A stretch of 64,000 bases of DNA from NCBI GenBank assembly GCA_964035575.1, contig OZ037923.1, positions 124,001 to 188,000 of the forward strand, written 5' to 3'. The notes below the pieces were generated by a model that was not told where the DNA came from, did not search any database, and saw nothing but the letters and a program-made list of their open reading frames with translations. This DNA is from Rhynchopus sp. YZ270_cl-10. Taxonomy: Eukaryota > Euglenozoa > Diplonemea > Diplonemida > Diplonemidae. This document shows positions 1-64,000 of the stretch, in pieces; the first letter of the stretch is position 1; each line of letters begins with the position of its first letter. The position numbers were made by a program, and so were the translations under genes.

Positions 1-564
1 GCTGACTGCCGCATCGTACGACGCACGCGAGCTTGCCGCCGACCCCGCACGCACGCTGCTGTGCACGGTGCCCTCTCTCTCGTGGCTGTCCCTGCGTGCC
101 GGCCCGACCAGCGCTTCGGCGTGCGTACCTCCATAGCTGCAGCGAGAGGAGTGGCTCACTACGGTGCCGTCATCGTCGCAGGAGGATGGGTGTGAGGGAT
201 GCGATTGTGTTTGGTGCGTAGGGTGCGACGGGTGCGAGTGTGAATGACGCGACTGGTGCGATGCTTGCGACTGGTAAGTTGGGTGTGATTGCGACGGGTT
301 TGATGGATGCGGTGATTGGCGTGATTGCTGCGACACATGCGACTGCGAAGGCTGCGACTGGTATGACAGGTGTGCTTGCGACTGCAGCGACTGGAGTGCA
401 TGCCCCTGAGAGCCATACCCACTGTGCGCCTGCCCACTGTGCGCACTCTGAGCGGAATCTGCCTGAGCCTCAACACCACCCACCTCCAGCAGGCGTGCTG
501 GCACACCCCCACTCGATGCACGCGAGAGCACCTCCCCACCCCCACTGCGCGAGCTGTGCTGCAT
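1..564 (-). CDS. Ser/Gln/His-rich low-complexity protein, 5' part only (runs off left edge)
   Basis: The reading frame starts at ATG 564-562, the first ATG after an in-frame TAG 16-18 nt upstream, and stays open for 188 codons to the window edge, so the 3' part is missing. The product begins MQHSSRSGGG. Residues about 58-127 are dominated by short S-Q, S-H and H-P repeats (SQSQ, SQSH, SHPS), followed by a CDDD patch and Ser/Arg-rich sequence. I see no domain, signal peptide or membrane segment. The repeat keeps other frames open too, but only this one begins cleanly at a start codon and lies on the strand used by every neighbour. Function unknown; a disordered regulatory or scaffolding tail is a guess. 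Confidence 0.5.
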   Translation of the reverse strand, partial: MQHSSRSGGGEVLSRASSGGVPARLLEVGGVEAQADSAQSAHSGQAHSGYGSQGHALQSLQSQAHLSYQSQPSQSHVSQQSRQSPHPSNPSQSHPTYQSQASHQSRHSHSHPSHPTHQTQSHPSHPSSCDDDGTVVSHSSRCSYGGTHAEALVGPARRDSHEREGTVHSSVRAGSAASSRASYDAAVS

Positions 565-1408
565 CGTGAGGGAGGGAGACTATGCCTGCTTCTCCCTTGC
601 TGCCATTGCTGGGAGCCGTCTGGTGGGGCTTTAATGAAGTTGTTGGGGAGAGGGGAGAGGGAAAAGCATGCATAAAAAGCGTAAGCATTGTGTGTTTTTG
701 TTTCCGATTCGAATGTTTTATTTGTAGTTGTTTTGCGCCCCGTCCAGTTGCGGCCCCTCCCCTAAATTGGCTAATGGTAACTGTGTTGTTTATTTTGCAA
801 TGTTTTCACATATTCTCCCATCCCAACTGAGAGTGATGAGAAGAAACAACACAGGCATGTGCCCCATCCCGCCCACCCACCTACCCACCCACCCCACCCC
901 CATGCGGCATGCATTAGCCGCAATTATAAAGTGCAATGTTAAAATGAAAAAAGAGAAGTTGTGAAAGTGCAGACGTCTCACAGAAAACACAAAAGGAAGA
1001 AAAAAAATGAACCCATTTTCTTGGTTCGTGCTGCAGGGTTCGCTACTCTTTTTCTCCTTTATTCTTCTCCACCTCACTTCGCCCCCTCAGAAGCCAAGTA
1101 CGCCAACGACCGTGCGTTCCTCACGAAGACACTGCGATTTTGTTGTTTTTTTGGGGGATATTTTTGATACAACACATCTCCACGGGTTCCAACCTCCATC
1201 CATTTCATTACATCTGAAACTAAACCAACATTTTGCCACTTGATTTGTCCTCACTAATCTACTCCTGAGTCTTTTTTCGTTGACCGCAGCCATTTTAGGA
1301 AGCCATTTAGGCTCTTACCCTGGGTGGCGCACATGATAATTGATTGGGGGAGGGAAATGATTCAAAAGGAAAAAGCGTGAGGACAAATTTACCGTTGGCT
1401 AATCAAGT
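565..1408. other. Intergenic stretch, no gene seen
   Basis: Moderately AT-rich with CCCACCC-type runs near 868-900. Short ORFs on both strands show no recognisable protein. It holds the presumed promoter of the Ser/Gln/His-rich gene and the 3' end of the RNA triphosphatase gene. Confidence 0.5.
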
Positions 1409-2684
1409 TCAGTTTCTAATAACACTGCGAAAAAATCGGCAGCAAAAAAAAAAAAAATCCAAATAATGACATACTCGCAGTAATCGCGGAACGTCGCCTT
1501 GCTGGCATCGTCCCCTGCAGCGGCTGCACGCGCTGTGTTGAAGACCTTTATGTCGAGTTCTAGTTCGATCTCGAACTTTTGAACACCTGGTGCTTTGTCG
1601 AGAGCGGCAAGACTGCGGAAGGGCGCGTCCTTGGGTGGCGTGTACTCCGTGACGGTTGTCATCTCAACAGTGAAGCAGTCGAGGTGGTACGACCGCCGCT
1701 CCTTCCTTCTGAACTTCGAGGCTGTGCTGAGGAGCGCCTCCGAGGTCACGTCGTTCGGTATCGCTACACCACGCTCCACACCTGCACGGAAACGCAGGTC
1801 AACGTTGTAAGCAGGGCTGTACACATCGATGCTACGTGCCTTCAGCTTCTCGACCGAGGTGGTTACCTTCTTCTTTGCTGTGTCGTAGGTATGCCTGAGG
1901 ACACGCCGTTCTACTCCATTAGGAACCTGCTGGTCAGCGTCTTTCGCGAAGATATCGATTGTGCTAGACTTTGTGTAAGAAGCATTGCGTGTCTGTTGCT
2001 CCTCCTTGATGAGTTTGTTCATTGCTTGGTTCACCGCAATGAACGCAGGCTCGGTGACTCGGGAGTCAAAGATCGCGTTTTCGTCGTCAATGATGAAGGC
2101 ACTCTTGACCCAACGTGGCTTTATACGGTTCCCCACATAGCGGTCAACCACACTACCGAGGCTGGCTTCAATCTCCGCGTCTTCCACACAGCCCTTCGCG
2201 ATAAGGTCCATAACCTGCTCGGTCACGTCGTCCACACCGGAGGGTGCGAAGTAAGGAGGGGGTGCTGCGTGCACAGTGGTCGTGGTGGGGTCGACCTTTG
2301 TGACCTTAGTAGGCACATTGTCGGTGGTGGTGTCTGCAGGGCGCTTCGTGCCTGCGAGTTTCTGTGTGAATGCAAGCAAAAAAAAATGTATTGTTGCAAA
2401 GTGAAAAACCCTTCTCGTGTCGATGAAAAGAAGAAAAAAAAAACCGTTTGTAAGATGAACCTAAGCCACCTTATAATAACATTTTGTTATCGCACAGCAT
2501 TAGCTGCGCGGATTTCCACAAAATTTTGCAATAGTTGCTATGGATCATGTCTTGACAGGATTTTCCGGGAGACTTGAGCCCAGAAAACGACAGCACCCCC
2601 GCCAATCCGCACGATCTGGAAATATTTTACCATTAAACAGGGAAAAACAGGACACCTGTTGTGACATACCTCTGAGGTGCTCAT
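1409..2684 (-). CDS. mRNA-capping RNA 5'-triphosphatase, Cet1-like (3 exons)
   Basis: Predicted 305-residue triphosphatase of the tunnel (Cet1/TTM) family, which removes the gamma phosphate of nascent mRNA in the first step of capping in the nucleus. Exons read 2684-2670, 2361-1475 and 1424-1409. Intron 1 (2669-2362) runs from GTATGT to CACACAG; intron 2 (1474-1425, 50 nt) from GTATGT to TCGCAG. Exon 1 encodes only MSTSE and joins in phase 0. The family's acidic strand motifs are visible: AEIEASLG (about residues 67-74) and KFEIELELD near the C-terminus, with the DLRFRAGVE and RRKERRSY strands between them. Residues 6-50 are a Thr/Pro-rich tail. Splicing intron 2 replaces a hydrophobic read-through by a short end, DVIRN-stop. 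Fungi and many protists use this metal-dependent type, whereas animals use a cysteine phosphatase. Confidence 0.85.
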
Positions 2685-2892
2685 CGCCAAAGGTCTGGGG
2701 GGCGGGGGGGGGCTAAGGTCAAAGCCGTGTTATCATGTGTTGTGTACCTTTCCTGTAGTGGAGTGTTCGAGTGTTCGAGAAGGCTAAAGAGCGGGGCCTT
2801 AGGGGGTGGTGGGAGAGCTGTAGGTAGGGGAGTCTTTTTGAGAGAAAAGTCGAATCGAATTTTTGACGCAATAGTGTAAAGTGAATAAAAAA

Positions 2893-2995
2893 AAGGATGA
2901 CTTGAAATACAAAAGCCCTCTTCGTGAACAGTGTACCTTTTGGTATGACCTGGCTGTACCGTGGGGTGGACCCCCCCAACCATGCAGTCCTACAA
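2893..2995. repeat. Dispersed repeat, partner at about 29852-29935
   Basis: About 100 bp including GCCCTC..CGTGAACAGTGTACC and CCCAACCATGCAG recurs in the same orientation near 29852-29935. No coding potential is visible. It lies just beyond the truncated 18S rRNA match. Confidence 0.5.
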
Positions 2996-3080
2996 TCCAT
3001 TTCGTGGTTTACAAAAAAAGGGTGGTAATGGGAACCTCTCTTACAACACACAATGCAACGAGGCTGAATATATTTCCCAG

Positions 3081-3108
3081 ATATGACTACTGGCAGGATC
3101 AACCAGGT
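3081..3108 (-). rRNA. 18S rRNA 5'-end fragment (remnant)
   Basis: On the minus strand these 28 bases match the near-universal eukaryotic small-subunit rRNA 5' end, from AACCTGGTTGATCC through CAGTAGTCATAT. After CATAT the expected GCTTGTCTC continuation is lost and AT-rich unrelated sequence follows, so this is a remnant and not a working gene. The preceding bases (plus 3109-3250), with small hairpins such as CCCCATTCGGGG, could be former external spacer, but this is inference. Confidence 0.6.
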
Positions 3109-3573
3109 TTCTTGTCACTCTAATCGATAGGGGATTGCTCCCCTGAGATCAGTGATCAAAGAGCCTAATGACGGTTGATAAATTCCGGCTTCACCTGTGA
3201 AAAGGCTTTCTAAAGCCTACCCCATTCGGGGAAGGCTCAGGCGTGGCTGAGGCGTGATGGAAAAGTATTAGGACACATCAGCCACGCCTCATAATAGATC
3301 CCCCAGACATTCCTATTTTCAGACGTAGTCGGCATTGTTACATTGTATGTTTTAATGTGCAAAAAAGAAGAGAAATTTTTTAGATGAACCTTGAAAAATG
3401 AAGCAGAAAAAAATATAGCATTTGCCAGTGTGTAAATAAAAGAGCGGTTGGTGGAAAATATCAACAATATATTGTCCCCCACGTAAAATACGACAAAAAA
3501 CCCCACCCGCCCTTACCGACCCTTCACAAACATGCAGAGTTTTGTGTAAACATCCTGTACACATTTTTTTTAA
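3109..3573. other. Intergenic stretch beside the rRNA remnant
   Basis: The first 150 bp are GC-balanced with short hairpins (AGGCTTTCTAAAGCCT, CCCCATTCGGGG); the rest is AT-rich. No ORF with recognisable content. Confidence 0.4.
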
Positions 3574-5337
3574 TCAGTTTTTGATGATGTCAATTGTATC
3601 ATAAGGTACTGCGTCACAGGTAAGCCAGCCGCACTCTGTTTGATCCCAGGTAATCTGCTGTGCCGAGGCCTTGAGAATACCATAACCACGAGCGTCTGTT
3701 TTGAACGCAGAAATGTTGAGACCGCCTTGAGACGGCCAGCCCGGCCAGACAACTTTTCCGGTGACTGAGTCGACCCCGTCAAATGGGTCACAACCTTCGG
3801 CGGTACCTGACGCGCCAGAAATGATGTGCACAGGTGCAGTGGGGTTCGTGTATGGCGATACCGTGCCGTTTCCTGACTCCCAGTTGTATGTCGGCCAGAA
3901 GCGCTCATAAGTGTGTACATGCCCTGTGATCACAACGTCGACCTTGTGTCTCTGGAAGAGGTCTTCTAAGCCAAATTGCCATTCGCCACTCACGTTCACC
4001 CCGCGTCTGGAGGAGAGTCTTGGCAGTTCGGATTCGCAGTCGGTGTACCCGCTGTACCCGCAGTACATGGGGCGGTGTGCGAAGGCAACGACCCATTTGT
4101 TTTTGTTGTCGGTGAGGTCCTTGTCGAGCCAGTTGTACTGTGTCGCGTAGTGCTCGTCCTCGCCTGCCTTGTAGGAGAAGAGCGCCTCGCTGTTGAAGGC
4201 TACGAAGTGCACGTTCCCGACGTCGAGCGACCAGAAGAGCGACTTCTGTGTGGCGAAGTCCGGCATCGCAAAGCGTGTCGTGTAGTCGGAGAAGTTCCCT
4301 GTGGGGCCTCCGGTGTCGTGGTTGCCAGGCGCCACCATGTAGGGAACCTGGCTCGCGCAGGGGACTATGCCGGCCATAAAGCGGTCGCCCACTTTGCCTC
4401 CTTGGTCGGGGAGGTTGTAAGCAATGTCGCCTACGTGGATGATCATGTCGATTGCGTCGTCGTTCACGAGGCGTGTCAGTTCGGGTGCGACGAGGCCATC
4501 GTAGAGGCCAAAGTCGCCTACAAACGCAACGCGAGGTGCCAATCTGTCGTCAAACATCGTGAACGTCGCCGGCGCTGCGAAGAACCCGCCCATACCATTG
4601 TACACCGCCGTCGCTGTGTATGCGTACCGCACTCCTGGGGTAAGCTTCGTCATGACCGCGATGACAATCCACCTCGCCCCGCAGCAGTTCGCCGGCTGCG
4701 ACGCGTCGTATGTCAGATTGGCGACGGAGGTCACGCTGAAGTTCACTGCAGCGGGCTCATCCCAGCGTCCCTTCGTGAGCGGCCACGCTGTGACATACGC
4801 GCTGTCTGGGGGGAAGGCCTGCGTCCAGGTCAGCGCCATGCTGGTTGCGTCAATCATGCTGAGGTGCTGCTGCTGTGGTGTGCGGCTCCAATCGTAATAC
4901 CCTGGTTTGTCTGGCTTGCCGGGAAACATCCAATGTGTGCCGACAAAGGCGTCTGCACGCGCAACAAAGGGGATGCGCTGGCTCATGGCCGAGCGGATGC
5001 GGTAGTTCTGTGCTTTGTCGTAGTCGCTGACGTACACAAGGTACGATGCGTTCGGCTCAAGCCCGCTCAGTGTGCTGGACAGCCGGTAGCTCGGATTGCC
5101 AATCGCAAAGAACGTAGCTGTAGCGGTCGCCTTGAGCCGTGCCGTGACGTCGGTGCCTACCTTCCAGTACCATGCGTGAGGGGACTGCGGGGGGACGCCG
5201 ACGGTCCAGTTGACAGTAGCGCTTTCCCCTGTGTCGCTAACCTGGATTCCAATCCCAACAGGAACGGAGTCGTCGATGGCGCCGATGTTGTAGTTGGTGC
5301 CCCCAATCATGAGCGCTGCGAAGAGTGCGGTGGACAT
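3574..5337 (-). CDS. Purple acid phosphatase-like metallophosphoesterase
   Basis: Secreted or lysosomal-type binuclear metallophosphatase of 587 residues that hydrolyses phosphomonoesters. The metallophosphoesterase signature is complete: GDFG (274-277), GDIAY (303-307), GNHD (338-341), HRP (421-423) and GHVHTYER (472-479). An N-terminal fibronectin-like part (about 25-265) precedes it, as in plant-type and ACP7-like enzymes. Start ATG 5337 gives a short hydrophobic leader (ALFAALMIGG) fitting a signal peptide. The frame stays open another 81 codons upstream, but that stretch is low-complexity and would bury the leader. Many N-x-S/T sites fit a secreted glycoprotein. No intron is needed. Stop is TGA. 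Confidence 0.9.
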   Translation of the reverse strand: MSTALFAALMIGGTNYNIGAIDDSVPVGIGIQVSDTGESATVNWTVGVPPQSPHAWYWKVGTDVTARLKATATATFFAIGNPSYRLSSTLSGLEPNASYLVYVSDYDKAQNYRIRSAMSQRIPFVARADAFVGTHWMFPGKPDKPGYYDWSRTPQQQHLSMIDATSMALTWTQAFPPDSAYVTAWPLTKGRWDEPAAVNFSVTSVANLTYDASQPANCCGARWIVIAVMTKLTPGVRYAYTATAVYNGMGGFFAAPATFTMFDDRLAPRVAFVGDFGLYDGLVAPELTRLVNDDAIDMIIHVGDIAYNLPDQGGKVGDRFMAGIVPCASQVPYMVAPGNHDTGGPTGNFSDYTTRFAMPDFATQKSLFWSLDVGNVHFVAFNSEALFSYKAGEDEHYATQYNWLDKDLTDNKNKWVVAFAHRPMYCGYSGYTDCESELPRLSSRRGVNVSGEWQFGLEDLFQRHKVDVVITGHVHTYERFWPTYNWESGNGTVSPYTNPTAPVHIISGASGTAEGCDPFDGVDSVTGKVVWPGWPSQGGLNISAFKTDARGYGILKASAQQITWDQTECGWLTCDAVPYDTIDIIKN

Positions 5338-6174
5338 TTGAAATGTGTTTTTTTCAGTATATTTGGTTTGTCGTGTAGTGTAGGTGGTGCTGTTGCGTAT
5401 GTGATGTGTTTTTGTTGTGTCTTTGCCTTCATTTGGGCACAGTGTTGAGCGCGCTGCTAACGCATGCTCTGGATGAGTGAGATGAGTGAGGAATTTTTCA
5501 TTGTTGGTGCTCCTGACGACCCCTATATTGCGTACTTCTTGCGTACTTAGATACATACAGCAAAAACACAACGACAACACTGCAGGGGAAGTAGCAACTA
5601 GAGGGGTCCGTTTAAGAACCCAAAAAAGTAAGCCAAAAAAACAGGGTGCAAAAAACGCACTGAAAAAAAAATCAAACTGTTCGTATTTGCACAGAGAAAC
5701 GTCGTGTGATAGTATAATACCGTGGGCTGGATAGCTGCACCAAAAAATATTCAGTTATTTTTTCAAAAAAAAAAAAAAAAAATACAAACAAAATTCAGAG
5801 GGAAAACCCCGGAAAATAAAAAACCCCGTTCGTCTTTTGTTTAGGTGATACACAAGCCCCCCTACCTACGTTTTTTCGCATAAACAAAAGGCAACATGAA
5901 TACAACGCTTAAGACTTCGGAAAGCACAAGACAGAAGCGTTCCACAACACACACCTAAAATGGGCAATGTCCCACCCCTCAGGAACTACCCGCGTTTGAT
6001 TTCAAAGACACCTGGCGACCACTCGACCACGTGGTCGAGTGGTCGCCTTGCTCCGAACGATCTGAGAACGAAGGCACCCTGAGACGACCTCAGCCATCCA
6101 TCCATCCATCCCCCCCACGAAGATCTACCCTTGCTGGGGGCAAGCCTGAAGTCTCACCCTGATTTGCTAAAATG
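5338..6174. other. Intergenic stretch, no gene seen
   Basis: AT-rich with an A18 run near 5766. A perfect inverted repeat, CGACCACTCGACCACGTGGTCGAGTGGTCG, is centred near 6030 (14-bp arms around ACGTGGT). It lies beyond the 3' end of the channel gene and could be a terminator-like or MITE-like hairpin. Confidence 0.4.
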
Positions 6175-9100
6175 TCAGGTGAAAAAGTCGTTCCATCTGC
6201 TGGACGGAAGCCCGTTCCTGTGAAGGTCCACGCTTTCCTGTATGATTTCGTTATTTTTTTTTTCATCTTCAAAATTTTGCAAAAATCTCGACATACCATC
6301 CACTCCTGCTGCAGACGTTCTCCTGTGGGTGACGCGGAGGGTGCCTTCTTCGAGGCAAGGGGCGAACACATGCTGGCTGCAGGGGTGTGTGTCATCAGAG
6401 GCGATCCTGCACAGTCACTTTGCGCGAGCTGGTCGAGCTGCGCCTGGAGCGATGCGAGCGTCGCTGTCTTCGGGCTTGTCAGGGGGGGTCCACCTGGCCT
6501 GGGCAGCGGGGCCTTCAGGACATAGTGCATATCCGAGACACCGTCCTCGTGGTCGGAGGGGTCCAGCCAGGCTAGGAGCGCGCGCACCGCACCGGGGCGC
6601 GCCTCACGAAACACCTCCACAGCGCGTTCGCAGAGATCTGTGAGCGTGGAGACGACGGCAGGCGGGGCGTCGTCGTCGATAGGTGGGAGGAGAGAGGCGA
6701 TGAGCGACAGCCTCCCGAAGGTCTTGTGGAGAAGCGGGAGAAGCAGGCTGGGGGCTTCGTATTGATAGGTAGAGAGAACGGCGCGTTTGGCAAGACGGGG
6801 TGCGTCGTAGGGCTTCCATGGGGAGCGGCCGGGCTCGTGTCGTTTGCTGCTGCGTACATCGCTTCGGAGCCGTTTGATCATCTGCACCTGCCACTCCTTC
6901 TTGCAGACATTGAGCGACTCCTCATAAGTGATCCCCACCACCGCAACAAGAATGTTCATCAACACAAAGTTCGCCACCACCAAACACACCACAAACAGCA
7001 CCACCCCGACAACAGAGGTATGCGAAGTAAACGCCTTCACATCAAAGTCGCCAAACACCATCCGAAAGAACGCAAGCCCAGCATGCGTTGGGGTGCTGAA
7101 CTCCTTCACATTGTTCCCAAGCGTGAAGTGCAATCCCACCGACAGCGAAAAGGAGATCACGAGAAAGAGGGTCATAAACGTCAGGACATTTGGGTTCACA
7201 ACTGTAGCAAGGATAGCGTTGACGGTGGGCCCAGCGATGGGGAGCAGCGACATGTATTTGAGGGTCTTTGTGTAGGAGATGACGATGAGCAGGCCACACA
7301 TATCACGCAGGCGCCGTGTGGACACAGAGAGCTGTGCGAAGGAGACAAAGGAGGCGGCAGGGCTGCTGCAGGAGCCTTCGGCAGGGATGGCGGCGACCCT
7401 CGCGTTGGTGACGTCGTTCTGTGCGCGAATCGACAACGCATCAGAGATGGCGCAGGTCAGCATGATGATGATAAGATAGTCTGCAGCGTTCCAGTCCTGG
7501 CACATATGTGTGGCGAAGTGGTACGCAGCACGGTAAGTCGCCTTCTTCGCACTGCGCCACATGACCTGAAGGCGGTGTGACTGTGTTTTCTTCGGTTTGC
7601 TGAGCGACACCGACGCGAGCCGCACGTTGGTGACGGCCTTTGCGTGGAGGCGGTACTTCTTGTAGATGTCGAAGCATTCATCGAGCAGCAGCAGCACGCT
7701 TGAGAGCACCAACCCACAGAGGATCATCCCCGTGATGTTGCTGCGCTTGATGATCGACACCAGCTGCAGGGTCGGCAGGATCTCCCCCGAGAGCGAGAAC
7801 TCGAAGAGCAGATGGCACGCAATATGGTGCTTTGTGTTCTTCTGCAGAAAGGTCAGGTCGACAAACATGGCTCGCGTACCGAGGTCTACCCACTCTAGGT
7901 CCTTCAGCATCTGCAGCTTCGAGCTCGCCATGTCGGTGTCCGTCGCTGGGATCATCTCGATGTAGCCATTTGAGCCGTAATTTGCACCAAGGCTTGAGTC
8001 GAGCAGGACAGGCTCATTTTGTTCGACCCACTCCCAGGTCTTATCGGCAAGGGTGAGCAGCCGTGTGTCCTCCGTGTCAGGTGTGTACGGCTCGTGGCAG
8101 AGGTGCTTTGCACGCACCGCATCGCACGGAACCTGCGCAACACGGATCTGTCGGAACCGCACAGACCCCACGACATCAAGCCCATCGTCACTCCCCGCAT
8201 GCTTGATGACCCCCAGAAGCACCAGGTCGCACCACTCCCACAACTCCGGGATCGTACTCAGATGCCGCAGGTCCGGAAGGTGCTCATCCCCCACGCCCAC
8301 CAAATCTTCGAAGCCCTCAAGCCTATCACGCAGACTCCGTGTCGAGATGAAGTCTTCACTTCCCATATTCGTGGAGATTGCTGAGGTGGCATGCGTGATG
8401 AAGACAAGAAAGATGACGTACAGCAGGAAGCGTGGCAGGAAAAGCTTGAAGGCGACCTCCCCGAGGGGCGCCGACGCAGAGGCTGCAAGCGTCGAGAGCT
8501 GCTCCTTGATCCGCATGCGTGCCTTGGCACAGTGTGCGTGCGTACCACCACCACCACCTCCTCCACCTTTCGTACCGTCCCGCAGGCTGGACCTAAACGA
8601 CCCCTTCGCTGTGAGTGGTGCCTGGTGCAGATCGGCAGCACTATTGGTAGGCTGCATGCACGGCATATCAGAGTTTGTGTCCACCTTCTTCACCTTCGAG
8701 AATTTTGACTGTACACACATATTGTGTTCAACTAGTAATGCAACCGCAGCCTCCATCGCAGAGGCGTCTACTAGGGCTTCGTTCTGTAGCAGCAGCCGTG
8801 TGCATTCGAGGTGGCACCGTTCTACGGCATGGGTCAGGGGTGTCAACCCGTTGTCGTCCTCCTGGTTGAGGAGCAGGCGGACCGAGGAGGGGTGGTAGTC
8901 CTGCAGCTCCTCCAGCAGTGCTGTCAATACTGTGTGCGCGCCGGCGCCGCAGCAGATGTGCAGTGGGGAACGTCCGAACACATCGCGTGTCTCTAGCATT
9001 TCGGGGCGTGCCTGCAGAAGGGTCTCCACCTCTGCGCGTCTGTCGAGCATGGCTGCATAGAAGAGGGCGTTCCATCCGGTGTCGATGCTGAAGACTTCGC

Positions 9101-11690
9101 TCGCGTCGGTTTCGCCGCGGAGGAGGAACAGCTTGAGTGTCATGTTCTCGCCAGATTCTTCCCAGTCAAGCATCTGGCAGCGGAGGAGAAATGCGTCTTG
9201 GAGCCATTTCATTGCCTCCGTGCTCTCGTGGACGCCTGTCTCGGAAAGGTCGATGCGGGTCAAATTCATTTGATTCTGCAAACTCACCGCAAGGCACTTC
9301 ACTGCACGCAGGTTCAGATTTCTTTCTCGAAAATGGTTGCCTCGGAGACTCAACGAACGTAGTGTCCCGCACTGCGATGCGTCACGGCAGACCGCTTCCC
9401 AGAGCTTTGGGCTGAACCCTGAGATTTCACATAAATTGAGCGAGGTAACATAGGGCAATGCAGTCAGCGCTGCGCACAGTGCCACAAGAGCTGGGGTGCG
9501 TTCCGAGGCGTTTCGGGTTTCTGTGAATCGGGTCCCCTCGAGGCTGATTTGTTCTACTGTGTTGGCGATGTTGTGTATGATAGAGGATAGAGCGTGTATG
9601 GCAGCCGCACCACGTACCTCACCATCCACAAAACTAAACTCTCTCACCACCCCACCTTCCGCTATATACTGCGCAAGACTGCTTCCAAACACACCCAGCT
9701 GTGTTGCGCTCATCTTCGGCCTCACCAAGGTGATTGCATTCACAAACGGCACCCCTCCATTACCTCGTTTCCTCGCAAACGTTGAGGTTGTTAAAAAGCT
9801 AGACTTTGGGGCAGACGCAACGTTTCCTATGAAGGGGCTGGCTTCGGATCGCCAGGATCCGATACTGCTGCCGCTTCCTTTGCGGGAAAGATTTGATTCA
9901 TCTGAGACTGAGGATGTGGCGGAAGGAGAACGGCGTCGACGGCCGTATGGTGATGTGAACAGTCGCAGCAGACCACGGTCGAGAGCAAAGTCAAAACTGT
10001 CGTGGATTTCTATGATAAGGTGCGGCCTTCGGTGGCGTCGTGTCCCCACTATGGCCTTCACAATACGTTGTCGGCGGACGTCTGAGGAAGAAACCGCTTG
10101 GCTGTCTTCAGACTCCATCACCTCCTCTTCACTAAAACTGCTTGAGTCGGTGTCACCACAGTCGCCTCCAAGGGCGTAGTGGCGTAGGGTGCTTTGGTAT
10201 TCATCGTCGCTTGCGTCGACAGAAGAGAGAGGTGTTGCTGCTCGGGGCACCTCAAGCATGTCCACCGCATCCTCAACGAAAGCTGCGGTTGAAGTTGCAG
10301 GGCTGAGAAGCGCTGTAATGTCAGGCGGGGGAGGGGACGGAGGGGTCACGTCGACAGAGAGAACTGAGGCGGGTTGTGTCTGCTGTTGTGTCCCTGAAGA
10401 CTCGATGAGGACCGTGCTTGCCTGCTCGTAGGTGACGCGGACCTCGGGTTGGGAGGGGCTGGTTTCCACACCACCTCCACCTCCACCTCCGCCACCGTAG
10501 ATACTCGCCGTAGGCAAACCCAAAGAGGCGAAGGAGCCAAAGGAAGCGTTCGCGTCGTCCCCCCAAGGGTGTGACTCCGAGCAGACGCTGCCAATCTCCG
10601 TCCGAGGTGAGACCGAGAGACGGGAGGACGCCAAACTCCGCCCGGTCCCCAACGCAATTTGCGAACACTTCCGCCCCCCCACCTCTAACGATGGGATGGG
10701 AACCGCAGAGAGCCAGCCGACTTCAGGGGAACCTCCACCACCTCCACCACCACCACCTTCAGATCGATGTACCCCCTGCCGCGACCCCAAAGAAATCTGC
10801 TCACACCTCCGCCCCCCCACCTCCAACGACGGAATGGGAACAGTTGAGAGCCAGCCGACTTCGGGGGAACTTCCTCCCCCTCCTCCACCCCCTTCAGAAG
10901 AACCCCCAGAACGGTGCGACAGCGCACACCGCAGTTCAGCCTCATCCCCTCCATCGAGAGCAGGCACGGCAGGGACAGAAACCTCAGCGGACAGCCAGCC
11001 GACCTCGGGAGAGTAGCCTCCACCACCACCACCACCACCTTCCGAAGAACCCCCAGAACGGTGCGACAACGACAACGACCCAACAAGGCTCCTCCCACTG
11101 AGCCCACCCCGCTCCATCTCCAAGGTAGGTATAGTAGACAGCCAGCCGACTTCCGGGGAGCTTTCGCCCCCCCCACCCCCTTCCGAACACCCCGAACGAT
11201 GCGACTGCGACAGCGAACCCTCCGGCAGCAGACGCAACGTAGGAAGCACATCTTCCGGCAACGACGTTGCCTCGGTTCCTCCTCTGTGCGCCGCGGACCC
11301 TGGGACGGGGTGCACCTTCGCGCAGAGGGTGCTGCCACCATTTGAACAAGAGAAGTCATGCTGAGCATCATCGCCACCTTCATCACCATCTGCATCACGC
11401 ACTCCTGATGCGTGCACCACTGCAGGACGAAAGACGGTCTTTGGGAGCGATGAGGCAGGTGTCGTGGTGGTTACGGCGCGGTCATCTTCAGTGTCATATG
11501 TATTACTAGGGGAGGGCGAAACCAGCTCTATCGGTACTTTAGGTGCTGTGATTGGCAGTGGTGCGGCGTGCTCCTCCACATCATGTGTCGATGATGTGGA
11601 CGTCACCGTCGCAGTAGGAGACGGTGTGGACGCCTTCTTCACAACAGTGACCGGTGTCTTGACCTTGACGGTCTTGCGAACCCGCTTCAT
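6175..11690 (-). CDS. Polycystin/TRPP-like cation channel with N-terminal LRR and ankyrin repeats
   Basis: Predicted 1818-residue membrane channel. Exon 1 is 11690-6297 and exon 2 is 6237-6175; the 59-nt intron (6296-6238) runs GTATGT to ATACAG in phase 0 and changes the C-terminus to ESVDLHRNG..DFFT. Order: Ser/Pro/Gly-rich disordered region with five SEGGGG..SPEVGWLS repeats (about 170-335); LRR-like helices (about 700-830); ankyrin repeats (about 870-990, with GWNALFYAA and GRSPLHICCGAG); TM1 near 1083; a roughly 230-residue loop; five more TM segments; and a pore-proximal helix LMNILVAVVGITYEE near 1570. The loop carries the polycystin (TOP) domain hallmarks STIPELWEW, RFRQIRV, GYIEMIP and LEWVDLGTRAMFVDL. 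Polycystin-2 channels usually lack ankyrins, so this is an unusual fusion. I see no EF-hand. Start chosen at MKRVRKTVKVK; the upstream open frame looks like leader. Confidence 0.85.
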
Positions 11691-12068
11691 GGTGTTGGCA
11701 GTGTTGGCGGTGGCATCGGTTGTGTAAAGGGGGTTGTTCTGGTGGCTGTTGCCGTGTGGGTAGAGGATACGTCGTGTGAAAGGGGGTTGCGCAATGCAAT
11801 ACAGAGCGCTCTCGCGACAGTGGACCTTTAACAAAATTGTAGGCGGTGTCTCGTAAATTCTGTCTTTTTTTTTTTTTTGCTCGAGAGACTCGTTACTCTT
11901 GCTTGTTGCTCAAAAGAAAACTAGACGATGTCATCCGCCAACTGATCTTGATAACAATAATATAACTATGTTTTTTCGTTAAGGGAAAACAAACTTCTCG
12001 TCTGCGTGCGCGTCGGGACGTCCCCCAGAAAAACCCAGGCAGGCAGGCAAAAAAAAGTTTGTTTTAAT
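11691..12068. other. Upstream region of the channel gene
   Basis: Pyrimidine/CA-rich leader just upstream of the ATG (CCCTTTACACAACC on the minus strand), then AT-rich DNA. Positions 11880-11960 resemble sequence near the UBL-LRR blocks (ACTCTTGCTTGTTGCTCAAAAG; CGCCAACTGATCTTGAT also occurs near 49290). Confidence 0.4.
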
Positions 12069-12404
12069 TGGTGTGGCCCAAAATAAAGTCAAAAAAATGT
12101 ACTTATAATGTACTTCTAATGTATGGTAAAAAAAGGGGGGTAAAAAAAATTTTCCCACCCATACTGACGTAGTCAGTGTGCATAATAAAAGGGTCCCGAG
12201 CTTTCCCCCCGCAAAAAGCGGTCGCTGCGCGCGCTTCGCGCACGCGACTCCCTGCTAGTGCAAGAAGGTGAGGCTCTTTCTCACCTCTGATGCACAAAAT
12301 CGTGAAAGGCGGGTGGGGACGGTGAACCACAAGCCGTAGTGGGTGTCAGCCTTCTTATCAGTAACCTCAGTGCATCTATAAAAGAAGAGGCGGTCATGGC
12401 ATCC

Positions 12405-12680
12405 AAAGGTTCCAGGCGAAGCCACGGTACGCAACATTTCTGAAAAATGTTGCCATAAAATGGCACTGTCGTTCGTAATTAACGTCACTTTCCGTAAATT
12501 TTACTTACGTATTTCGCTAAAAACGAAAGCTTCTGGCGAAGCCACGGTACGCAACATTTCAAAAAAAAAAATGCGCTTACAATTGAACATTTGACAGCCA
12601 AACTACGACATTGGAAGAGTGCAAGCTTGCGCCGCAGGCGCACGGTACGCTACTTTTCTTCTTTCGCTATGCCGCATGCT
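12405..12680. repeat. R1 dispersed repeat (GCGAAGCCACGGTACGCAAC family)
   Basis: GCGAAGCCACGGTACGCAAC occurs twice, near 12419 and 12539, about 120 bp apart, followed by a CGCCGCAGGCGCACGGTACGC motif near 12632. The same pair-plus-motif layout recurs at about 19780-20010 (inverted), 58150-58380, and 59525-59760 (inverted), with part at 55235-55365 and 44408-44430. No coding potential. Confidence 0.7.
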
Positions 12681-12915
12681 TCCTTTTACAGTAAAATAAA
12701 AGAAAATTGTCATCTGAAAATAGAGTTCTGTGGGGGGTAAGGTGAGGGGTGGGGCTCCGCACCAAACCTGAAAATAGCCTGTAAAACTGATACATGCATT
12801 TTAGGTACAAAATACTCATTTCTCAGCGCAAAATGACCCCACCACAACACGCACGGACTCCGGAGAATCGGGAAAGAAAAAATTTTTGTTGAAATTTTCT
12901 GGCTTTTTCTGAACT

Positions 12916-13030
12916 TTTCCCAGCTACTTTTCTGGTCGAGTAGCCGACTTTTCTGGTCGAGTAGCTCACTTTTCTGATCGAGTAGCTCACTTTTCTGGTC
13001 GAGTAGACGACTTTTCTGATCGAGTAGCTA
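12916..13030. repeat. 21-bp tandem repeat, about 5 units
   Basis: Unit CTTTTCTGGTCGAGTAGCTCA with a few substitutions (GGTCG/GATCG, CTCA/CCGA/ACGA). The CTTTTCTGGTCG core reappears at 13867. Confidence 0.8.
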
Positions 13031-13136
13031 TTTTCACTTTTCTGGTGTATGAGTAGGTTTTCTGGGTGGGAGACTGGATTCTGGGTACAGTGGTGTGTCT
13101 GGGCAACCTGGGTACTGGTGTATTTTCGGCCCAGGA

Positions 13137-13296
13137 CCCAGGTACCCAGGTACCCAGGTACCCAGGTACCCAGGTACCCAGGTACCCAGGTACCCAGGTA
13201 CCCAGGTACCCAGGTACCCAGGTACCCAGGTACCCAGGTACCCAGGTACCCAGGTACCCAGGTACCCAGGTACCCAGGTACCCAGGTACCCAGGTA
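13137..13296. repeat. 8-bp satellite (CCCAGGTA) x 20
   Basis: Twenty perfect head-to-tail copies of CCCAGGTA (160 bp). Long ORFs through it are octapeptide artefacts of the 8-bp period. Lies inside TIR element 1. Confidence 0.97.
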
Positions 13297-13525
13297 CACG
13301 GTACACTGGTGTACAAGGAAAAAAGTCGTGAAAGAGCAACCACAGCTCCACATGACAAACACAAAAGTGTCCAGTCACGTGGGGCATTCATGCACTGAGG
13401 AGATAATGATCCAACAATTTACAAGAAAGATTACTTAACCTACTGCTGGAAGTTGCCAGGTCGTAGTAACACACAAAGTGTGCCTCCGTTCGGGAATACC
13501 GGATATTCTAGAGACCAAAAAGGCC

Positions 13526-13775
13526 TCAAGAATATCTTCCGGTAGTCAAGGTATAACCGAATGAACGGCCCAAGACCCCCGTGGAGAAGTTAAATGTTGT
13601 AATGCTATCAAGTACAAACTGCGACCACTGTCTTACCCTCCTCAATGCATGGTGGTTGATGTCTTCCACAACAAATATCCTGTACACAGGTACACAGATA
13701 AAACCCGTTAAAATTGTGTGTAAAAGTTCCTCAAAGCCAGAAAATTTCAACAAAGCCCTGTTTTCACCTCCCAAA
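13526..13775. other. GC-balanced island inside TIR element 1, possible gene relic
   Basis: The minus strand is open over about 13560-13760, with a plausible protein-like stretch (FEELLHTILTGF, VVEDINHHALRRV). No start, splice signal or known family could be assigned. Possibly a captured exon or an old element ORF. Confidence 0.2.
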
Positions 13776-13876
13776 AAGTCGTTTTCTCTTGATTCGTGAT
13801 TTCTGAGTGTGCACTCGTGCCCTGCGGGCACTCGTGCACACTCAGAAAACACTCATCAAGAAAACGACTTTTCTGG
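13776..13876. repeat. Imperfect inverted repeat (hairpin)
   Basis: Arms of about 48 bp beginning AAAAGTCGTTTTCT and ending AGAAAACGACTTTT, with TTCTGAGTGTGCA near the tip on each side. The centre around GCCCTGCGGGC has a 4-bp mismatch block. Confidence 0.7.
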
Positions 13877-13991
13877 TCGGTAAAAAATAGCTATTTTTCG
13901 ATTTTTTGTGGGCAAAAATTGGCCGAAAATTTTTTTCGCCCCCCCGGACCCCCCAAAAAAAGTCACCTATAAAAAAAAGTTTTTTCCCTTA

Positions 13992-14292
13992 CTGGGGGGG
14001 GGCGAATAAGAGATCAGGGGTGAATAAGAGATTAGGGCCGAATAAGAGATCAGGTTGAGATTTTGGGGGTATTTTTTTTTTTTTTTTTTGCACGCACCAG
14101 GGTTTTATCTTGAAAAAACATTTTGAAATTTTACCCTGTCTACCCGGTCTGGCAAAAAAGTGGTCAAAAATTTTTTTTTGCCTCCGGCGAAAATGTCTAT
14201 TTGCTTTTTTTCCCCCAAAAAATTTTTTTTATTTTTGGCTCGTCCGTTCGCCTAATAAGAGATGCCACATCTCTTATTCGCCCCCCCCCCAG
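13992..14292. mobile_element. TA-flanked MITE (mariner-like target)
   Basis: A 23-24 bp inverted repeat begins CTGGGGGGGGGCGAATAAG on the left, and its complement ends at 14292. It is flanked on both sides by TA (13990-13991 and 14293-14294), the target duplication of Tc1/mariner elements. Inside are three direct GAATAAGAGAT units and a truncated hAT-like end (CAGGGTTTTATCTTG at 14099) matching the right end of the element at 57601-60023. Confidence 0.7.
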
Positions 14293-14564
14293 TAATCACG
14301 CCTAAAATAAAGTCAAAAAAATGTACTTCTAGTACTTCTAATGTACCCCAAAAACCGGGTTTCGGGCCACACCATTTAAAAAAAAGTTTTTTTTCAAATT
14401 GTTCTTCTTTCATGGAGTGAGAACAGGCTTCGCGCTAACTTTTGGGGAAAAATAAAGGTTGTCTGTGGTTCGCTTCCTACCCCTCCCCTTTCAACACATC
14501 CCCACCGTGCAAAGTATCCTCCTGTTGTGACACCAGCACCGAACCTCTGAACCTTGCCGTTGCC

Positions 14565-15524
14565 TCAGAGACACTTCTGCCTGCCCTCAATAGCTCTCAA
14601 TGCTGCTAAGTCCTGTGTTTCTAAAGAAGTGCAACCTTCAAGAAATCTGCTACCAGTTCGTGTCACAGCACTCAGTCCTGCAATGTCTATTGCGGTCAAC
14701 GCCGCGCAATTTAGTAAGAAGTAGTCCCCAAGACTCGTGACACTGCTCAATCCTGCAAAGTCGATGGTGGTTAACGACTTGGAACATGATAAGAAGAAGT
14801 TCCCAAGGCTTGTGACATTGCTCAATCCTGCAAAATCGATGGAGGTTAACGACATGGAACCTGATAAGAAGCAGTGTCCAAGGCTTGTGACACTGCTTAA
14901 TCCTGCAAAGTCGATGGTCGTTAATGCCGTGCACTTTGCTAAGCACCTTGTCCCAATGCTTGTGACACTGCTCAATCCTGCAAAGTTGAATGGCTCAAAA
15001 GTGCGTAATGACGTGCAGTCGTACAGGAAGCACTCGCCTATTGTCGTGACGTTGCGCAACCCAGACAAGTTAACTGATTCCAATGATGAACACTGGGATA
15101 AGAAGTGGTCACCAATCGCAGTAATAGCCAACGGGGCACTCAGATCAAGGCTGCGTAAATTAGTGCATGTCAGGAACGTGTGCGGAATCGCAGTTACAAC
15201 TTGTGCCTGCAGAAACAACTGCGCAACCTCGGGGTCTTCCACACGCGCAAGCCTCGCTGGTGTGAGGTCTGTCTCACCCAATGCACGAAGAGCTGCAATG
15301 GCTTTGTACGAATCTTTCTGCGTCAATACGACTGTGTCGCCAGCACTCAGCGCTGTGATGTTGATGTCCTCTCCTTCGTCGTCCCTTCCAAAGCCCATGT
15401 CAAAGCTGTCTTCAGCAAACCCCGCTGCAGCTGCCACCTTCTGCCGCAGGTGCTTCGCTGTGTCATCCACACCCACATCGACGACGTACGTCTGACCATC
15501 AAAACCCTCGATGTTGAGATGCAT
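14565..15524 (-). CDS. UBL-LRR family protein, copy 1 (7 LRR units)
   Basis: A 319-residue protein. Residues 1-72 (MHLNIEGFDGQTYVVDVGVD onward) have the ubiquitin-like pattern: beta hairpin, KHLRQKVAAAAGF helix, then an ALSAGDTVVLTQ strand. A conserved linker (KAIAALRALGETDLTPARLA) follows, then seven 25-residue repeats of the form LTxIDFAGLSSVTSLGxxFLxxxxS, resembling BspA/GALA-type LRRs, and a cap ending EGRQKCL. No signal peptide or TM segment, so probably cytosolic. ATG 15524 is chosen although this copy has an in-frame ATG at 15626, because the upstream frame is not kept in copies 2, 4 and 5. Binding partner unknown. Confidence 0.85.
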   Translation of the reverse strand: MHLNIEGFDGQTYVVDVGVDDTAKHLRQKVAAAAGFAEDSFDMGFGRDDEGEDINITALSAGDTVVLTQKDSYKAIAALRALGETDLTPARLARVEDPEVAQLFLQAQVVTAIPHTFLTCTNLRSLDLSAPLAITAIGDHFLSQCSSLESVNLSGLRNVTTIGECFLYDCTSLRTFEPFNFAGLSSVTSIGTRCLAKCTALTTIDFAGLSSVTSLGHCFLSGSMSLTSIDFAGLSNVTSLGNFFLSCSKSLTTIDFAGLSSVTSLGDYFLLNCAALTAIDIAGLSAVTRTGSRFLEGCTSLETQDLAALRAIEGRQKCL

Positions 15525-15815
15525 TCGTGTGTTGTGTGTTTTGTGTGTTTTCTGTTGTGGGAGTTGAGTGGTTGCAAGTAGAATCAGGCAATTCTCCCAC
15601 ATTCCCTGGTTCCCAATGCGGGTCATGCCACAGTTCTCCTCACTCCGGAGGTAAACACAGACTCTCAGAAGCGGGTGCGCCTTGAGTTTCTGTTAAACAC
15701 ATTCGCGACAAGTGAGCCATCACGTGTGTGGTCGGAGGATCTGTGAATGGACGTCAATGCCAAGAAGGTTGACGAGGCAGAGAAAGCACAGTCTTCCATT
15801 CCCACAGCCAGTTAG
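15525..15815 (-). promoter_or_regulatory. Conserved UBL-LRR 5' module, copy 1
   Basis: Sequence upstream of the ATG is shared almost base for base with copies 2 and 3: CA-rich leader (ACAACAGAAAACACACAAAA), a CATGACCCGCATTGGGAA block, a GAAACTCAAGGCGCACCCGC block, then GATCTGTGAATGGACGTCAA (plus-strand reading) and GACGAGGCAGAGAAAGCACA. Its retention implies promoter/5'-UTR function or recent duplication; I cannot separate these. Confidence 0.5.
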
Positions 15816-17054
15816 CGTCAGTCCTGATTTCAACAAAAACTATCAATAACTTAATAGCAGAGGAGGAGGGGTCAATAAAAATGTTCCATCTTTCTTTTTT
15901 GTGGTATGTTTTGCAAAACGTAACAAAGAAAATTATTACGCGTCCACTCGACGTTTGAATAAAGAAAACTAGAGACGAAAAGGGGTTTGGGGGGGAGAGT
16001 TAAATTCCTGAACGCATCACCACACTCAGTCAAACATTTTATTTTATTGATAATCACCGTACGCTGTTCACAATAATAAACGAAAAATTGACAATTTTCC
16101 TGATGAAGATGTAATGAGTGTGGGTGAGATGAGGAGCACGGGAGGGAAAAAACGACTGTTGAAACTTCAGCAGATTGGTTTCTGAAAATAACCCTGTTTC
16201 AGTCCTAAGGAAAAAAAGAAAGAGAAAAGCTTTGCGAGATGAGTGTGCCTCACGGTGTACACGCATATTGTAACCACTATCGTCGCGTTAACACGCTGGG
16301 TTTGAAGATGGGTTTGTCTCTCGTCACAAAGACAGAGAAAATGCTGCGTGACTCATTGCTCAAAAGACAAAAAAAACGGAAAGGGAAAAAATAAAGTGAA
16401 GTTATTAATGCAGGCACCTCCGACTGACCCACGTACGATGCCAGCCATCCGGATGAAAGCACAAGTACCCTGCGGCCAACAACAGAAGATGTAAAAAGGA
16501 AACCTAATGACTGGCCCGTACCGTAAGAGAACGAGGGCGGTTCACAACCGCTCGACAGCCGGCGGCCCACCTTCCGTTGAAGAGTTGTGAGCTTACAGGT
16601 ACCGCAGTTCGCTGCACCCAACGCTTGATGCACGACAGTCTGCACAAGAGAGCAGAAACCCATGGTGTTTGTTGCAAAAACACAAAAAGGGGTGGGCGGG
16701 TCCAGCATTTATATACCCTGCCAGGGTGAACTTGCATAAAAGAGGGCAGGAGCCGAGGGCGAGGATGACAAGACATACAGTGGGGGTAGATCACGCTTCA
16801 GGATAGTGATCAAAACAAAAGAGTAGATGAATAGTGAGAATACGCATCTCAGCTCATGCAAACAAACATAAAACACAAAAAGCTTGTCAGATGAGTGTGC
16901 CTCACGGTGTAGACACATATGGTAACCACAATCGTCGTGTTGGAAAACGACGGGTTTGAAGATGGGCTTGTATCTCGTCACAAAGACGAAGAAAATGTTC
17001 GAGACTCGCTACTCTTTTCTTGTTGCTCAAAAAACAACAAAAAAAAATGGGGAA
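15816..17054. other. Spacer with duplicated blocks between UBL-LRR copies 1 and 2
   Basis: AT-rich. Positions 15845-16215 match 49085-49265 (upstream of copy 4), including GAAACTTCAG.AGATTGGTTTCTGA. A 120-bp block ending GTCACAAAGAC occurs at 16216-16345 and again at 16877-17000. Positions 16433-16465 share GTACGATGCCAGCCATCCGG with the zinc-knuckle ORF at 63425. The minus-strand ORF at 16277-16708 shows no family I recognise. Confidence 0.5.
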
Positions 17055-17056
17055 GG
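16877..17056. repeat. 3'-flank block of UBL-LRR copy 2, holds an empty insertion site
   Basis: Shared with 19174-19321 and with 25930-26050 (GAGTGTGCCTCACGGTGTAG, then AATCGTCGTGTTGGAA.ACGA). The stretch ATGGGGAAGGGAAAAATAAA (from 17048) is the uninterrupted version of the site into which the 19322-23595 element inserted. Confidence 0.8.
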
Positions 17057-17174
17057 GAAAAATAAAGGTTGTCTGTGGTTCGCTTCCTACCCCTCCCCTT
17101 GCAACACATCCCCACCGTGCAAAGTATCCTCCTGTTGTGACACCAGCACCGAACCTCTGAACCTTGCCGCTGCC

Positions 17175-18206
17175 TCAGAGACACTTCTGCCTGCCCTCAA
17201 TAGCTCTCAATGCTGCTAAGTCCTGTGTTTCTAAAGAAGTGCAACCTTCAAAAAAACTGCTACCAGTTCGTGTCACAGCACTCAGTCCTGCAATGTCTAT
17301 TGAGGTTAACGCTGCGCAATTCAGTAAGAAGCACTCCCCAAGGCTTGTCACACTGCTCAATCCTGAAAAGTCGATGGAGGTTAACTGGGAAAATGATAAG
17401 AAGTGGTCCCCAAGGCTTGTGACATTGCTTAATCCTGCAAAGTTGATGGAGGTTAACGACTGGGACTGTGATAAGAAGCAGTCCCCAAGGCTTGTGACAT
17501 TGCTTAAGCCTGCAAAGTCGATTGAGGTTAACGCCCGGGAACCTGATAAGAAGTAGTCCCCAAGACTTGTGACACTGCTTAAGCCTGCAAAGTTGATGTT
17601 GGTTAACGCCGGGCAGTTTGCTACGAACCCTGTCCCAATGCTTGTGACACTACTTAATCCTGCAAAGTTGAATGGCTCAAAAGTGCGCAATGACGGGCAG
17701 GCGTACAGGAAGTAATTGCCTATTGTCGTGACGTTGCGCAACCCAGACAAGTTAACTGATTCCAATGATGAACACTTGGATAAGAAGTGGTCACCAATCG
17801 CAGTAATAGCCAACGGGGCACTCAGATCAAGGATACGTAAATTAGTGCCTGCCAGGAACTTGTGCGGAATCACAGTTACAACTTGTGCCTGCAGAAACAA
17901 CTGTGCAACCTCGGGGTCTTCCACACGCGCAAGCCTCGCTGGTGTGAGGTCTGTCTCACCCAATGCACGAAGAGCTGCAATGGCTTTGTACGAATCTTTC
18001 TGCATCAATACGACTGTGTCGCCAGCACTCAGCGCTGTGATGTTGATGTCCTCTCCTTCGTCGTCCCTTCCAAAGCCCATGTCAAAGCTGTCTTCAGCAA
18101 ACCCCGCTGCAGCTGCCACCTTCTGCCGCAGGTGCTTCGCTGTGTCATCCACACCCACATCGACGACGTACGTCTGACCATCAAAACCCTCGATGTTGAG
18201 ATGCAT
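17175..18206 (-). CDS. UBL-LRR family protein, copy 2 (8 LRR units)
   Basis: 343 residues with the same ubiquitin-like head and linker as copy 1 and eight LRR units; the sixth lacks one residue (FLSFSQ-LTSI). Variable sites include GTGFVANCPA, GDYFLSGSRA, GDCFLSQSQS and GECFLLNCAA. The C-terminal cap has FFEGCTS where copies 1, 4 and 5 have (F/Y)LEGCTS. No in-frame extension upstream: the leader is cut by the arm of a large palindrome 19 bp before the ATG, so expression may differ from the sister copies. Confidence 0.85.
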   Translation of the reverse strand: MHLNIEGFDGQTYVVDVGVDDTAKHLRQKVAAAAGFAEDSFDMGFGRDDEGEDINITALSAGDTVVLMQKDSYKAIAALRALGETDLTPARLARVEDPEVAQLFLQAQVVTVIPHKFLAGTNLRILDLSAPLAITAIGDHFLSKCSSLESVNLSGLRNVTTIGNYFLYACPSLRTFEPFNFAGLSSVTSIGTGFVANCPALTNINFAGLSSVTSLGDYFLSGSRALTSIDFAGLSNVTSLGDCFLSQSQSLTSINFAGLSNVTSLGDHFLSFSQLTSIDFSGLSSVTSLGECFLLNCAALTSIDIAGLSAVTRTGSSFFEGCTSLETQDLAALRAIEGRQKCL

Positions 18207-18224
18207 TCGTGTTTTGTGTGTTTT

Positions 18225-18595
18225 GTGATGGCTCACTTGTCGCGAATGTGTTTAACAGAAACTCAAGGCGCACCCGCTTCTGAGAGTCTGTGTTTACCTC
18301 CGGAGTGAGGAGAACTGTGGCATGACCCGCATTGGGAATCAGGGAATGTGGGAGAATTGCCTGATTCTACTTGCACCACTCCACTCCCACAACAGAAAAC
18401 ACACAAGTGTGTTTTGTGTGTTTTCTGTTGTGGGAGTGGAGTGGTGCAAGTAGAATCAGGCAATTCTCCCACATTCCCTGATTCCCAATGCGGGTCATGC
18501 CACAGTTCTCCTCACTCCGGAGGTAAACACAGACTCTCAGAAGCGGGTGCGCCTTGAGTTTCTGTTAAACACATTCGCGACAAGTGAGCCATCAC
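18225..18595. repeat. 182-bp-arm palindrome in the 5' region of UBL-LRR copy 2
   Basis: Arms 18225-18406 and 18414-18595 are reverse complements with a 7-base spacer (GTGTGTT); I found no mismatch reading through. Each arm is the conserved 5' module. The right arm is in the normal orientation and the left arm is an inverted copy placed between it and the ATG. Identical 69-codon ORFs on the two strands reflect this symmetry. Confidence 0.93.
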
Positions 18596-19321
18596 GTGTG
18601 TGGTCGGAGGATCCGTGAATGGACGTCAATGCCAAGAAGGTTGACGAGGCAGAGAAAGCACAGTCTTCCATTCCCACAGCACATCAGAAGCACTGGCTGC
18701 ACTTTCTGTTGAGTTTCACTCAGGGAAAAAAACAGGGTGGGACAAATGTTTTTTGTATTTTTTCTTCTTTCCTTTTTTCTTGCATCTTTTCCCCCTTTCT
18801 ATATTTAGCATTTCCCCACCCCCAAATCTCCCGTTTCCCTGTCCACTGAACAGCCCTTTGTTTACCTACACTTATTCCGACATGCGGGAGGAAACGCAGC
18901 GTTGTACAGGCCCTGCAAAACTCCAGGAAAAATAGAGTCCTGACTACAGGGGAAGGTTTCCCATACAAATAGACAAACGTCCTAAACCGACCCCTGCCGT
19001 CAACTGGCCGACAAATGACAAACACCAAAATAAAGGAACCTTCAAAGAAGAAACCTGCCTCTGTTGTCCACAACATCGGAGCAACTACAAAAAAAAAAAT
19101 GGTAAACCCCTTCCAGTATGTTAACTGCAACAACAACACCCGACAAAAATGAGCTACAAACCTCAACAAAAGAAAAAGCCTTTCCGAGATGAGTGTGCCT
19201 CTGAACACTCATAATGTAACCACAATCGTCGTGTTGGAACACGATGGGTTTGAAGATGTGCTTGTCTCTCGTCACAAAGACACAAAAAATGCTCGCTACT
19301 CCAAAGAAAAAATGGGGAAGG
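18596..19321. repeat. Segmental duplication of 25016-26050
   Basis: Nearly identical to 25016-25500 and 25715-26050, including the GGACGTCAATGCCAAGAAGG block and CCCCTTCCAGTATGTTAACT. The partner carries about 205 bp of extra sequence at 25506-25712. This shows that the copy 2 and copy 3 blocks are duplicates. Confidence 0.85.
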
Positions 19322-19529
19322 TGGTGTGGCTAAATCCAGTACAAAAACAGCACAAAAGAATCACAAAAGAAGTACAAAAATTACACTTTATTTTGGGGGT
19401 GTTTTTCGCGAAAAATTATTTCCCTGTATAAACTTTTTGGGGGTCGGGGTCGGGGGGAAAATTTTTTTTGGCCTACAAAAAATTGGGGAATTTTTTTTTT
19501 CTTCTTCGATTCTTGGGAGTCCGTGCGTG

Positions 19530-20010
19530 CTGGGATGGGGTCACTTTGCGCTGAGAAATGAGTATTTTTGACCTAAAATGCATGCATCAGTTTTTACAGG
19601 GCATTTTCAGGTTTAGTGTAAAATATGGTCAGTACTTGACCACTGAGGGTAAAGTGCAAAGTAAACGTGGGGGCAGTTTGCATAGCTGCGAACTTTGCTG
19701 CCACCATTTTACGGACGGAGCTCGTAGAACCCAATGAGGAGTGAGAAAGAAGGATATGGCCAACGAAAAAAGTAGCGTACCGTGCGCCTGCGGCGCAAGA
19801 TTGCAACCCACCCTTTCCCATACATAGCTCAGCAGCACAATTGTGCAAGTATAAGCGCAATTTTTTGAAATGTTGCGCTCCTGGTTTCGCCAGAAACTTT
19901 CGTTCTAGCAAATAATACGTAGGTAAATTTACGGAACTGACGATAATTACCAACGACAGTGCCAATTTATGTCGACATTTTTCAGAAATGTTGCGCACCG
20001 TGGCTTCGCC
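19530..20010. repeat. R1 dispersed repeat, inverted copy
   Basis: Inverted relative to 12405-12850: the CTCAGCGCAAA..GACCCC, CATTTTAGGT and CCTGAAAA blocks of 12760-12835 appear here as their complements, followed by CGTGCGCCTGCGGCGCAAG (19782) and two GTGGCTTCGCC-type motifs about 120 bp apart. Confidence 0.7.
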
Positions 20011-22321
20011 AGGAACTTTTGGGTGCCATGATTTGGGGCGATTGGGAAAGTACGAATTGGCAGGGCGTTCGCCCCGGGGCGAAAAATATTTTTTTTCGTT
20101 AAAAAAATCTTTTCCTGAAAAAATGACATTTTATTTCGCCCCAGGGCTTCGCCCCACCGGGGCGAAACCCTGTATAAATAAATAAATAAATAAAAAAAAG
20201 GGGAAAAAAAAAAAAAAAAAAAAAGAGAGAGAGAGATTTCTCCCCACCACCCTGTCGACCCCCCCGGAGGGGGGGTCGCAGAGGGGGTGTCCACTGTACT
20301 CAAAATCATCCGCAAACCCGCCTGCCGTGAAAGGAAGTTTCCCCAGCACTCCTGCTCGCTCCTCAATCCTGCAGTCTGCTGAAGGTGTCCAGTACCCCCT
20401 GGTATAGAAGGTGTCACTACTCGTGTCAACTCTACCTTCAACGGCAGAGAGACGTTTTAGTTTATTGAAAATAGTCAAAATAAGGATGAAGTCTCATATG
20501 ACAGATGCCTCTCTCTTGTACATCTGTTTGATTAAACAGCACAAAGAGACCCTCAGTGAGGGGGGATTGATGAAATTCTCCATCGTTTTGCTGGTTTTAG
20601 TATCAGGAAAGTTCAGCTGTAATAGCACTTGTGCTGGGGAAGGGATCACGCGCAAATCGCAAAATTTTTTTGACCACTCAGTACCAGGGATTCACCCCCA
20701 CGAACTAGCTTCTCTCCGGCGGGAAATTTTTTTTGACCTATTTTAAGCACTAGTAAAAAACCAAAAATTTCGGGTTTTTTGGCATTTCGCCACGATCAGG
20801 AAAAAACGATGGCGATAGCGAACGCCCTGCGAATTGGTACCAAAAATAAAAAAAACCCCTTTTTTAGGGTACCTACCCCCCCCCGTAGGGGGCGCAGTGA
20901 GACCCTTTTTTCTGTCACACCCCCCAAAAAATCATGAAAAAGTGTAAAAAAAAATATCCGAAAACACAAAACCACCCCAGAAAACACATTTGTGGGACTA
21001 TTTCTTACTTTTTGATGCCTTTTTGGCACTTTTGGGAACTTTTTTTGACACTTTTTGTAGCGTTTTCACCCCATTTTCACCGTTTTCTAAGGGGGTTTGA
21101 TACAGGTCGATTTATCAAAAAATTCAATTTTTTTCAATAGTCCAAAACAAGAGGAAAAGAGGTTTTTTCCACTCAGATGTGTCCACAGAGCGATTTCTGG
21201 GGGGTTTTGGGGCCAAAAGTCTATTTTTTTGTACACCTTTGCTGAAAATTTTGAATTTTTTTTTTGCCGTAAAAACCACATTTTAGCCGGGATGAGGAAG
21301 TGTGACATAAGTGTGACATTGGAGGGGGGCATCTCATAGCCCAGGAAAAAGCGTTTTTTTAACTTGGAAGTAGGGTTTTCTGCCTATTTGGGTGTCCCCG
21401 CATCCATTCCGAGCCGAATTCTGGCCTTCTGTGACTTTTTCGGCGGCCCTTTTGGGGTCGGCATTTGGGAATCATCCCAAGAACACCCAAAAGAACAGGT
21501 ATTTTTAGGGTAAAATGAGTATTTTTTTTGAAAAAAAATATTTCTGGGGGTGCCAAAAAAGCCCCAAAACTATATTTTCCCACCCCCGGACCTCACCCAC
21601 ATATGATGGGAGTGGTTTTCGGGGCTTTACAGGTGCTCCGTGGAACCAGAAATAGTGATTTAGGAAGTGTGACAGAAGTGTGACAGAAGTGTGACAAGAA
21701 GTGTGACAGAAGTGTGACATCGGAGAAATTTAGATCTGGGGTCACCAAAATGGGCAAAAACCATCTGAAAACAGTCTATTCCACCCCCAGTGGGGTCCGG
21801 CAATCATTTTCGAGTGGTTTTGGGGACTTATGTGGACCTGTGGACAATTTTTTGGGGGTTTTAATGTGTGTAAACATGCTAAGAAGTGAGGGAAATGCTG
21901 CTTTTTTAGGCGTTTCAGACACTGCAGAATACATCTGGGGCCCACACAGGACCCCTAAAAGCTGCAAAAACCATACATTTCCACCCTGGGACCCCACCGG
22001 ATGTGGACCGAGGTGTTTTTCGGGTGTTTAGAAGGCATAATGTCTCCTTAGAATTTTTTTTTGAAAAGTGTTGAAAATTGACCCAAAAGCGTTACACAAG
22101 CGTTACACATTTTTGGCCATTTTTTCACAAAAAACCAATTTTTTTTAATCAGGAAAGTATCTGTAGAGGTCGTCAGGTGGTTTAATGGGATATTTGGGTG
22201 ATCCCCAGGGCGATTTGCGGCCAGGTACGACCTTTTTAGTGGGTTTCTTCACCTAAATTTCAAAAAAATGGGTTTGTGACAGTATTTGTACAGGGATTTA
22301 GACACCACTGCGCCCCCTAAC

Positions 22322-23528
22322 CCCCCCCCCGTGTATATGTCCGGACCCATTTGAGTTGACGGTCTTGAAAACACTTCGCTGGCTGGTGTGTCAAACGGTA
22401 TGTGTATGGTTTGCACGTAACGCTCTACGTATACGATACGATCTGTATACAACGAACGCAACGCATGCAACGCAACGCAACCGATGCGTACGTTACGATC
22501 TGTATGCAACGAACGCAACACATCCAACCCAACGCAACCGATGCATACGTTACGATCTGTATGTAACGAACGCAACGCAACCAACGCAACCCATGCAACG
22601 CAACGCAACCGATGTGTACGATACACACAACGCTATGTATATGCGATACACGCGTTAACCGCAACGAGCGCTTACCAAGCGCTGCCCACCTTCGGTGGGC
22701 AGCGAAAACGGCGTCCTAGCGCCGCGGAAACACTCTTGCAGGCTCGTGTGGTTGATAACGGAACGGTCTACACAGGCGTTGCACACAACGGTCTTCGTAT
22801 ACGATACACACAACGCTATGCATATGTGATACACGCGTTAACCGTATAGAGTGGATGCCAAACGCAGCCCACCTACGGTGGGCTGCTGCAACTCGTGCCG
22901 TGTGTGGCCCATGCATGGTTCTCACAGCTCGCTGGCACGTTTCCCAAGCCGCAAACCAGGTTACCCGCCTGAAAAACCGGGTTTTTGGCCAAAACGCCTG
23001 TTTTGCGTGTAGAACCCTGTATAAGCCTTAAGATACACGTGTTTTGCTAAGGCAAACAGGGGTACTCGCGACACCCTGGAATCAGGGTCTGCCAGGGGTC
23101 CCAGCTTCGTTGAAGCCGTAAACCCCCCAAAAAGTGTCCGATCTTTCCAAAGAAAACGTTTTTTCGGCTGTGCGAAGCTTCTACCCCTGAAAAAAAAAAC
23201 CGGTTTTTGGTCAAAAACCCCCCTGGGGGGGGGAGACCGGTGGGTGGGGGTGGCGTTTCGGCAACAGTAAAAACTAGAAAACACAAGTGTTTTCTAGAAT
23301 TTTGATGTGTACATGTCCGGCACTTTTCTGAAAATTTTCCGGACATATACACATATAGGGGAGATGCCCCGCCAACGTGCGGGGCCGAAAGCTCGGAATG
23401 GGTTTTTGCCGCTGGAAACTGTAGTATACTACCTGATGTCCGGCATGTGCATATGTCCGAAAAGATGTGTACATGTCCGAGCCTCGACCAACACGGACAT
23501 ATGCACAGGACATATACACGGGGGGGGG
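22322..23528. mobile_element. Nested element with CCCCGTGTATATGTCC ends
   Basis: CCCCCCCGTGTATATGTCC (from 22322) and its complement GGACATATACACGGGGGGG (to 23528) bound 1.2 kb. The right part has a core (23361-23412: GCCCCGCCAACGTGCGGGGC, then CGAAAGCTCGGAATGGG) that recurs near 56201, 57737, 59089 and 59158. No clean target duplication seen, so this may be a repeat module and not an intact element. Confidence 0.5.
22428..22635. repeat. About 64-bp tandem repeat, 3 units
   Basis: Units begin TACGATCTGTATGCAACGAA and run through short CAACGCAAC words; the CGATACACACAACGCTATG tail recurs at 22803. Long ORFs here are repeat artefacts. Confidence 0.7.
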
Positions 23529-23718
23529 TAGGTATACAAAAAAAGTACAAAAGAAGTACAAAAATTACACTTTATTTTTGGAGTTAGCCACACCAGAAGG
23601 GAAAAATAAAGGTTGTCTGTGGTTCGCTTCCTACCCCTCCCCTTTCAACACATCCCCACCGTGCAAAGTATCCTCCTGTTGTGACACCAGCACCGAACCT
23701 CTGAACCTTGCCGTTGCC

Positions 23719-24828
23719 TCAGAGACACTTCTGCCTGCCCTCAATAGCTCTCAATGCTGCTAAGTCCTGTGTTTCTAAAGAAGTGCAACCTTCAAAAAAT
23801 CTGCTACCAGTTCGTGTCACAGCACTCAGTCCTGCAATGTCCATTGAGGTTAACGCCACGCAATTAGATAAGAAGCAGTCTCCAAGACTTCTGATACTGC
23901 TTAATCCTGCAAAGTCGATGGTGGTTAACGACTGGGAATCTGATAAGAAGTAGTCCCCAAGGCTTGTGACACTGCTTAATCCTGCAAAGTTGATGGAGGT
24001 TAACGACTGGGCTTCCAGTAAGAAGTAGTCCCCAAGGCTTGTGACACTGCTCAATCCTGTAAAGTTGATGGAGGTTAACGACTGGGAACATGATAAGAAG
24101 TGGTCCCCAAGGCTTGTGACATTGCTTAAGCCGGCAAAGTTGATGGAGGTTAGTGACTGGGAACCTGATAAGAAGCACTTCCCAAGGCTTCTGATGCTGC
24201 TCAATCCTGCAAAATCGATGGAGGATAACGACCCGGAACCTGTCAAGAAGTAGTCCCCAAGGCTTGTGACACTGCTCAATCCTGCAAAGTTGAATGGCTC
24301 AAAAGTGCGCAATGACTTGCAGTCGTACAGGAAGTAATCGCCTATTGTCGTGACGTTGCGCAACCCAGACAAGTTAACTGATTCCAATGATGAACACTTG
24401 GATAAGAAGTGGTCACCAATCGCAGTAATAGCCAACGGGGCACTCAGATCAAGGCTAAATAAATTCGTGAATATCAGGAACTTGGACGGAATCGCAGTTA
24501 CAACTTGTGCCTGCAGAAACAACTGCGCAACCTCGGGGTCTTCCACACGCGCAAGCCTCGCTGGTGTGAGGTCTGTCTCACCCAATGCACGAAGAGCTGC
24601 AATGGCTTTGTACGAATCTTTCTGCATCAATACGACTGTGTCGCCAGCACTCAGCGCTGTGATGTTGATGTCCTCTCCTTCGTCGTCCCTTCCAAAGCCC
24701 ATGTCAAAGCTGTCTTCAGCAAACCCCGCTGCAGCTGCCACCTTCTGCCGCAGGTGCTTCGCTGTGTCATCCACACCCACATCGACGACGTACGTCTGAC
24801 CATCAAAACCCTCGATGTTGAGATGCAT
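23719..24828 (-). CDS. UBL-LRR family protein, copy 3 (9 LRR units)
   Basis: 369 residues: ubiquitin-like head as in copies 1 and 2, linker, nine LRR units and the EGRQKCL cap. Variable sites include GDYFLTGSGS, GKCFLSGSQS, GDHFLSCSQS, GDYFLLEAQS, GDYFLSDSQS and GDCFLSNCVA; two units have SSIRSLG in place of SSVTSLG. A 111-bp stretch (24067-24177) is identical to 48135-48245 in copy 4 although the neighbouring units differ, suggesting exchange between copies. An in-frame ATG upstream (24930) exists, but 24828 is preferred on family grounds. Confidence 0.85.
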   Translation of the reverse strand: MHLNIEGFDGQTYVVDVGVDDTAKHLRQKVAAAAGFAEDSFDMGFGRDDEGEDINITALSAGDTVVLMQKDSYKAIAALRALGETDLTPARLARVEDPEVAQLFLQAQVVTAIPSKFLIFTNLFSLDLSAPLAITAIGDHFLSKCSSLESVNLSGLRNVTTIGDYFLYDCKSLRTFEPFNFAGLSSVTSLGDYFLTGSGSLSSIDFAGLSSIRSLGKCFLSGSQSLTSINFAGLSNVTSLGDHFLSCSQSLTSINFTGLSSVTSLGDYFLLEAQSLTSINFAGLSSVTSLGDYFLSDSQSLTTIDFAGLSSIRSLGDCFLSNCVALTSMDIAGLSAVTRTGSRFFEGCTSLETQDLAALRAIEGRQKCL

Positions 24829-25160
24829 TCGTGTTTTGTGTGTTTTGTGTGTTTTCTGTTGTGGGAGCTGAGTGGTTGCAAGTAGAATCAGGCAATTCTC
24901 CCACATTCCCTGGTTCCCAATGCGGGTCATGCCACAGTTCTCCTCACTCCGGAGGTAAACACAGACTCTCAGAAGCGGGTGCGCCTTGAGTTTCTGTTAA
25001 ACACATTCGCGACAAGTGAGCCATCACGTGTGTGGTCGGAGGATCTGTGAATGGACGTCAATGCCAAGAAGGTTGACGAGGCAGAGAAAGCACAGTCTTC
25101 CATTCCCACAGCCCATCAGAAGCACTGGCTGTGCTTTTTGTTGAGTTTCACTCAGGGAAA
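24829..25160 (-). promoter_or_regulatory. Conserved UBL-LRR 5' module, copy 3
   Basis: Same leader and upstream blocks as copies 1 and 2, in a single orientation without the inverted arm seen at 18225-18406. Confidence 0.5.
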
Positions 25161-26704
25161 AAACAGGGTGGAACAAATGTTTTTTGTATTTTTTCTTCTT
25201 TCCTTTTTTCTTGCATCTTTTCCCCCTTTCTATATTTAGCATTTCCCCACCCCCAAATCTCCCGTTTCCCTGTCCACTGAACAGCCCTTTGTTTACCTAC
25301 ACTTATTCCGACATGCGGGAGGAAACGCAGCGTTGTACAGGCCCTGCAAAACTCCAGGAAAAATGGAGTCCTGACTACAGGGGAAGGTTTCCCATAAAAA
25401 CAGACAAACGTCCTAAACCGACCCCTGCCGTCAACTGGCCGACAAATGACAAACACCAAAATAAAGGAACCTTCAAAGAAGAAACCTGCCTCTGTTGTCC
25501 ACAACAGAGAGAAAAATTGGAGGTACAATTTTTGAAAAATGGTGTCGTTTGAGAAAAACAAACAAACGGACGCGCTGTGTGAAAAACGAGTGTTTCTCTG
25601 CGCGTGATATTTTGTGGGGAAGAATAAAACGTTATGAAAAAAGCTCGTTGCGTTCCCACTATCGTTTCCGCTGCGCTCTCACTAGCGTTCCCACTCCATT
25701 CGGTTTTCTCTTACTTAACAACTACAAAAAAAAAATGGTAAACCCCTTCCAGTATGTTAACTGCAACAACAACACCCGACAAAAATGAGCTACAAACCTC
25801 AACAAAAGAAAAAGCTTCTAAGATGAACCTCTACAGTGTGTAGTGTTCCCTATAGTGTTCAAAACAAAAAGAGCAGTTGAAACGTGTGAAAACGCATCTC
25901 AGCTCATGCAAACAAACATAAAACACAAAAAAGCTTTGTGAGATAAGTGTGCCTCACGGTGTAGACACATAATGTAACCACAATCGTCGTGTTGGAACAC
26001 GATGGGTTTGAAGATGAGCTTGTCTTTTAGTCACAAAGACAGAGAAAATATACATGTAGATCGGGTCTTTTATTTGCCCGCAGCGCTCCAATCTTTTTAG
26101 AATTGACAAAAAACAATTGTTTTATCAAAAAACACACCCAAAGGTGTTTTGCTTAACACCTCCTCCTATTGGGTGCCGCTGAAAGGGCGTTTTTTATGAA
26201 AAAGACATGCCACGCACTATTCATAATAACGTGTTGATGGGTAAGTAAAAGGGGGGAAAAAATGGTTTTTTCGTTGATTGCTCAATTACCCTGTTTGGAG
26301 AGGTGCGATTGGCCGTATCGGAGGACCCATTTCACCTTTAAGATACGCTCGTAGTTATAAAATAAAGAAGTTTGCGAATACACAACCCCCTCACCATAAG
26401 AGGCACTGCTAAAAATACATTGAAAAATAACACATTTCTTGATGACGCAACAAAGACAGATGCCTGACTATTAGCCTGCATCTCGAGAAAAAAAAATTAA
26501 ACTATGTCACAGGGCAAGGCGGGTATGTGCATGCACGTTATTTTTTTTGCGTGTGTTACTGTACGAAAAAAAAAAATATGGCGTGCACAATGTCCCTCAG
26601 AGGTGTTCAACAACAGCAATTATCATTATTTGGTTTTGACAAGAAGTAGGCAATAATACAACTTCGAGCCAAGTTTTATTTTTTTTTTTTTGGTTTTCAA
26701 CAAC
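25161..26704. other. Duplicated spacer, then gene-free AT-rich DNA
   Basis: 25161-26050 is the duplicate of 18720-19290 with about 205 bp of extra sequence at 25506-25712. 26051-26704 holds poly-A/T runs and no gene I can support. Confidence 0.5.
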
Positions 26705-27091
26705 CATGGATGTACAAAGTACTTTTTTCCAGAAAGTAAAAAAAAGTAGAAAAATCCCAGTACTTGATACTTCAAGTACTTGACCCGTTTTTTTTTTTTT
26801 TTTTACTTGATTACTTTTTTTTTTGCATCAAGTACTTGATTCGGCAAAAAAATGGAAAAGTACTTGAATAAATTCAAGTACTTTTCCATTTTTTTTTACT
26901 TTTTTTGCCAATTCAAGTACTTGATGCAACAAAAAAAGTAATCAAGTACAGAAAAAGTGAAAGTACTTGAAGGAAAAAAAGTACTTGAAGCAAGAAAAAA
27001 ATATTTTTTTCTTTTTTTTTAAACTCGATCAAGTACTTGAAGTACACCAAAAAAAGTGAAAAAAAGTAATCAAGTACTTTGTACATCCATG
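26705..27091. mobile_element. Fold-back element rich in AAGTACTTGA
   Basis: Perfect 20-bp terminal inverted repeats: CATGGATGTACAAAGTACTT on the left (26705-26724) and its complement at 27072-27091. AACAAC flanks both sides (26699-26704 and 27092-27097), a possible 6-bp target duplication. The interior is a chain of palindromic AAGTACTTGA / TCAAGTACTT words and homopolymers that could fold along most of the length. No ORF. Superfamily unknown. Confidence 0.75.
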
Positions 27092-27097
27092 AACAAC

Positions 27098-27720
27098 AAA
27101 ATAACAAAAAAAAAAAAACAACTTGTCAATCCAAATCCAAACCCTCTTTTAGCCCCATATTTTTCTCCCGTCTGGGCTTGTGGAACAACGTCACAGGCCG
27201 TCCTTATCGCTTGCTGCTCATTCAGACTGTCTTTCACTCTCGACCTGATATTTTTAACCCCGAATTTGTCGGTGTTGGGCTACCCAGGACAAATCAAATG
27301 GACTATTTATAAAGGTTGTTCTGCTCCTGCTCCTTATAGAATGGTTTGAGTACCATCCATCCACACACACCCTTAACACGGCTTTTTAACTATAGCCTCC
27401 TATGTTTTGTTGTTGTAAGGACAACAAAACAAAAATCGTCGACAACATCAACAAAACAGCACTCTCCAAGTATCTTAAACGCCACGATCTGCTTATTTCA
27501 TATACAATCTTTTCGCAACGAAACGAAAAGATTGCAAAAGCAAGGGTACATTGCAATGCTTGTAAAAATAGGACAGAGAGCAACACACCCCAAAGGAATG
27601 GAAGCAGCCACTCCCCTCACCTCTTATGCATTTGTCAAAACCAAAAAAAAAAATTTTACCCCCCTATCTTTTTCTCTATTTCATCAGTCTTTAGTCTTCA
27701 CGGTGTTTTTTTTAGCTTTT
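27098..27720. other. Gene-free stretch beyond the transporter 3' end
   Basis: Mixed-composition DNA. A short inverted repeat ATCTTTTCG..CGAAAAGAT lies near 27505. No recognisable ORF. Confidence 0.3.
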
Positions 27721-29139
27721 TCATTCAGAACTCTTCTTCTCACTGACCAGCCAGGACTCCAGGGGTGCTTCATCCAGCTCCTTAAACAGTCTTGCCCCGA
27801 TCAGGACGTACCACACAACACCAAAGAACGAGGAGAGGCCGGCCAGCACATAAAACCCATCGACGCCTTCGTACGCAAGCGAGTCCACCACCTTCAGCGC
27901 TGCGGTGTTCACCCAGAGGTTTCCGAGGTTGGACATTGTGTTTAGGAAGGTCATGTAGGTGCCTCCGATTTTAGGATCGCTGACGCGGGCAAACAACGCA
28001 AGCTTGGAAGAGAACATGCTGGTCATAAGGATATGCTCCATCAGCGTCAACCCCACCACCGCTGCGTAAAACCAGGTCGTAAAGTCACCCTGCATGATGT
28101 GTGAGGTGTAGATGATGGCGACAATAGGGAAGACCTGCAGCACTCTCGGGACGTAGACCAGGCGGGCAACGCGGAATGGCTTGTCGCCGTTGACGTGCTT
28201 CGCAATCGCAAGCGGGGTGAGGATCGAAAACACCGCCCCAACGGTGGAGATCGCGGCAAGGTGCTCCTTCGGGAATTTGTTCTCCTGCAGCTTCAGGCTC
28301 GCAATCCCACAGATCGCAAAGGGGCAGGGAAGGAGCATCAGGAGCATCACCATCTTCCTCACCGGCGCGACATGCGCGATTTTGAAAAGCAAACGGTATG
28401 TCACCCAGATGTCATGCGTTTCGTGGTCCTCATCTTCATGTTTAAACGCCCACACAGCGAGCGTCACGGTCACAAAGAGCACTCCGCACATGAAACACCA
28501 TTGCCCCAACTCCACAATTTCGAACGAATTCAACGCGAGATACCCGGTCAACGAGAGGAAAAACCCTAAGCTCTGCCCTGCACTGTTACACGTAGAAGCG
28601 TACCCCACATTCCTCTTCTGCAGCAACGTCAACGCCCAGCCGTCCACAGCAATATCCTGCGTCGCACAGAGGAAGAAGAGCGACATAAAAATCATCGTCA
28701 ACGATTTGATCTGCTTCGTTTCAACCAACTCCTGAATAGGCGCAAATATCAAGATCGCCCCGATAATAAGCTGGCACGGCACCAGCCATGTCTTACGTCT
28801 GCCAATCGACTGCACAAAGACCGCGTCAACGATAGGTGCCCACAGAAGCTTCACTGAAAATGGCATGGCGGAGACACTGAATGTCCCCAGGTCGGATGTT
28901 GATACGTCGTTTTCCTTAAGGATCATCGGCAACGCTGCAGACAGCCCCATCGGGAGGCCCTGGAGAACGTACAGCAAAAACAGCAGGGCGATGTTCCCGT
29001 AGTCACCCTCTAGGTTGTGTTCCTCCTGTGTCTCGGGCTCGTCGTCCTGCGAGGCTGCCAGCATGGCGACAACGGTATCTGCGCGGGGCTCGACGGATTT
29101 ACTTCTCCGTGACGTTTGTCTCATAGACAGACCACTCAT
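27721..29139 (-). CDS. Acetyl-CoA transporter-like MFS protein (SLC33A1 family)
   Basis: 472-residue polytopic membrane protein of the acetyl-CoA transporter family; animal SLC33A1 moves cytosolic acetyl-CoA into the ER/Golgi lumen for acetylation of glycans and proteins. After a charged 45-residue cytosolic tail come about 11-12 hydrophobic segments. Family landmarks: LLYVLQGLPMGLSAALPMIL in the first TM, KLLWAPIVDA..GRRKTWLVP after TM2-3, CATQDIAVDGWAL in TM5, and a C-terminal GGTYMTFLNTMSNLGN segment. Length fits the family. Start ATG 29139 gives MSGLSMRQTS; the leader before it is strongly pyrimidine-rich. No intron. A related sugar or peptide permease cannot be excluded. Confidence 0.85.
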   Translation of the reverse strand: MSGLSMRQTSRRSKSVEPRADTVVAMLAASQDDEPETQEEHNLEGDYGNIALLFLLYVLQGLPMGLSAALPMILKENDVSTSDLGTFSVSAMPFSVKLLWAPIVDAVFVQSIGRRKTWLVPCQLIIGAILIFAPIQELVETKQIKSLTMIFMSLFFLCATQDIAVDGWALTLLQKRNVGYASTCNSAGQSLGFFLSLTGYLALNSFEIVELGQWCFMCGVLFVTVTLAVWAFKHEDEDHETHDIWVTYRLLFKIAHVAPVRKMVMLLMLLPCPFAICGIASLKLQENKFPKEHLAAISTVGAVFSILTPLAIAKHVNGDKPFRVARLVYVPRVLQVFPIVAIIYTSHIMQGDFTTWFYAAVVGLTLMEHILMTSMFSSKLALFARVSDPKIGGTYMTFLNTMSNLGNLWVNTAALKVVDSLAYEGVDGFYVLAGLSSFFGVVWYVLIGARLFKELDEAPLESWLVSEKKSSE

Positions 29140-30471
29140 TTGAGGGGAGCGGAGGGGGGAGGAGGGAGGGGGGGGAAGGGAGGGAGACTGATGACGCTGT
29201 GAGGTAAATGAGAATGTGAAAAAAAAAACGCATTTTATTTGGGATAGTGCAAAGGGAGGAGAGAGACGTTTGGTGGCATATTGCCCTCAGAAGACGTTGA
29301 AGTTGAAAAACAATATTTTTGGTTTTTTCCCCCGAAAATATTTGTGCATGGAAGAGCGTCCAAAAAAAAAGGGGGGGTAAAGCAGTTGTGTGGGGGTGGT
29401 GTCCTCTAAGGGCGGAACCCTAGCCTTTTGTGATCGTGAAGCGTGGAAGAGAAAAAGAATCGTGTGACGTTCACCTCCTCCTCTCCCACAAAAAGAGGAA
29501 TTTTTTCAAACAAAAACAAAAACACACAAAGACTTGGCCTGGTACTCACAAAAGGATACCTAGTTAGCTTTTTTCTGCCACCCTTCTCGACTGATTGAAC
29601 AACCGTGATGGCTTTTTATATTTCCCCCCCTTTTTTTTTTTTTTTTTTTTTTGAAAATGAAAGTAGCTAGCATGCCCAATGTCCTTCTATTGCCTTGTGT
29701 CATCGCACTTCACGTGAGGAATAATAATATAAAGTTTAAATATAAAGTGACTTTGTTTTTCTCTTTCAAAAGATAAGAAAACGCCAAAACATATAACCTC
29801 TGTCAAAAGGAGCAAGGAACAGAGGTCGGGACAAAAAAAAAAGAGGTTGACTTCGAAATACAACAGCCCTCTCGTGAACAGTGTACCTTAAAAAGGTCCT
29901 TTGCTACCTGGACCCCCAACCATGCAGGAAGAAAAAAAGGAGGTCACCATCCGATACACCCGCCCCACTTCTGCCTCACCGGTCAGAGATTACAGATGGA
30001 GGACAAGAAGACGCTCGCCCCCCCCTATCGTAACTTAACAAAAAAAAAACGCTCGTTTCCCTAAAAAAGGCAAAGAAAGAAAGAGTTTTGGACGGGAAAA
30101 GAAGGGGAAAAAAAACGTTTACCTAAGAGCTCACTATGCTTTATCACCTTTTAAAAAATTTTCAGACAAAGAGAGCCCCATCCCCACATATCACCATACG
30201 TTTGTGCAGCTTCATTCTGATCATCTTTGCAATCTATCAGAAATACACAATTCACCAATTCATCATATCTTTTCTTTATGATATCTTTTCCCCCACCCCA
30301 CCCCCCTTACACACACACATTGGGACCATATTCTGTGCAAGAATTTCCCCCAATTACCCTACTATTTATCAAACACACACACACACACACACAGTGGGCC
30401 ATACCCCGTTCAGACGTTGCCCACCCTAAATTCGTTGTCAAAACGCACACCCGTAGTAACCCATAGCCCTC
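29140..30471. other. Intergenic region, no gene seen
   Basis: Poly-pyrimidine leader next to the transporter ATG, a T24 run near 29630, a dispersed repeat at 29852-29935 shared with 2893-2995, and a (CA)n microsatellite at 30371-30393. No supported ORF. Confidence 0.5.
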
Positions 30472-32418
30472 TTATACAAAGAGCAACGCCAATATGAGAA
30501 CAACCAGCACCAAGGTGGTTCCCTGTGGTGCCGCTTGGAAGCGGCCTGTGTCCTTGTACAGAACGCCTAGTGTGATGGTAAGGGTTACCGCCGTTTTTAC
30601 GAGGGAGTGGCGGTTTGATCGTCTGCTGCGTGGTGCTTCCAATTGGGGTGGGATTTGTGCTTCTACGGCGTGGCGTTCGTTGTGTGTATCGAGCGAGGTC
30701 TGTTTCTCGGTGTGTTCTGCAAGGATTTCCATTTGCCCTACCCTGTCAAGATCGTCACTGTCTTCTTTAGGAAGCTTCACTTCACCCACATCAGGTTCTG
30801 CTGTGGACGGTGCTGCCGTTCTTGGAGCCTTCGTTGCCTTCACCATTGGGTTCGTATTAAGAAGCGAGACATTATCGTATCTCCGACCACATCCTTGTTT
30901 GTACGGAAACGGCGGTTGCTTATTTGGATAGTCCATCGCAAACCATGACAAAAAGGTGTCACAGTCTAACCCCGTTGTGACATTGCTTTTTGTTTGAAAG
31001 TCAAGCCAGGTGTTTTCGCGCTCCCATTTGTTTGGGGTAGGTGATGGGGTGGGGTCCCAGAGGGTGTGCATGAGGGAAGCGTATATTTGCATTGCGCGGG
31101 CGGTGTGGATGAAGGTGAGGTGGGTATCGTGGAAGAGAGTGGCCACAGAAGACATCTCCTCTGCGTCAGCATCGTTGTCGCGCAGCCATGATAGCCCCGC
31201 ATTAAGTGAAGCAGGCAGTTCCGTTAAATTGTTCGACACCCCAATGTAATGCACAAACGGCACGACATCCTCAGAGAAGAAGACCTCATAATGCGATTTG
31301 ATTTCGACAACAACTCCGGGGGCCGAAAAAAAATTTTGAAATCGCGTCACCGCACCTATCCCGTCCATTACCACCAATGGTTTATAGGCCAATTGGTCTA
31401 AAAACGTATTCGAGCAAACCCCGCTGGTACTGCACACCTTGGACATATCGTTGGGCATCTTTTTCATAAATGGGGTAGATTCTCTCATCCCGCCGATCCT
31501 CCTTTGGCAGTTCTTTGAGCATTCCCCTCCGGCAATCGCAAAATCCGCGTCCTTCACCAACTGCATCATCCCCGCCACCACCAAAACGCCTCTATCCTCA
31601 TGGTTCAGCGAACCACGCCAAATCGCTTTGTCTTTTAGTTCAGACCAGGCAAGGGTGTTCATTGGCTTTGGAAAAGCGTGCAGCCACGGTGTGGTGGGTA
31701 TCACTGTATGATGCATGCATTTTTTCGACCGTGAATACGACAAAATAGGAAGAAAATCGTATGGGTCCAAATCCACAGTTCTCTTCCCTCCTTTCTCCTC
31801 GAGAAATGGGTCTAGTAGGCAGCCGTCAGAGACGGTGCCGATAAACTGAAAGGTTTTGCCCTGAAACGCACCAAGCGAAGCGCACCATGCAACATAAGAA
31901 ATAAAATGGTTCGTCGCAGGGTCCGCGAAACGCTGCCCCCCTACCACCGACATGCCATCCACCACACCGTTTTTAACGTTAAACCACACCCCCAAAGAGT
32001 CCTGCGTTTTCTCATCATGCGTTGCATTAACGGTTTTCGGAATTCCATTGAAAACTTTTCGCAATGAAATTGCACTATTCGCGTCAAATACACGGTGTTC
32101 ACGGACAGTACGATGTCGCAGTAAATCCTCTGCAGTTCTCCTCCCCCTTCTCAGGCAAATGGTGTATTCATCGTGGACAAGGTCATGTGGTCGTGTACGG
32201 TTTGCAGACGCGCAGGCCTCGAGTACCGCCTCCTTCAAGTCGTCTCTTTCGAAGCCTTCAAAAGGGTCGGTTCCCTTCTCCGCTTCGATGCGTGCGCGGC
32301 CGAGCTTGATGGCTTCTTCAGGGGTGTCGCAGCCGTCGGGTCTGCCAGTACATTGCAAAGGGAGTGGGACAGTAGAAGGCACGCAAAGGCATAGCCCTAG
32401 TACGAGAATCGATTTCAT
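30472..32418 (-). CDS. GT90 (CAP10/POGLUT-like) glycosyltransferase, type I membrane form
   Basis: 648-residue protein of the CAP10-like GT90 family, whose members transfer xylose or glucose to glycans or proteins in the secretory pathway. Residues 1-18 form a signal peptide (SILVLGLCLCVPSTV). The catalytic region spans about 140-450 with the family's WRGS motif (267-270, KDKAIWRGSLNHEDRG), a FLDQLAYKPLVVMDG strand (338-353), the VVEIKSHYEVFFSEDVVPFVHY segment (split here as VVEIKSHYEVFF and SEDVVPFVHY; 370-391) and a W-L-R-D-N-D helix after it. Unusually, a 170-residue Pro/Glu-rich stalk and a C-terminal hydrophobic segment (634-648) would anchor it in the membrane. No intron. Donor and acceptor unknown. 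Confidence 0.85.
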   Translation of the reverse strand: MKSILVLGLCLCVPSTVPLPLQCTGRPDGCDTPEEAIKLGRARIEAEKGTDPFEGFERDDLKEAVLEACASANRTRPHDLVHDEYTICLRRGRRTAEDLLRHRTVREHRVFDANSAISLRKVFNGIPKTVNATHDEKTQDSLGVWFNVKNGVVDGMSVVGGQRFADPATNHFISYVAWCASLGAFQGKTFQFIGTVSDGCLLDPFLEEKGGKRTVDLDPYDFLPILSYSRSKKCMHHTVIPTTPWLHAFPKPMNTLAWSELKDKAIWRGSLNHEDRGVLVVAGMMQLVKDADFAIAGGECSKNCQRRIGGMRESTPFMKKMPNDMSKVCSTSGVCSNTFLDQLAYKPLVVMDGIGAVTRFQNFFSAPGVVVEIKSHYEVFFSEDVVPFVHYIGVSNNLTELPASLNAGLSWLRDNDADAEEMSSVATLFHDTHLTFIHTARAMQIYASLMHTLWDPTPSPTPNKWERENTWLDFQTKSNVTTGLDCDTFLSWFAMDYPNKQPPFPYKQGCGRRYDNVSLLNTNPMVKATKAPRTAAPSTAEPDVGEVKLPKEDSDDLDRVGQMEILAEHTEKQTSLDTHNERHAVEAQIPPQLEAPRSRRSNRHSLVKTAVTLTITLGVLYKDTGRFQAAPQGTTLVLVVLILALLFV

Positions 32419-33305
32419 TTGTGGTTTTGTTTTCTCCCCCTGACCCCAGCCCTGTTGTTTTTTTTTTTTAGGAGGTTGTAAGACAGTAATGTATATAGGG
32501 GTGGTGGGGGTGCAGTAAAGGGGGAAATATGTGGGAAACTCCCTTTTTTGGTTTTTCGCGTGGTTGTGTGCAGGGTTTTATATAACCAGCACCCGCCAAA
32601 ACGGTGGTTTTGTGTGAGGCGGTCATTGTTTTTGTGTGTGGAAAACTAGTGTCTTATCCAGGAATCCAGATTTCAAGATCGGGGTCAGCTTCCCAAAAAT
32701 TCAGCACTGCTGACAAGGGAAGACACTGGTAATTATATTTTTTTTTTGCGGAGCAAAAAAAACAATATAAAATGGCGCCGCAGGCGAAAAAAAATGGTAC
32801 GGTGTAAAAATCTAGCTTTTTACACCACGAGTCACTCAGAGAACCCCTTTTTGCGGAATCCCGACTCGTTTTTTGGGCTTCTTGACGACCGTGCTCTTCA
32901 TGGTGGGGTCGCGTTGCTCTGGAGTCCCTTCGGGACCCCTCTTAGAGCCCTGTAAGGTAAGGTCAAAATTGCAAAAAATCCCGAAATTCTATAGTTTTTT
33001 TTTTTTTTTTTTCCAATTTTTTGTGGGATTTGGTCCCACATAAAGATCCCTATATACATCACTGTTGTAAGAGGGAAAGGGGAAAAAGGAGAAAAAAAAA
33101 TGTCATTTTTTTTTGTTGTAATAGAACGGAACACAACCACCCCGACGCGACGCACATTTTTGGAAAAAAAAGGTGTGTCGCGTCAAAAAGAAAACTTAAA
33201 AAACAATCCAAAAAAATTGACTTTGAAATACGTCTATTTTTGGTACATAAGTCTTATTATGAAGTATAAATACGGCACCCCAAAATTCAAGCTCTTATTC
33301 TCTCT
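32419..33305. other. Intergenic region with a relative of the ANP32-intron MITE
   Basis: 32640-32860 is an inverted, diverged relative of parts of the hAT-like element at 39435-40180: AGTGTCTTATCCAGGAAT and GCGCCGCAGGCG..GGTGTAAAAATCTAGC appear there as complements. A CAGGGTTTTAT end at 32571 suggests a former element, but no target duplication was found. No gene. Confidence 0.5.
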
Positions 33306-36224
33306 TCACCTCGACAGAACCGGACGGGGCAATGCAGCTGTGTGCCCCTCACGTCGAGGGATCATCTCCGCTGGACACCCCAGCATCGGGTATGTCAACA
33401 GCACATTCTGCGCCATGAGTGACGCCTTTGCGCTGGCCTCTTGCATGGTAGGCAAGCTCTTTCTAAGCGACCCCTCTGCAGGCAGGCACCGCGCAGGCAC
33501 ATCAAACGAGGCGATAGAGGAGACACCGTTCCGCTGTGCCCAGGCATCTGCTGTGACAGATGCTTCCCATTGGTTGAAGTTCGCGGCAACCTTTTTTTGC
33601 GGACGGCTTCGCGCAGGCTGACGCCTCGCTATAGTCGACACACCAGCCGCCTCAGCAACCAACCCCTTACACAACTGCAACTGAATCTGAAACCCTTCCT
33701 TCTGCGTCTCGGTCAATACCGTGTGTATTTCCAATATCACCTTATCCGCGGAGTACCTCCCCACCCCACGTACAGCACGTAGCGCTTCTGCCCGGAGTGT
33801 CAACATTGTACTTCTCTTATTCTGAAGATGCGTTTGAAAGGAGCGAAGCGCGGCTTTAACCTTGGAGCTAATCTTCTCTCGTAATCTGCGGTGAAGGGAG
33901 CGGAGGATGCGGGCGTCGGTGAGAAGCACGGCAAAGAGCTTTCGCTTCATGAGAAACACAGAACGGTGTAGGAAGAGCAGCTTGTTTAATGCTTTCATAC
34001 TGTTTAGAACGATCTGTAGAAGCGTAAATGAGATTGGGATTTGCGAGGTTGGTTGGTTGGTGTTCGTCGTCAACGATGTGAGTAACGCGGTTTCGCGGGC
34101 ATTGCAAATATCATGCAAACTAAAGCACGCAAATCCTGGCAACCGTTTGCGCACCAACTTCGAAAATTCGCCCAATACTATGGCCAGCTCTCTGCTCTGA
34201 AGATGCGCCTGTCGTGCCACCTGAAGGACCGTTTCATCTTCGGATTTTACGACATCCCACGGATCCTCCTCAAATTCGTGATGTTCCTGCAACGACTCGC
34301 GATGTGCGATAATCTGTTGTCTCGACCCTCGCTTCTCTTGATTCCTCTCCATCTGTCCCACCCCACTCCCTATAGATCGTCGTACCGATACACTGACTGC
34401 TTGGCTTTGAGTATGGGTTAATGTAGTTGGCGCAGTGCGGGTCGACAAATTATTAAAAAACTGCTTCATATCTTGGACCCCGTCGCATCGGAGAGAGCCC
34501 AGAACATTGGAGGAGTCAAGCCCATTGATGGAGAGCTGTCTGCTAACTTCGAGGGGGTTGTCAGGGACCGAGCGGAGGGGAGGAGGAGGAGGAGGGCGGA
34601 AGCTTTCGAGGTAGTTTCCAACGATCTTCGCCTCTTGCAGCCAGAGCGTTTCGTTGCGTTGGGTCTTCTGTGTGGTGTCGCGCAGAACGGTTTCGTATCG
34701 GGCGCAAATCTGTTGTTTCTCTAGCTCAGCTGAATGGCTTGCGTCTTGCAGGGAGAGTGTCAACTTCTTGCGTTGTGCTTCTGAAGCAAAGACCCGGAGG
34801 CGCATGAAATAAACTCTATATAAATCGGCTCCCGACATCGCACGCTCCCCAGCGAGGATCGGAAGGACCGTTTGGGTGCATGAAATGCTGTGGGCAAGCG
34901 CGTCGGCGAGTTTGAGGTTTTGCGCTTCGAGGCTGGTGATGTGTTTGCTGAGGGATTCTTTTGTGTCTGTGAGGAGGAGGAGTTCGGCCTCTTTGGTTTC
35001 AAGGTCGGAGAGGATGTCGGTGGTGTGGATGTCCTGGAGGGAGCAGATGTGCTCGAGTTGGGTTTGTTCTTCGTCGGTGATGAGCGCGCGGCTTTGGGTC
35101 TCCTCCCCGGAGAAGGAGAGCTGTTCGAGGACGTCTACGAGCTGGTTGCGGTCTTCTTCGAATTTGCTGCTTTGTTCACGCATTTCCTCATCGAGCTTGG
35201 TCTTGATGTCGGCCACGTTTTGGCTGCTCTTCGTTTGTGTCTCATCAAGCGCATGATGCATCCTCGAAATATCCTCCTGCAAATTGCTTATCGTCACACT
35301 CTGCCTTTTAGTCTCCTCCTCCCAACGCTTCCCTGTTTCCCTATGCGCGTTTTTTTGCTGCTCAATTTTTGCGTACAGTGCCTTAAATTCTTGATTCTTT
35401 TCGTGCAGTAGGTCCGCAATTTTGATGGAGCACCCCTCCTGTTCTTGCTTCACCTTATACGCGCAGGCCTCTCGAAGATGTGCACGCTCATGCGCAAAGC
35501 GTTTTTTTAGGTCGTCCAACTCGGCTGCGGCTTTGCTGTAACGTGCCTCCGTATCGTTGATCTGCAGGAGATGCTGTTGATTGAAATTTGCAATGAGGGA
35601 ACGAAGACAATCGCGAGCCTGCACTGCAATGTTTTGCGTTCCCTTCAACGTTGTTAGCGTCTGTTTATTATCGGCAATTAAATGCTTAAAACGAAACACT
35701 TTGATATGGTCCTGTGGGCAATATGAGGTGTCCGAAAGCTGAGGGTCCTGCGACAGCCGCATTACCACATCGTCCACCGTGCTGCCCATCTCCTCCAGCA
35801 ACTTCTCCACCGTCGACACCGACAGCCCATCACCCTCGCACTCCGCACCCCTCACGTCACTGAAACGATCGTTCTCTTCAGTGGTGCCATGCACGCCGCT
35901 TATGATACTCTGTACACTGAGATCCGCTGCAGGCAACGGAACAAACTTCTTCGCATTGGGGAGATACGGTAACACCTCGACCGGCAGTGTCCTCCCCCCA
36001 ACTGCGGACATGCTGGCAAGAAGCTCCTCTGAGGACGTCACATGCTTCGTGATACCCGACGAAGCAGACGACAATGACGACATCGGTCGAAGCGGCGTCA
36101 CACACCCCTGCCCTGGACAGGTCTGCGTCGCTGAGTGGTGATCTACCGGCAGGCTGGCAAGACTTCTCCTCCCCGCAGAAGACCCTTTGGTAGGACGCTC
36201 ATTGGGGACTGGTGGTGGGCGCAT
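33306..36224 (-). CDS. Large coiled-coil protein, function unknown
   Basis: 972 residues, single exon, ATG 36224. Residues 1-130 are Ser/Pro-rich and disordered. Residues about 195-470 are strongly heptad-patterned and charged (AAAELDDLKKRFAHERAHL, KIEQQKNAHRETGKRWEEE, DETQTKSSQNVADIKTKL), predicting a long coiled coil; a second charged helical region covers about 480-530. A poly-Pro hinge (PPPPPP, about 535) leads to a mixed domain. The C-terminal third (about 650-860) is helical and basic (LMKRKLFAVLLTDARILRSL) without a known signature. The architecture resembles cytoskeletal, basal-body or centrosomal linkers, but no homologue is recognised. No TM or signal peptide. Confidence 0.75.
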   Translation of the reverse strand: MRPPPVPNERPTKGSSAGRRSLASLPVDHHSATQTCPGQGCVTPLRPMSSLSSASSGITKHVTSSEELLASMSAVGGRTLPVEVLPYLPNAKKFVPLPAADLSVQSIISGVHGTTEENDRFSDVRGAECEGDGLSVSTVEKLLEEMGSTVDDVVMRLSQDPQLSDTSYCPQDHIKVFRFKHLIADNKQTLTTLKGTQNIAVQARDCLRSLIANFNQQHLLQINDTEARYSKAAAELDDLKKRFAHERAHLREACAYKVKQEQEGCSIKIADLLHEKNQEFKALYAKIEQQKNAHRETGKRWEEETKRQSVTISNLQEDISRMHHALDETQTKSSQNVADIKTKLDEEMREQSSKFEEDRNQLVDVLEQLSFSGEETQSRALITDEEQTQLEHICSLQDIHTTDILSDLETKEAELLLLTDTKESLSKHITSLEAQNLKLADALAHSISCTQTVLPILAGERAMSGADLYRVYFMRLRVFASEAQRKKLTLSLQDASHSAELEKQQICARYETVLRDTTQKTQRNETLWLQEAKIVGNYLESFRPPPPPPLRSVPDNPLEVSRQLSINGLDSSNVLGSLRCDGVQDMKQFFNNLSTRTAPTTLTHTQSQAVSVSVRRSIGSGVGQMERNQEKRGSRQQIIAHRESLQEHHEFEEDPWDVVKSEDETVLQVARQAHLQSRELAIVLGEFSKLVRKRLPGFACFSLHDICNARETALLTSLTTNTNQPTSQIPISFTLLQIVLNSMKALNKLLFLHRSVFLMKRKLFAVLLTDARILRSLHRRLREKISSKVKAALRSFQTHLQNKRSTMLTLRAEALRAVRGVGRYSADKVILEIHTVLTETQKEGFQIQLQLCKGLVAEAAGVSTIARRQPARSRPQKKVAANFNQWEASVTADAWAQRNGVSSIASFDVPARCLPAEGSLRKSLPTMQEASAKASLMAQNVLLTYPMLGCPAEMIPRREGHTAALPRPVLSR

Positions 36225-37477
36225 TTAGCGAAGAACAGAACAGAATAGTGTTTGAGCAAAGAGAGAGAGAGAGAGGAGAACAAGAAGAAGAAAAAGCTTC
36301 TGCCGAAACCCTGAGGTGAAAATTTCCTGTCGAAAATTTTCAATTTATAATTCGCTCGCCTTTTGCAGGGAATTTTTCACGGTATTTTTTTGTGTAGAAG
36401 GTGTAGGGGGCTTTCCAAGAACCACCAAATGCCTTTTTCAAAGGTTTTTTTGTTTGTTTTCCTGAAAGGATGAGAATGTTGTGTTTTTTGGAAAACTTGG
36501 AAAAATCGCGTGTAGCAACAGAATATATCCACGCCACGCCCACCCTCCGCCCAGCTTACTTCCATTTCGCGGTCTACGTTGAGATAAGGATGAGAATGTT
36601 GTGTTTTTTTGAAATAGCAGTTTATGGGATAACTCTTACCGATAACTCCTACGACCAATGTAGGCAAGGAGCTTTTAACAAGGTGTTTGTTTGTACTCTG
36701 ACGGAATGTATGTTATGTTGTTGTTTTGAAATCAGATTTGTGGGTTGAAGAAAATGTTAGGGGTGGAAAATGAAAAGGGGGGGTATTATTTTTTTTGTCT
36801 CCGATATTTTGTGTAGGAAAAAGAAAGCTGCAACAAAATACAACCCTCCTCCTCCTCCCTCCCGCACTCGAAAAGAGTGAATTGGCAGTTATTTGGGTTA
36901 TTTTGTGCAGATTTTTTTTCCCCCTCCTTTTGCTGTGTTTTTTTTATTTTTGCGTTATTGTCTCCCTAATCCACCTTAAGTACCCCACCATAGTGGGCAT
37001 ATTATTCCTGCAACAAAAGAGACTAATGAAAAAAAAGCAAGATTGAAAAAAAAAATGTCTAAAAAAACTATACAAAATTGTATCTAGTCTGAGAAAACTT
37101 CTGCACTAATTTCTTTCTCTCTTTTTTTTTTTGCCGTTTTTATTTATTTTCCCCTTTTTCTTTTTTTTGTGCTGAATTAACACAAAGAAAACTAACACGA
37201 TAGATAGTTTTTACTTTTGGACAAAATTGTTGGAGCAGTGAAAAAAAGGTACAGATCTTCATTGCTCTTCGTTTTGTTTGTTTGTTTGTTTGTTGTCAAC
37301 CATCTTCTTCTTCCGCTCTTCAGCTACTCTGTGAAGCGAGCAACAAAACAACCTTTACTTTTTTTTTCCTCCTCCCATTTTAGTCTTTTGAGCAACAAGC
37401 AAAAGAGTAGAGTACTACTGAGTCTCCTCGAGCATTTTTTTTTTTTTGTTGTTGTTGTTGTCAAAAAATGTCTTGCG
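36225..37477. other. AT-rich intergenic region
   Basis: A GA-rich tract (CT-rich on the gene strand) at 36259-36280 leads the coiled-coil gene. AAGGATGAGAATGTTGTGTT occurs at 36469 and again at 36588. Long poly-T and TTTG runs fill 37100-37480. No gene supported. Confidence 0.5.
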
Positions 37478-40400
37478 CTATTCTGTCTTCAGCCTCTTTG
37501 CCTCCGGCTCACCGACCGCAGTGTCGGCGGCAGAGCGCTTGCGGGTATCAGCGTCCTCCTCGCACCCCTCCTCATCCTCCTCGTCCTCTTCTTCCGCGCT
37601 CTCGATGTTCATGTCGAGTTCTTCATCTTCTTCTTCGTCGTCGTCGTCGTCCTCTTCAACAATGTTACCGTCGTTATCCTGCAGAAAGGTTGTTAATTTC
37701 ATTGAAATTATACTCAAATGCAGTAGGCTTCCCCTTAGACACCTTGCACTAAAAGTAGCGTAAAAAAAAAGGTTAATGTCCTCTTGCTCGAAGCATTTTT
37801 CAAGGTGTCAGCAAAAGAGAAAAGAGAACGACGTCATCTGGGGGGGGGGGGGGGGGAATTGGTCAACAGGATAATCCAAACGTGTTACCACTCATTTCTC
37901 TGCAATTGGTATCGTAGAGGAATCTCGACTTCTACTTCCACCGCCGTGAGTCTGCAGCAAAGGCTGCAAATGTGTGCTCGGGTGGGGATAATCTCGAGGA
38001 CAAGCAGTTGCTTCATACGGTGTCAAAATTGATAAGAGCGCTATTCGTTCACAAAAAAAACAACAAAATCCACGCCTTTTTGACCACTGACTTTACGTCT
38101 CGTGGAGCAAGACTAGCTTAGAAACTTAGATAACCGCAGGAGTGACAGGAGCGTCATGCTTCGCAACCGAAGTACAGAAAGCGGAGAGTGTGGAACTGCC
38201 GAAAGGTGGACTGGAATAAAAAAATCAAATGAGTGTAGGGTGACCTCACAAAAAGGACAAAAATGGTAACTTTGAAACACAATAAAAAAATCCTGGTCGT
38301 GACAGAATCACTCAAAAAAAACACGATGTATTTGTTGCTAGCATACCATCCCGTCAATGACCTTGAGCTGCGGCAGCAATGCACGCAGCTCTGCACGGTA
38401 GTCGATCTCATCTTTGGCAAGGCTCTTGACGAAGGGGTTGTCGGCAACGTCGAGCTCGGTGAGGTGCGGGCAGGCGCTGAGGGCAGCGAACTTTGCTGTC
38501 GAGTAGAATTTGTTGTTGGAAAAGTCTGCGCGCACGAGGCTAGGGTAGCGCACGGCAACGTCCTCGGGGAGCTCGGACAGCATGTGGTCGGGGAGCTCCA
38601 GGGAGAGCAGCTTCGCGAACTTCGGCAGCTTGTCAATGGAGCGCAGGGACAGCGGCGCTGCTGCCGGCTGGAAGATCGACAGCGAGGCCAGGTTCGTGAA
38701 CTTCTCGAGTAGCGTCAAATCCTTAATGCTGTCGACGATCTGTTACAGTGATTAAAAAATGGTTGAAACAAAAATGTAATTTTTTTGCAGATTAATAAGG
38801 TCAAGGGGGAGGCACCTTCACCGGAGGGGATAAGGCATAGCAAAAGATGGTGGGCACGGTGCATTTATTATGTCAGAATGCAATAATTGATCGCTTTTCT
38901 GACAATTTGAGTTTTTGTTGTTCGAGTGTGTTGGACCGTGGAGGAGTTCGAGTCGTCCGGTGGTGTGGGAGTGAGGTCCCCTCCTCTCTCCCGGTTCAGG
39001 AGTTAGTGTACACGTTGTGCAGAATGTTGTTCTGTGCGTGGAGTACATGCGTTCCGTACTGTAGTGGTACAGATATATGTTCGAGACGATGTCGAGGGCA
39101 GGGCGCGATGCGATTTGGGGTTTGGCTTCGCGTTTGTGTTGAAACACAAGTGTATCCTATTTGAACTAAAAGATATGGAGCGTTGTTTCCTATCGAGGCG
39201 AAAAGAATATCTTCGTCTGCTTGACCATATGAGCTTTTTAATCAATTTCAAGCAACATTTTACATTCAATGTTACAACAAAAGCGAGACGATGGCACTCC
39301 CGTACCACGTGGCGGAAAAACTTCGCGGCAAGAAGATCAGCGAGAAGAGCACAGCCTCGGGTGAAGGGTCAAGAGGGAACTGCAAGCTGGAGGAAGCTGC
39401 GGCAGAGAAGGACACAGAGAAGATCCCCGAAAAACAGGGTATTAGGGTGGTTAAAAAAACTGGTTTTGAAAACCAGTTATTCTAAAAACTGGTTTTCAAA
39501 AAAAAAAAAAAACAGAGAAATCTGGAGGGGAAAAAAAAACCGACACTTTTCACCAGGCCTTTCTGTAAATGTCGTCCCCAGATTAGGGCGGATTCGATTT
39601 TTTCCCCCGCATTTTTCCCCCGCCTGGTAGAACCGTGGTTGAACCACGGGAGTGCCTTTGGAAAATGGCTGTTCCTTGATTTTTTTTTGCCTGCGGCGCT
39701 ATTTTTCATTTTTTGCGCCGCAAAAAAGGGTTCGTTTGAGTGGCTCTGTGGTGTAAAAAGCTAGATTTTTACACCGTACCCTCAAAATTTTTCGCCTGCG
39801 GCGCCATTTTATATTATTTTTTTGCTCCACAAAGTATTTTCATCATATGCAATCAATAAATTGATAGTATATGGTGAGGGATCAACAAAAATGGTCCCAT
39901 CTTTCTTTTTATGTTGTGTGTTTTGCAATCCACAAAAAAAAATACAGTCCCTATGTTCCCAATGTCTACCCTGGGTCAGCAGACGCCGAAAAATATTTTG
40001 AAATCTGGATTTGGGAATTCCTGGATAAGACACTGACCCCACCCCCGAAAAACCCGAAAAAGGTGACTGTGTCCGTCAACGGTGGAGGTTTTCGCCGGAA
40101 CACTAGTTTTCGCCACCCAGGAGAGAAAACCAGAAAAATCAGTTTTTTCCGGAATTTTGGATTTTCACCCTAATACCCTGCCGAAAAAGGCAAAAAAAAA
40201 AAAAAAGAAAGAAAGAAAGGCCAGTTGGCACTTTTTCACTTGTTTTGAAGGTATTTGAAGTACCCGTTTCCCTATTGTTTGCTTTCTGAATCTTTTATAG
40301 TTACCGCATCGTGGTTAGCAAATGCTTAAGGCATTGACCAATTAAATGGCAAATTAGCGGCGGAACACCCTATCAAACTGAAGGTCATTGGGTTAAAACA

Positions 40401-40619
40401 GTTGCCCCGGGTACGCGAACGGGACAAGCCTGCTGTCACAGTCGGGAAGAAAAGTATTTCTGGTCACAATAATAGATTCTCGGGGGGAAAGGATGGTGTG
40501 TGTAGGGATACCTCAATGCATTCGACGTCTTCAGGCTTGTCGTCGCCCTGCTGTTGGTCTATGCTTTCACGTGCACGTTTATTCCAGTCGACAGTCACAA
40601 CGTCGTCATTGCTGCTCAT
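37478..40619 (-). CDS. ANP32-like acidic leucine-rich nuclear phosphoprotein (3 exons)
   Basis: Predicted 233-residue LRR-plus-acidic-tail protein of the ANP32 family; relatives bind histones, inhibit PP2A and regulate transcription and mRNA export in the nucleus. Exons: 40619-40512 (36 codons), 38739-38347 (131 codons), 37678-37478 (66 codons and TAG). Introns: 40511-38740 (GTATCC to TAACAG) and 38346-37679 (GTATGC to CTGCAG), both phase 0. Exon 2 gives the LRRs (FTNLASLSIF, FAKLLSLELPDHML, PSLVRADFSNNKF, PHLTELDVADNPF) and the LRRCT-like end RALLPQLKVIDGM. Exon 3 is Asp/Glu-rich and ends in a basic NLS-like KRLKTE. Exon 1 (MSSNDDVVTVDW) is the least certain part. A hAT-like MITE sits in intron 1. 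Confidence 0.8.
39435..40180. mobile_element. hAT-like MITE in ANP32 intron 1
   Basis: 15-bp terminal inverted repeats CAGGGTATTAGGGTG (39435-39449) and CACCCTAATACCCTG (40166-40180), with a perfect 8-bp target duplication CCGAAAAA (39427-39434 and 40181-40188). CAGGG ends and 8-bp duplications are hAT hallmarks. 746 bp, no transposase, with internal fold-backs such as AAAAAACTGGTTTT. It lies wholly within the intron, so splicing can remove it. Confidence 0.9.
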
Positions 40620-40846
40620 GGTGCCTTTGTGTTTTCTTGTTTGAAGTAGAAGGGTGAAGTGATGTTAAGGGCAAATAAATGATGTAATGTGCGATTGCCA
40701 TTTACAACAAACCGGGTGGGTGGGGGTAAGAGCCCTTAGAATTTTGAAAATCCCTAAATCTGTTCTTGCAATGTTTGAGTGTGGCTGCCTGCTTTAGCGG
40801 GTGTGCCGGAGATCCAAGGTTAGTGTGGGTGTAAGGTGGGGGTGGG

Positions 40847-41760
40847 GACGTATCTAACGCAGTTGAATGCTCCAGAACCTACAGAGGAAGGAATTGCTGA
40901 AGAACGCTCTGCGTGTGTTGTGTTTTTGGCAGTGAAAAGGGATGCTGCTGGCAACGTTGTGCACAGGTTGAGATATGTGCCATGCAATGCTCACTCAACC
41001 TGCGCTTCTCACCATATGAACATAAACGTATCTAACGCAGTTGAATGCTCCAGAACCTACAGAGGAAGGAATTGCTGAAGAACGCTCTGCGTATTTGGGG
41101 TGGTGGCTGAAGGGAAAGAGAGCTTCCGCACGTTTGATGGAATGTTGCAAAGAAAAAATAAAGAGGGCCATCTGATTCTCAGATATCTAACGCAGTTGAA
41201 TGCTCCAGAACCTACAAAAGAAGGAATTGCTGAAGAACGCTCTGCGTGTGTTGTGTTTTTGGCAGTGAAAAGGGATGCTGCTGGCAACGTTGTACAGGTT
41301 GAGATATGTGCCATGCAATACTCACTCAACCTGCGCTTCTCATCATATGAACATAAACGTATCTAACGCAGTTGAATGCTCCAGAACCTACAGAGGAAGG
41401 AATTGCTGAAGAACGCTCTGCGTATTTGAGGTGGTGGCTGAAGGGAAAGAGAGCTTCCGCACGTTTGATGGAATGTTGCAAAGAAAAAATAAAGAGGGCC
41501 ATCTGATTCTCAGATATCTAACGCAGTTGAATGCTCCAGAACCTACAAAAGAAGGAATTGCTGAAGAACGCTCTGCGTGTGTTGTGTTTTTGGCAGTGAA
41601 AAGGGATGCTGCTGGCAACGTTGTACAGGTTGAGATATGTGCCATGCAATACTCACTCAACCTGCGCTTCTCATCATATGAACATAAACGTATCTAACGC
41701 AGTTGAATGCTCCAGAACCTACAGAGGAAGGAATTGCTGAAGAACGCTCTGCGTATTTGA
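40847..41760. repeat. Alternating tandem repeat A-B1-A-B2 (about 331-bp period)
   Basis: A 66-bp A unit (starts TATCTAACGCAGTTGAATGC, ends CGCTCTGCGT) occurs six times, near 40849, 41026, 41182, 41357, 41513 and 41688. The spacers alternate: B1 (GTGTTGTGTTTTTGGCAGTG..ATAAAC) and B2 (ATTTGGGGTGGTGGCTGAAG..CTCAGA). Two full 331-bp periods are almost identical. Frames through it stay open for 88 codons per period, but I see no gene. Confidence 0.88.
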
Positions 41761-42511
41761 GGTGGCTGAGGGTGCCTACACTACTGAAAGCTGAAAACAA
41801 CGCAAAAAAAATTCTTCCTTTTTTCAACAACCAATCTGTCTGTGTTGTCTACAGACAGCTCTCCCTTTTTGTTATTTTTTTTTTTTTGTTTTTTTTTGCT
41901 TTGAAACGTGGTTGTTTCAGACATACACAGAGTGGGTGGTACGCCTTTTCACTATTTTTTTTTTTGTTATTTTTGAGTTCCCTTTTTTTCATGTATGAAT
42001 ATAATTCTGTTCAGCAAAAACAAAAAACAGTAACATTTTATGGCAAGATGAAAACCCGCAGCCTCCCATTGCAAGTCACCTTTAACGAACAAAACGCTAT
42101 CTGACAAAAAAAAAACTGTTCATAAGATGATCCTAAGCCTCTCGTGCTAAGTCACCTTAACATAAAGCAACAGAAACTGCCACGGGTTGTGTGAATATAC
42201 TTACATCTTTTATTGAGAACTCCATTTTTCTTTAAATTTTTCCCCCTTTTTTACTTCAGGTAAAGAACTATTTTTTTTTTTTGCTACAAGAGAGTACAAT
42301 ACAATTTTTTTATGGGGTGTGTTTTTTTGAAGGGTAGGGAAGGATTTGTTAGGGGTTTGTATTTCTTCGTCGGGGGTTGTGGTTTTGGTTCCATAGCTTT
42401 TTTTGAAAAAAACTGAACAAAAAAATTGCTCAAATTTTCAAATGACAACCGCTAGTCGATTCCGAGGTGTGCATTTTTTGTTCCCATTTTTTTTAAAAAA
42501 ATTTTCTTATT
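41761..42511. other. AT-rich stretch, no gene seen
   Basis: Poly-T-rich DNA between the alternating repeat and TIR element 3. No supported feature. Confidence 0.4.
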
Positions 42512-42713
42512 TGGTGTTACCGAAAGGGCCCATATTGACAGGTCCTTGACAGGTCCTTGACATGTCCCCGACAGTGGGGGGTGTCATTTTATAATTTGCT
42601 TTATAGTGGGGTTTTTTTTTGCCCGGGAAAATCACCCACTAAGGAAGGGGCAGTGCTCAAAACCGGCCGAAGTCTGGAAATAGCCATCTTCTGGGCTATG
42701 TAGGCATCATAGG

Positions 42714-43609
42714 TAGTACCATAGTACCATAGTACCATAGTACCATAGTACCATAGTACCATAGTACCATAGTACCATAGTACCATAGTACCATAGTACC
42801 ATAGTACCATAGTACCATAGTACCATAGTACCATAGTACCATAGTACCATAGTACCATAGTACCATAGTACCATAGTACCATAGTACCATAGTACCATAG
42901 TACCATAGTACCATAGTACCATAGTACCATAGTACCATAGTACCATAGTACCATAGTACCATAGTACCATAGTACCATAGTACCATAGTACCATAGTACC
43001 ATAGTACCATAGTACCATAGTACCATAGTACCATAGTACCATAGTACCATAGTACCATAGTACCATAGTACCATAGTACCATAGTACCATAGTACCATAG
43101 TACCATAGTACCATAGTACCATAGTACCATAGTACCATAGTACCATAGTACCATAGTACCATAGTACCATAGTACCATAGTACCATAGTACCATAGTACC
43201 ATAGTACCATAGTACCATAGTACCATAGTACCATAGTACCATAGTACCATAGTACCATAGTACCATAGTACCATAGTACCATAGTACCATAGTACCATAG
43301 TACCATAGTACCATAGTACCATAGTACCATAGTACCATAGTACCATAGTACCATAGTACCATAGTACCATAGTACCATAGTACCATAGTACCATAGTACC
43401 ATAGTACCATAGTACCATAGTACCATAGTACCATAGTACCATAGTACCATAGTACCATAGTACCATAGTACCATAGTACCATAGTACCATAGTACCATAG
43501 TACCATAGTACCATAGTACCATAGTACCATAGTACCATAGTACCATAGTACCATAGTACCATAGTACCATAGTACCATAGTACCATAGTACCATAGTACC
43601 ATAGTACCA
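42714..43609. repeat. 8-bp satellite (TAGTACCA) x 112
   Basis: 112 head-to-tail copies (896 bp) with no variant unit seen. The 295-352-codon ORFs through it are artefacts of an 8-bp period read as an octapeptide. Confidence 0.98.
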
Positions 43610-43875
43610 TAACCCTGTATCAGTTGAGGAAGGGTTTGGGGAATGGTCGAGGACATCATAAGCCTACGTGGGGGCGGTACGTGGCCAATAGCTCACCTGT
43701 CACATCAGCAGCGATGCGACGTACGATTCTGTAACGAAGGAACACTTTGATTGAGTGGTGACGCTGGCCAGCAACAGGCGGACGCAGGACAGGATCCGAG
43801 CGTTCTGCCTACAGGACAAGGAGCTGCGCGAGGGGTTCGACACAGCGCCAACGTAGGGCGTTGACCTCTTCCTTC
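43610..43875. other. GC-balanced island between the two satellites
   Basis: About 260 bp of higher-GC unique sequence. On the minus strand a short open stretch (EEVNALRWRCVEPLAQLLVL, then stop) could be a relic of a captured gene. Nothing assignable. Confidence 0.2.
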
Positions 43876-44344
43876 GTACACAGTACACAGTACACAGTAC
43901 ACAGTACACAGTACACAGTACACAGTACACAGTACACAGTACACAGTACACAGTACACAGTACACAGTACACAGTACACAGTACACAGTACACAGTACAC
44001 AGTACACAGTACACAGTACACAGTACACAGTACACAGTACACAGTACACAGTACACAGTACACAGTACACAGTACACAGTACACAGTACACAGTACACAG
44101 TACACAGTACACAGTACACAGTACACAGTACACAGTACACAGTACACAGTACACAGTACACAGTACACAGTACACAGTACACAGTACACAGTACACAGTA
44201 CACAGTACACAGTACACAGTACACAGTACACAGTACACAGTACACAGTACACAGTACACAGTACACAGTACACAGTACACAGTACACAGTACACAGTACA
44301 CAGTACACAGTACACAGTACACAGTACACAGTACACAGTACACA
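43876..44344. repeat. 7-bp satellite (GTACACA) x 67
   Basis: 469 bp, 67 perfect units of GTACACA. Open frames on both strands are heptapeptide repeats caused by the 7-bp period. Confidence 0.98.
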
Positions 44345-44667
44345 CCGGCAAACATGGTCAAAATCAGGTGGAATATACATAAGTACATCATGGGGTAGGG
44401 AACAGGTAGCGCCGCAGGCGCACGGTACCCAACTTTTTTCTTTTATATTTTCCCTTTTCTCTGCTTTCTTTTGATTGCGCGAGCCGATTGCTCTCCACGG
44501 TGGGGTCACATGTGTGTCCAAAACTATCTGAAGTACACAGTACACAGTACAGTACTGTGGGGAAAAAATCCACTGTATAACCAAATTATAAAATGACACA
44601 CCCCCCCTATTTTGACAGGTCCTTGACAGGTCCTTGACATGTCCTTGACAGGTGTACGGTAACACCA

Positions 44668-45888
44668 TTATTCACTCCCCCTTATTTTTTTTTTCCAAAT
44701 AATCTTTTGCTGTCTTCTCAAATGTAGCTGATAAATGGACTACACAGACTTCGCATTTTATTTTTTTAAATCCCTGAGGACAGCTGTAACAAGGAGTAAC
44801 ATAATGTAATGGGGAAGTCCACCAAAAAAAAGATTGGAGAAGTGGAGCTATAGATTATCCAAAAAAAAAAAAAAAAAGAGGGGGAACAAGAAAAGTGAAG
44901 TATTTTGGGTAGGAAAGAAAAAGGTAAAAAAAAAAAGAACACAAAGACGCACACACACCACACCGACTACTTTTTCTCGCATAAAGAACAATAACAGAAA
45001 TTGTTATTGCATTTTTTGAACTTTTCATTTTCCTTTTTTGCTGGTTTCTACAATATACTGGAGGGGTGTGTGGATAGGGGAGAATAGGAACGCGGGTATC
45101 GTTTGCTTTGTTTTTTGCTTCTTTTTTTTTTTTGAAAAATGTTTTTGTTTCGTCTTTTTTTTTTGAAAAACTGAGTGTAGTTCACAACACTTTCCCTTTT
45201 TTTTCATCGAGCACATCACACATTTCCCCCCCCCACCCACCCACCCCTTTTTTTTTTTGAAATTTTAGTGCAGAGCATCAGATGATGCGCTTCACCATAC
45301 ACCCGTCTATGTGTGGGCTTTCTTTTTTTTGAACGACGTACGAAAAACACAAAAAGAAACAACAAAAAAACGTTCCCAAGCGATGTGATCCCGGGCCAGT
45401 GTTCTAAAATACGTGATCTACCCCCCACGTATGCTTATAAATACGAATCAATACGTATTTTTGAACGCTGATGATCCCGGGCACCTGGTAGAACCCCCGG
45501 GAGACTTCCGGGAGAACCCCTCTGGAGGGAGGGGTCACACCAAGCTCACAAAAAAAAAATGCAAAAATCAAGATAAGATACAAAAGGCTACCCAGAAGAT
45601 GCAGAGCAACAATCTGGGGGAAAAAAACACAAAAAAAAAAAATCTAACTTTTTGATAAAACGAAATGCTTATCAAAGGGAAAACGGGGGAAATTGGGAAA
45701 TTGGGAAATTCAGAAAAAATGAATAAATTGATACACTGGTAGGTCAAGAGAAGAGATGAAGTTGTTTTTTTTTTTTTTTTTTGAAAACTTGGCTGTATTA
45801 GTGTAGCCACCCTAGAGTGTGCTCCACTATACAACCAAGCTATTTTTTTTGTGAAATATTTTTTTTTCTTCAATTATTTTTCACCAAA
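44668..45888. other. Intergenic region, no gene seen
   Basis: Homopolymer-rich. GATCCCGGGC(A/C) occurs near 45387 (CGATGTGATCCCGGGCCAGT) and 45472 (GATGATCCCGGGCACCTGGT), with CTCTGGAGGGAGGGG nearby. No ORF of note. Confidence 0.4.
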
Positions 45889-47385
45889 TTACCTCCGCGC
45901 GGATGCCCGCTGGCTCAGCTGCTGTTTCCTTTTTGCCCGCGCAGTGTCCAGCACCTTCTTCCTCTCTGAGTGTGGATACGTCTTCTGCTGGCCATAATCC
46001 CACATTTTCGACGGCGTCAGCTGGAATTCCTTGTACTGAAGGTTCATATCCTCTGTATCGATTGTCAGGTTCGGGTTGGCCATCGTTTCTTTCGAGGAAC
46101 GCCAGCGGACGAGCGCCTGGATTACCTCCGCGAAATACTCTGCCTTGCTGTCGCTGGACATTTGCAGTAGAAGGTCGTGTTGCGGCCGCCCCCCGTCGTG
46201 CCCTTCCGAACGCAGTGTCATCCCAACGAACCCTTTGCTCCCCAACCTCAGCGTCTTGATGTCACACAATGGAATCGATCTCTTCAACGGCGTCCCCGAA
46301 ATCCCAGTAATATAAATGACATTGTCCATGACAAGAACAGCTCGTGTGTTTGGCTTTCCCTTTCTGTTGATTTTTTGCACCTCATCGCAGATGTATACAA
46401 TGGCCCCGCGGAACATTGGAAACATTTTATGAAATTTTTCATCGGTCTTTGCAAATCGAATGTTGTTTCTTGGGTCCACTTTGTCATCAATTTCTCCGAA
46501 GATCATGGGGGAGCCTAACAGCTCTGTCGGGGCTACGATGTGCTCATTTGGATCCAACCCTGAGTAGTTGTCGTAGGTAGGCTGAGGGCGGGGTTCACCT
46601 GGGGAGCTGTTCCTCTTGGAGAGGTGTGGTGAGATGTTATCTTTGTCAAGCGTGAGCGTCACTTTGGTGCGTTTTGAAAGGGTGGGGGAGACCCGAGCAA
46701 TGTCCTGTGGGCTGTCCACATCTTCGCCTTCCATCTTTACAAGGCGTTTTCCTAGAAGGGAGCCACGGTGGCGCGATGCAGGGCTTCCCGACCTCAGATC
46801 GGCAACGTGCATTCCCTCCATCTCAAACCCAAGTGGCTCGTCTGGCGCTTTGTAGAGAACGACCTTCTCGTGGTTCGGATTGCTAGCCTCGCTTGCGCGG
46901 TCCATCGGGGTGTGCACATCACCCAGCTGCGAAACCCCGCCCTGCGTGCTGCTGCCGTACCCATCGTTGGTTTCATTGAAAATAGGCTTGTTAGGGTCGA
47001 CCGGTTGAAGTGGGTAAACATTGCTAGGTGCAGGGAGGACGCCTTGCATGGGGCTGTGTGGTGCAGGCGACCCGAGGACGAGAACACCGCCCGGGTGGGG
47101 TGGGGTGAGCGCCTGGCGTGGGGAGGTGACGATGGGGCCGTGCGGCGGGGTGGCGACGGCAGGGCGGTTCCGCCAGTTTTGGTAGGGCGACTGTGCGTAG
47201 CTCTGCTGCTGGACGTAGTGTGGTTGGTGCTGTTGGTGTGGTGACACGACGGCGCCGGGGCCGGCAGCATGGTACGCTCGCCGTGTGGGGGACAGACTCC
47301 GCTGGCAGGTGCTGGTCTGCTGGTGGAACATCTGCGTGACATCGTGTGGGGGTGAATACGCCGCAACCACACCACCCTGCATCAT
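45889..47385 (-). CDS. PDZ-like plus PH-like domain protein with Gln/Pro-rich N-terminus
   Basis: 498 residues, single exon, ATG 47385 (MMQGGVVAAYSP). Residues 1-130 are Gln/Pro/His-rich and disordered. Residues about 176-247 look like a PDZ fold: EPLGFEMEGMHVADL carboxylate-loop-like strand, GSPASRHRGSLLGKRLVKMEGEDV, then a SPQDIARV helix. Residues about 310-430 resemble a PH-like or myosin TH1-like sandwich: FPMFRGAIVYICDEV, NTRAVLVMDNVIYITG, KRSIPLCDIKTLRLGS, HDLLLQMSSDSKAEYFAEVI. A lipid- or membrane-skeleton-associated adaptor is plausible; no homologue is named. Basic C-terminus (RAKRKQQL). A fragment of the UBL-LRR 5' module lies 130-305 bp upstream. Confidence 0.7.
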   Translation of the reverse strand: MMQGGVVAAYSPPHDVTQMFHQQTSTCQRSLSPTRRAYHAAGPGAVVSPHQQHQPHYVQQQSYAQSPYQNWRNRPAVATPPHGPIVTSPRQALTPPHPGGVLVLGSPAPHSPMQGVLPAPSNVYPLQPVDPNKPIFNETNDGYGSSTQGGVSQLGDVHTPMDRASEASNPNHEKVVLYKAPDEPLGFEMEGMHVADLRSGSPASRHRGSLLGKRLVKMEGEDVDSPQDIARVSPTLSKRTKVTLTLDKDNISPHLSKRNSSPGEPRPQPTYDNYSGLDPNEHIVAPTELLGSPMIFGEIDDKVDPRNNIRFAKTDEKFHKMFPMFRGAIVYICDEVQKINRKGKPNTRAVLVMDNVIYITGISGTPLKRSIPLCDIKTLRLGSKGFVGMTLRSEGHDGGRPQHDLLLQMSSDSKAEYFAEVIQALVRWRSSKETMANPNLTIDTEDMNLQYKEFQLTPSKMWDYGQQKTYPHSERKKVLDTARAKRKQQLSQRASARR

Positions 47386-47514
47386 GTTGGTTTGCCTTGT
47401 GTGTGCTTGGGATGCAAGGCTTGTCTGTGGAGGTAGTGTTTTGAAAAGAAACGTTCGTAAGATGTAAGGAGTACGAGGTGAAAAAATATTTCACGGAAAA
47501 CACCCTGTCTGCTA

Positions 47515-47690
47515 ATGGCATTCCCAATGCGGGTCATGCCACAGTTCTCCTCACTCGGAGGTAAACACACTTGATCACGTATGTGGTCGGAGGAATGCCA
47601 AGAAGGTTGACGAGGCAGAGAAAGCACAGTCTTCCATTCCCACAGCACATCAGAAGCACTGGCTGCACTTGTTGAGTTTCCCCCATTCTT
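47515..47690 (-). promoter_or_regulatory. Fragment of the UBL-LRR 5' module upstream of the PDZ/PH gene
   Basis: Contains ATTCCCAATGCGGGTCATGC, a shortened GGAGGTAAACACA block, ATGCCAAGAAGGTTGACGAG and CAGAAGCACTGGCTGCACTT, as upstream of UBL-LRR copies 1-3, but with internal deletions. It is either a leftover of the duplication that placed copy 4 next door or a borrowed promoter. Confidence 0.5.
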
Positions 47691-47903
47691 TATTTATTCG
47701 TTGTTTGTTGATCCCATCCATCCGGGGTACAGCAGTGATGGTTGAACATCAGATATTTGTTCGTGGGTGCAGGTGGGTAAAAAATATATGCAAATGTGGG
47801 GGGAAGGGGGACTCGTAATTTGTGCTGTTTTTTTGTGTTTCTTGCTCGAGAGACATGATTTTCCGCTGCAATTTTCGCTTTTCAAAGTTACCGAATAATG
47901 AAG

Positions 47904-48896
47904 TTATTTGGACCCCTGCAAAGAAGTGCAACCTTCAAGATACCTGATACCAGTTCGTGTCACAGCACTCAGTCCTGCAATGTCCATTGAAGTTAACGCC
48001 GCGCAATCAAGTAAGAAGCACTCCCCAAGATTTGTGACATTCCTCAATCCTGCAAAGTCAATGGAGGTTAACGACTCGGAGTCTGATAAGAAGTAGTTCC
48101 CAAGGCTTGTGACATTGCTCAGTCCTGCAAAGTCGATGGAGGTTAACGACTGGGAACATGATAAGAAGTGGTCCCCAAGGCTTGTGACATTGCTTAAGCC
48201 GGCAAAGTTGATGGAGGTTAGTGACTGGGAACCTGATAAGAAGCAGTTCCCAAGGCTTGTGACACTGCTTAGTCCTGCAAAGTCGATGGAGGTTAACGAA
48301 TCGGAACCTGTCAAGAAGTAGTTCCCAAGGCTTGTGACACTGCTCAATCCTGCAAAGTTGAATGGCTCAAAAGTGCGGAATGACATGCAGGCGTACAGGA
48401 AGTAATCACCTATTGTCGTGACGTTGCGCAACCCAGACAAGTTAACTGATTCCAATGATGAACACTGGGATAAGAAGTGGTCACCAATCGCAGTAATAGC
48501 CAACGGGGCACTCAGATCAAGGATACGTAAATCAGTGCATATCAGGAACTTGTGCGGAATCACAGTTACAACTTGTGCCTGCAGAAACAACTGCGCAACC
48601 TCGGGGTCTTCCACACGCGCAAGCCTCGCTGGTGTGAGGTCTGTCTCACCCAATGCACGAAGAGCTGCAATGGCTTTGTACGAATCTTTCTGCATCAATA
48701 CGACTGTGTCGCCAGCACTCAGCGCTGTGATGTTGATGTCCTCTCCTTCGTCGTCCCTTCCAAAGCCCATGTCAAAGCTGTCTTCAGCAAACCCCGCTGC
48801 AGCTGCCACCTTCTGCCGCAGGTGCTTCGCTGTGTCATCCACACCCACATCGACGACGTACGTCTGACCATCAAAACCCTCGATGTTGAGATGCAT
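47904..48896 (-). CDS. UBL-LRR family protein, copy 4 (8 LRR units, 3'-truncated)
   Basis: 330 residues with the standard ubiquitin-like head and linker and eight LRR units (variable sites GNYFLTGSDS, GNCFLSGSQS, GDHFLSCSQS, GNYFLSDSES, GECFLLDCAA). After EGCTSLQ the family cap is lost: the sequence diverges at a breakpoint near 47925 and stops at TAA after GSK, so the usual ETQDLAALRAIEGRQKCL end and the conserved 3' flank are missing. The frame is intact, so a slightly shortened product is likely. Block 24067-24177 of copy 3 is identical to 48135-48245 here. Confidence 0.83.
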   Translation of the reverse strand: MHLNIEGFDGQTYVVDVGVDDTAKHLRQKVAAAAGFAEDSFDMGFGRDDEGEDINITALSAGDTVVLMQKDSYKAIAALRALGETDLTPARLARVEDPEVAQLFLQAQVVTVIPHKFLICTDLRILDLSAPLAITAIGDHFLSQCSSLESVNLSGLRNVTTIGDYFLYACMSFRTFEPFNFAGLSSVTSLGNYFLTGSDSLTSIDFAGLSSVTSLGNCFLSGSQSLTSINFAGLSNVTSLGDHFLSCSQSLTSIDFAGLSNVTSLGNYFLSDSESLTSIDFAGLRNVTNLGECFLLDCAALTSMDIAGLSAVTRTGIRYLEGCTSLQGSK

Positions 48897-49062
48897 TCGT
48901 GTGGTGTTTGTTTTGTGTGTTTTCTGTTGTGGGAGTGGAGTGGTGCAAGTAGAATCAGGCAATGCTCCCACATTCCCTGATTCCCAATGCGGGTCATGCC
49001 ACAGTTATCCTCACCGGGCAGAAAGCACAGTCTTCCATTCCCACAACCAGTTAGCGTCAGTC
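48897..49062 (-). promoter_or_regulatory. UBL-LRR 5' module of copy 4, internally deleted
   Basis: Leader and CATGACCCGCATTGGGAATC block are present, but the sequence jumps from the CACAGTTATCCTCACC block to GCAGAAAGCACAGTCTTCCA, dropping about 140 bp present in copies 1-3. The frame of the upstream MTRIGNQGMWE reading is shifted here, supporting MHLN as the real start. Confidence 0.5.
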
Positions 49063-49785
49063 CTGTTTTCAACATTATATGCCTTCTATAATTGATAGCC
49101 GAGGAGGAGGTATCAATAAAAATGTCCCATCTTTCCTTTTATGTGGTATGTGTTGCAAAACGTACACTATATAAAACGTAAGAAAGAGAAAAGTAAACTG
49201 CTTCGTGCAAGTTGAAACTTCAGTAGATTGGTTTCTGAAATTAACCCTGTTTCAGTCCGAAGGGGAAAAAAAAAAACTCGACTCTTACAGTCGCCAACTG
49301 ATCTTGATTACTCGACTAGAAAAAGGGGGGAATATTATTTTCGTTGAAAGCAGCCAAAAAACAGTGTATGCGATCTGAATTTTGGCGAAAGTGATTTTTA
49401 AAGGGGGGGAGAAAATAGTCGGTATCAGGCGATTAAACGTTGGCTTTATTATTCGAGTTGCTAATAACACTACGTGGAAGGGGAAAAAAATCTTCGCGAG
49501 ATGAGTGTGCCTCATGGTGGACACACATATTTACGAATTTTAGGCCACTTTGGGACCAGGTAGACCCACCTCGGGTTTTATGACTCTTTTTCAAAAAATT
49601 CCTGAAATAACACGACCGTTACAGAGGGTCCTTGAGGATTTCTTTAAGGGCTGTGCCCCCTACGGCCCGGGGTGGGCCCCCGGAAGAGGGGTGGAAAGCT
49701 CTGGGTGGGGGGTGGGCACGTGGGGTATTTTGTTTGTTCGCTTAACAACTACAAAGAAAAAAATAGGAACTACGTCATCAAAACC
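49063..49785. other. Spacer duplicated from copy 1 upstream region and from 54715
   Basis: 49085-49265 matches 15845-16215 in part; 49690-49785 matches 54715-54820 (GTGGGCACGTGGGGTATTTT, TTCGCTTAACAACTACAAAG). No gene. Confidence 0.6.
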
Positions 49786-50368
49786 CAGGGGTTAAGTTAG
49801 GGCGGGTTTCTGGGTTTTCAAAACCCGGTTTTCGGGTTTTTCAAAAAAAAAAAAAAAAAAAATCCAAATTTTTGGGTGGTGTAGGCTGGGAAGGTGGGGT
49901 AGGGGTGGGGGCGGAGCCCCTCCCACCCCACCCTCTAAGAAAAAAAAGTCCTCCCGACCCAAACAACCCCCCGTCAGAACTGGGAATTATTCATATGAAG
50001 AGGCAACAGGGATCTCTGGCGAACTTCGGGTTCAGTACTAGTGTTGCGAGAGTGCGGGTGAGGCAGGACGTGGGAACTGAGGTCGGTGAGGGGTACACCA
50101 GTCCTGTTCTTCAAATTTATGCTCCAAAATTGTTAGGACAAATCCAAAAACCCCCAGGGTCCCCCACTTTTTGGTGGGATTTTTGAACTTTGCCCAAAAA
50201 TTGCGAAAACAAAATTTCGCTCGCTACGCTCGCGGAGGTGCACCTTAAAAATTTTCCCGCTCGCTGCGCTCGCGGAGGGAATGGGTTATTTTTCGCAAAT
50301 CCAGAAAACCCGAAAAACCCCAGAAAACCCGACTCAGCGAGGAAAAAAAAAAGCTAACTTAACCCCTG
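49786..50368. mobile_element. hAT-like MITE, proven by an empty site
   Basis: 15-bp terminal inverted repeats CAGGGGTTAAGTTAG (49786-49800) and CTAACTTAACCCCTG (50354-50368), with perfect 8-bp duplications TCAAAACC (49778-49785 and 50369-50376). The paralogous sequence near 54814-54821 has one TCAAAACC and no insert (GTCATCAAAACCAGAAATAA), confirming the event. 583 bp, no transposase. Contains CGCTCGCTACGCTCGCGGAG motifs also found in the tandem repeat near 58680. Confidence 0.93.
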
Positions 50369-50857
50369 TCAAAACCAGAAATAAAAAAGAAAAAACTAAA
50401 AATATTTCAATAGTCTTTTTGTCAAAGGATGGAACCCTACCACCGTCACGTTCACTGTGTCCTTTTTTTTTTCTTTTTTTTCTTTTTCAACAACCTTCCT
50501 TCACCCCCCCTGTAAGGGTAACCGTAGGTGAAGTAAGGTATAGTATTGAAATCGATGTGGGGGGGGAGTAAAGGGTCAATATTACAAACCCAGATTTTGA
50601 GGAAAATTTTGGCCAAAAATGGGCCCCACGTATAAGGAACCGGGCTCATATTTCTCAAAATTTAAGTGGTCAAAAAATTGTCCAATTTTCGAGATCGACC
50701 CCACCACTGCACGGGCGGATCCCAAAAAATGCAAGGACCCTTTTTATTTTGTTCTCTTGAAATGTGCAATTTCAAGTTTTCGAGAAAAAAAATAAGGACT
50801 GATCCTACAAGGGTTGAAGGAAGGTGTGTGGAAAACAACAACAAAAAGAACAACTAA

Positions 50858-51073
50858 TTGCTAATAAAAAACGGGGTGTGCTGTGGAAAACTCCACGCAA
50901 TTTTCGAAACCACCATAGTATCCTGGCGATTTGCTGGAGGTGCTGATGTGCCTGGTGTTATCGACGACGTGTTTTCGTCTGTGCATTCTGTGTTCCTTCC
51001 GCACTGCTCCAACGACGACGACAATGCAGACGAGCAGATGGTGCTGGACGAAGAGGACAGCCCCACTGTTTGA
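50858..51073 (+). pseudogene. ORF relic, copy a
   Basis: Frame kept in line with copy b: VCCGKLHAIFETTIV, FAGGADVPGVIDDVF, HSVFLPHCSNDDD, QMVLDEEDSPTV-stop. The homologous reading continues in a shifted frame after the stop (PAEEQNAGRVVDYFYR), so the coding unit is broken. Family unknown. Confidence 0.35.
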
Positions 51074-51599
51074 ACGTTTCAGATGCAGGCATCCCAGTGG
51101 GTCCAGCAGCGTACAAAGAGCGTTTTAGCATTCCCGCAGAAGAGCAGAATGCTGGGCGTGTAGTAGATTATTTCTACAGGAGTTCCACAGCACACCCCGT
51201 TTTTTCAACTTACCTTCCTTCACCCCCCCTGTAAGGGCAACCGTAGGTGAAGTAAGGTATAGTATTGAAATCGATGTGGGGGGGGAGTAAAGGGTCAATT
51301 TTACAAAACCAGATTTTGAGGAAAATTTTAGCCGAAAATGGGCCCCACGTATAAGCAACCGGCTCATATTTCTCAAAATTTAAGTGGTCAAAAAATTGTC
51401 CAATTTTCGAGATTGACCCCACCACTGCACGGGCGGAGCCCAAAAATGCAAATAAGGACCCTTTTTAATTTGTTCTCTTGAAATCTGTAATTTCAAGTTT
51501 TCGCGAAAAAAAATAAGAACTGATCCTACAAGGGTTGAAGGAAGGTGGTTGAAAATTACAGTAACAACAAGAACAACTAATTGCTAAGAAAAAAACGGG

Positions 51600-51860
51600 G
51601 TGTGCTGTGGAAAACCCCGCGTGATTTTCGAAAGCACCGTAGCATCCAAGCGATTTGCTGGAGGTGCTGATGTGCCTAGTGTGATCAACGTGTTGTCGTT
51701 TGTGCATTCTGTGCTTCTTCCGCACTGCTCCAACGACGACGACACTACGTGGGACCCTGTGGACAAAAATGAGCTGGAACACGCCGAGTCTGCCGAGCCG
51801 ACGTCCAATAACGCTATCGATCAGATGGTGCTGGACGAAGAGGACAGCCCCCCTTCTTGA
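51600..51860 (+). pseudogene. ORF relic, copy b
   Basis: Parallel to copy a, with an in-frame insertion (TTWDPVDKNELEHAESAEPT) after SNDDD and the same MVLDEEDSP end. A later frame reads PAEEQSAGCVVGYFYSVEF. Frame-preserving differences hint at former selection. Plus strand, opposite to all genes, so probably element-derived. Confidence 0.35.
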
Positions 51861-52035
51861 ACATTTCAGATGCAGGCGTCCCAGTGGGTCTGGCAGCGTA
51901 CGAAGAGCGTTATCATACCTGCAGAAGAGCAGAGTGCTGGGTGTGTTGTAGGTTACTTCTACAGCGTGGAGTTCCACAGCACACGCCGTTTTTTTTCCGA
52001 TAGCAATTACTTGTTTTCGATAGCAATTACTTGTT

Positions 52036-52290
52036 TTTTCAAAAAACTCACCTCCTCGCAAAAAACATGCTTTAAAAGTCAAAACAAAAGCGTGGTTTCG
52101 AGCCGCCTGCCCTAGACCACTTTGTAAACCCTTCGGCAGCTGCTCAGTAGGGGCAAGGGTTAAAAAGAAAAAAGAAACAACTCACACAAAAGTCTGATTG
52201 AGGGAATCTATCCATTGAGCACAACCATTTGCATTGGTTTTGGGGAAGAAACGTTGCCCGCACACACACACACACACACTGGGGCCATAT
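52036..52290. repeat. Segmental duplication of 56940-57190
   Basis: About 250 bp, including GAGCCGCCTGCCCTAGACCA, GCTGCTCAGTAGGGGCAAGG and a (CA)n run, matches 56940-57190 in the same orientation. Resembles no gene. Confidence 0.85.
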
Positions 52291-52370
52291 TCTGAACAAG
52301 AATTACCCCTACTAGTTATCAACACACACACACGCTCTCCCCAGGAGCCTTCTCCACCTGAGCACAGTCT

Positions 52371-53069
52371 CTAGCTTTCTTCTTTTACGTCCTCCTTTGC
52401 CTCCAATAAGGCCTCTTCCTCCACTGCTTCATGTGCACGCAGCGCCTCAAATCTTAACAGAAAGAGAAATGCAATGTACACCGGCATGCACGCCGTTGCC
52501 ACGTCCCAGATCAGATAGAATATTTTGATCCCAGAAAACCCCATGGACGTTTGGGTGTCAGGGGAATTAGAGCAGTCGGAAACGCTCCATGCATCACAAC
52601 GGCGCAGGTCAGCAGGACGCTGAGAGTTGTATTGAGAGAGGTCTGTCCCTGTGCAGGAGCTTGTACTAAGGCAGCTCAGGTGGACTGGAGCATCAGGGAG
52701 GGACGGGAGGTAACATCCCATGAAGGAGTTCTGCTCCATTTGGCACGACGAGGCCACCATCACTGTGCACACAATCCTCAGAACGGTCCGCGCAGCACCC
52801 GACAGCAATCCGTACATCACAAAGAAAGACACGACACCCCCGTTCTCACGGTACGCTCCGTAAAACCCAAATGGAACAGACGTATACAACAGAATGATGC
52901 CAATAACGACAGCACTGCGCTCCGCGTAATTCATGTCGTTCGTTGTCATGCTAACGATTGCGGTGATTGTGTTCAGGGTAGTAAAGATGCATATCTGCTG
53001 CATGAGCATCTTACGAAGCTGCGAAATGCTCGCGCGCTCCTTCCCAAACAAAATGTCGAAGAGAAGCAT
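52371..53069 (-). CDS. Four-TM protein with Cys-rich loop, paralogue 1
   Basis: 232-residue membrane protein of no family I recognise. Four hydrophobic segments: ICIFTTLNTITAIVSM, AVVIGIILLYTSVPFGFYGAY, VVSFFVMYGLL..VLRIVCTVMVAS and IFYLIWDVATACMPVYIAFLFLL (the last split here: IFYLIWDVATACM, PVYIAFLFLL). Between TM3 and TM4 lies an 80-residue loop with spaced cysteines: SCQ..FMGC, LSCLSTSSC, DLSQYNS, RRCDAW, DCSNS. Start is set at ATG 53069 (MLLFDILFGKERA) because the paralogue at 60175-60894 begins at the equivalent residue; an in-frame ATG at 53177 would add 36 residues. Charged cytosolic tail. The paralogue shares TLNTITA, SCQ, GC, YNS and CDAW. Confidence 0.7.
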   Translation of the reverse strand: MLLFDILFGKERASISQLRKMLMQQICIFTTLNTITAIVSMTTNDMNYAERSAVVIGIILLYTSVPFGFYGAYRENGGVVSFFVMYGLLSGAARTVLRIVCTVMVASSCQMEQNSFMGCYLPSLPDAPVHLSCLSTSSCTGTDLSQYNSQRPADLRRCDAWSVSDCSNSPDTQTSMGFSGIKIFYLIWDVATACMPVYIAFLFLLRFEALRAHEAVEEEALLEAKEDVKEES

Positions 53070-53365
53070 CTTCAAAGGGTCTGTGGTGGGTGTGTGGTGA
53101 AGGGGGGGCATGAAGGCATTTACAAGACCGTCGGAAATAAGAAAAAAGGTGGGGAATGAGAGAGGGTCACTATACATTTGTTTTTTGTTTTTTTTGTCAA
53201 AGTACGTTGGCGTTCGTTTATTCGTCCCCTATAGGTCCTGTTTTTTTCTTTTGATAAATTGTTGGAGTAGTGTAGTTGCCTCGGTTGTGTTGCCACAGTT
53301 GTGCAATCTCCACTGTATGTTTTTTTTTGGGGGCCCGGGGTGGGGGAGAGAGGACCCCCCCTAAC

Positions 53366-54574
53366 TCATGTCTCATTCACCTTCACCACTACCTTGCCTA
53401 CTGTATTTCCACTCTGGAACCTTCCCAACGCAGCGAGCATTTCCTTGAATTCAAATGTTTCACCCACATGAGGCGGGCGCAGGTCTAGCGCTTGTATTTC
53501 GTTCATGAGACCCAGAAGCCTCTTGGCGTCGTTGAGACAATGGATGAGATTGAACCCCATGACACTCTTGTTCTCACCTGGGAGCTCGAGCACATCTGCC
53601 TTTGGTCTCCAGAGGTATTTCCATGCTAGTTTTAACCATTGAAAAAAGCCTAGTTTATTCGATGTAGGTGTCATGGAGGCCGCACCATAGACCACGTACC
53701 TCCCACCAGAATTCAGTGCAGCGAAACCTGGGTGGTAAAAGTCGCCCAAAACTGCGTCAAGAACGACATCTGGTCCTGTGATAGGCTCATCCCCGTCAGA
53801 AATCGTATTAAGAAACGCCACAGCAGACTCAATTTGCTCCTTAAACCTCTTCGAGTCCCTCACAATAACCTGCCCCCTCTGTAACCAAGGGAAGCGGGCG
53901 ACAAGCTCCCCCACCTTTTTTTCAGACCCGACAGTCCCGATGACATTGCATTTCAATTTGCGGCAGATTTCTAATGCTTGCATCCCGCACCCACCCGCAG
54001 CGGAGTGGATCAAAACGGTTTTACCTTCCTGTACGGCACCTAATTGCGTTAGTGCGTAGTAAACTGTTAGGGATTGTACAGTCGCGGCGGAGGCTTGTTC
54101 GAATGACCATGTCTCTGGGATGTGAACCAGTTGGTGTGCTGCTATGTTGATGCGCGTAGAGTATCCACCAAACCGTGTCGCGCCCATCACCCTGTCCCCA
54201 ACCTTCAGGTCTTTAGCAGCGGTCCGTGCGATGCCCCACACCTTCTCGCTGAGATTCACCATTTGCCCCCCACGCTTTTGCTGTTCTTCACCAGAGACCG
54301 TACCTGGGTTGGTGAGAGCGCTGGTTTCATCGCCGATGGCTTCCACCACACCAGAAAACTCAAGTCCAGGAATAAAGGACCCGTGAATCTCTCCAGAGGA
54401 TATGGGCCCGTAGAGTCCGAGGCCGGAAAACACATCCGCAAAGTTCAGCCCGATGGCATGGATTTTGACCCGGACCTCCCCCCAAACAGGGGGGTCAATA
54501 GTGGCGTGCTGTAACCTCATTCTTGAAATGTCACCTCCTCCGCTCGGAAGGACCCAGTGTTGTCTCTTCGCCAT
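53366..54574 (-). CDS. Zinc-type alcohol dehydrogenase/quinone oxidoreductase-like protein (VAT1-like)
   Basis: 402-residue medium-chain reductase: NADPH-dependent reduction of quinones or enones is the family reaction. Residues 1-150 are the GroES-like half (VRVKIHAIGLNFADVFSGLGLY, split as VRVKIHAIGLNF and ADVFSGLGLY; PGLEFSGVVEAIG; LKVGDRVMG). The Rossmann half has the nucleotide loop HSAAGGCGMQALEICRKL (190-207). Catalytic-zinc ligands are absent, as in quinone oxidoreductases and VAT1. Residues about 88-120 (TNPGTVSGEEQQKRGGQMVN) are an insertion before KDLKVGDRV not typical of the family. The MTPTSNKLGFFQWLKLAWKY segment after the dinucleotide fold is VAT1-like. Ends KVVVKVNET. ATG 54574; no intron. 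Confidence 0.88.
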   Translation of the reverse strand: MAKRQHWVLPSGGGDISRMRLQHATIDPPVWGEVRVKIHAIGLNFADVFSGLGLYGPISSGEIHGSFIPGLEFSGVVEAIGDETSALTNPGTVSGEEQQKRGGQMVNLSEKVWGIARTAAKDLKVGDRVMGATRFGGYSTRINIAAHQLVHIPETWSFEQASAATVQSLTVYYALTQLGAVQEGKTVLIHSAAGGCGMQALEICRKLKCNVIGTVGSEKKVGELVARFPWLQRGQVIVRDSKRFKEQIESAVAFLNTISDGDEPITGPDVVLDAVLGDFYHPGFAALNSGGRYVVYGAASMTPTSNKLGFFQWLKLAWKYLWRPKADVLELPGENKSVMGFNLIHCLNDAKRLLGLMNEIQALDLRPPHVGETFEFKEMLAALGRFQSGNTVGKVVVKVNET

Positions 54575-54714
54575 TGTGGGGGTGGAGAGACTTTTAAGGG
54601 AAAGGTGGCCGGTGTGTGTGTGGGAAAACTTGACCTTTAAAAAAAAACAACAAAAATCTTAAGGTGGAAGGAAGGAAGTGCATGCGAGGTTGCAGGGAGA
54701 AGGGAGAGAGAGAG

Positions 54715-54858
54715 AGAAAAGAGGGGTGGACAGCGCTGGGTGGGGGTGGGCACGTGGGGTATTTTGTTTTGTTCGCTTAACAACTACAAAGAAAAAAAAC
54801 AGGAACTACGTCATCAAAACCAGAAATAAAAGTTAAGAAAGACTAAAAATATTTCAAT
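54715..54858. repeat. Left part of a duplicated segment, with the empty hAT site
   Basis: Matches 49690-49785 plus 50369-50411 with the 583-bp hAT-like MITE missing. Shares GTGGGCACGTGGGGTATTTT and AAAATATTTCAAT. Confidence 0.85.
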
Positions 54859-55849
54859 GGGGGCTCCCTAAAAAGGAGTATTTTGGATAAAAAGGTTCAA
54901 AAAGCGCGTGTTTCTGGGTCAAAAAAGAGGGAAAAAATAGTGAGGGGAGTTGGGTCCAGTCATAGGGGGTATAGCATATTTTTTGGAAAATTCTTCAAAA
55001 AAACGACGATTTTTGCTGGGCACAATGCAAATTTCAGAAAAATCCCAATTTTCGACTGGTTGAGCAAATTATGGCCCACCCACCCCGATTGTGTGTCAAA
55101 AACAGACTTCACAATGTTTCTAGAAAGTATTACCCTTATCAGAGGGCGCAGTGTCCGACAAGGGTCACAGACAGAACGCGATTTAATTGGGGTCAAACGC
55201 CGAAGGAAAAGGAAGGACGCAGTATGGCGAGAGAATAAAAGTAGCGCACCGTGCGCCTTGGGCGCAAGCTTGCAACCCACACTTCGCGTGGCATAGTTTG
55301 GCACTAAAAACGTGCAATTTTGAGCGCAATTTTTAGAAATATTGCGTACCGTGGCTTCGCCATGGGTGCCATGACCGCCGTTTCTTTTGTAAATGTATTG
55401 AGATTACTGATACTGCGTGTGCCCAGTGCAAATATCAATGTAGTGTCGAACTCCGCAGTAGGATAACCGAGGAATTCTCACATTCTGCCGGAGGCCCCGA
55501 ACGAGCTGGGTTGGGCTCGACCGAGTAATGACCGAGTTTCAGTGAAAACCACCAAAACCTATATTCCCCTGGGGTTTAGTTCTGCGACAGCTGAGATGTG
55601 TAAAAAAACACCACTATTCTGCCTCAGTACAGGTCCCAACCTGCTCGTTCGTTTTTCTTTTCAGATGGTCACTCAATTTTTCGACTCGCTGCGCTCGCGG
55701 ACAAACCATCAACCCCCCCACGATTTCCTAAAAACCTGACAGCTAGCATCAGGCCTGCGCGGAAAAATCTCTAAAACGGGAGAGAAAAATAAAACGAAAA
55801 AAAATCTCGGATTTTCAGCGAAAAGAAGGATCCACCCTGCACCGGGGAG

Positions 55850-56016
55850 AGGAGAAAGGTATCTCTTCCGCCTCGTCGCAAAATCGTTAGTGCGTTCGCA
55901 CTGCTCACACTTGTACTGAACCCGTAAATGCCAGACGTCGTCCGTGTTCCACGTCACGCCGATAAAATCCTGCACCAATGTGTACGCACTGCCGATGCTG
56001 GACACCGTAGTTTTCT
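55850..56016 (-). pseudogene. Captured exon-like fragment with a CxxC motif
   Basis: Inside the AAT-flanked element. The minus strand reads EKTTVSSIGSAYTLVQDFIG, VTWNTDDVWHLRVQYKCEQC, ERTNDFATRRKRY, with protein-like composition unlike the surrounding DNA and a CATGCAG acceptor-like sequence just before it. No start or continuation, so a captured gene fragment or element relic is likely. Family unknown. Confidence 0.35.
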
Positions 56017-56079
56017 CCTGCATGAGGTCTGATGCCGCATGATGGCAAGGAACAGCGCTGCGAGCACTATAACATCTAC

Positions 56080-56316
56080 CTACCCTCCCCCGTGTATATG
56101 TCCTGTGCATATGTCCGTGTTGGTCGAGGCTCGGACATATACACATGTTTTCGGACATATGCACATGCCGGACATCAGGTAGTATACTACAGTTTACAGC
56201 GGCAAAAACCCATTCCGAGCTTTCGGCCCCGCACGTTGGCGGGGCATCTCCCCTCATATGTGAATATGTCCGGAAATTTTTCAGAAAAGTGCCGGACGTA
56301 TACACGGAGGGGGGTA
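56080..56316. mobile_element. Small CGTGTATATGTCC-ended unit
   Basis: CTCCCCCGTGTATATGTCC on the left and GGACGTATACACGGAGGGGG on the right bound about 237 bp, with the GGCCCCGCACGTTGGCGGGG core near 56226. A short version of the unit at 22322-23528. Target duplication not clear. Confidence 0.5.
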
Positions 56317-56868
56317 GTTACATTTAAAATTCAGGTTCGGTATGACCTAGAGCTCCGAACTGCGCCGCAGGCCCCCAATTGCATAGGGGGGTCTGGGGGG
56401 CGTATGCTTTACGCCCCCCAATGGGGGGTTCGGGGGGCGAAGCCCCCCGGCGCTTTTTTTTTGGACTTTCGGGCCAGAAAAACCGAAAATTTGGGTTGAA
56501 ATGGGCATTTTCCTAAGTAAAAACCACGAAATTTCGGGTGCGCGAAACCACGTTTTAGACCCCCACAGATGCTCAAAAGTGTCAAATTCTGGTTTTAACG
56601 GCCTCAAATCGTCGAAATTAGCCCTATATAGGCGGAAAAAAAAATTTTGCGAGAGTCCCTTTCTATAAGTCAAAATAGCTGGAAAGTGGGGTGGGAGGGT
56701 CCGTAGTCCGAGGGTCCGTAAACATTTGAAAACATACGAAAACATGTGTTTTTCCCAGTTTTGGCTGGGAAAAAACATTTTTTTCCCCTTTGTATCTCAG
56801 TTTTGGCAAAGGTAAAAAACACTTTTTGAACTTTTTTGCGATTTTTTAACATGTTTTAGGGAGCCCCC

Positions 56869-57600
56869 AATAGTCTTTTTGTCGAAGGATGGAACTCTAC
56901 CACCGTCACGTTCACTGTGTCCTTTTTTTCTCATTTTTTTCTCAAAAAACTCACCTCTTCGTAAAAACGTGCTTCAAAAGTCAAAACAAAAAGCGTGGTT
57001 TCGAGCCGCCTGCCCTAGACCACTTTGTAAACCCTTCGGAAGCTGCTCAGTAGGGGCAAGGGTTAAAAAGTAAAAAGAAACAACTCACACAAAAGTCTGA
57101 TTGAGGGAATCTATTCATTGAGCATAACCATTTGCATTGGTTTGGGGAAGAAACGTTGCCTGCACACACACACACACACACACATACACACCCTCTCCCC
57201 TTCCCCCTTTGTCACACACAAAGAGTTCTGATTGTCCAGATCAGAAATGTCACGTCAGCTTTTTTGTTGTTCATGATGCACAGCGAACTGCGTTTAAATA
57301 AGTCAACCAGTTACCTTTATAACTCCAGCACGGGGAAGAACTTATGATTCGCATTGCTACTCTGTAAACACCGGTTGATCATCATTAATAACCGCACGGA
57401 CCAATCAACACACAATAACAAAAAGTAAAAGAAAACAAGCTGAGGGTTCAAAAACAAAAAAAGGGGTTACATCAGTCCTACTAAACCTGAGACCATTTTA
57501 GCAGCTACACCCGCTTTCGTTACCACAGTCTAAAGAAGCCCTTGTGGAACACATATTTCCCCCTTTACTGCACCCCCACCCCTATTCATTACTGTTTGTT
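56869..57600. other. Right part of the duplicated segment, then gene-free DNA
   Basis: 56869-57190 matches 50412-50480 plus 52036-52290; a (CA)n run ends at 57184. The rest up to the hAT-like element holds nothing I can name. Confidence 0.6.
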
Positions 57601-58149
57601 CAGGGTTTTATCTCCTTTTATGTTAGTGGTCCCTAGACCAGGGCTATCGGTAAGAAGGGGTTTTGGGGGGCATCATATATCATATTTCATATTTCAAAAT
57701 CATATTTCAAAAAAAAAAAAAAAAACACGAGTTTACGGGCAAAAACCCATTCCGAGCTTTCGGCCCCGCACGTTGGCGGGGCATCTCCCCTCATATGTGG
57801 ATATGTCGGGAAAATTTTCAGGAAAGTGCCGGGCATATACACATCAAAATGGGTCCGGACATATCCACGGGGGGGATAGGTACTTAAAAAATGGAATTAA
57901 AAGCCGTGTTCAAAATCTTTCAATTGCGGTCAGGTACGATCAAAAATTTGCATCTGGGGTCCCTTTACCGGTTGGAAAGTCCCAAAAACCAAAACTCAAA
58001 AGTGGGTCCAGGGATTACGCAGCTCCCCCAAAAATGAAAAAGTACGTATGGATTTTCAACACGTACAATTCTAAGCAAAAACAATTCGCGCTTTGGTTGA
58101 GAAGGGCTGTGAAAGTTCGAAGAACTGGAGAAATCATCAGTCATGGCAC

Positions 58150-58480
58150 TGGCGAAGCCACGGTACGCAACATTTCTTAAAAATCTTTACATAAAATGTC
58201 ACTTTCGTTGGTAACTATGGTCTAGTTCCGTAAATATTACTTCCATATTTTGATAAAACGAAAGTTTCTGGCGAAGCCACGGTACGCAACATTTCTAAAA
58301 ATTGCGATGAAAATTGCCTACTATGTCACGGGAAGGGTGTACTACAATCTAGCGCAGCAGGCGCACGGTACGCTACTTTTTTCTTTCGCCATGCTGCATG
58401 CTCCTTTTCCGGTAAAAAAGAAAATTGTCTCCTACAAATAGAATTCTGTAGGGGGTAGGTGAGAGGTGGGGGCGGAGCCC
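58150..58480. repeat. R1 dispersed repeat
   Basis: GGCGAAGCCACGGTACGCAA near 58153 and 58270, the CAGGCGCACGGTACGCTACT motif at 58359, then GTGGGGGCGGAGCCCCACCC. Same order as 12405-12760. Confidence 0.75.
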
Positions 58481-58659
58481 CACCCCTCACCTACCCCACC
58501 CCAGCCCCAATCCAAAACCCAAATTACCTACGTATGGACACGTATGGATTCCACCTTTTCAAAAACAATTCACGTATGGATTTCCATACGTTCCACACGT
58601 GGAGCGTAATCTCTGAGTGGGTCCAAAAAACGGCTTGGGGTCTAAGGGGTTAACAAAAA

Positions 58660-58894
58660 TTTAAAGTTTAAGGTGTACCTCTGCGAGCGTAGCGAGCGGA
58701 AAATTTTTAAGGTGTACTTCCGCGAGCGAAGCGAGCGGGAAAAAAAATGAAGGTGTACCTCCGCGAGCGTAGCGAGCGGAAAATTTTTTGAAGGTGTACC
58801 GCCGCGAGCGAAGCGAGCGGGAAAATATTTAAAGGTGTACCTCCGCGAGCGTAGCGAGCGGAAAAAATTTTGAAGGTGTACATTAAACTTTAAA
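58660..58894. repeat. About 52-bp tandem repeat of CGCGAGCGNAGCGAGCG, 5 units
   Basis: Units are AAGGTGTACCTCCGCGAGCG, then A/TAGCGAGCGG and a short poly-A/T linker. The array is bounded by TTTAAAGTTTAA (58660-58671) and TTAAACTTTAAA (58883-58894), inverted copies that suggest a small element of its own. Confidence 0.8.
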
Positions 58895-60174
58895 CAAGGG
58901 GGTACGCCCACTTTTGTCGTCATCCTAAACTACCCGAAATTGAGCCCAATTGCATTTCCGGATTGATTGCGGAAAGTGGTAAATGAACAACACCAAATAC
59001 CTACGCCCCCCCCGTGCATATGTCCATGTTGGTCGAGGCTCGGACATATACACATACTCAGTTCAGGTAGTATACTACAGTGTACAGCGGCAAAAACCCA
59101 TTCCGAGCTTTCGGCCCCGCACGTTGGCGGGGCATCTCCGTTCATATGTGGCCTGGTAAACCCATTCCGAGCTTTCGGCTCCGCACGTTGGCGGGGCATC
59201 TCTGATCATATTTGGCCTGGTAAAAAAAAAAAAAAAAAAATTTAAAAAAGGCGATCATATTTCATATCTCTTACCGATAGCCCTGTCCCTAGACCGGGTA
59301 AAATAAAAAAAAAAATATTTACCCGGTCTGGGGGAAAAAAAAAAAATAACCACCCGGCCAGGCCAAAAAAAAACCCAAAATGATATATCTTGGGGGTACC
59401 TCACACAAGCCTCTAAGAGTGACCAGAACTGGCCTCCTGAACAAAGTGACCCCGTCACAGCCAGAACGCGACCCAATTGGTCAAACGCCGAAGGAACAGG
59501 AAGCATGCAGCATGGCGAAATAATAAAAGTAGCGTACCGTGCGCCTGCGGCGCAAGATTGCAAGCCACCCATATAGTTTGGCTGTAAAATGTGCAATTTT
59601 AAGCACAATATTTTGAAATGTTGCGTACCGTGGCTTCGCCAAAACTTTCGTTCAGCAAAATATGGAAGTAACATTTACGAGAACTGAAGATAATGACCAA
59701 CGACAGTGCCATTTGATGTCAACATTTTTTTAGAAATGTTGCGTACCGTGGCTTCGCCAGGAACCTTTGCCATGACTGCCGTTTCTTTTTGTAGATGTCT
59801 ATACGAGGAAACGTCCGCACGCTACCGACCTGACATGATTTTTTTGCTTCTTCCGCAAAGGTGGGGAACGTGAGATGATATGCAATATGCGAGTGAATGC
59901 AGCAAGTTTAACGGTTTACCGGGACATTTTCGCTGGAGGCGAAAAAATTTTTTTTGACCACTTTTTTGCCAGACCGGGTAGACCGGGTAGAATTTAAAAA
60001 TGCTTTTTCAAGATAAAACCCTGTGTTTGTTAGAACAAAAAAAAAGAAAAAAAAGCAAAGCAGCGTGTACACATGACCCGCCTATCACCATATTTCAAGG
60101 TCCGAAACCCCCATATTTTTTTTTTTGCGGGGCATCTCTTGGGGGCGCATGCCTTTCACTCCCTCCTCTGCCAC

Positions 60175-60894
60175 CTACTCTAGCAGCCGGTCGCCTTCTC
60201 CGTGTGATTTTCTATTAACCACTCTTTTCAGCTGACCGGGTGTACCTTGAGATTCTGTGTCGTTTTTCATTGCGGAAATAAAAAATTTGTTTTCCAGTCG
60301 CAGGAGGAGGAGGTAGGCTGTGTACAACGGGAAGTACGCTGTCAAGACGTCAATCAGGAGGAAGAGGATGCGATACGGTGCAAACCCCAGAGTGGTGTAC
60401 GTGAGGGGCATACTGCTGCATTCGTTGGTTCCCCACGCGTCGCAGGATTTGTTCGCGAAGGAGTTGTATTTGTCCAGGTCACTTCTCGTGCACGAATCGT
60501 CATTCAAACAACCCAAAACAGGAACAGCTGCCTGGCACCCCTGAAACAATCTTTGCTGCTGTTGACAAGACAGTGCGACCATAATGACTGTCAGAACCAA
60601 ATAGGCTACTCTCGCACTGCTAATGAAACACCCGTACGTAACGAACGCAGAAAACGCACCAGCATTGTTCTTGTACATCGAGTACGCACCCAACGGGAGC
60701 ATAGAGTAAACAAGTGAAACTGCAACGTAGATTGCATCTCTGTCAGCCTCGCTCCAATGCCATCTACGGTAGAGCTGTACCCCAGCGGTGATAGTATTCA
60801 AAACAGTGAACAGAACCAACTGCTTAACGAAGAGGTCCTTCAGAGTCTGCCACGGGACCCTGTTCTCTCCACACACCACACTCCACAACATCAT
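60175..60894 (-). CDS. Four-TM protein with Cys-rich loop, paralogue 2
   Basis: 239-residue membrane protein homologous along its length to the product of 52371-53069: VLFTVLNTITAGVQLY (TM1), AIYVAVSLVYSMLPLGAYSMY (TM2; split AIYVAVSLVYSM, LPLGAYSMY), SAFVTYGCFISSARVAYLVLTV (TM3; split SAFVTYGCFISS, ARVAYLVLTV) and ILFLLIDVLTAYFPLYTAYL (TM4). The exposed loop keeps the cysteine pattern SCQ..LFQGC, VLGCLNDDSC, LDKYNS, KSCDAW, ECSSM. ATG 60894 (MMLW). The basic C-terminal tail is unlike the acidic tail of paralogue 1. Function unknown; surface receptor, transporter subunit and tetraspanin-like scaffold are all possible. Confidence 0.7.
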   Translation of the reverse strand: MMLWSVVCGENRVPWQTLKDLFVKQLVLFTVLNTITAGVQLYRRWHWSEADRDAIYVAVSLVYSMLPLGAYSMYKNNAGAFSAFVTYGCFISSARVAYLVLTVIMVALSCQQQQRLFQGCQAAVPVLGCLNDDSCTRSDLDKYNSFANKSCDAWGTNECSSMPLTYTTLGFAPYRILFLLIDVLTAYFPLYTAYLLLLRLENKFFISAMKNDTESQGTPGQLKRVVNRKSHGEGDRLLE

Positions 60895-61740
60895 CGGGAC
60901 ACGCTAGTAACGGGAGGGGGGAAAAGCTGATAATGTGGGGGGGGGTAGGGGGCCTGTATGTTTTGGTATTTTTTGAATGGTATTTTTACGAGAGAGCAGA
61001 AACCCAAAAACACAAAAAAGGGGAGGGAGTAGGGGGGTCCGTCCGGCCGTTTTTGCTGTCCCAAACCACTTTTTTTTGTAAAAACCCGCGAAAACCCCGA
61101 AAAAAAAACACCCCCAAACCCCCAAAAAATCACCCAAAACCACGAAAAACACACTTTTCAAATTTGAGCACTATTTCGTACTTTTTTTTCTGATTTTTTT
61201 GGTGTTTTTCCCCGCTTTTTCAGCTTTTTCCCTGGAATTATACCCCCTAATATGCCTATAGAATCCCTGTACTGCTCACTGAGACAGCATAGCGACCAGA
61301 GGCTCCTTATTCATCGTACCGGTGTCTTCGTCGTCAAGGGGTGCACAATCTGCCGCAAATTCCCGCAACTTTGTCTTTGTGAAAAGATGAAGCACTTTAG
61401 TGTTGTAGTTTTCAAGTTGCTACTTCTGGGTGCTTTGCATGGACCTGCCTTTGTGGTGCGCTTTGGTGTATCCTGCGGCAAGTTCTTCCCTTGAGAGAGA
61501 CGGAACCCAACCTAGACTGTAGAGGATGTCTATATCGGGTGGGGTCTCTGATCCATGTGTGCGGCGTATATATTTCCCCCAACACTCCATGTTTGGCCAG
61601 GGCCTCTCCAGCGTGTCAGTTGCAAAAAATGAGGGTTGTCTGTGGTTCGCTTCCTAACCCGCCCTTTCAACACATCCCCACCGTGCAAAGTATCCTCCTG
61701 TTGTGACACCAGCACCGAACCTCTGAACCTTGCCGTTGCC
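60895..61740. other. Intergenic region with one weak coding signal
   Basis: 60895-61250 is homopolymer-rich and gene-free. On the minus strand 61386-61276 reads LFTKTKLREFAADCAPLDDE, DTGTMNKEPLVAMLSQ-stop, loosely like an EF-hand helix-loop-helix with Pro at loop position 12. Not supported by a start or splice pair. 61626-61740 is the conserved 3' flank of the UBL-LRR genes. Confidence 0.25.
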
Positions 61741-63009
61741 TCAGAGACACTTCTGCCTGCCCTCAATAGCTCTCAATGCTGCTAAGTCCTGTGTTTCTAA
61801 AGAAGTGCAACCTTCAAGAAATCTGCTACCAGTTCGTGTCACAGCACTCAGTCCTGCAATGTCTATTGAGGTTAACGCCGCGCAATTCAGTAAGAAGCAG
61901 CCCCCAAGGCTCGTGACACTGCTCAATCCTGCAAAGTCGATGGCGGTTAACGACTCGGAATCTGATAAGAAGCGGTGCCCAAGGCTTGTGACACTGCTCA
62001 CACTGCTTAATCCTGCAAAGTCCATGGTGGTTAACGACTGGGAACCTGATAAGAACCAGTCCCCAAGGCTTGTGACACTGCTTAATCCTGCAAAGTCGAT
62101 GGTGGTTAACGACTGGGAATCTGATAAGAACCAGTCCCCAAGGCTTGTGACACTGCTTAATCCTGCAAAGTCCATGGTGGTTAACGACTGGGAACCTGAT
62201 AAGAACCAGTCCCCAAGGCTTGTGACACTGCTTAATCCTGCAAAGTCGATAGTGGTTAACGACTGGGAATCTGATAAGAAACAGTTCCCAAAGCTTGTGA
62301 CATTCCTCAATCCTGTAAAGTCGATGGAGGTTAACGACTGGGAACGTGATAAGAAGTGGTGCCCAAGGCTTGTGACACTGCTCAATCCTGCAAAGTCGAT
62401 GGAGGTTAACGACTCGGAACATGATAAGAACCAGTTCCCAAGGCTTGTGACACTGCTCAATCCTGCAAAGTTGAATGGCTCAAAAGTGCGTAATGACGTG
62501 CAGTCGTACAGGAAGTAGTTGCCTATTGTCGTGACATTGCGCAACCCAGACAAGTTAACTGATTCCAATGATGAACACTCAGATAAGAAGTGATCACCAA
62601 TCGCAGTAATAGCCAACGGTGCACTCAGATCAAGGATACGTAAATCAGTGCATATCAGGAACTTGTGCGGAATCACAGTTACAACTTGTGCCTGCAGAAA
62701 CAACTGCGCAACCTCGGGGTCTTCCACACGCGCAAGCCTCGCTGGTGTGAGGTCTGTCTCACCCAATGCATGAAGAGCTGCAATGGCTTTGTACGAATCT
62801 TTCTGCGTCAATACGACTGTGTCGCCAGCACTCAGCGCTGTGATGTTGATGTCCTCTCCTTCGTCGTCCCTTCCAAAGCCCATGTCAAAGCTGTCTTCAG
62901 CAAACCCCGCTGCAGCTGCCACCTTCTGCCGCAGGTGCTTCGCTGTGTCATCCACACCCACATCGACGACGTACGTCTGACCATCAAAACCCTCGATGTT
63001 GAGATGCAT
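61741..63009 (-). CDS. UBL-LRR family protein, copy 5 (11 LRR units, longest)
   Basis: 422 residues: the same ubiquitin-like head (one change, ALHALGETD), the linker and eleven LRR units, then the EGRQKCL cap. Units 6-7 and 8-9 come from a 150-bp repeat (copies starting at 62021 and 62171), giving alternating GDWFLSGSQS/GDWFLSDSQS. The unit after them has a 3-residue insertion (SSVSSVTSLG), a short slip in register. The upstream region differs from copies 1-4: only the CA-rich leader and TTTTCTGTTGTGGGAGTGGA block are kept before unrelated sequence, so its promoter may differ. The 3' flank is conserved. Confidence 0.85.
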   Translation of the reverse strand: MHLNIEGFDGQTYVVDVGVDDTAKHLRQKVAAAAGFAEDSFDMGFGRDDEGEDINITALSAGDTVVLTQKDSYKAIAALHALGETDLTPARLARVEDPEVAQLFLQAQVVTVIPHKFLICTDLRILDLSAPLAITAIGDHFLSECSSLESVNLSGLRNVTTIGNYFLYDCTSLRTFEPFNFAGLSSVTSLGNWFLSCSESLTSIDFAGLSSVTSLGHHFLSRSQSLTSIDFTGLRNVTSFGNCFLSDSQSLTTIDFAGLSSVTSLGDWFLSGSQSLTTMDFAGLSSVTSLGDWFLSDSQSLTTIDFAGLSSVTSLGDWFLSGSQSLTTMDFAGLSSVSSVTSLGHRFLSDSESLTAIDFAGLSSVTSLGGCFLLNCAALTSIDIAGLSAVTRTGSRFLEGCTSLETQDLAALRAIEGRQKCL

Positions 63010-63424
63010 TCGTGTGTTGTGTGTTTTGTGTGTTTTCTGTTGTGGGAGTGGAGTTTTCTTTTGTACGAGTATGCAATACGTCTGGAAATGAAAGACGCGC
63101 TCGTCGATTGTCATGAGTTTTACCGTTTTACCCTTCCCCCCTTGTGCTCCACCTCTCCACCGTACTTCAGGACGCGGGTTTTTCGGGGTTTTCGGGACTT
63201 TTGGGGTTTGAAAAAAAAAAAAAAAGGATGGATGCGATCAACAAACAACAAACAACGAATAAATAAAGAAGGGGGGGTATTTCATTTTAAGGGAAAGGTG
63301 GCCGGTGTGCCAGAGGGTGTGGAGTAGTGCCTTTTTTTTTACAATTTTATAAACGCACACAGCCAGAACGAACAAAAATCAAACATAAAAACAGCAAATA
63401 AATGGTTATTTGTGCCACTGTACG
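63010..63424. other. Upstream of UBL-LRR copy 5, no gene seen
   Basis: Short conserved leader, then unrelated AT-rich DNA with an A15 run near 63211. TTAAGGGAAAGGTGGCCGGTGTG (20-base core TTAAGGGAAAGGTGGCCGGT) at 63288 also occurs at 54595 upstream of the oxidoreductase gene. Confidence 0.4.
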
Positions 63425-63655
63425 ATGCCAGCCATCCGGATGAAGCACGAGAAAGAGTCCTTGTTAGTGCAGAGGGCAACGAGGAGGATTTTTCGCACAG
63501 TAAATAATAGCAGGCCTGCGAATAGACCAGCACGTACAATCGCTGGGCCCCCTTACTGCTTTTGTTGCAACAGTGGTGGCCACAGCACTGTCGACTGTCG
63601 CAGTCATCGGTGCAGGTGCCCCAGCACACTGCCCACACGCAGACATACTGTGTAG
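63425..63655 (+). CDS. Small ORF with a CCHC zinc knuckle (Gag-like)
   Basis: 76-codon plus-strand ORF, MPAIRMKHEKES onward, with a basic Arg-rich middle and one exact C-x2-C-x4-H-x4-C knuckle (CFCCNSGGHSTVDC) having the G before H and D before the last C usual in nucleic-acid-binding knuckles. This type is found in retrotransposon Gag and in some RNA-binding proteins. No reverse transcriptase lies nearby, so it may be a Gag relic or one exon of a plus-strand gene (63726-63938 is also open). GTACGATGCCAGCCATCCGG is shared with 16432, where the frame is broken. It is the only plus-strand coding candidate of note. Confidence 0.4.
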   Translation: MPAIRMKHEKESLLVQRATRRIFRTVNNSRPANRPARTIAGPPYCFCCNSGGHSTVDCRSHRCRCPSTLPTRRHTV

Positions 63656-64000
63656 TTCACACTGTCCCGTTGCTTTATCGCGCATCAAAACTTTCGCACA
63701 GCAGTTCTCGATGTTGACGTAGTTTGTGGGTGCAGTCTCTGCATCGCATACTCCTCACCCCCAGGTTCGTCCCACCTCCATCCGTACGGTTCCAAGTCGT
63801 CCCAACAGCTCGATCACCCCATTATTTAACTTCGTTGCTGGTACCCGAGGGTTTTCGACGCCAGGGTTCAGCTACGGGCTGACCATGCGAGGATCGCAAT
63901 TCTTTCGACACACTGCCGGTGCCCAATTTGTCCATTGAGTACAGATAGCCAACGGCATTTGGGGGGGAAAAAATATCAAAAGGTGCTCTCTCTGTTTTTA

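Follow-up and report, generated by a model that had tools for sequence, protein, structure and literature searches.

Large receptor repertoires under diversifying selection occur in animals, plants and filamentous fungi. Lamprey VLRs are secreted or surface proteins, assembled somatically, with LRRNT and LRRCT caps and with variation on the concave strands, and TRIM5alpha/TRIM21-type receptors carry B-box fingers together with a fast-diversifying SPRY recognition domain. BspA-like LRR proteins of protists (Entamoeba, Histomonas and others) are mainly known as surface proteins, while TBCE and TBCEL, single-copy conserved tubulin cofactors, combine a ubiquitin-like domain (UBL) with LRRs in one cytosolic protein. 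A fungal case of a diversifying receptor repertoire, as far as the accessible part of the source describes it, is the HNWD family of Podospora anserina, with 10 genes and 69 repeats (PMC1805685). In the literature searched, judged mainly from titles and listings, we found no such repertoire in free-living flagellates and none with a ubiquitin head; the papers found on diplonemids and leucine-rich repeats apparently do not deal with such a family, and the words 'leucine-rich', 'LRR' and 'ubiquitin' are absent from the accessible part of PMC10161547.

We analysed a window of 64,000 nucleotides from the diplonemid Rhynchopus sp. YZ270_cl-10, for which a preliminary description had proposed five UBL-LRR genes with a constant head and an interchangeable recognition array. 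All five open reading frames are present on the minus strand, and their LRR module counts (7, 8, 9, 8 and 11) were borne out (Table 1). The proposed 25-residue unit, seen in the DNA as a period of 75 nt, holds in general but not throughout: the second module has 28 residues in all five genes, gene 2 (17175) contains one module of 24 and gene 5 (61741) one additional module of 28, and the last module of gene 4 (47904) is short. Coding starts at an internal methionine (MHLNIEGFDG...) in each of the five, the listed reading frames extending into the 5' leader. The N-termini, described as near-identical, are more than that, as codons 1–67 do not differ by a single nucleotide among the five genes. 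Amplification together with flanking DNA was likewise confirmed, the upstream flanks being co-duplicated at 86–98% identity (families D11 and D14); the upstream segment also occurs in inverted orientation directly ahead of the start of gene 2. The conserved leader before the ATG is likely to be a spliced-leader acceptor site, with the putative CAACAG acceptor lying some 30 nt ahead of each ATG. Spliced-leader gene arrays were found in the genome with up to three mismatches to a spliced-leader pattern; the exact pattern gave two matches, both lacking a splice donor, and was rejected.

Table 1. Coordinates of the UBL-LRR genes, their parts and flanks in the window.
Feature	Position	Strand	Description or basis
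UBL-LRR gene 1	14565..15524	-	319 aa: UBL head, linker helices, cap, 7 LRRs, short conserved tail
UBL-LRR gene 2	17175..18206	-	343 aa: 8 LRRs, one of 24 residues
UBL-LRR gene 3	23719..24828	-	369 aa: 9 LRRs; AlphaFold2 model, mean pLDDT 92.3
UBL-LRR gene 4	47904..48896	-	330 aa: 8 LRRs; final LRR and tail truncated; 3' flank differs
UBL-LRR gene 5	61741..63009	-	422 aa: 11 LRRs, some modules near-identical repeats
Ubiquitin-like domain of gene 3, residues 1-70	24619..24828	-	structure model and fold comparison
Linker of gene 3, residues 71-108, three short helices between UBL and LRR cap	24505..24618	-	DSSP of models
C-terminal part of gene 3 (cap, nine LRRs, short tail), residues 109-369 plus stop codon	23719..24504	-	
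Upstream flank of gene 1, common to genes 2 and 3 (86% vs gene 2 copy)	15573..15859	-	family D11
Upstream flank of gene 2, common to gene 3 (98%)	18445..19023	-	families D11, D14
Upstream flank of gene 3, common to gene 2 (98%)	24877..25454	-	families D11, D14
Conserved leader ...CCACTCCCACAACAG-AAAACACAC...ATG, gene 5 as example (range approximate)	63010..63062	-	putative spliced-leader acceptor

The copies are not assembly artefacts of one collapsed locus, since they differ in repeat number, variable residues and outer flanks. A genome-wide search for the head, which had been suggested as a check, found at least 448 places on 58 contigs, most of them outside the coordinates first described. 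Of 450 heads listed, 449 are free of stop codons; at least one copy, C91:36549, is broken, its reading frame being lost while the downstream DNA still encodes LRRs. A protein collection places the proteins of this copy and of gene 1 on a contig of different size (1,250,237 bases, against 1,223,046 for C91 here), so that these two genes, at least, are present in a further assembly. Of 7998 candidates scored in this collection, 282 were relatives at E ≤ 0.001 (the best 120 of the 282 being listed), and a second search gave 128 at E ≤ 0.01 among 1366 (the best 120 of 128 listed). All listed relatives are marked 'ena' except P0001, which is encoded by the window itself. P0097 and P0083 have heads 100% identical to heads in this genome, and four of the 213 proteins listed are identical to, or end in, a gene extracted from it; on these matches, and for the set as a whole rather than protein by protein, we treated the collection relatives as one species, though other diplonemids may have relatives. 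A viral origin was rejected: one scan of viral contigs with the head alignment gave 394 pattern matches, and tblastn no relative.

DNA-level analyses used 68 genes from 6 of the 58 head-bearing contigs, left from 75 head matches after removal of seven duplicates of re-fetched loci (L001-L005, L007). Tails and hydropathy were scored in 278 proteins, 213 of them taken from the collection and 65 from the extracted genes (with at least four counted twice); three of the 68 genes were omitted because the end of the fetched stretch cuts them. Eight head patterns defined groups among 218 proteins, 66 of which fit none and were classed as 'other'.

The UBL was modelled alone, because LRR matches dominate a structure search with the full-length protein and fill its match list. 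Modelled in this way, the head adopts the ubiquitin beta-grasp fold, as had been predicted. Profile matches vary: PF00240 scored 12.1–12.7 bits in the three window copies scanned (curated cut-off 25.4), passed the cut-off in P0044, P0083, P0089 and P0097, and matched 30 of 75 family members scanned at E ≤ 0.001. The five window copies have no C-terminal Gly-Gly around residue 76, where the UBL runs on into helices (...VVLMQKDSYKAIAAL), and so lack the ending of a conjugatable ubiquitin-type modifier. The notion of a constant effector head holds for the five window copies and fails for the family as a whole: in 68 genes, dN/dS of the head is about 1 (0.96 for UBL residues 1-70, 1.16 for the linker), and the Ile44-equivalent positions vary. 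Within the subfamily, there is no clear sign of purifying selection on the head.

The array is of the BspA type, PF13306 (LRR_5) scoring 74–104 bits in the three window copies scanned (cut-off 27.7), and the best Foldseek and VIA matches were 4fs7, 4fd0 and TpLRR 6mlx. The alternative assignment to a GALA-type ladder was not sustained, as no F-box model was seen in three window copies (E ≤ 1) or in 75 members (Pfam, E ≤ 0.001). The same 75 of 218 members, scanned against Pfam-A at E ≤ 0.001, contained no NB-ARC or NACHT and no fused E3, protease or NB domain; because NB-ARC and NACHT are lacking in these members, the family is not one of NLRs, contrary to the suggested likeness to NLR arrays. 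P0065 and P0060 gave matches below cut-off to zf-B_box (15.4 bits, cut-off 24.1) and to an ANCHR-like B-box (17.0 bits, cut-off 27), with a visible Cys/His pattern in both. None of 81 window-type proteins has a hydrophobic stretch in its first 70 residues by a hydropathy test, and the UBL starts at Met1. Tails are group-specific, being CaaX-like, of nuclear basic type, or neither, and module number varies widely across the family.

Diversifying selection is sharply localised in the repeats, which is how a recognition array would be expected to behave. In the family test on the window head group, the variable positions of the 25-residue unit are 11, 12, 15 and 16 and, less strongly, 18 and 19. 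We used the 575 units that fit the full 25-residue regular expression, irregular units being excluded. A first run over 1115 nearest-neighbour pairs gave pN/pS of 2.26 at variable and 0.35 at framework codons. When unit pairs were chosen by framework likeness, pN/pS was > 2 at variable codons against 0.31 in the framework; as this pairing biases framework pS low, we rely on the ratio at the variable codons themselves. The 43 units that share one framework carry 41 different variable strings, and the fixed set of positions changes while the scaffold is conserved, concave strand included. At fixed places in the array, diversifying selection was detected in two of three sets; with the head tree, the variable positions of LRR1 fell short of significance (1.10, p 0.34), and in the five window copies the LRR1 variable codons have pN below pS (0.057 and 0.200). 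Pairwise ratios at fixed positions over all genes are only 0.91–1.85, with silent sites partly saturated, and recombination between units may inflate the site tests. Silent-site divergence is much higher in arrays than in heads. The dN/dS estimates cover the window head group, variability in other groups being scored at the protein level; position 8 is not selected in the window group, yet ranks within the top six for variability in six of nine groups, so the stripe is not quite identical everywhere. The variable residues sit between the convex mini-strand and the following concave strand, and would face outward and form a side stripe.

We consider it probable that the family is a very large germline repertoire of intracellular recognition proteins, each with a UBL head and a BspA LRR solenoid, diversified for binding a fast-changing partner. 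The outward stripe would contact this partner, candidates being proteins of viruses, bacteria or endosymbionts, or allelic variants of self proteins. Tentatively, and with somewhat less confidence, we propose that hundreds of germline, intracellular receptors make up an innate immune-like repertoire, with the UBL as common output module, the LRR stripe as paratope, tails that direct proteins to membranes or nucleus, and diversity maintained by module exchange between tandem genes in long unidirectional clusters. Through its UBL, a receptor could link itself or the partner it has bound to a shared ubiquitin-type pathway (proteasome, E3 or Cdc48-like), and the group-specific tails could station receptors in different compartments. 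Gene duplication, the gain and loss of modules, exchange between copies and point change under diversifying selection would generate new specificities, with no need for somatic rearrangement. If this is true, how unicellular flagellates recognise viruses, endosymbionts or each other becomes directly testable, with binding residues predicted codon by codon, and the family offers a natural LRR scaffold whose variable face differs from the usual concave sheet.

Other explanations fit parts of these data. The arrays might instead recognise variable conspecific self proteins in cell fusion or sex, as an allorecognition or mating-type system like fungal het-d/het-e. The population-genetic design agrees with that of HNWD as given in the accessible part of PMC1805685 (conserved repeats in variable number, few diversifying codons per repeat, concerted evolution), but several hundred loci stand here against 10 genes in the Podospora family, and neither a partner locus nor fusion biology has been seen for this organism; we regard this reading as unlikely. 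We give similarly little credence to substrate adaptors for endogenous turnover or signalling, in which the UBL would bind proteasome or E3, the LRRs pick substrates, and diversification track duplicated substrates (neofunctionalisation). A ubiquitin-pathway adaptor would suit the UBL head, the B-box-like P0060 and P0065 and the nuclear-type and CaaX-like tails; the near-saturating variation of the strings and the recent tandem duplication are more in keeping with an arms race than with a stable choice of substrates.

Selfish or structural expansion under relaxed constraint, with the variable positions as unconstrained loops, would account for a head dN/dS near 1, for duplication together with flanks and for the broken C91:36549. 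It is improbable, because relaxed constraint cannot yield pN/pS > 2 at fixed sites, the framework ratio of 0.31 shows that constraint is present, and nearly all listed heads are free of stop codons. Even less probable is targeted hypermutation, by a deaminase or a system like diversity-generating retroelements, that writes the variable codons in place of selection on random mutation. Such a process would be consistent with third bases that are mostly kept (C in 518 of 575 at codon 12, T in 514 of 575 at codon 16) while bases 1 and 2 are scrambled, and with single-step changes that are 37% transitions at variable codons against 68% at silent framework sites; however, variation is not tied to a single template base, being wide also at sites where G or T is the most frequent base, and the third base of codon 15 varies.

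Read as a germline repertoire of recognition proteins, the family shares features with several known systems. The likeness to lamprey VLRs stands for short, modular LRRs in variable number with hypervariable, by inference outward, positions; it fails for location and geometry, as the UBL-LRR genes are germline genes with a ubiquitin head, without a hydrophobic N-terminus in the window group, and vary off the concave strands. TBCE and TBCEL likewise combine UBL and LRRs, but their UBL is C-terminal, and they are single-copy and without hypervariable repeats. Likeness to TRIM5alpha/TRIM21, in B-box fingers joined to a fast-diversifying recognition domain, would be confined to P0060 and P0065, whose B-box matches are below cut-off; here the array is LRR rather than SPRY, a UBL is present and no RING match was seen. 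The BspA-like families of protists are also large and share the LRR type, but the present family differs in its UBL head, in the lack of a surface signal and in having positions under diversifying selection. The closest documented design that we found is the fungal HNWD family. As described in the accessible part of PMC1805685, HNWD/NWD genes (het-d, het-e) have highly alike modules in variable number, exchange within and between loci, and a fixed N-terminal part; they also have few codons under diversifying selection in each internally conserved repeat, a pattern that recurs here, although LRR1 alone is not significant. The two differ in parts and scale: a WD40 propeller with HET and NACHT and 10 genes with 69 repeats there, LRRs with a UBL and at least 448 heads here (PMC1805685, same part).

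The five minus-strand UBL-LRR genes of the window (bases 124001-188000 of C91, in a genome assembly of 152.4 Mb in 126 contigs) encode a common head of ~108 residues followed by modules of ~25 residues. Their coding start is an internal Met, and the coding-sequence limits are therefore as tabulated. The flanks upstream of these genes were co-duplicated, with an identity of 86-98%, and in the 17175 copy the upstream segment recurs in inverted orientation directly before the start.

UBL-LRR genes of the window, with their numbers of repeat modules
Gene	Position	Strand	LRR modules
UBL-LRR gene 1	14565-15524	-	7
UBL-LRR gene 2	17175-18206	-	8
UBL-LRR gene 3	23719-24828	-	9
UBL-LRR gene 4	47904-48896	-	8
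UBL-LRR gene 5	61741-63009	-	11

The three window copies that were scanned matched LRR_5 (BspA type) with 74-104 bits, and relatives with solved structure include 4fs7, 4fd0 and TpLRR 6mlx. In the predicted structure, the main strand of the repeat unit, AGLSSVTSLGDYFLSGSQSLTSIDF, occupies positions 22-24 and a two-residue bridge positions 8-9. F13, L14 and C/S17 are nearly fixed and hence probably core residues, while the conservation pattern and the secondary structure of the models suggest that the variable residues are surface-exposed. Genes carry from ~4 to ~30 modules (anchor counts of 5-31, which ran 0-1 above hand counts in the window copies).

The DIVERSIFYING selection tests used 575 complete units from one head group, i.e. 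68 genes, five of them in the window, on 6 contigs of one genome. Between genes, pN/pS was 2.34 at positions 11, 12, 15, 16, 18 and 19 of the unit (2.0-2.8 in 500 gene bootstraps), 0.31 at the remaining 19 positions and 0.30 at strand positions 21, 22 and 24. A parsimony site test on the 569 distinct units (site tests of this kind assume a single tree, which recombination violates) gave dN/dS values of 2.23 at position 11 (p 2.6e-5), 4.39 at 12 (p 5.9e-15), 2.56 at 15 (p 1.5e-9), 4.41 at 16 (p 4.6e-15) and ~1.7 at 18 and 19 (p 2.3e-3 and 8.2e-3); 14 of the 25 positions were under purifying selection at p < 1e-3. The third base of codon 12 is C in 518/575 units and that of codon 16 is T in 514/575, the first two bases of both being scrambled. 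The commonest framework, present in 43 units, carried 41 distinct variable strings.

Because the variable sites could themselves shape the tree, the site test was redone at fixed array places with a head-only tree. The variable positions of the cap (dN/dS 2.90, p 5e-7) and of LRR2 (1.81, p 1.6e-4) were again elevated; those of LRR1 showed no significant excess on this tree (1.10), and the remaining positions of both LRR1 and LRR2 stood at 0.45. Pairwise ratios at fixed array places were lower, 0.91-1.85, with high pS, and among the five window copies the variable codons of LRR1 changed less than silent sites. At the protein level, we ranked variability in nine sets (eight head patterns, and the proteins that fit none of them). 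All nine sets had positions 11, 12 and 15 among their top six, and eight had positions 16 and 18. Position 8, on which the window group shows no selection, reached the top six in six sets.

The preliminary description had called the head constant. This holds for codons 1-67, whose DNA is identical in all five window copies, but not across the 68 genes, where dN/dS was 0.96 for UBL residues 1-70; the linker reached 1.16. Invariant head residues in this set include V17, V19, D20, L26, V30, G35, D39 and L59, and K29 underwent no amino-acid change; positions 11, 25, 33, 40, 42, 44 and 45 changed frequently. By register, positions 42 and 44 match the Ile44 face of ubiquitin, and since both vary often, these heads are unlikely to have conserved an Ile44-type docking face. 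Taken as a set, positions 40, 42, 44, 45, 70 and 71 gave a dN/dS of 1.69 (p 0.056).

Pairwise silent divergence over all genes was 0.063 (UBL 1-35), 0.159, 0.124, 0.190, 0.249 and 0.341 (LRR2 framework), a series that matches the expectation for homogenised heads and independently reshuffled arrays and falls short of proof. For 146 of the 575 units the nearest neighbour lay within the same gene, against a shuffle mean of 9.3; for 412 it lay on the same contig, against 122.4. Identical 75-mers were rare, with six pairs, two of these between genes. Three head queries of the genome, represented by the best 150 of 1592, 1616 and 1677 candidates, had only two places in common; UBL-LRR heads occupy at least 448 distinct places across 58 contigs. 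Three equal-scoring heads ~5 kb apart (C68:608887, 613481 and 618450) are apparently very recent tandem copies. At C91:36549 (L008:1414-2370), a family copy goes out of frame inside its array, and the DNA downstream is still LRR-coding in another frame.

Strict CaaX-like ends occurred in 26 of 278 proteins over all groups (shuffled mean 1.25, maximum 5), including 14/23 in one head group (all CSVS) and 8/9 in another (7 CVCM). Basic NLS-like tails were found in 7/7, 15/16, 9/14 and 22/48 members of different head groups; both assignments are motif matches only. The 81 window-type proteins had no CaaX-like end, three NLS-like tails and, by a simple hydropathy test, no hydrophobic stretch in the first 70 residues; many share a short conserved tail. 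Two relatives from the protein collection, P0060 and P0065, have B-box-like zinc fingers (below Pfam cut-offs) and, N-terminal to the UBL, a long stretch without assigned structure.

Elsewhere in the window, an uninterrupted ORF of 1914 residues (6090-11834) encodes ankyrin repeats and polycystin/PKD channel domains. A 331-bp tandem repeat with copies 97-99% identical (repeat families D13 and D16) lies at 40851-41803; a long 8-bp and then a 14-bp minisatellite occupy 42562-44700 and give rise to spurious ORFs, e.g. 42601-43659.

A spliced-leader gene, ccaacgatttctaaagctACAGTTTCTGTACTTCATTG followed by GT, is present in tandem arrays (allowing up to 3 mismatches, 748 matches against one in the reversed control), and we take its exon to resemble the Diplonema leader closely. 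The arrays are small and occur on many contigs and on both strands, e.g. at C1:1351985 and C1:1392686-1394718 (L051-L056); on C1, plus-strand arrays stand left of minus-strand ones, i.e. not in bipolar order. L049 and L050 each contain, in the middle, an exact copy of a variant leader, CAGTTTCTGTACTTTATTG, which lacks a splice donor; in L049 it is followed by a leader-like stretch and then ATG. The two are possibly retroposed mRNAs. Gene order is bipolar at chromosome scale (e.g. C4, C46, C96, C3 and C5), with minus-strand genes left and plus-strand genes right of one switch. UBL heads showed no exception in 24 contigs with at least three heads, at least 12 of which had both strands (chance ~10^-66 under independence of the genes, an assumption that does not hold for tandem copies), and kinases none in 32 contigs with at least two, 13 with both strands (chance ~10^-6.5). 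For Diplonema papillatum, PMC10161547 describes trans-splicing, unidirectional clusters and a genome of ~280 Mb. The host of the UBL-LRR family is probably a diplonemid.

The family joins a ubiquitin fold to an LRR array that, in the head group tested, is under localised diversifying selection; it is very large, its module number varies, and its arrays diverge more than its heads. The variable stripe of the array may be the binding face, whose partner would evolve fast; the UBL head might couple to a ubiquitin-type pathway, and the tails could determine the protein's compartment. The best analogue identified is the fungal HNWD family of Podospora, for which PMC1805685 reports concerted repeats, variable repeat number, non-self recognition and diversifying selection at four codons per repeat; the two families differ in scaffold, head, host and scale.
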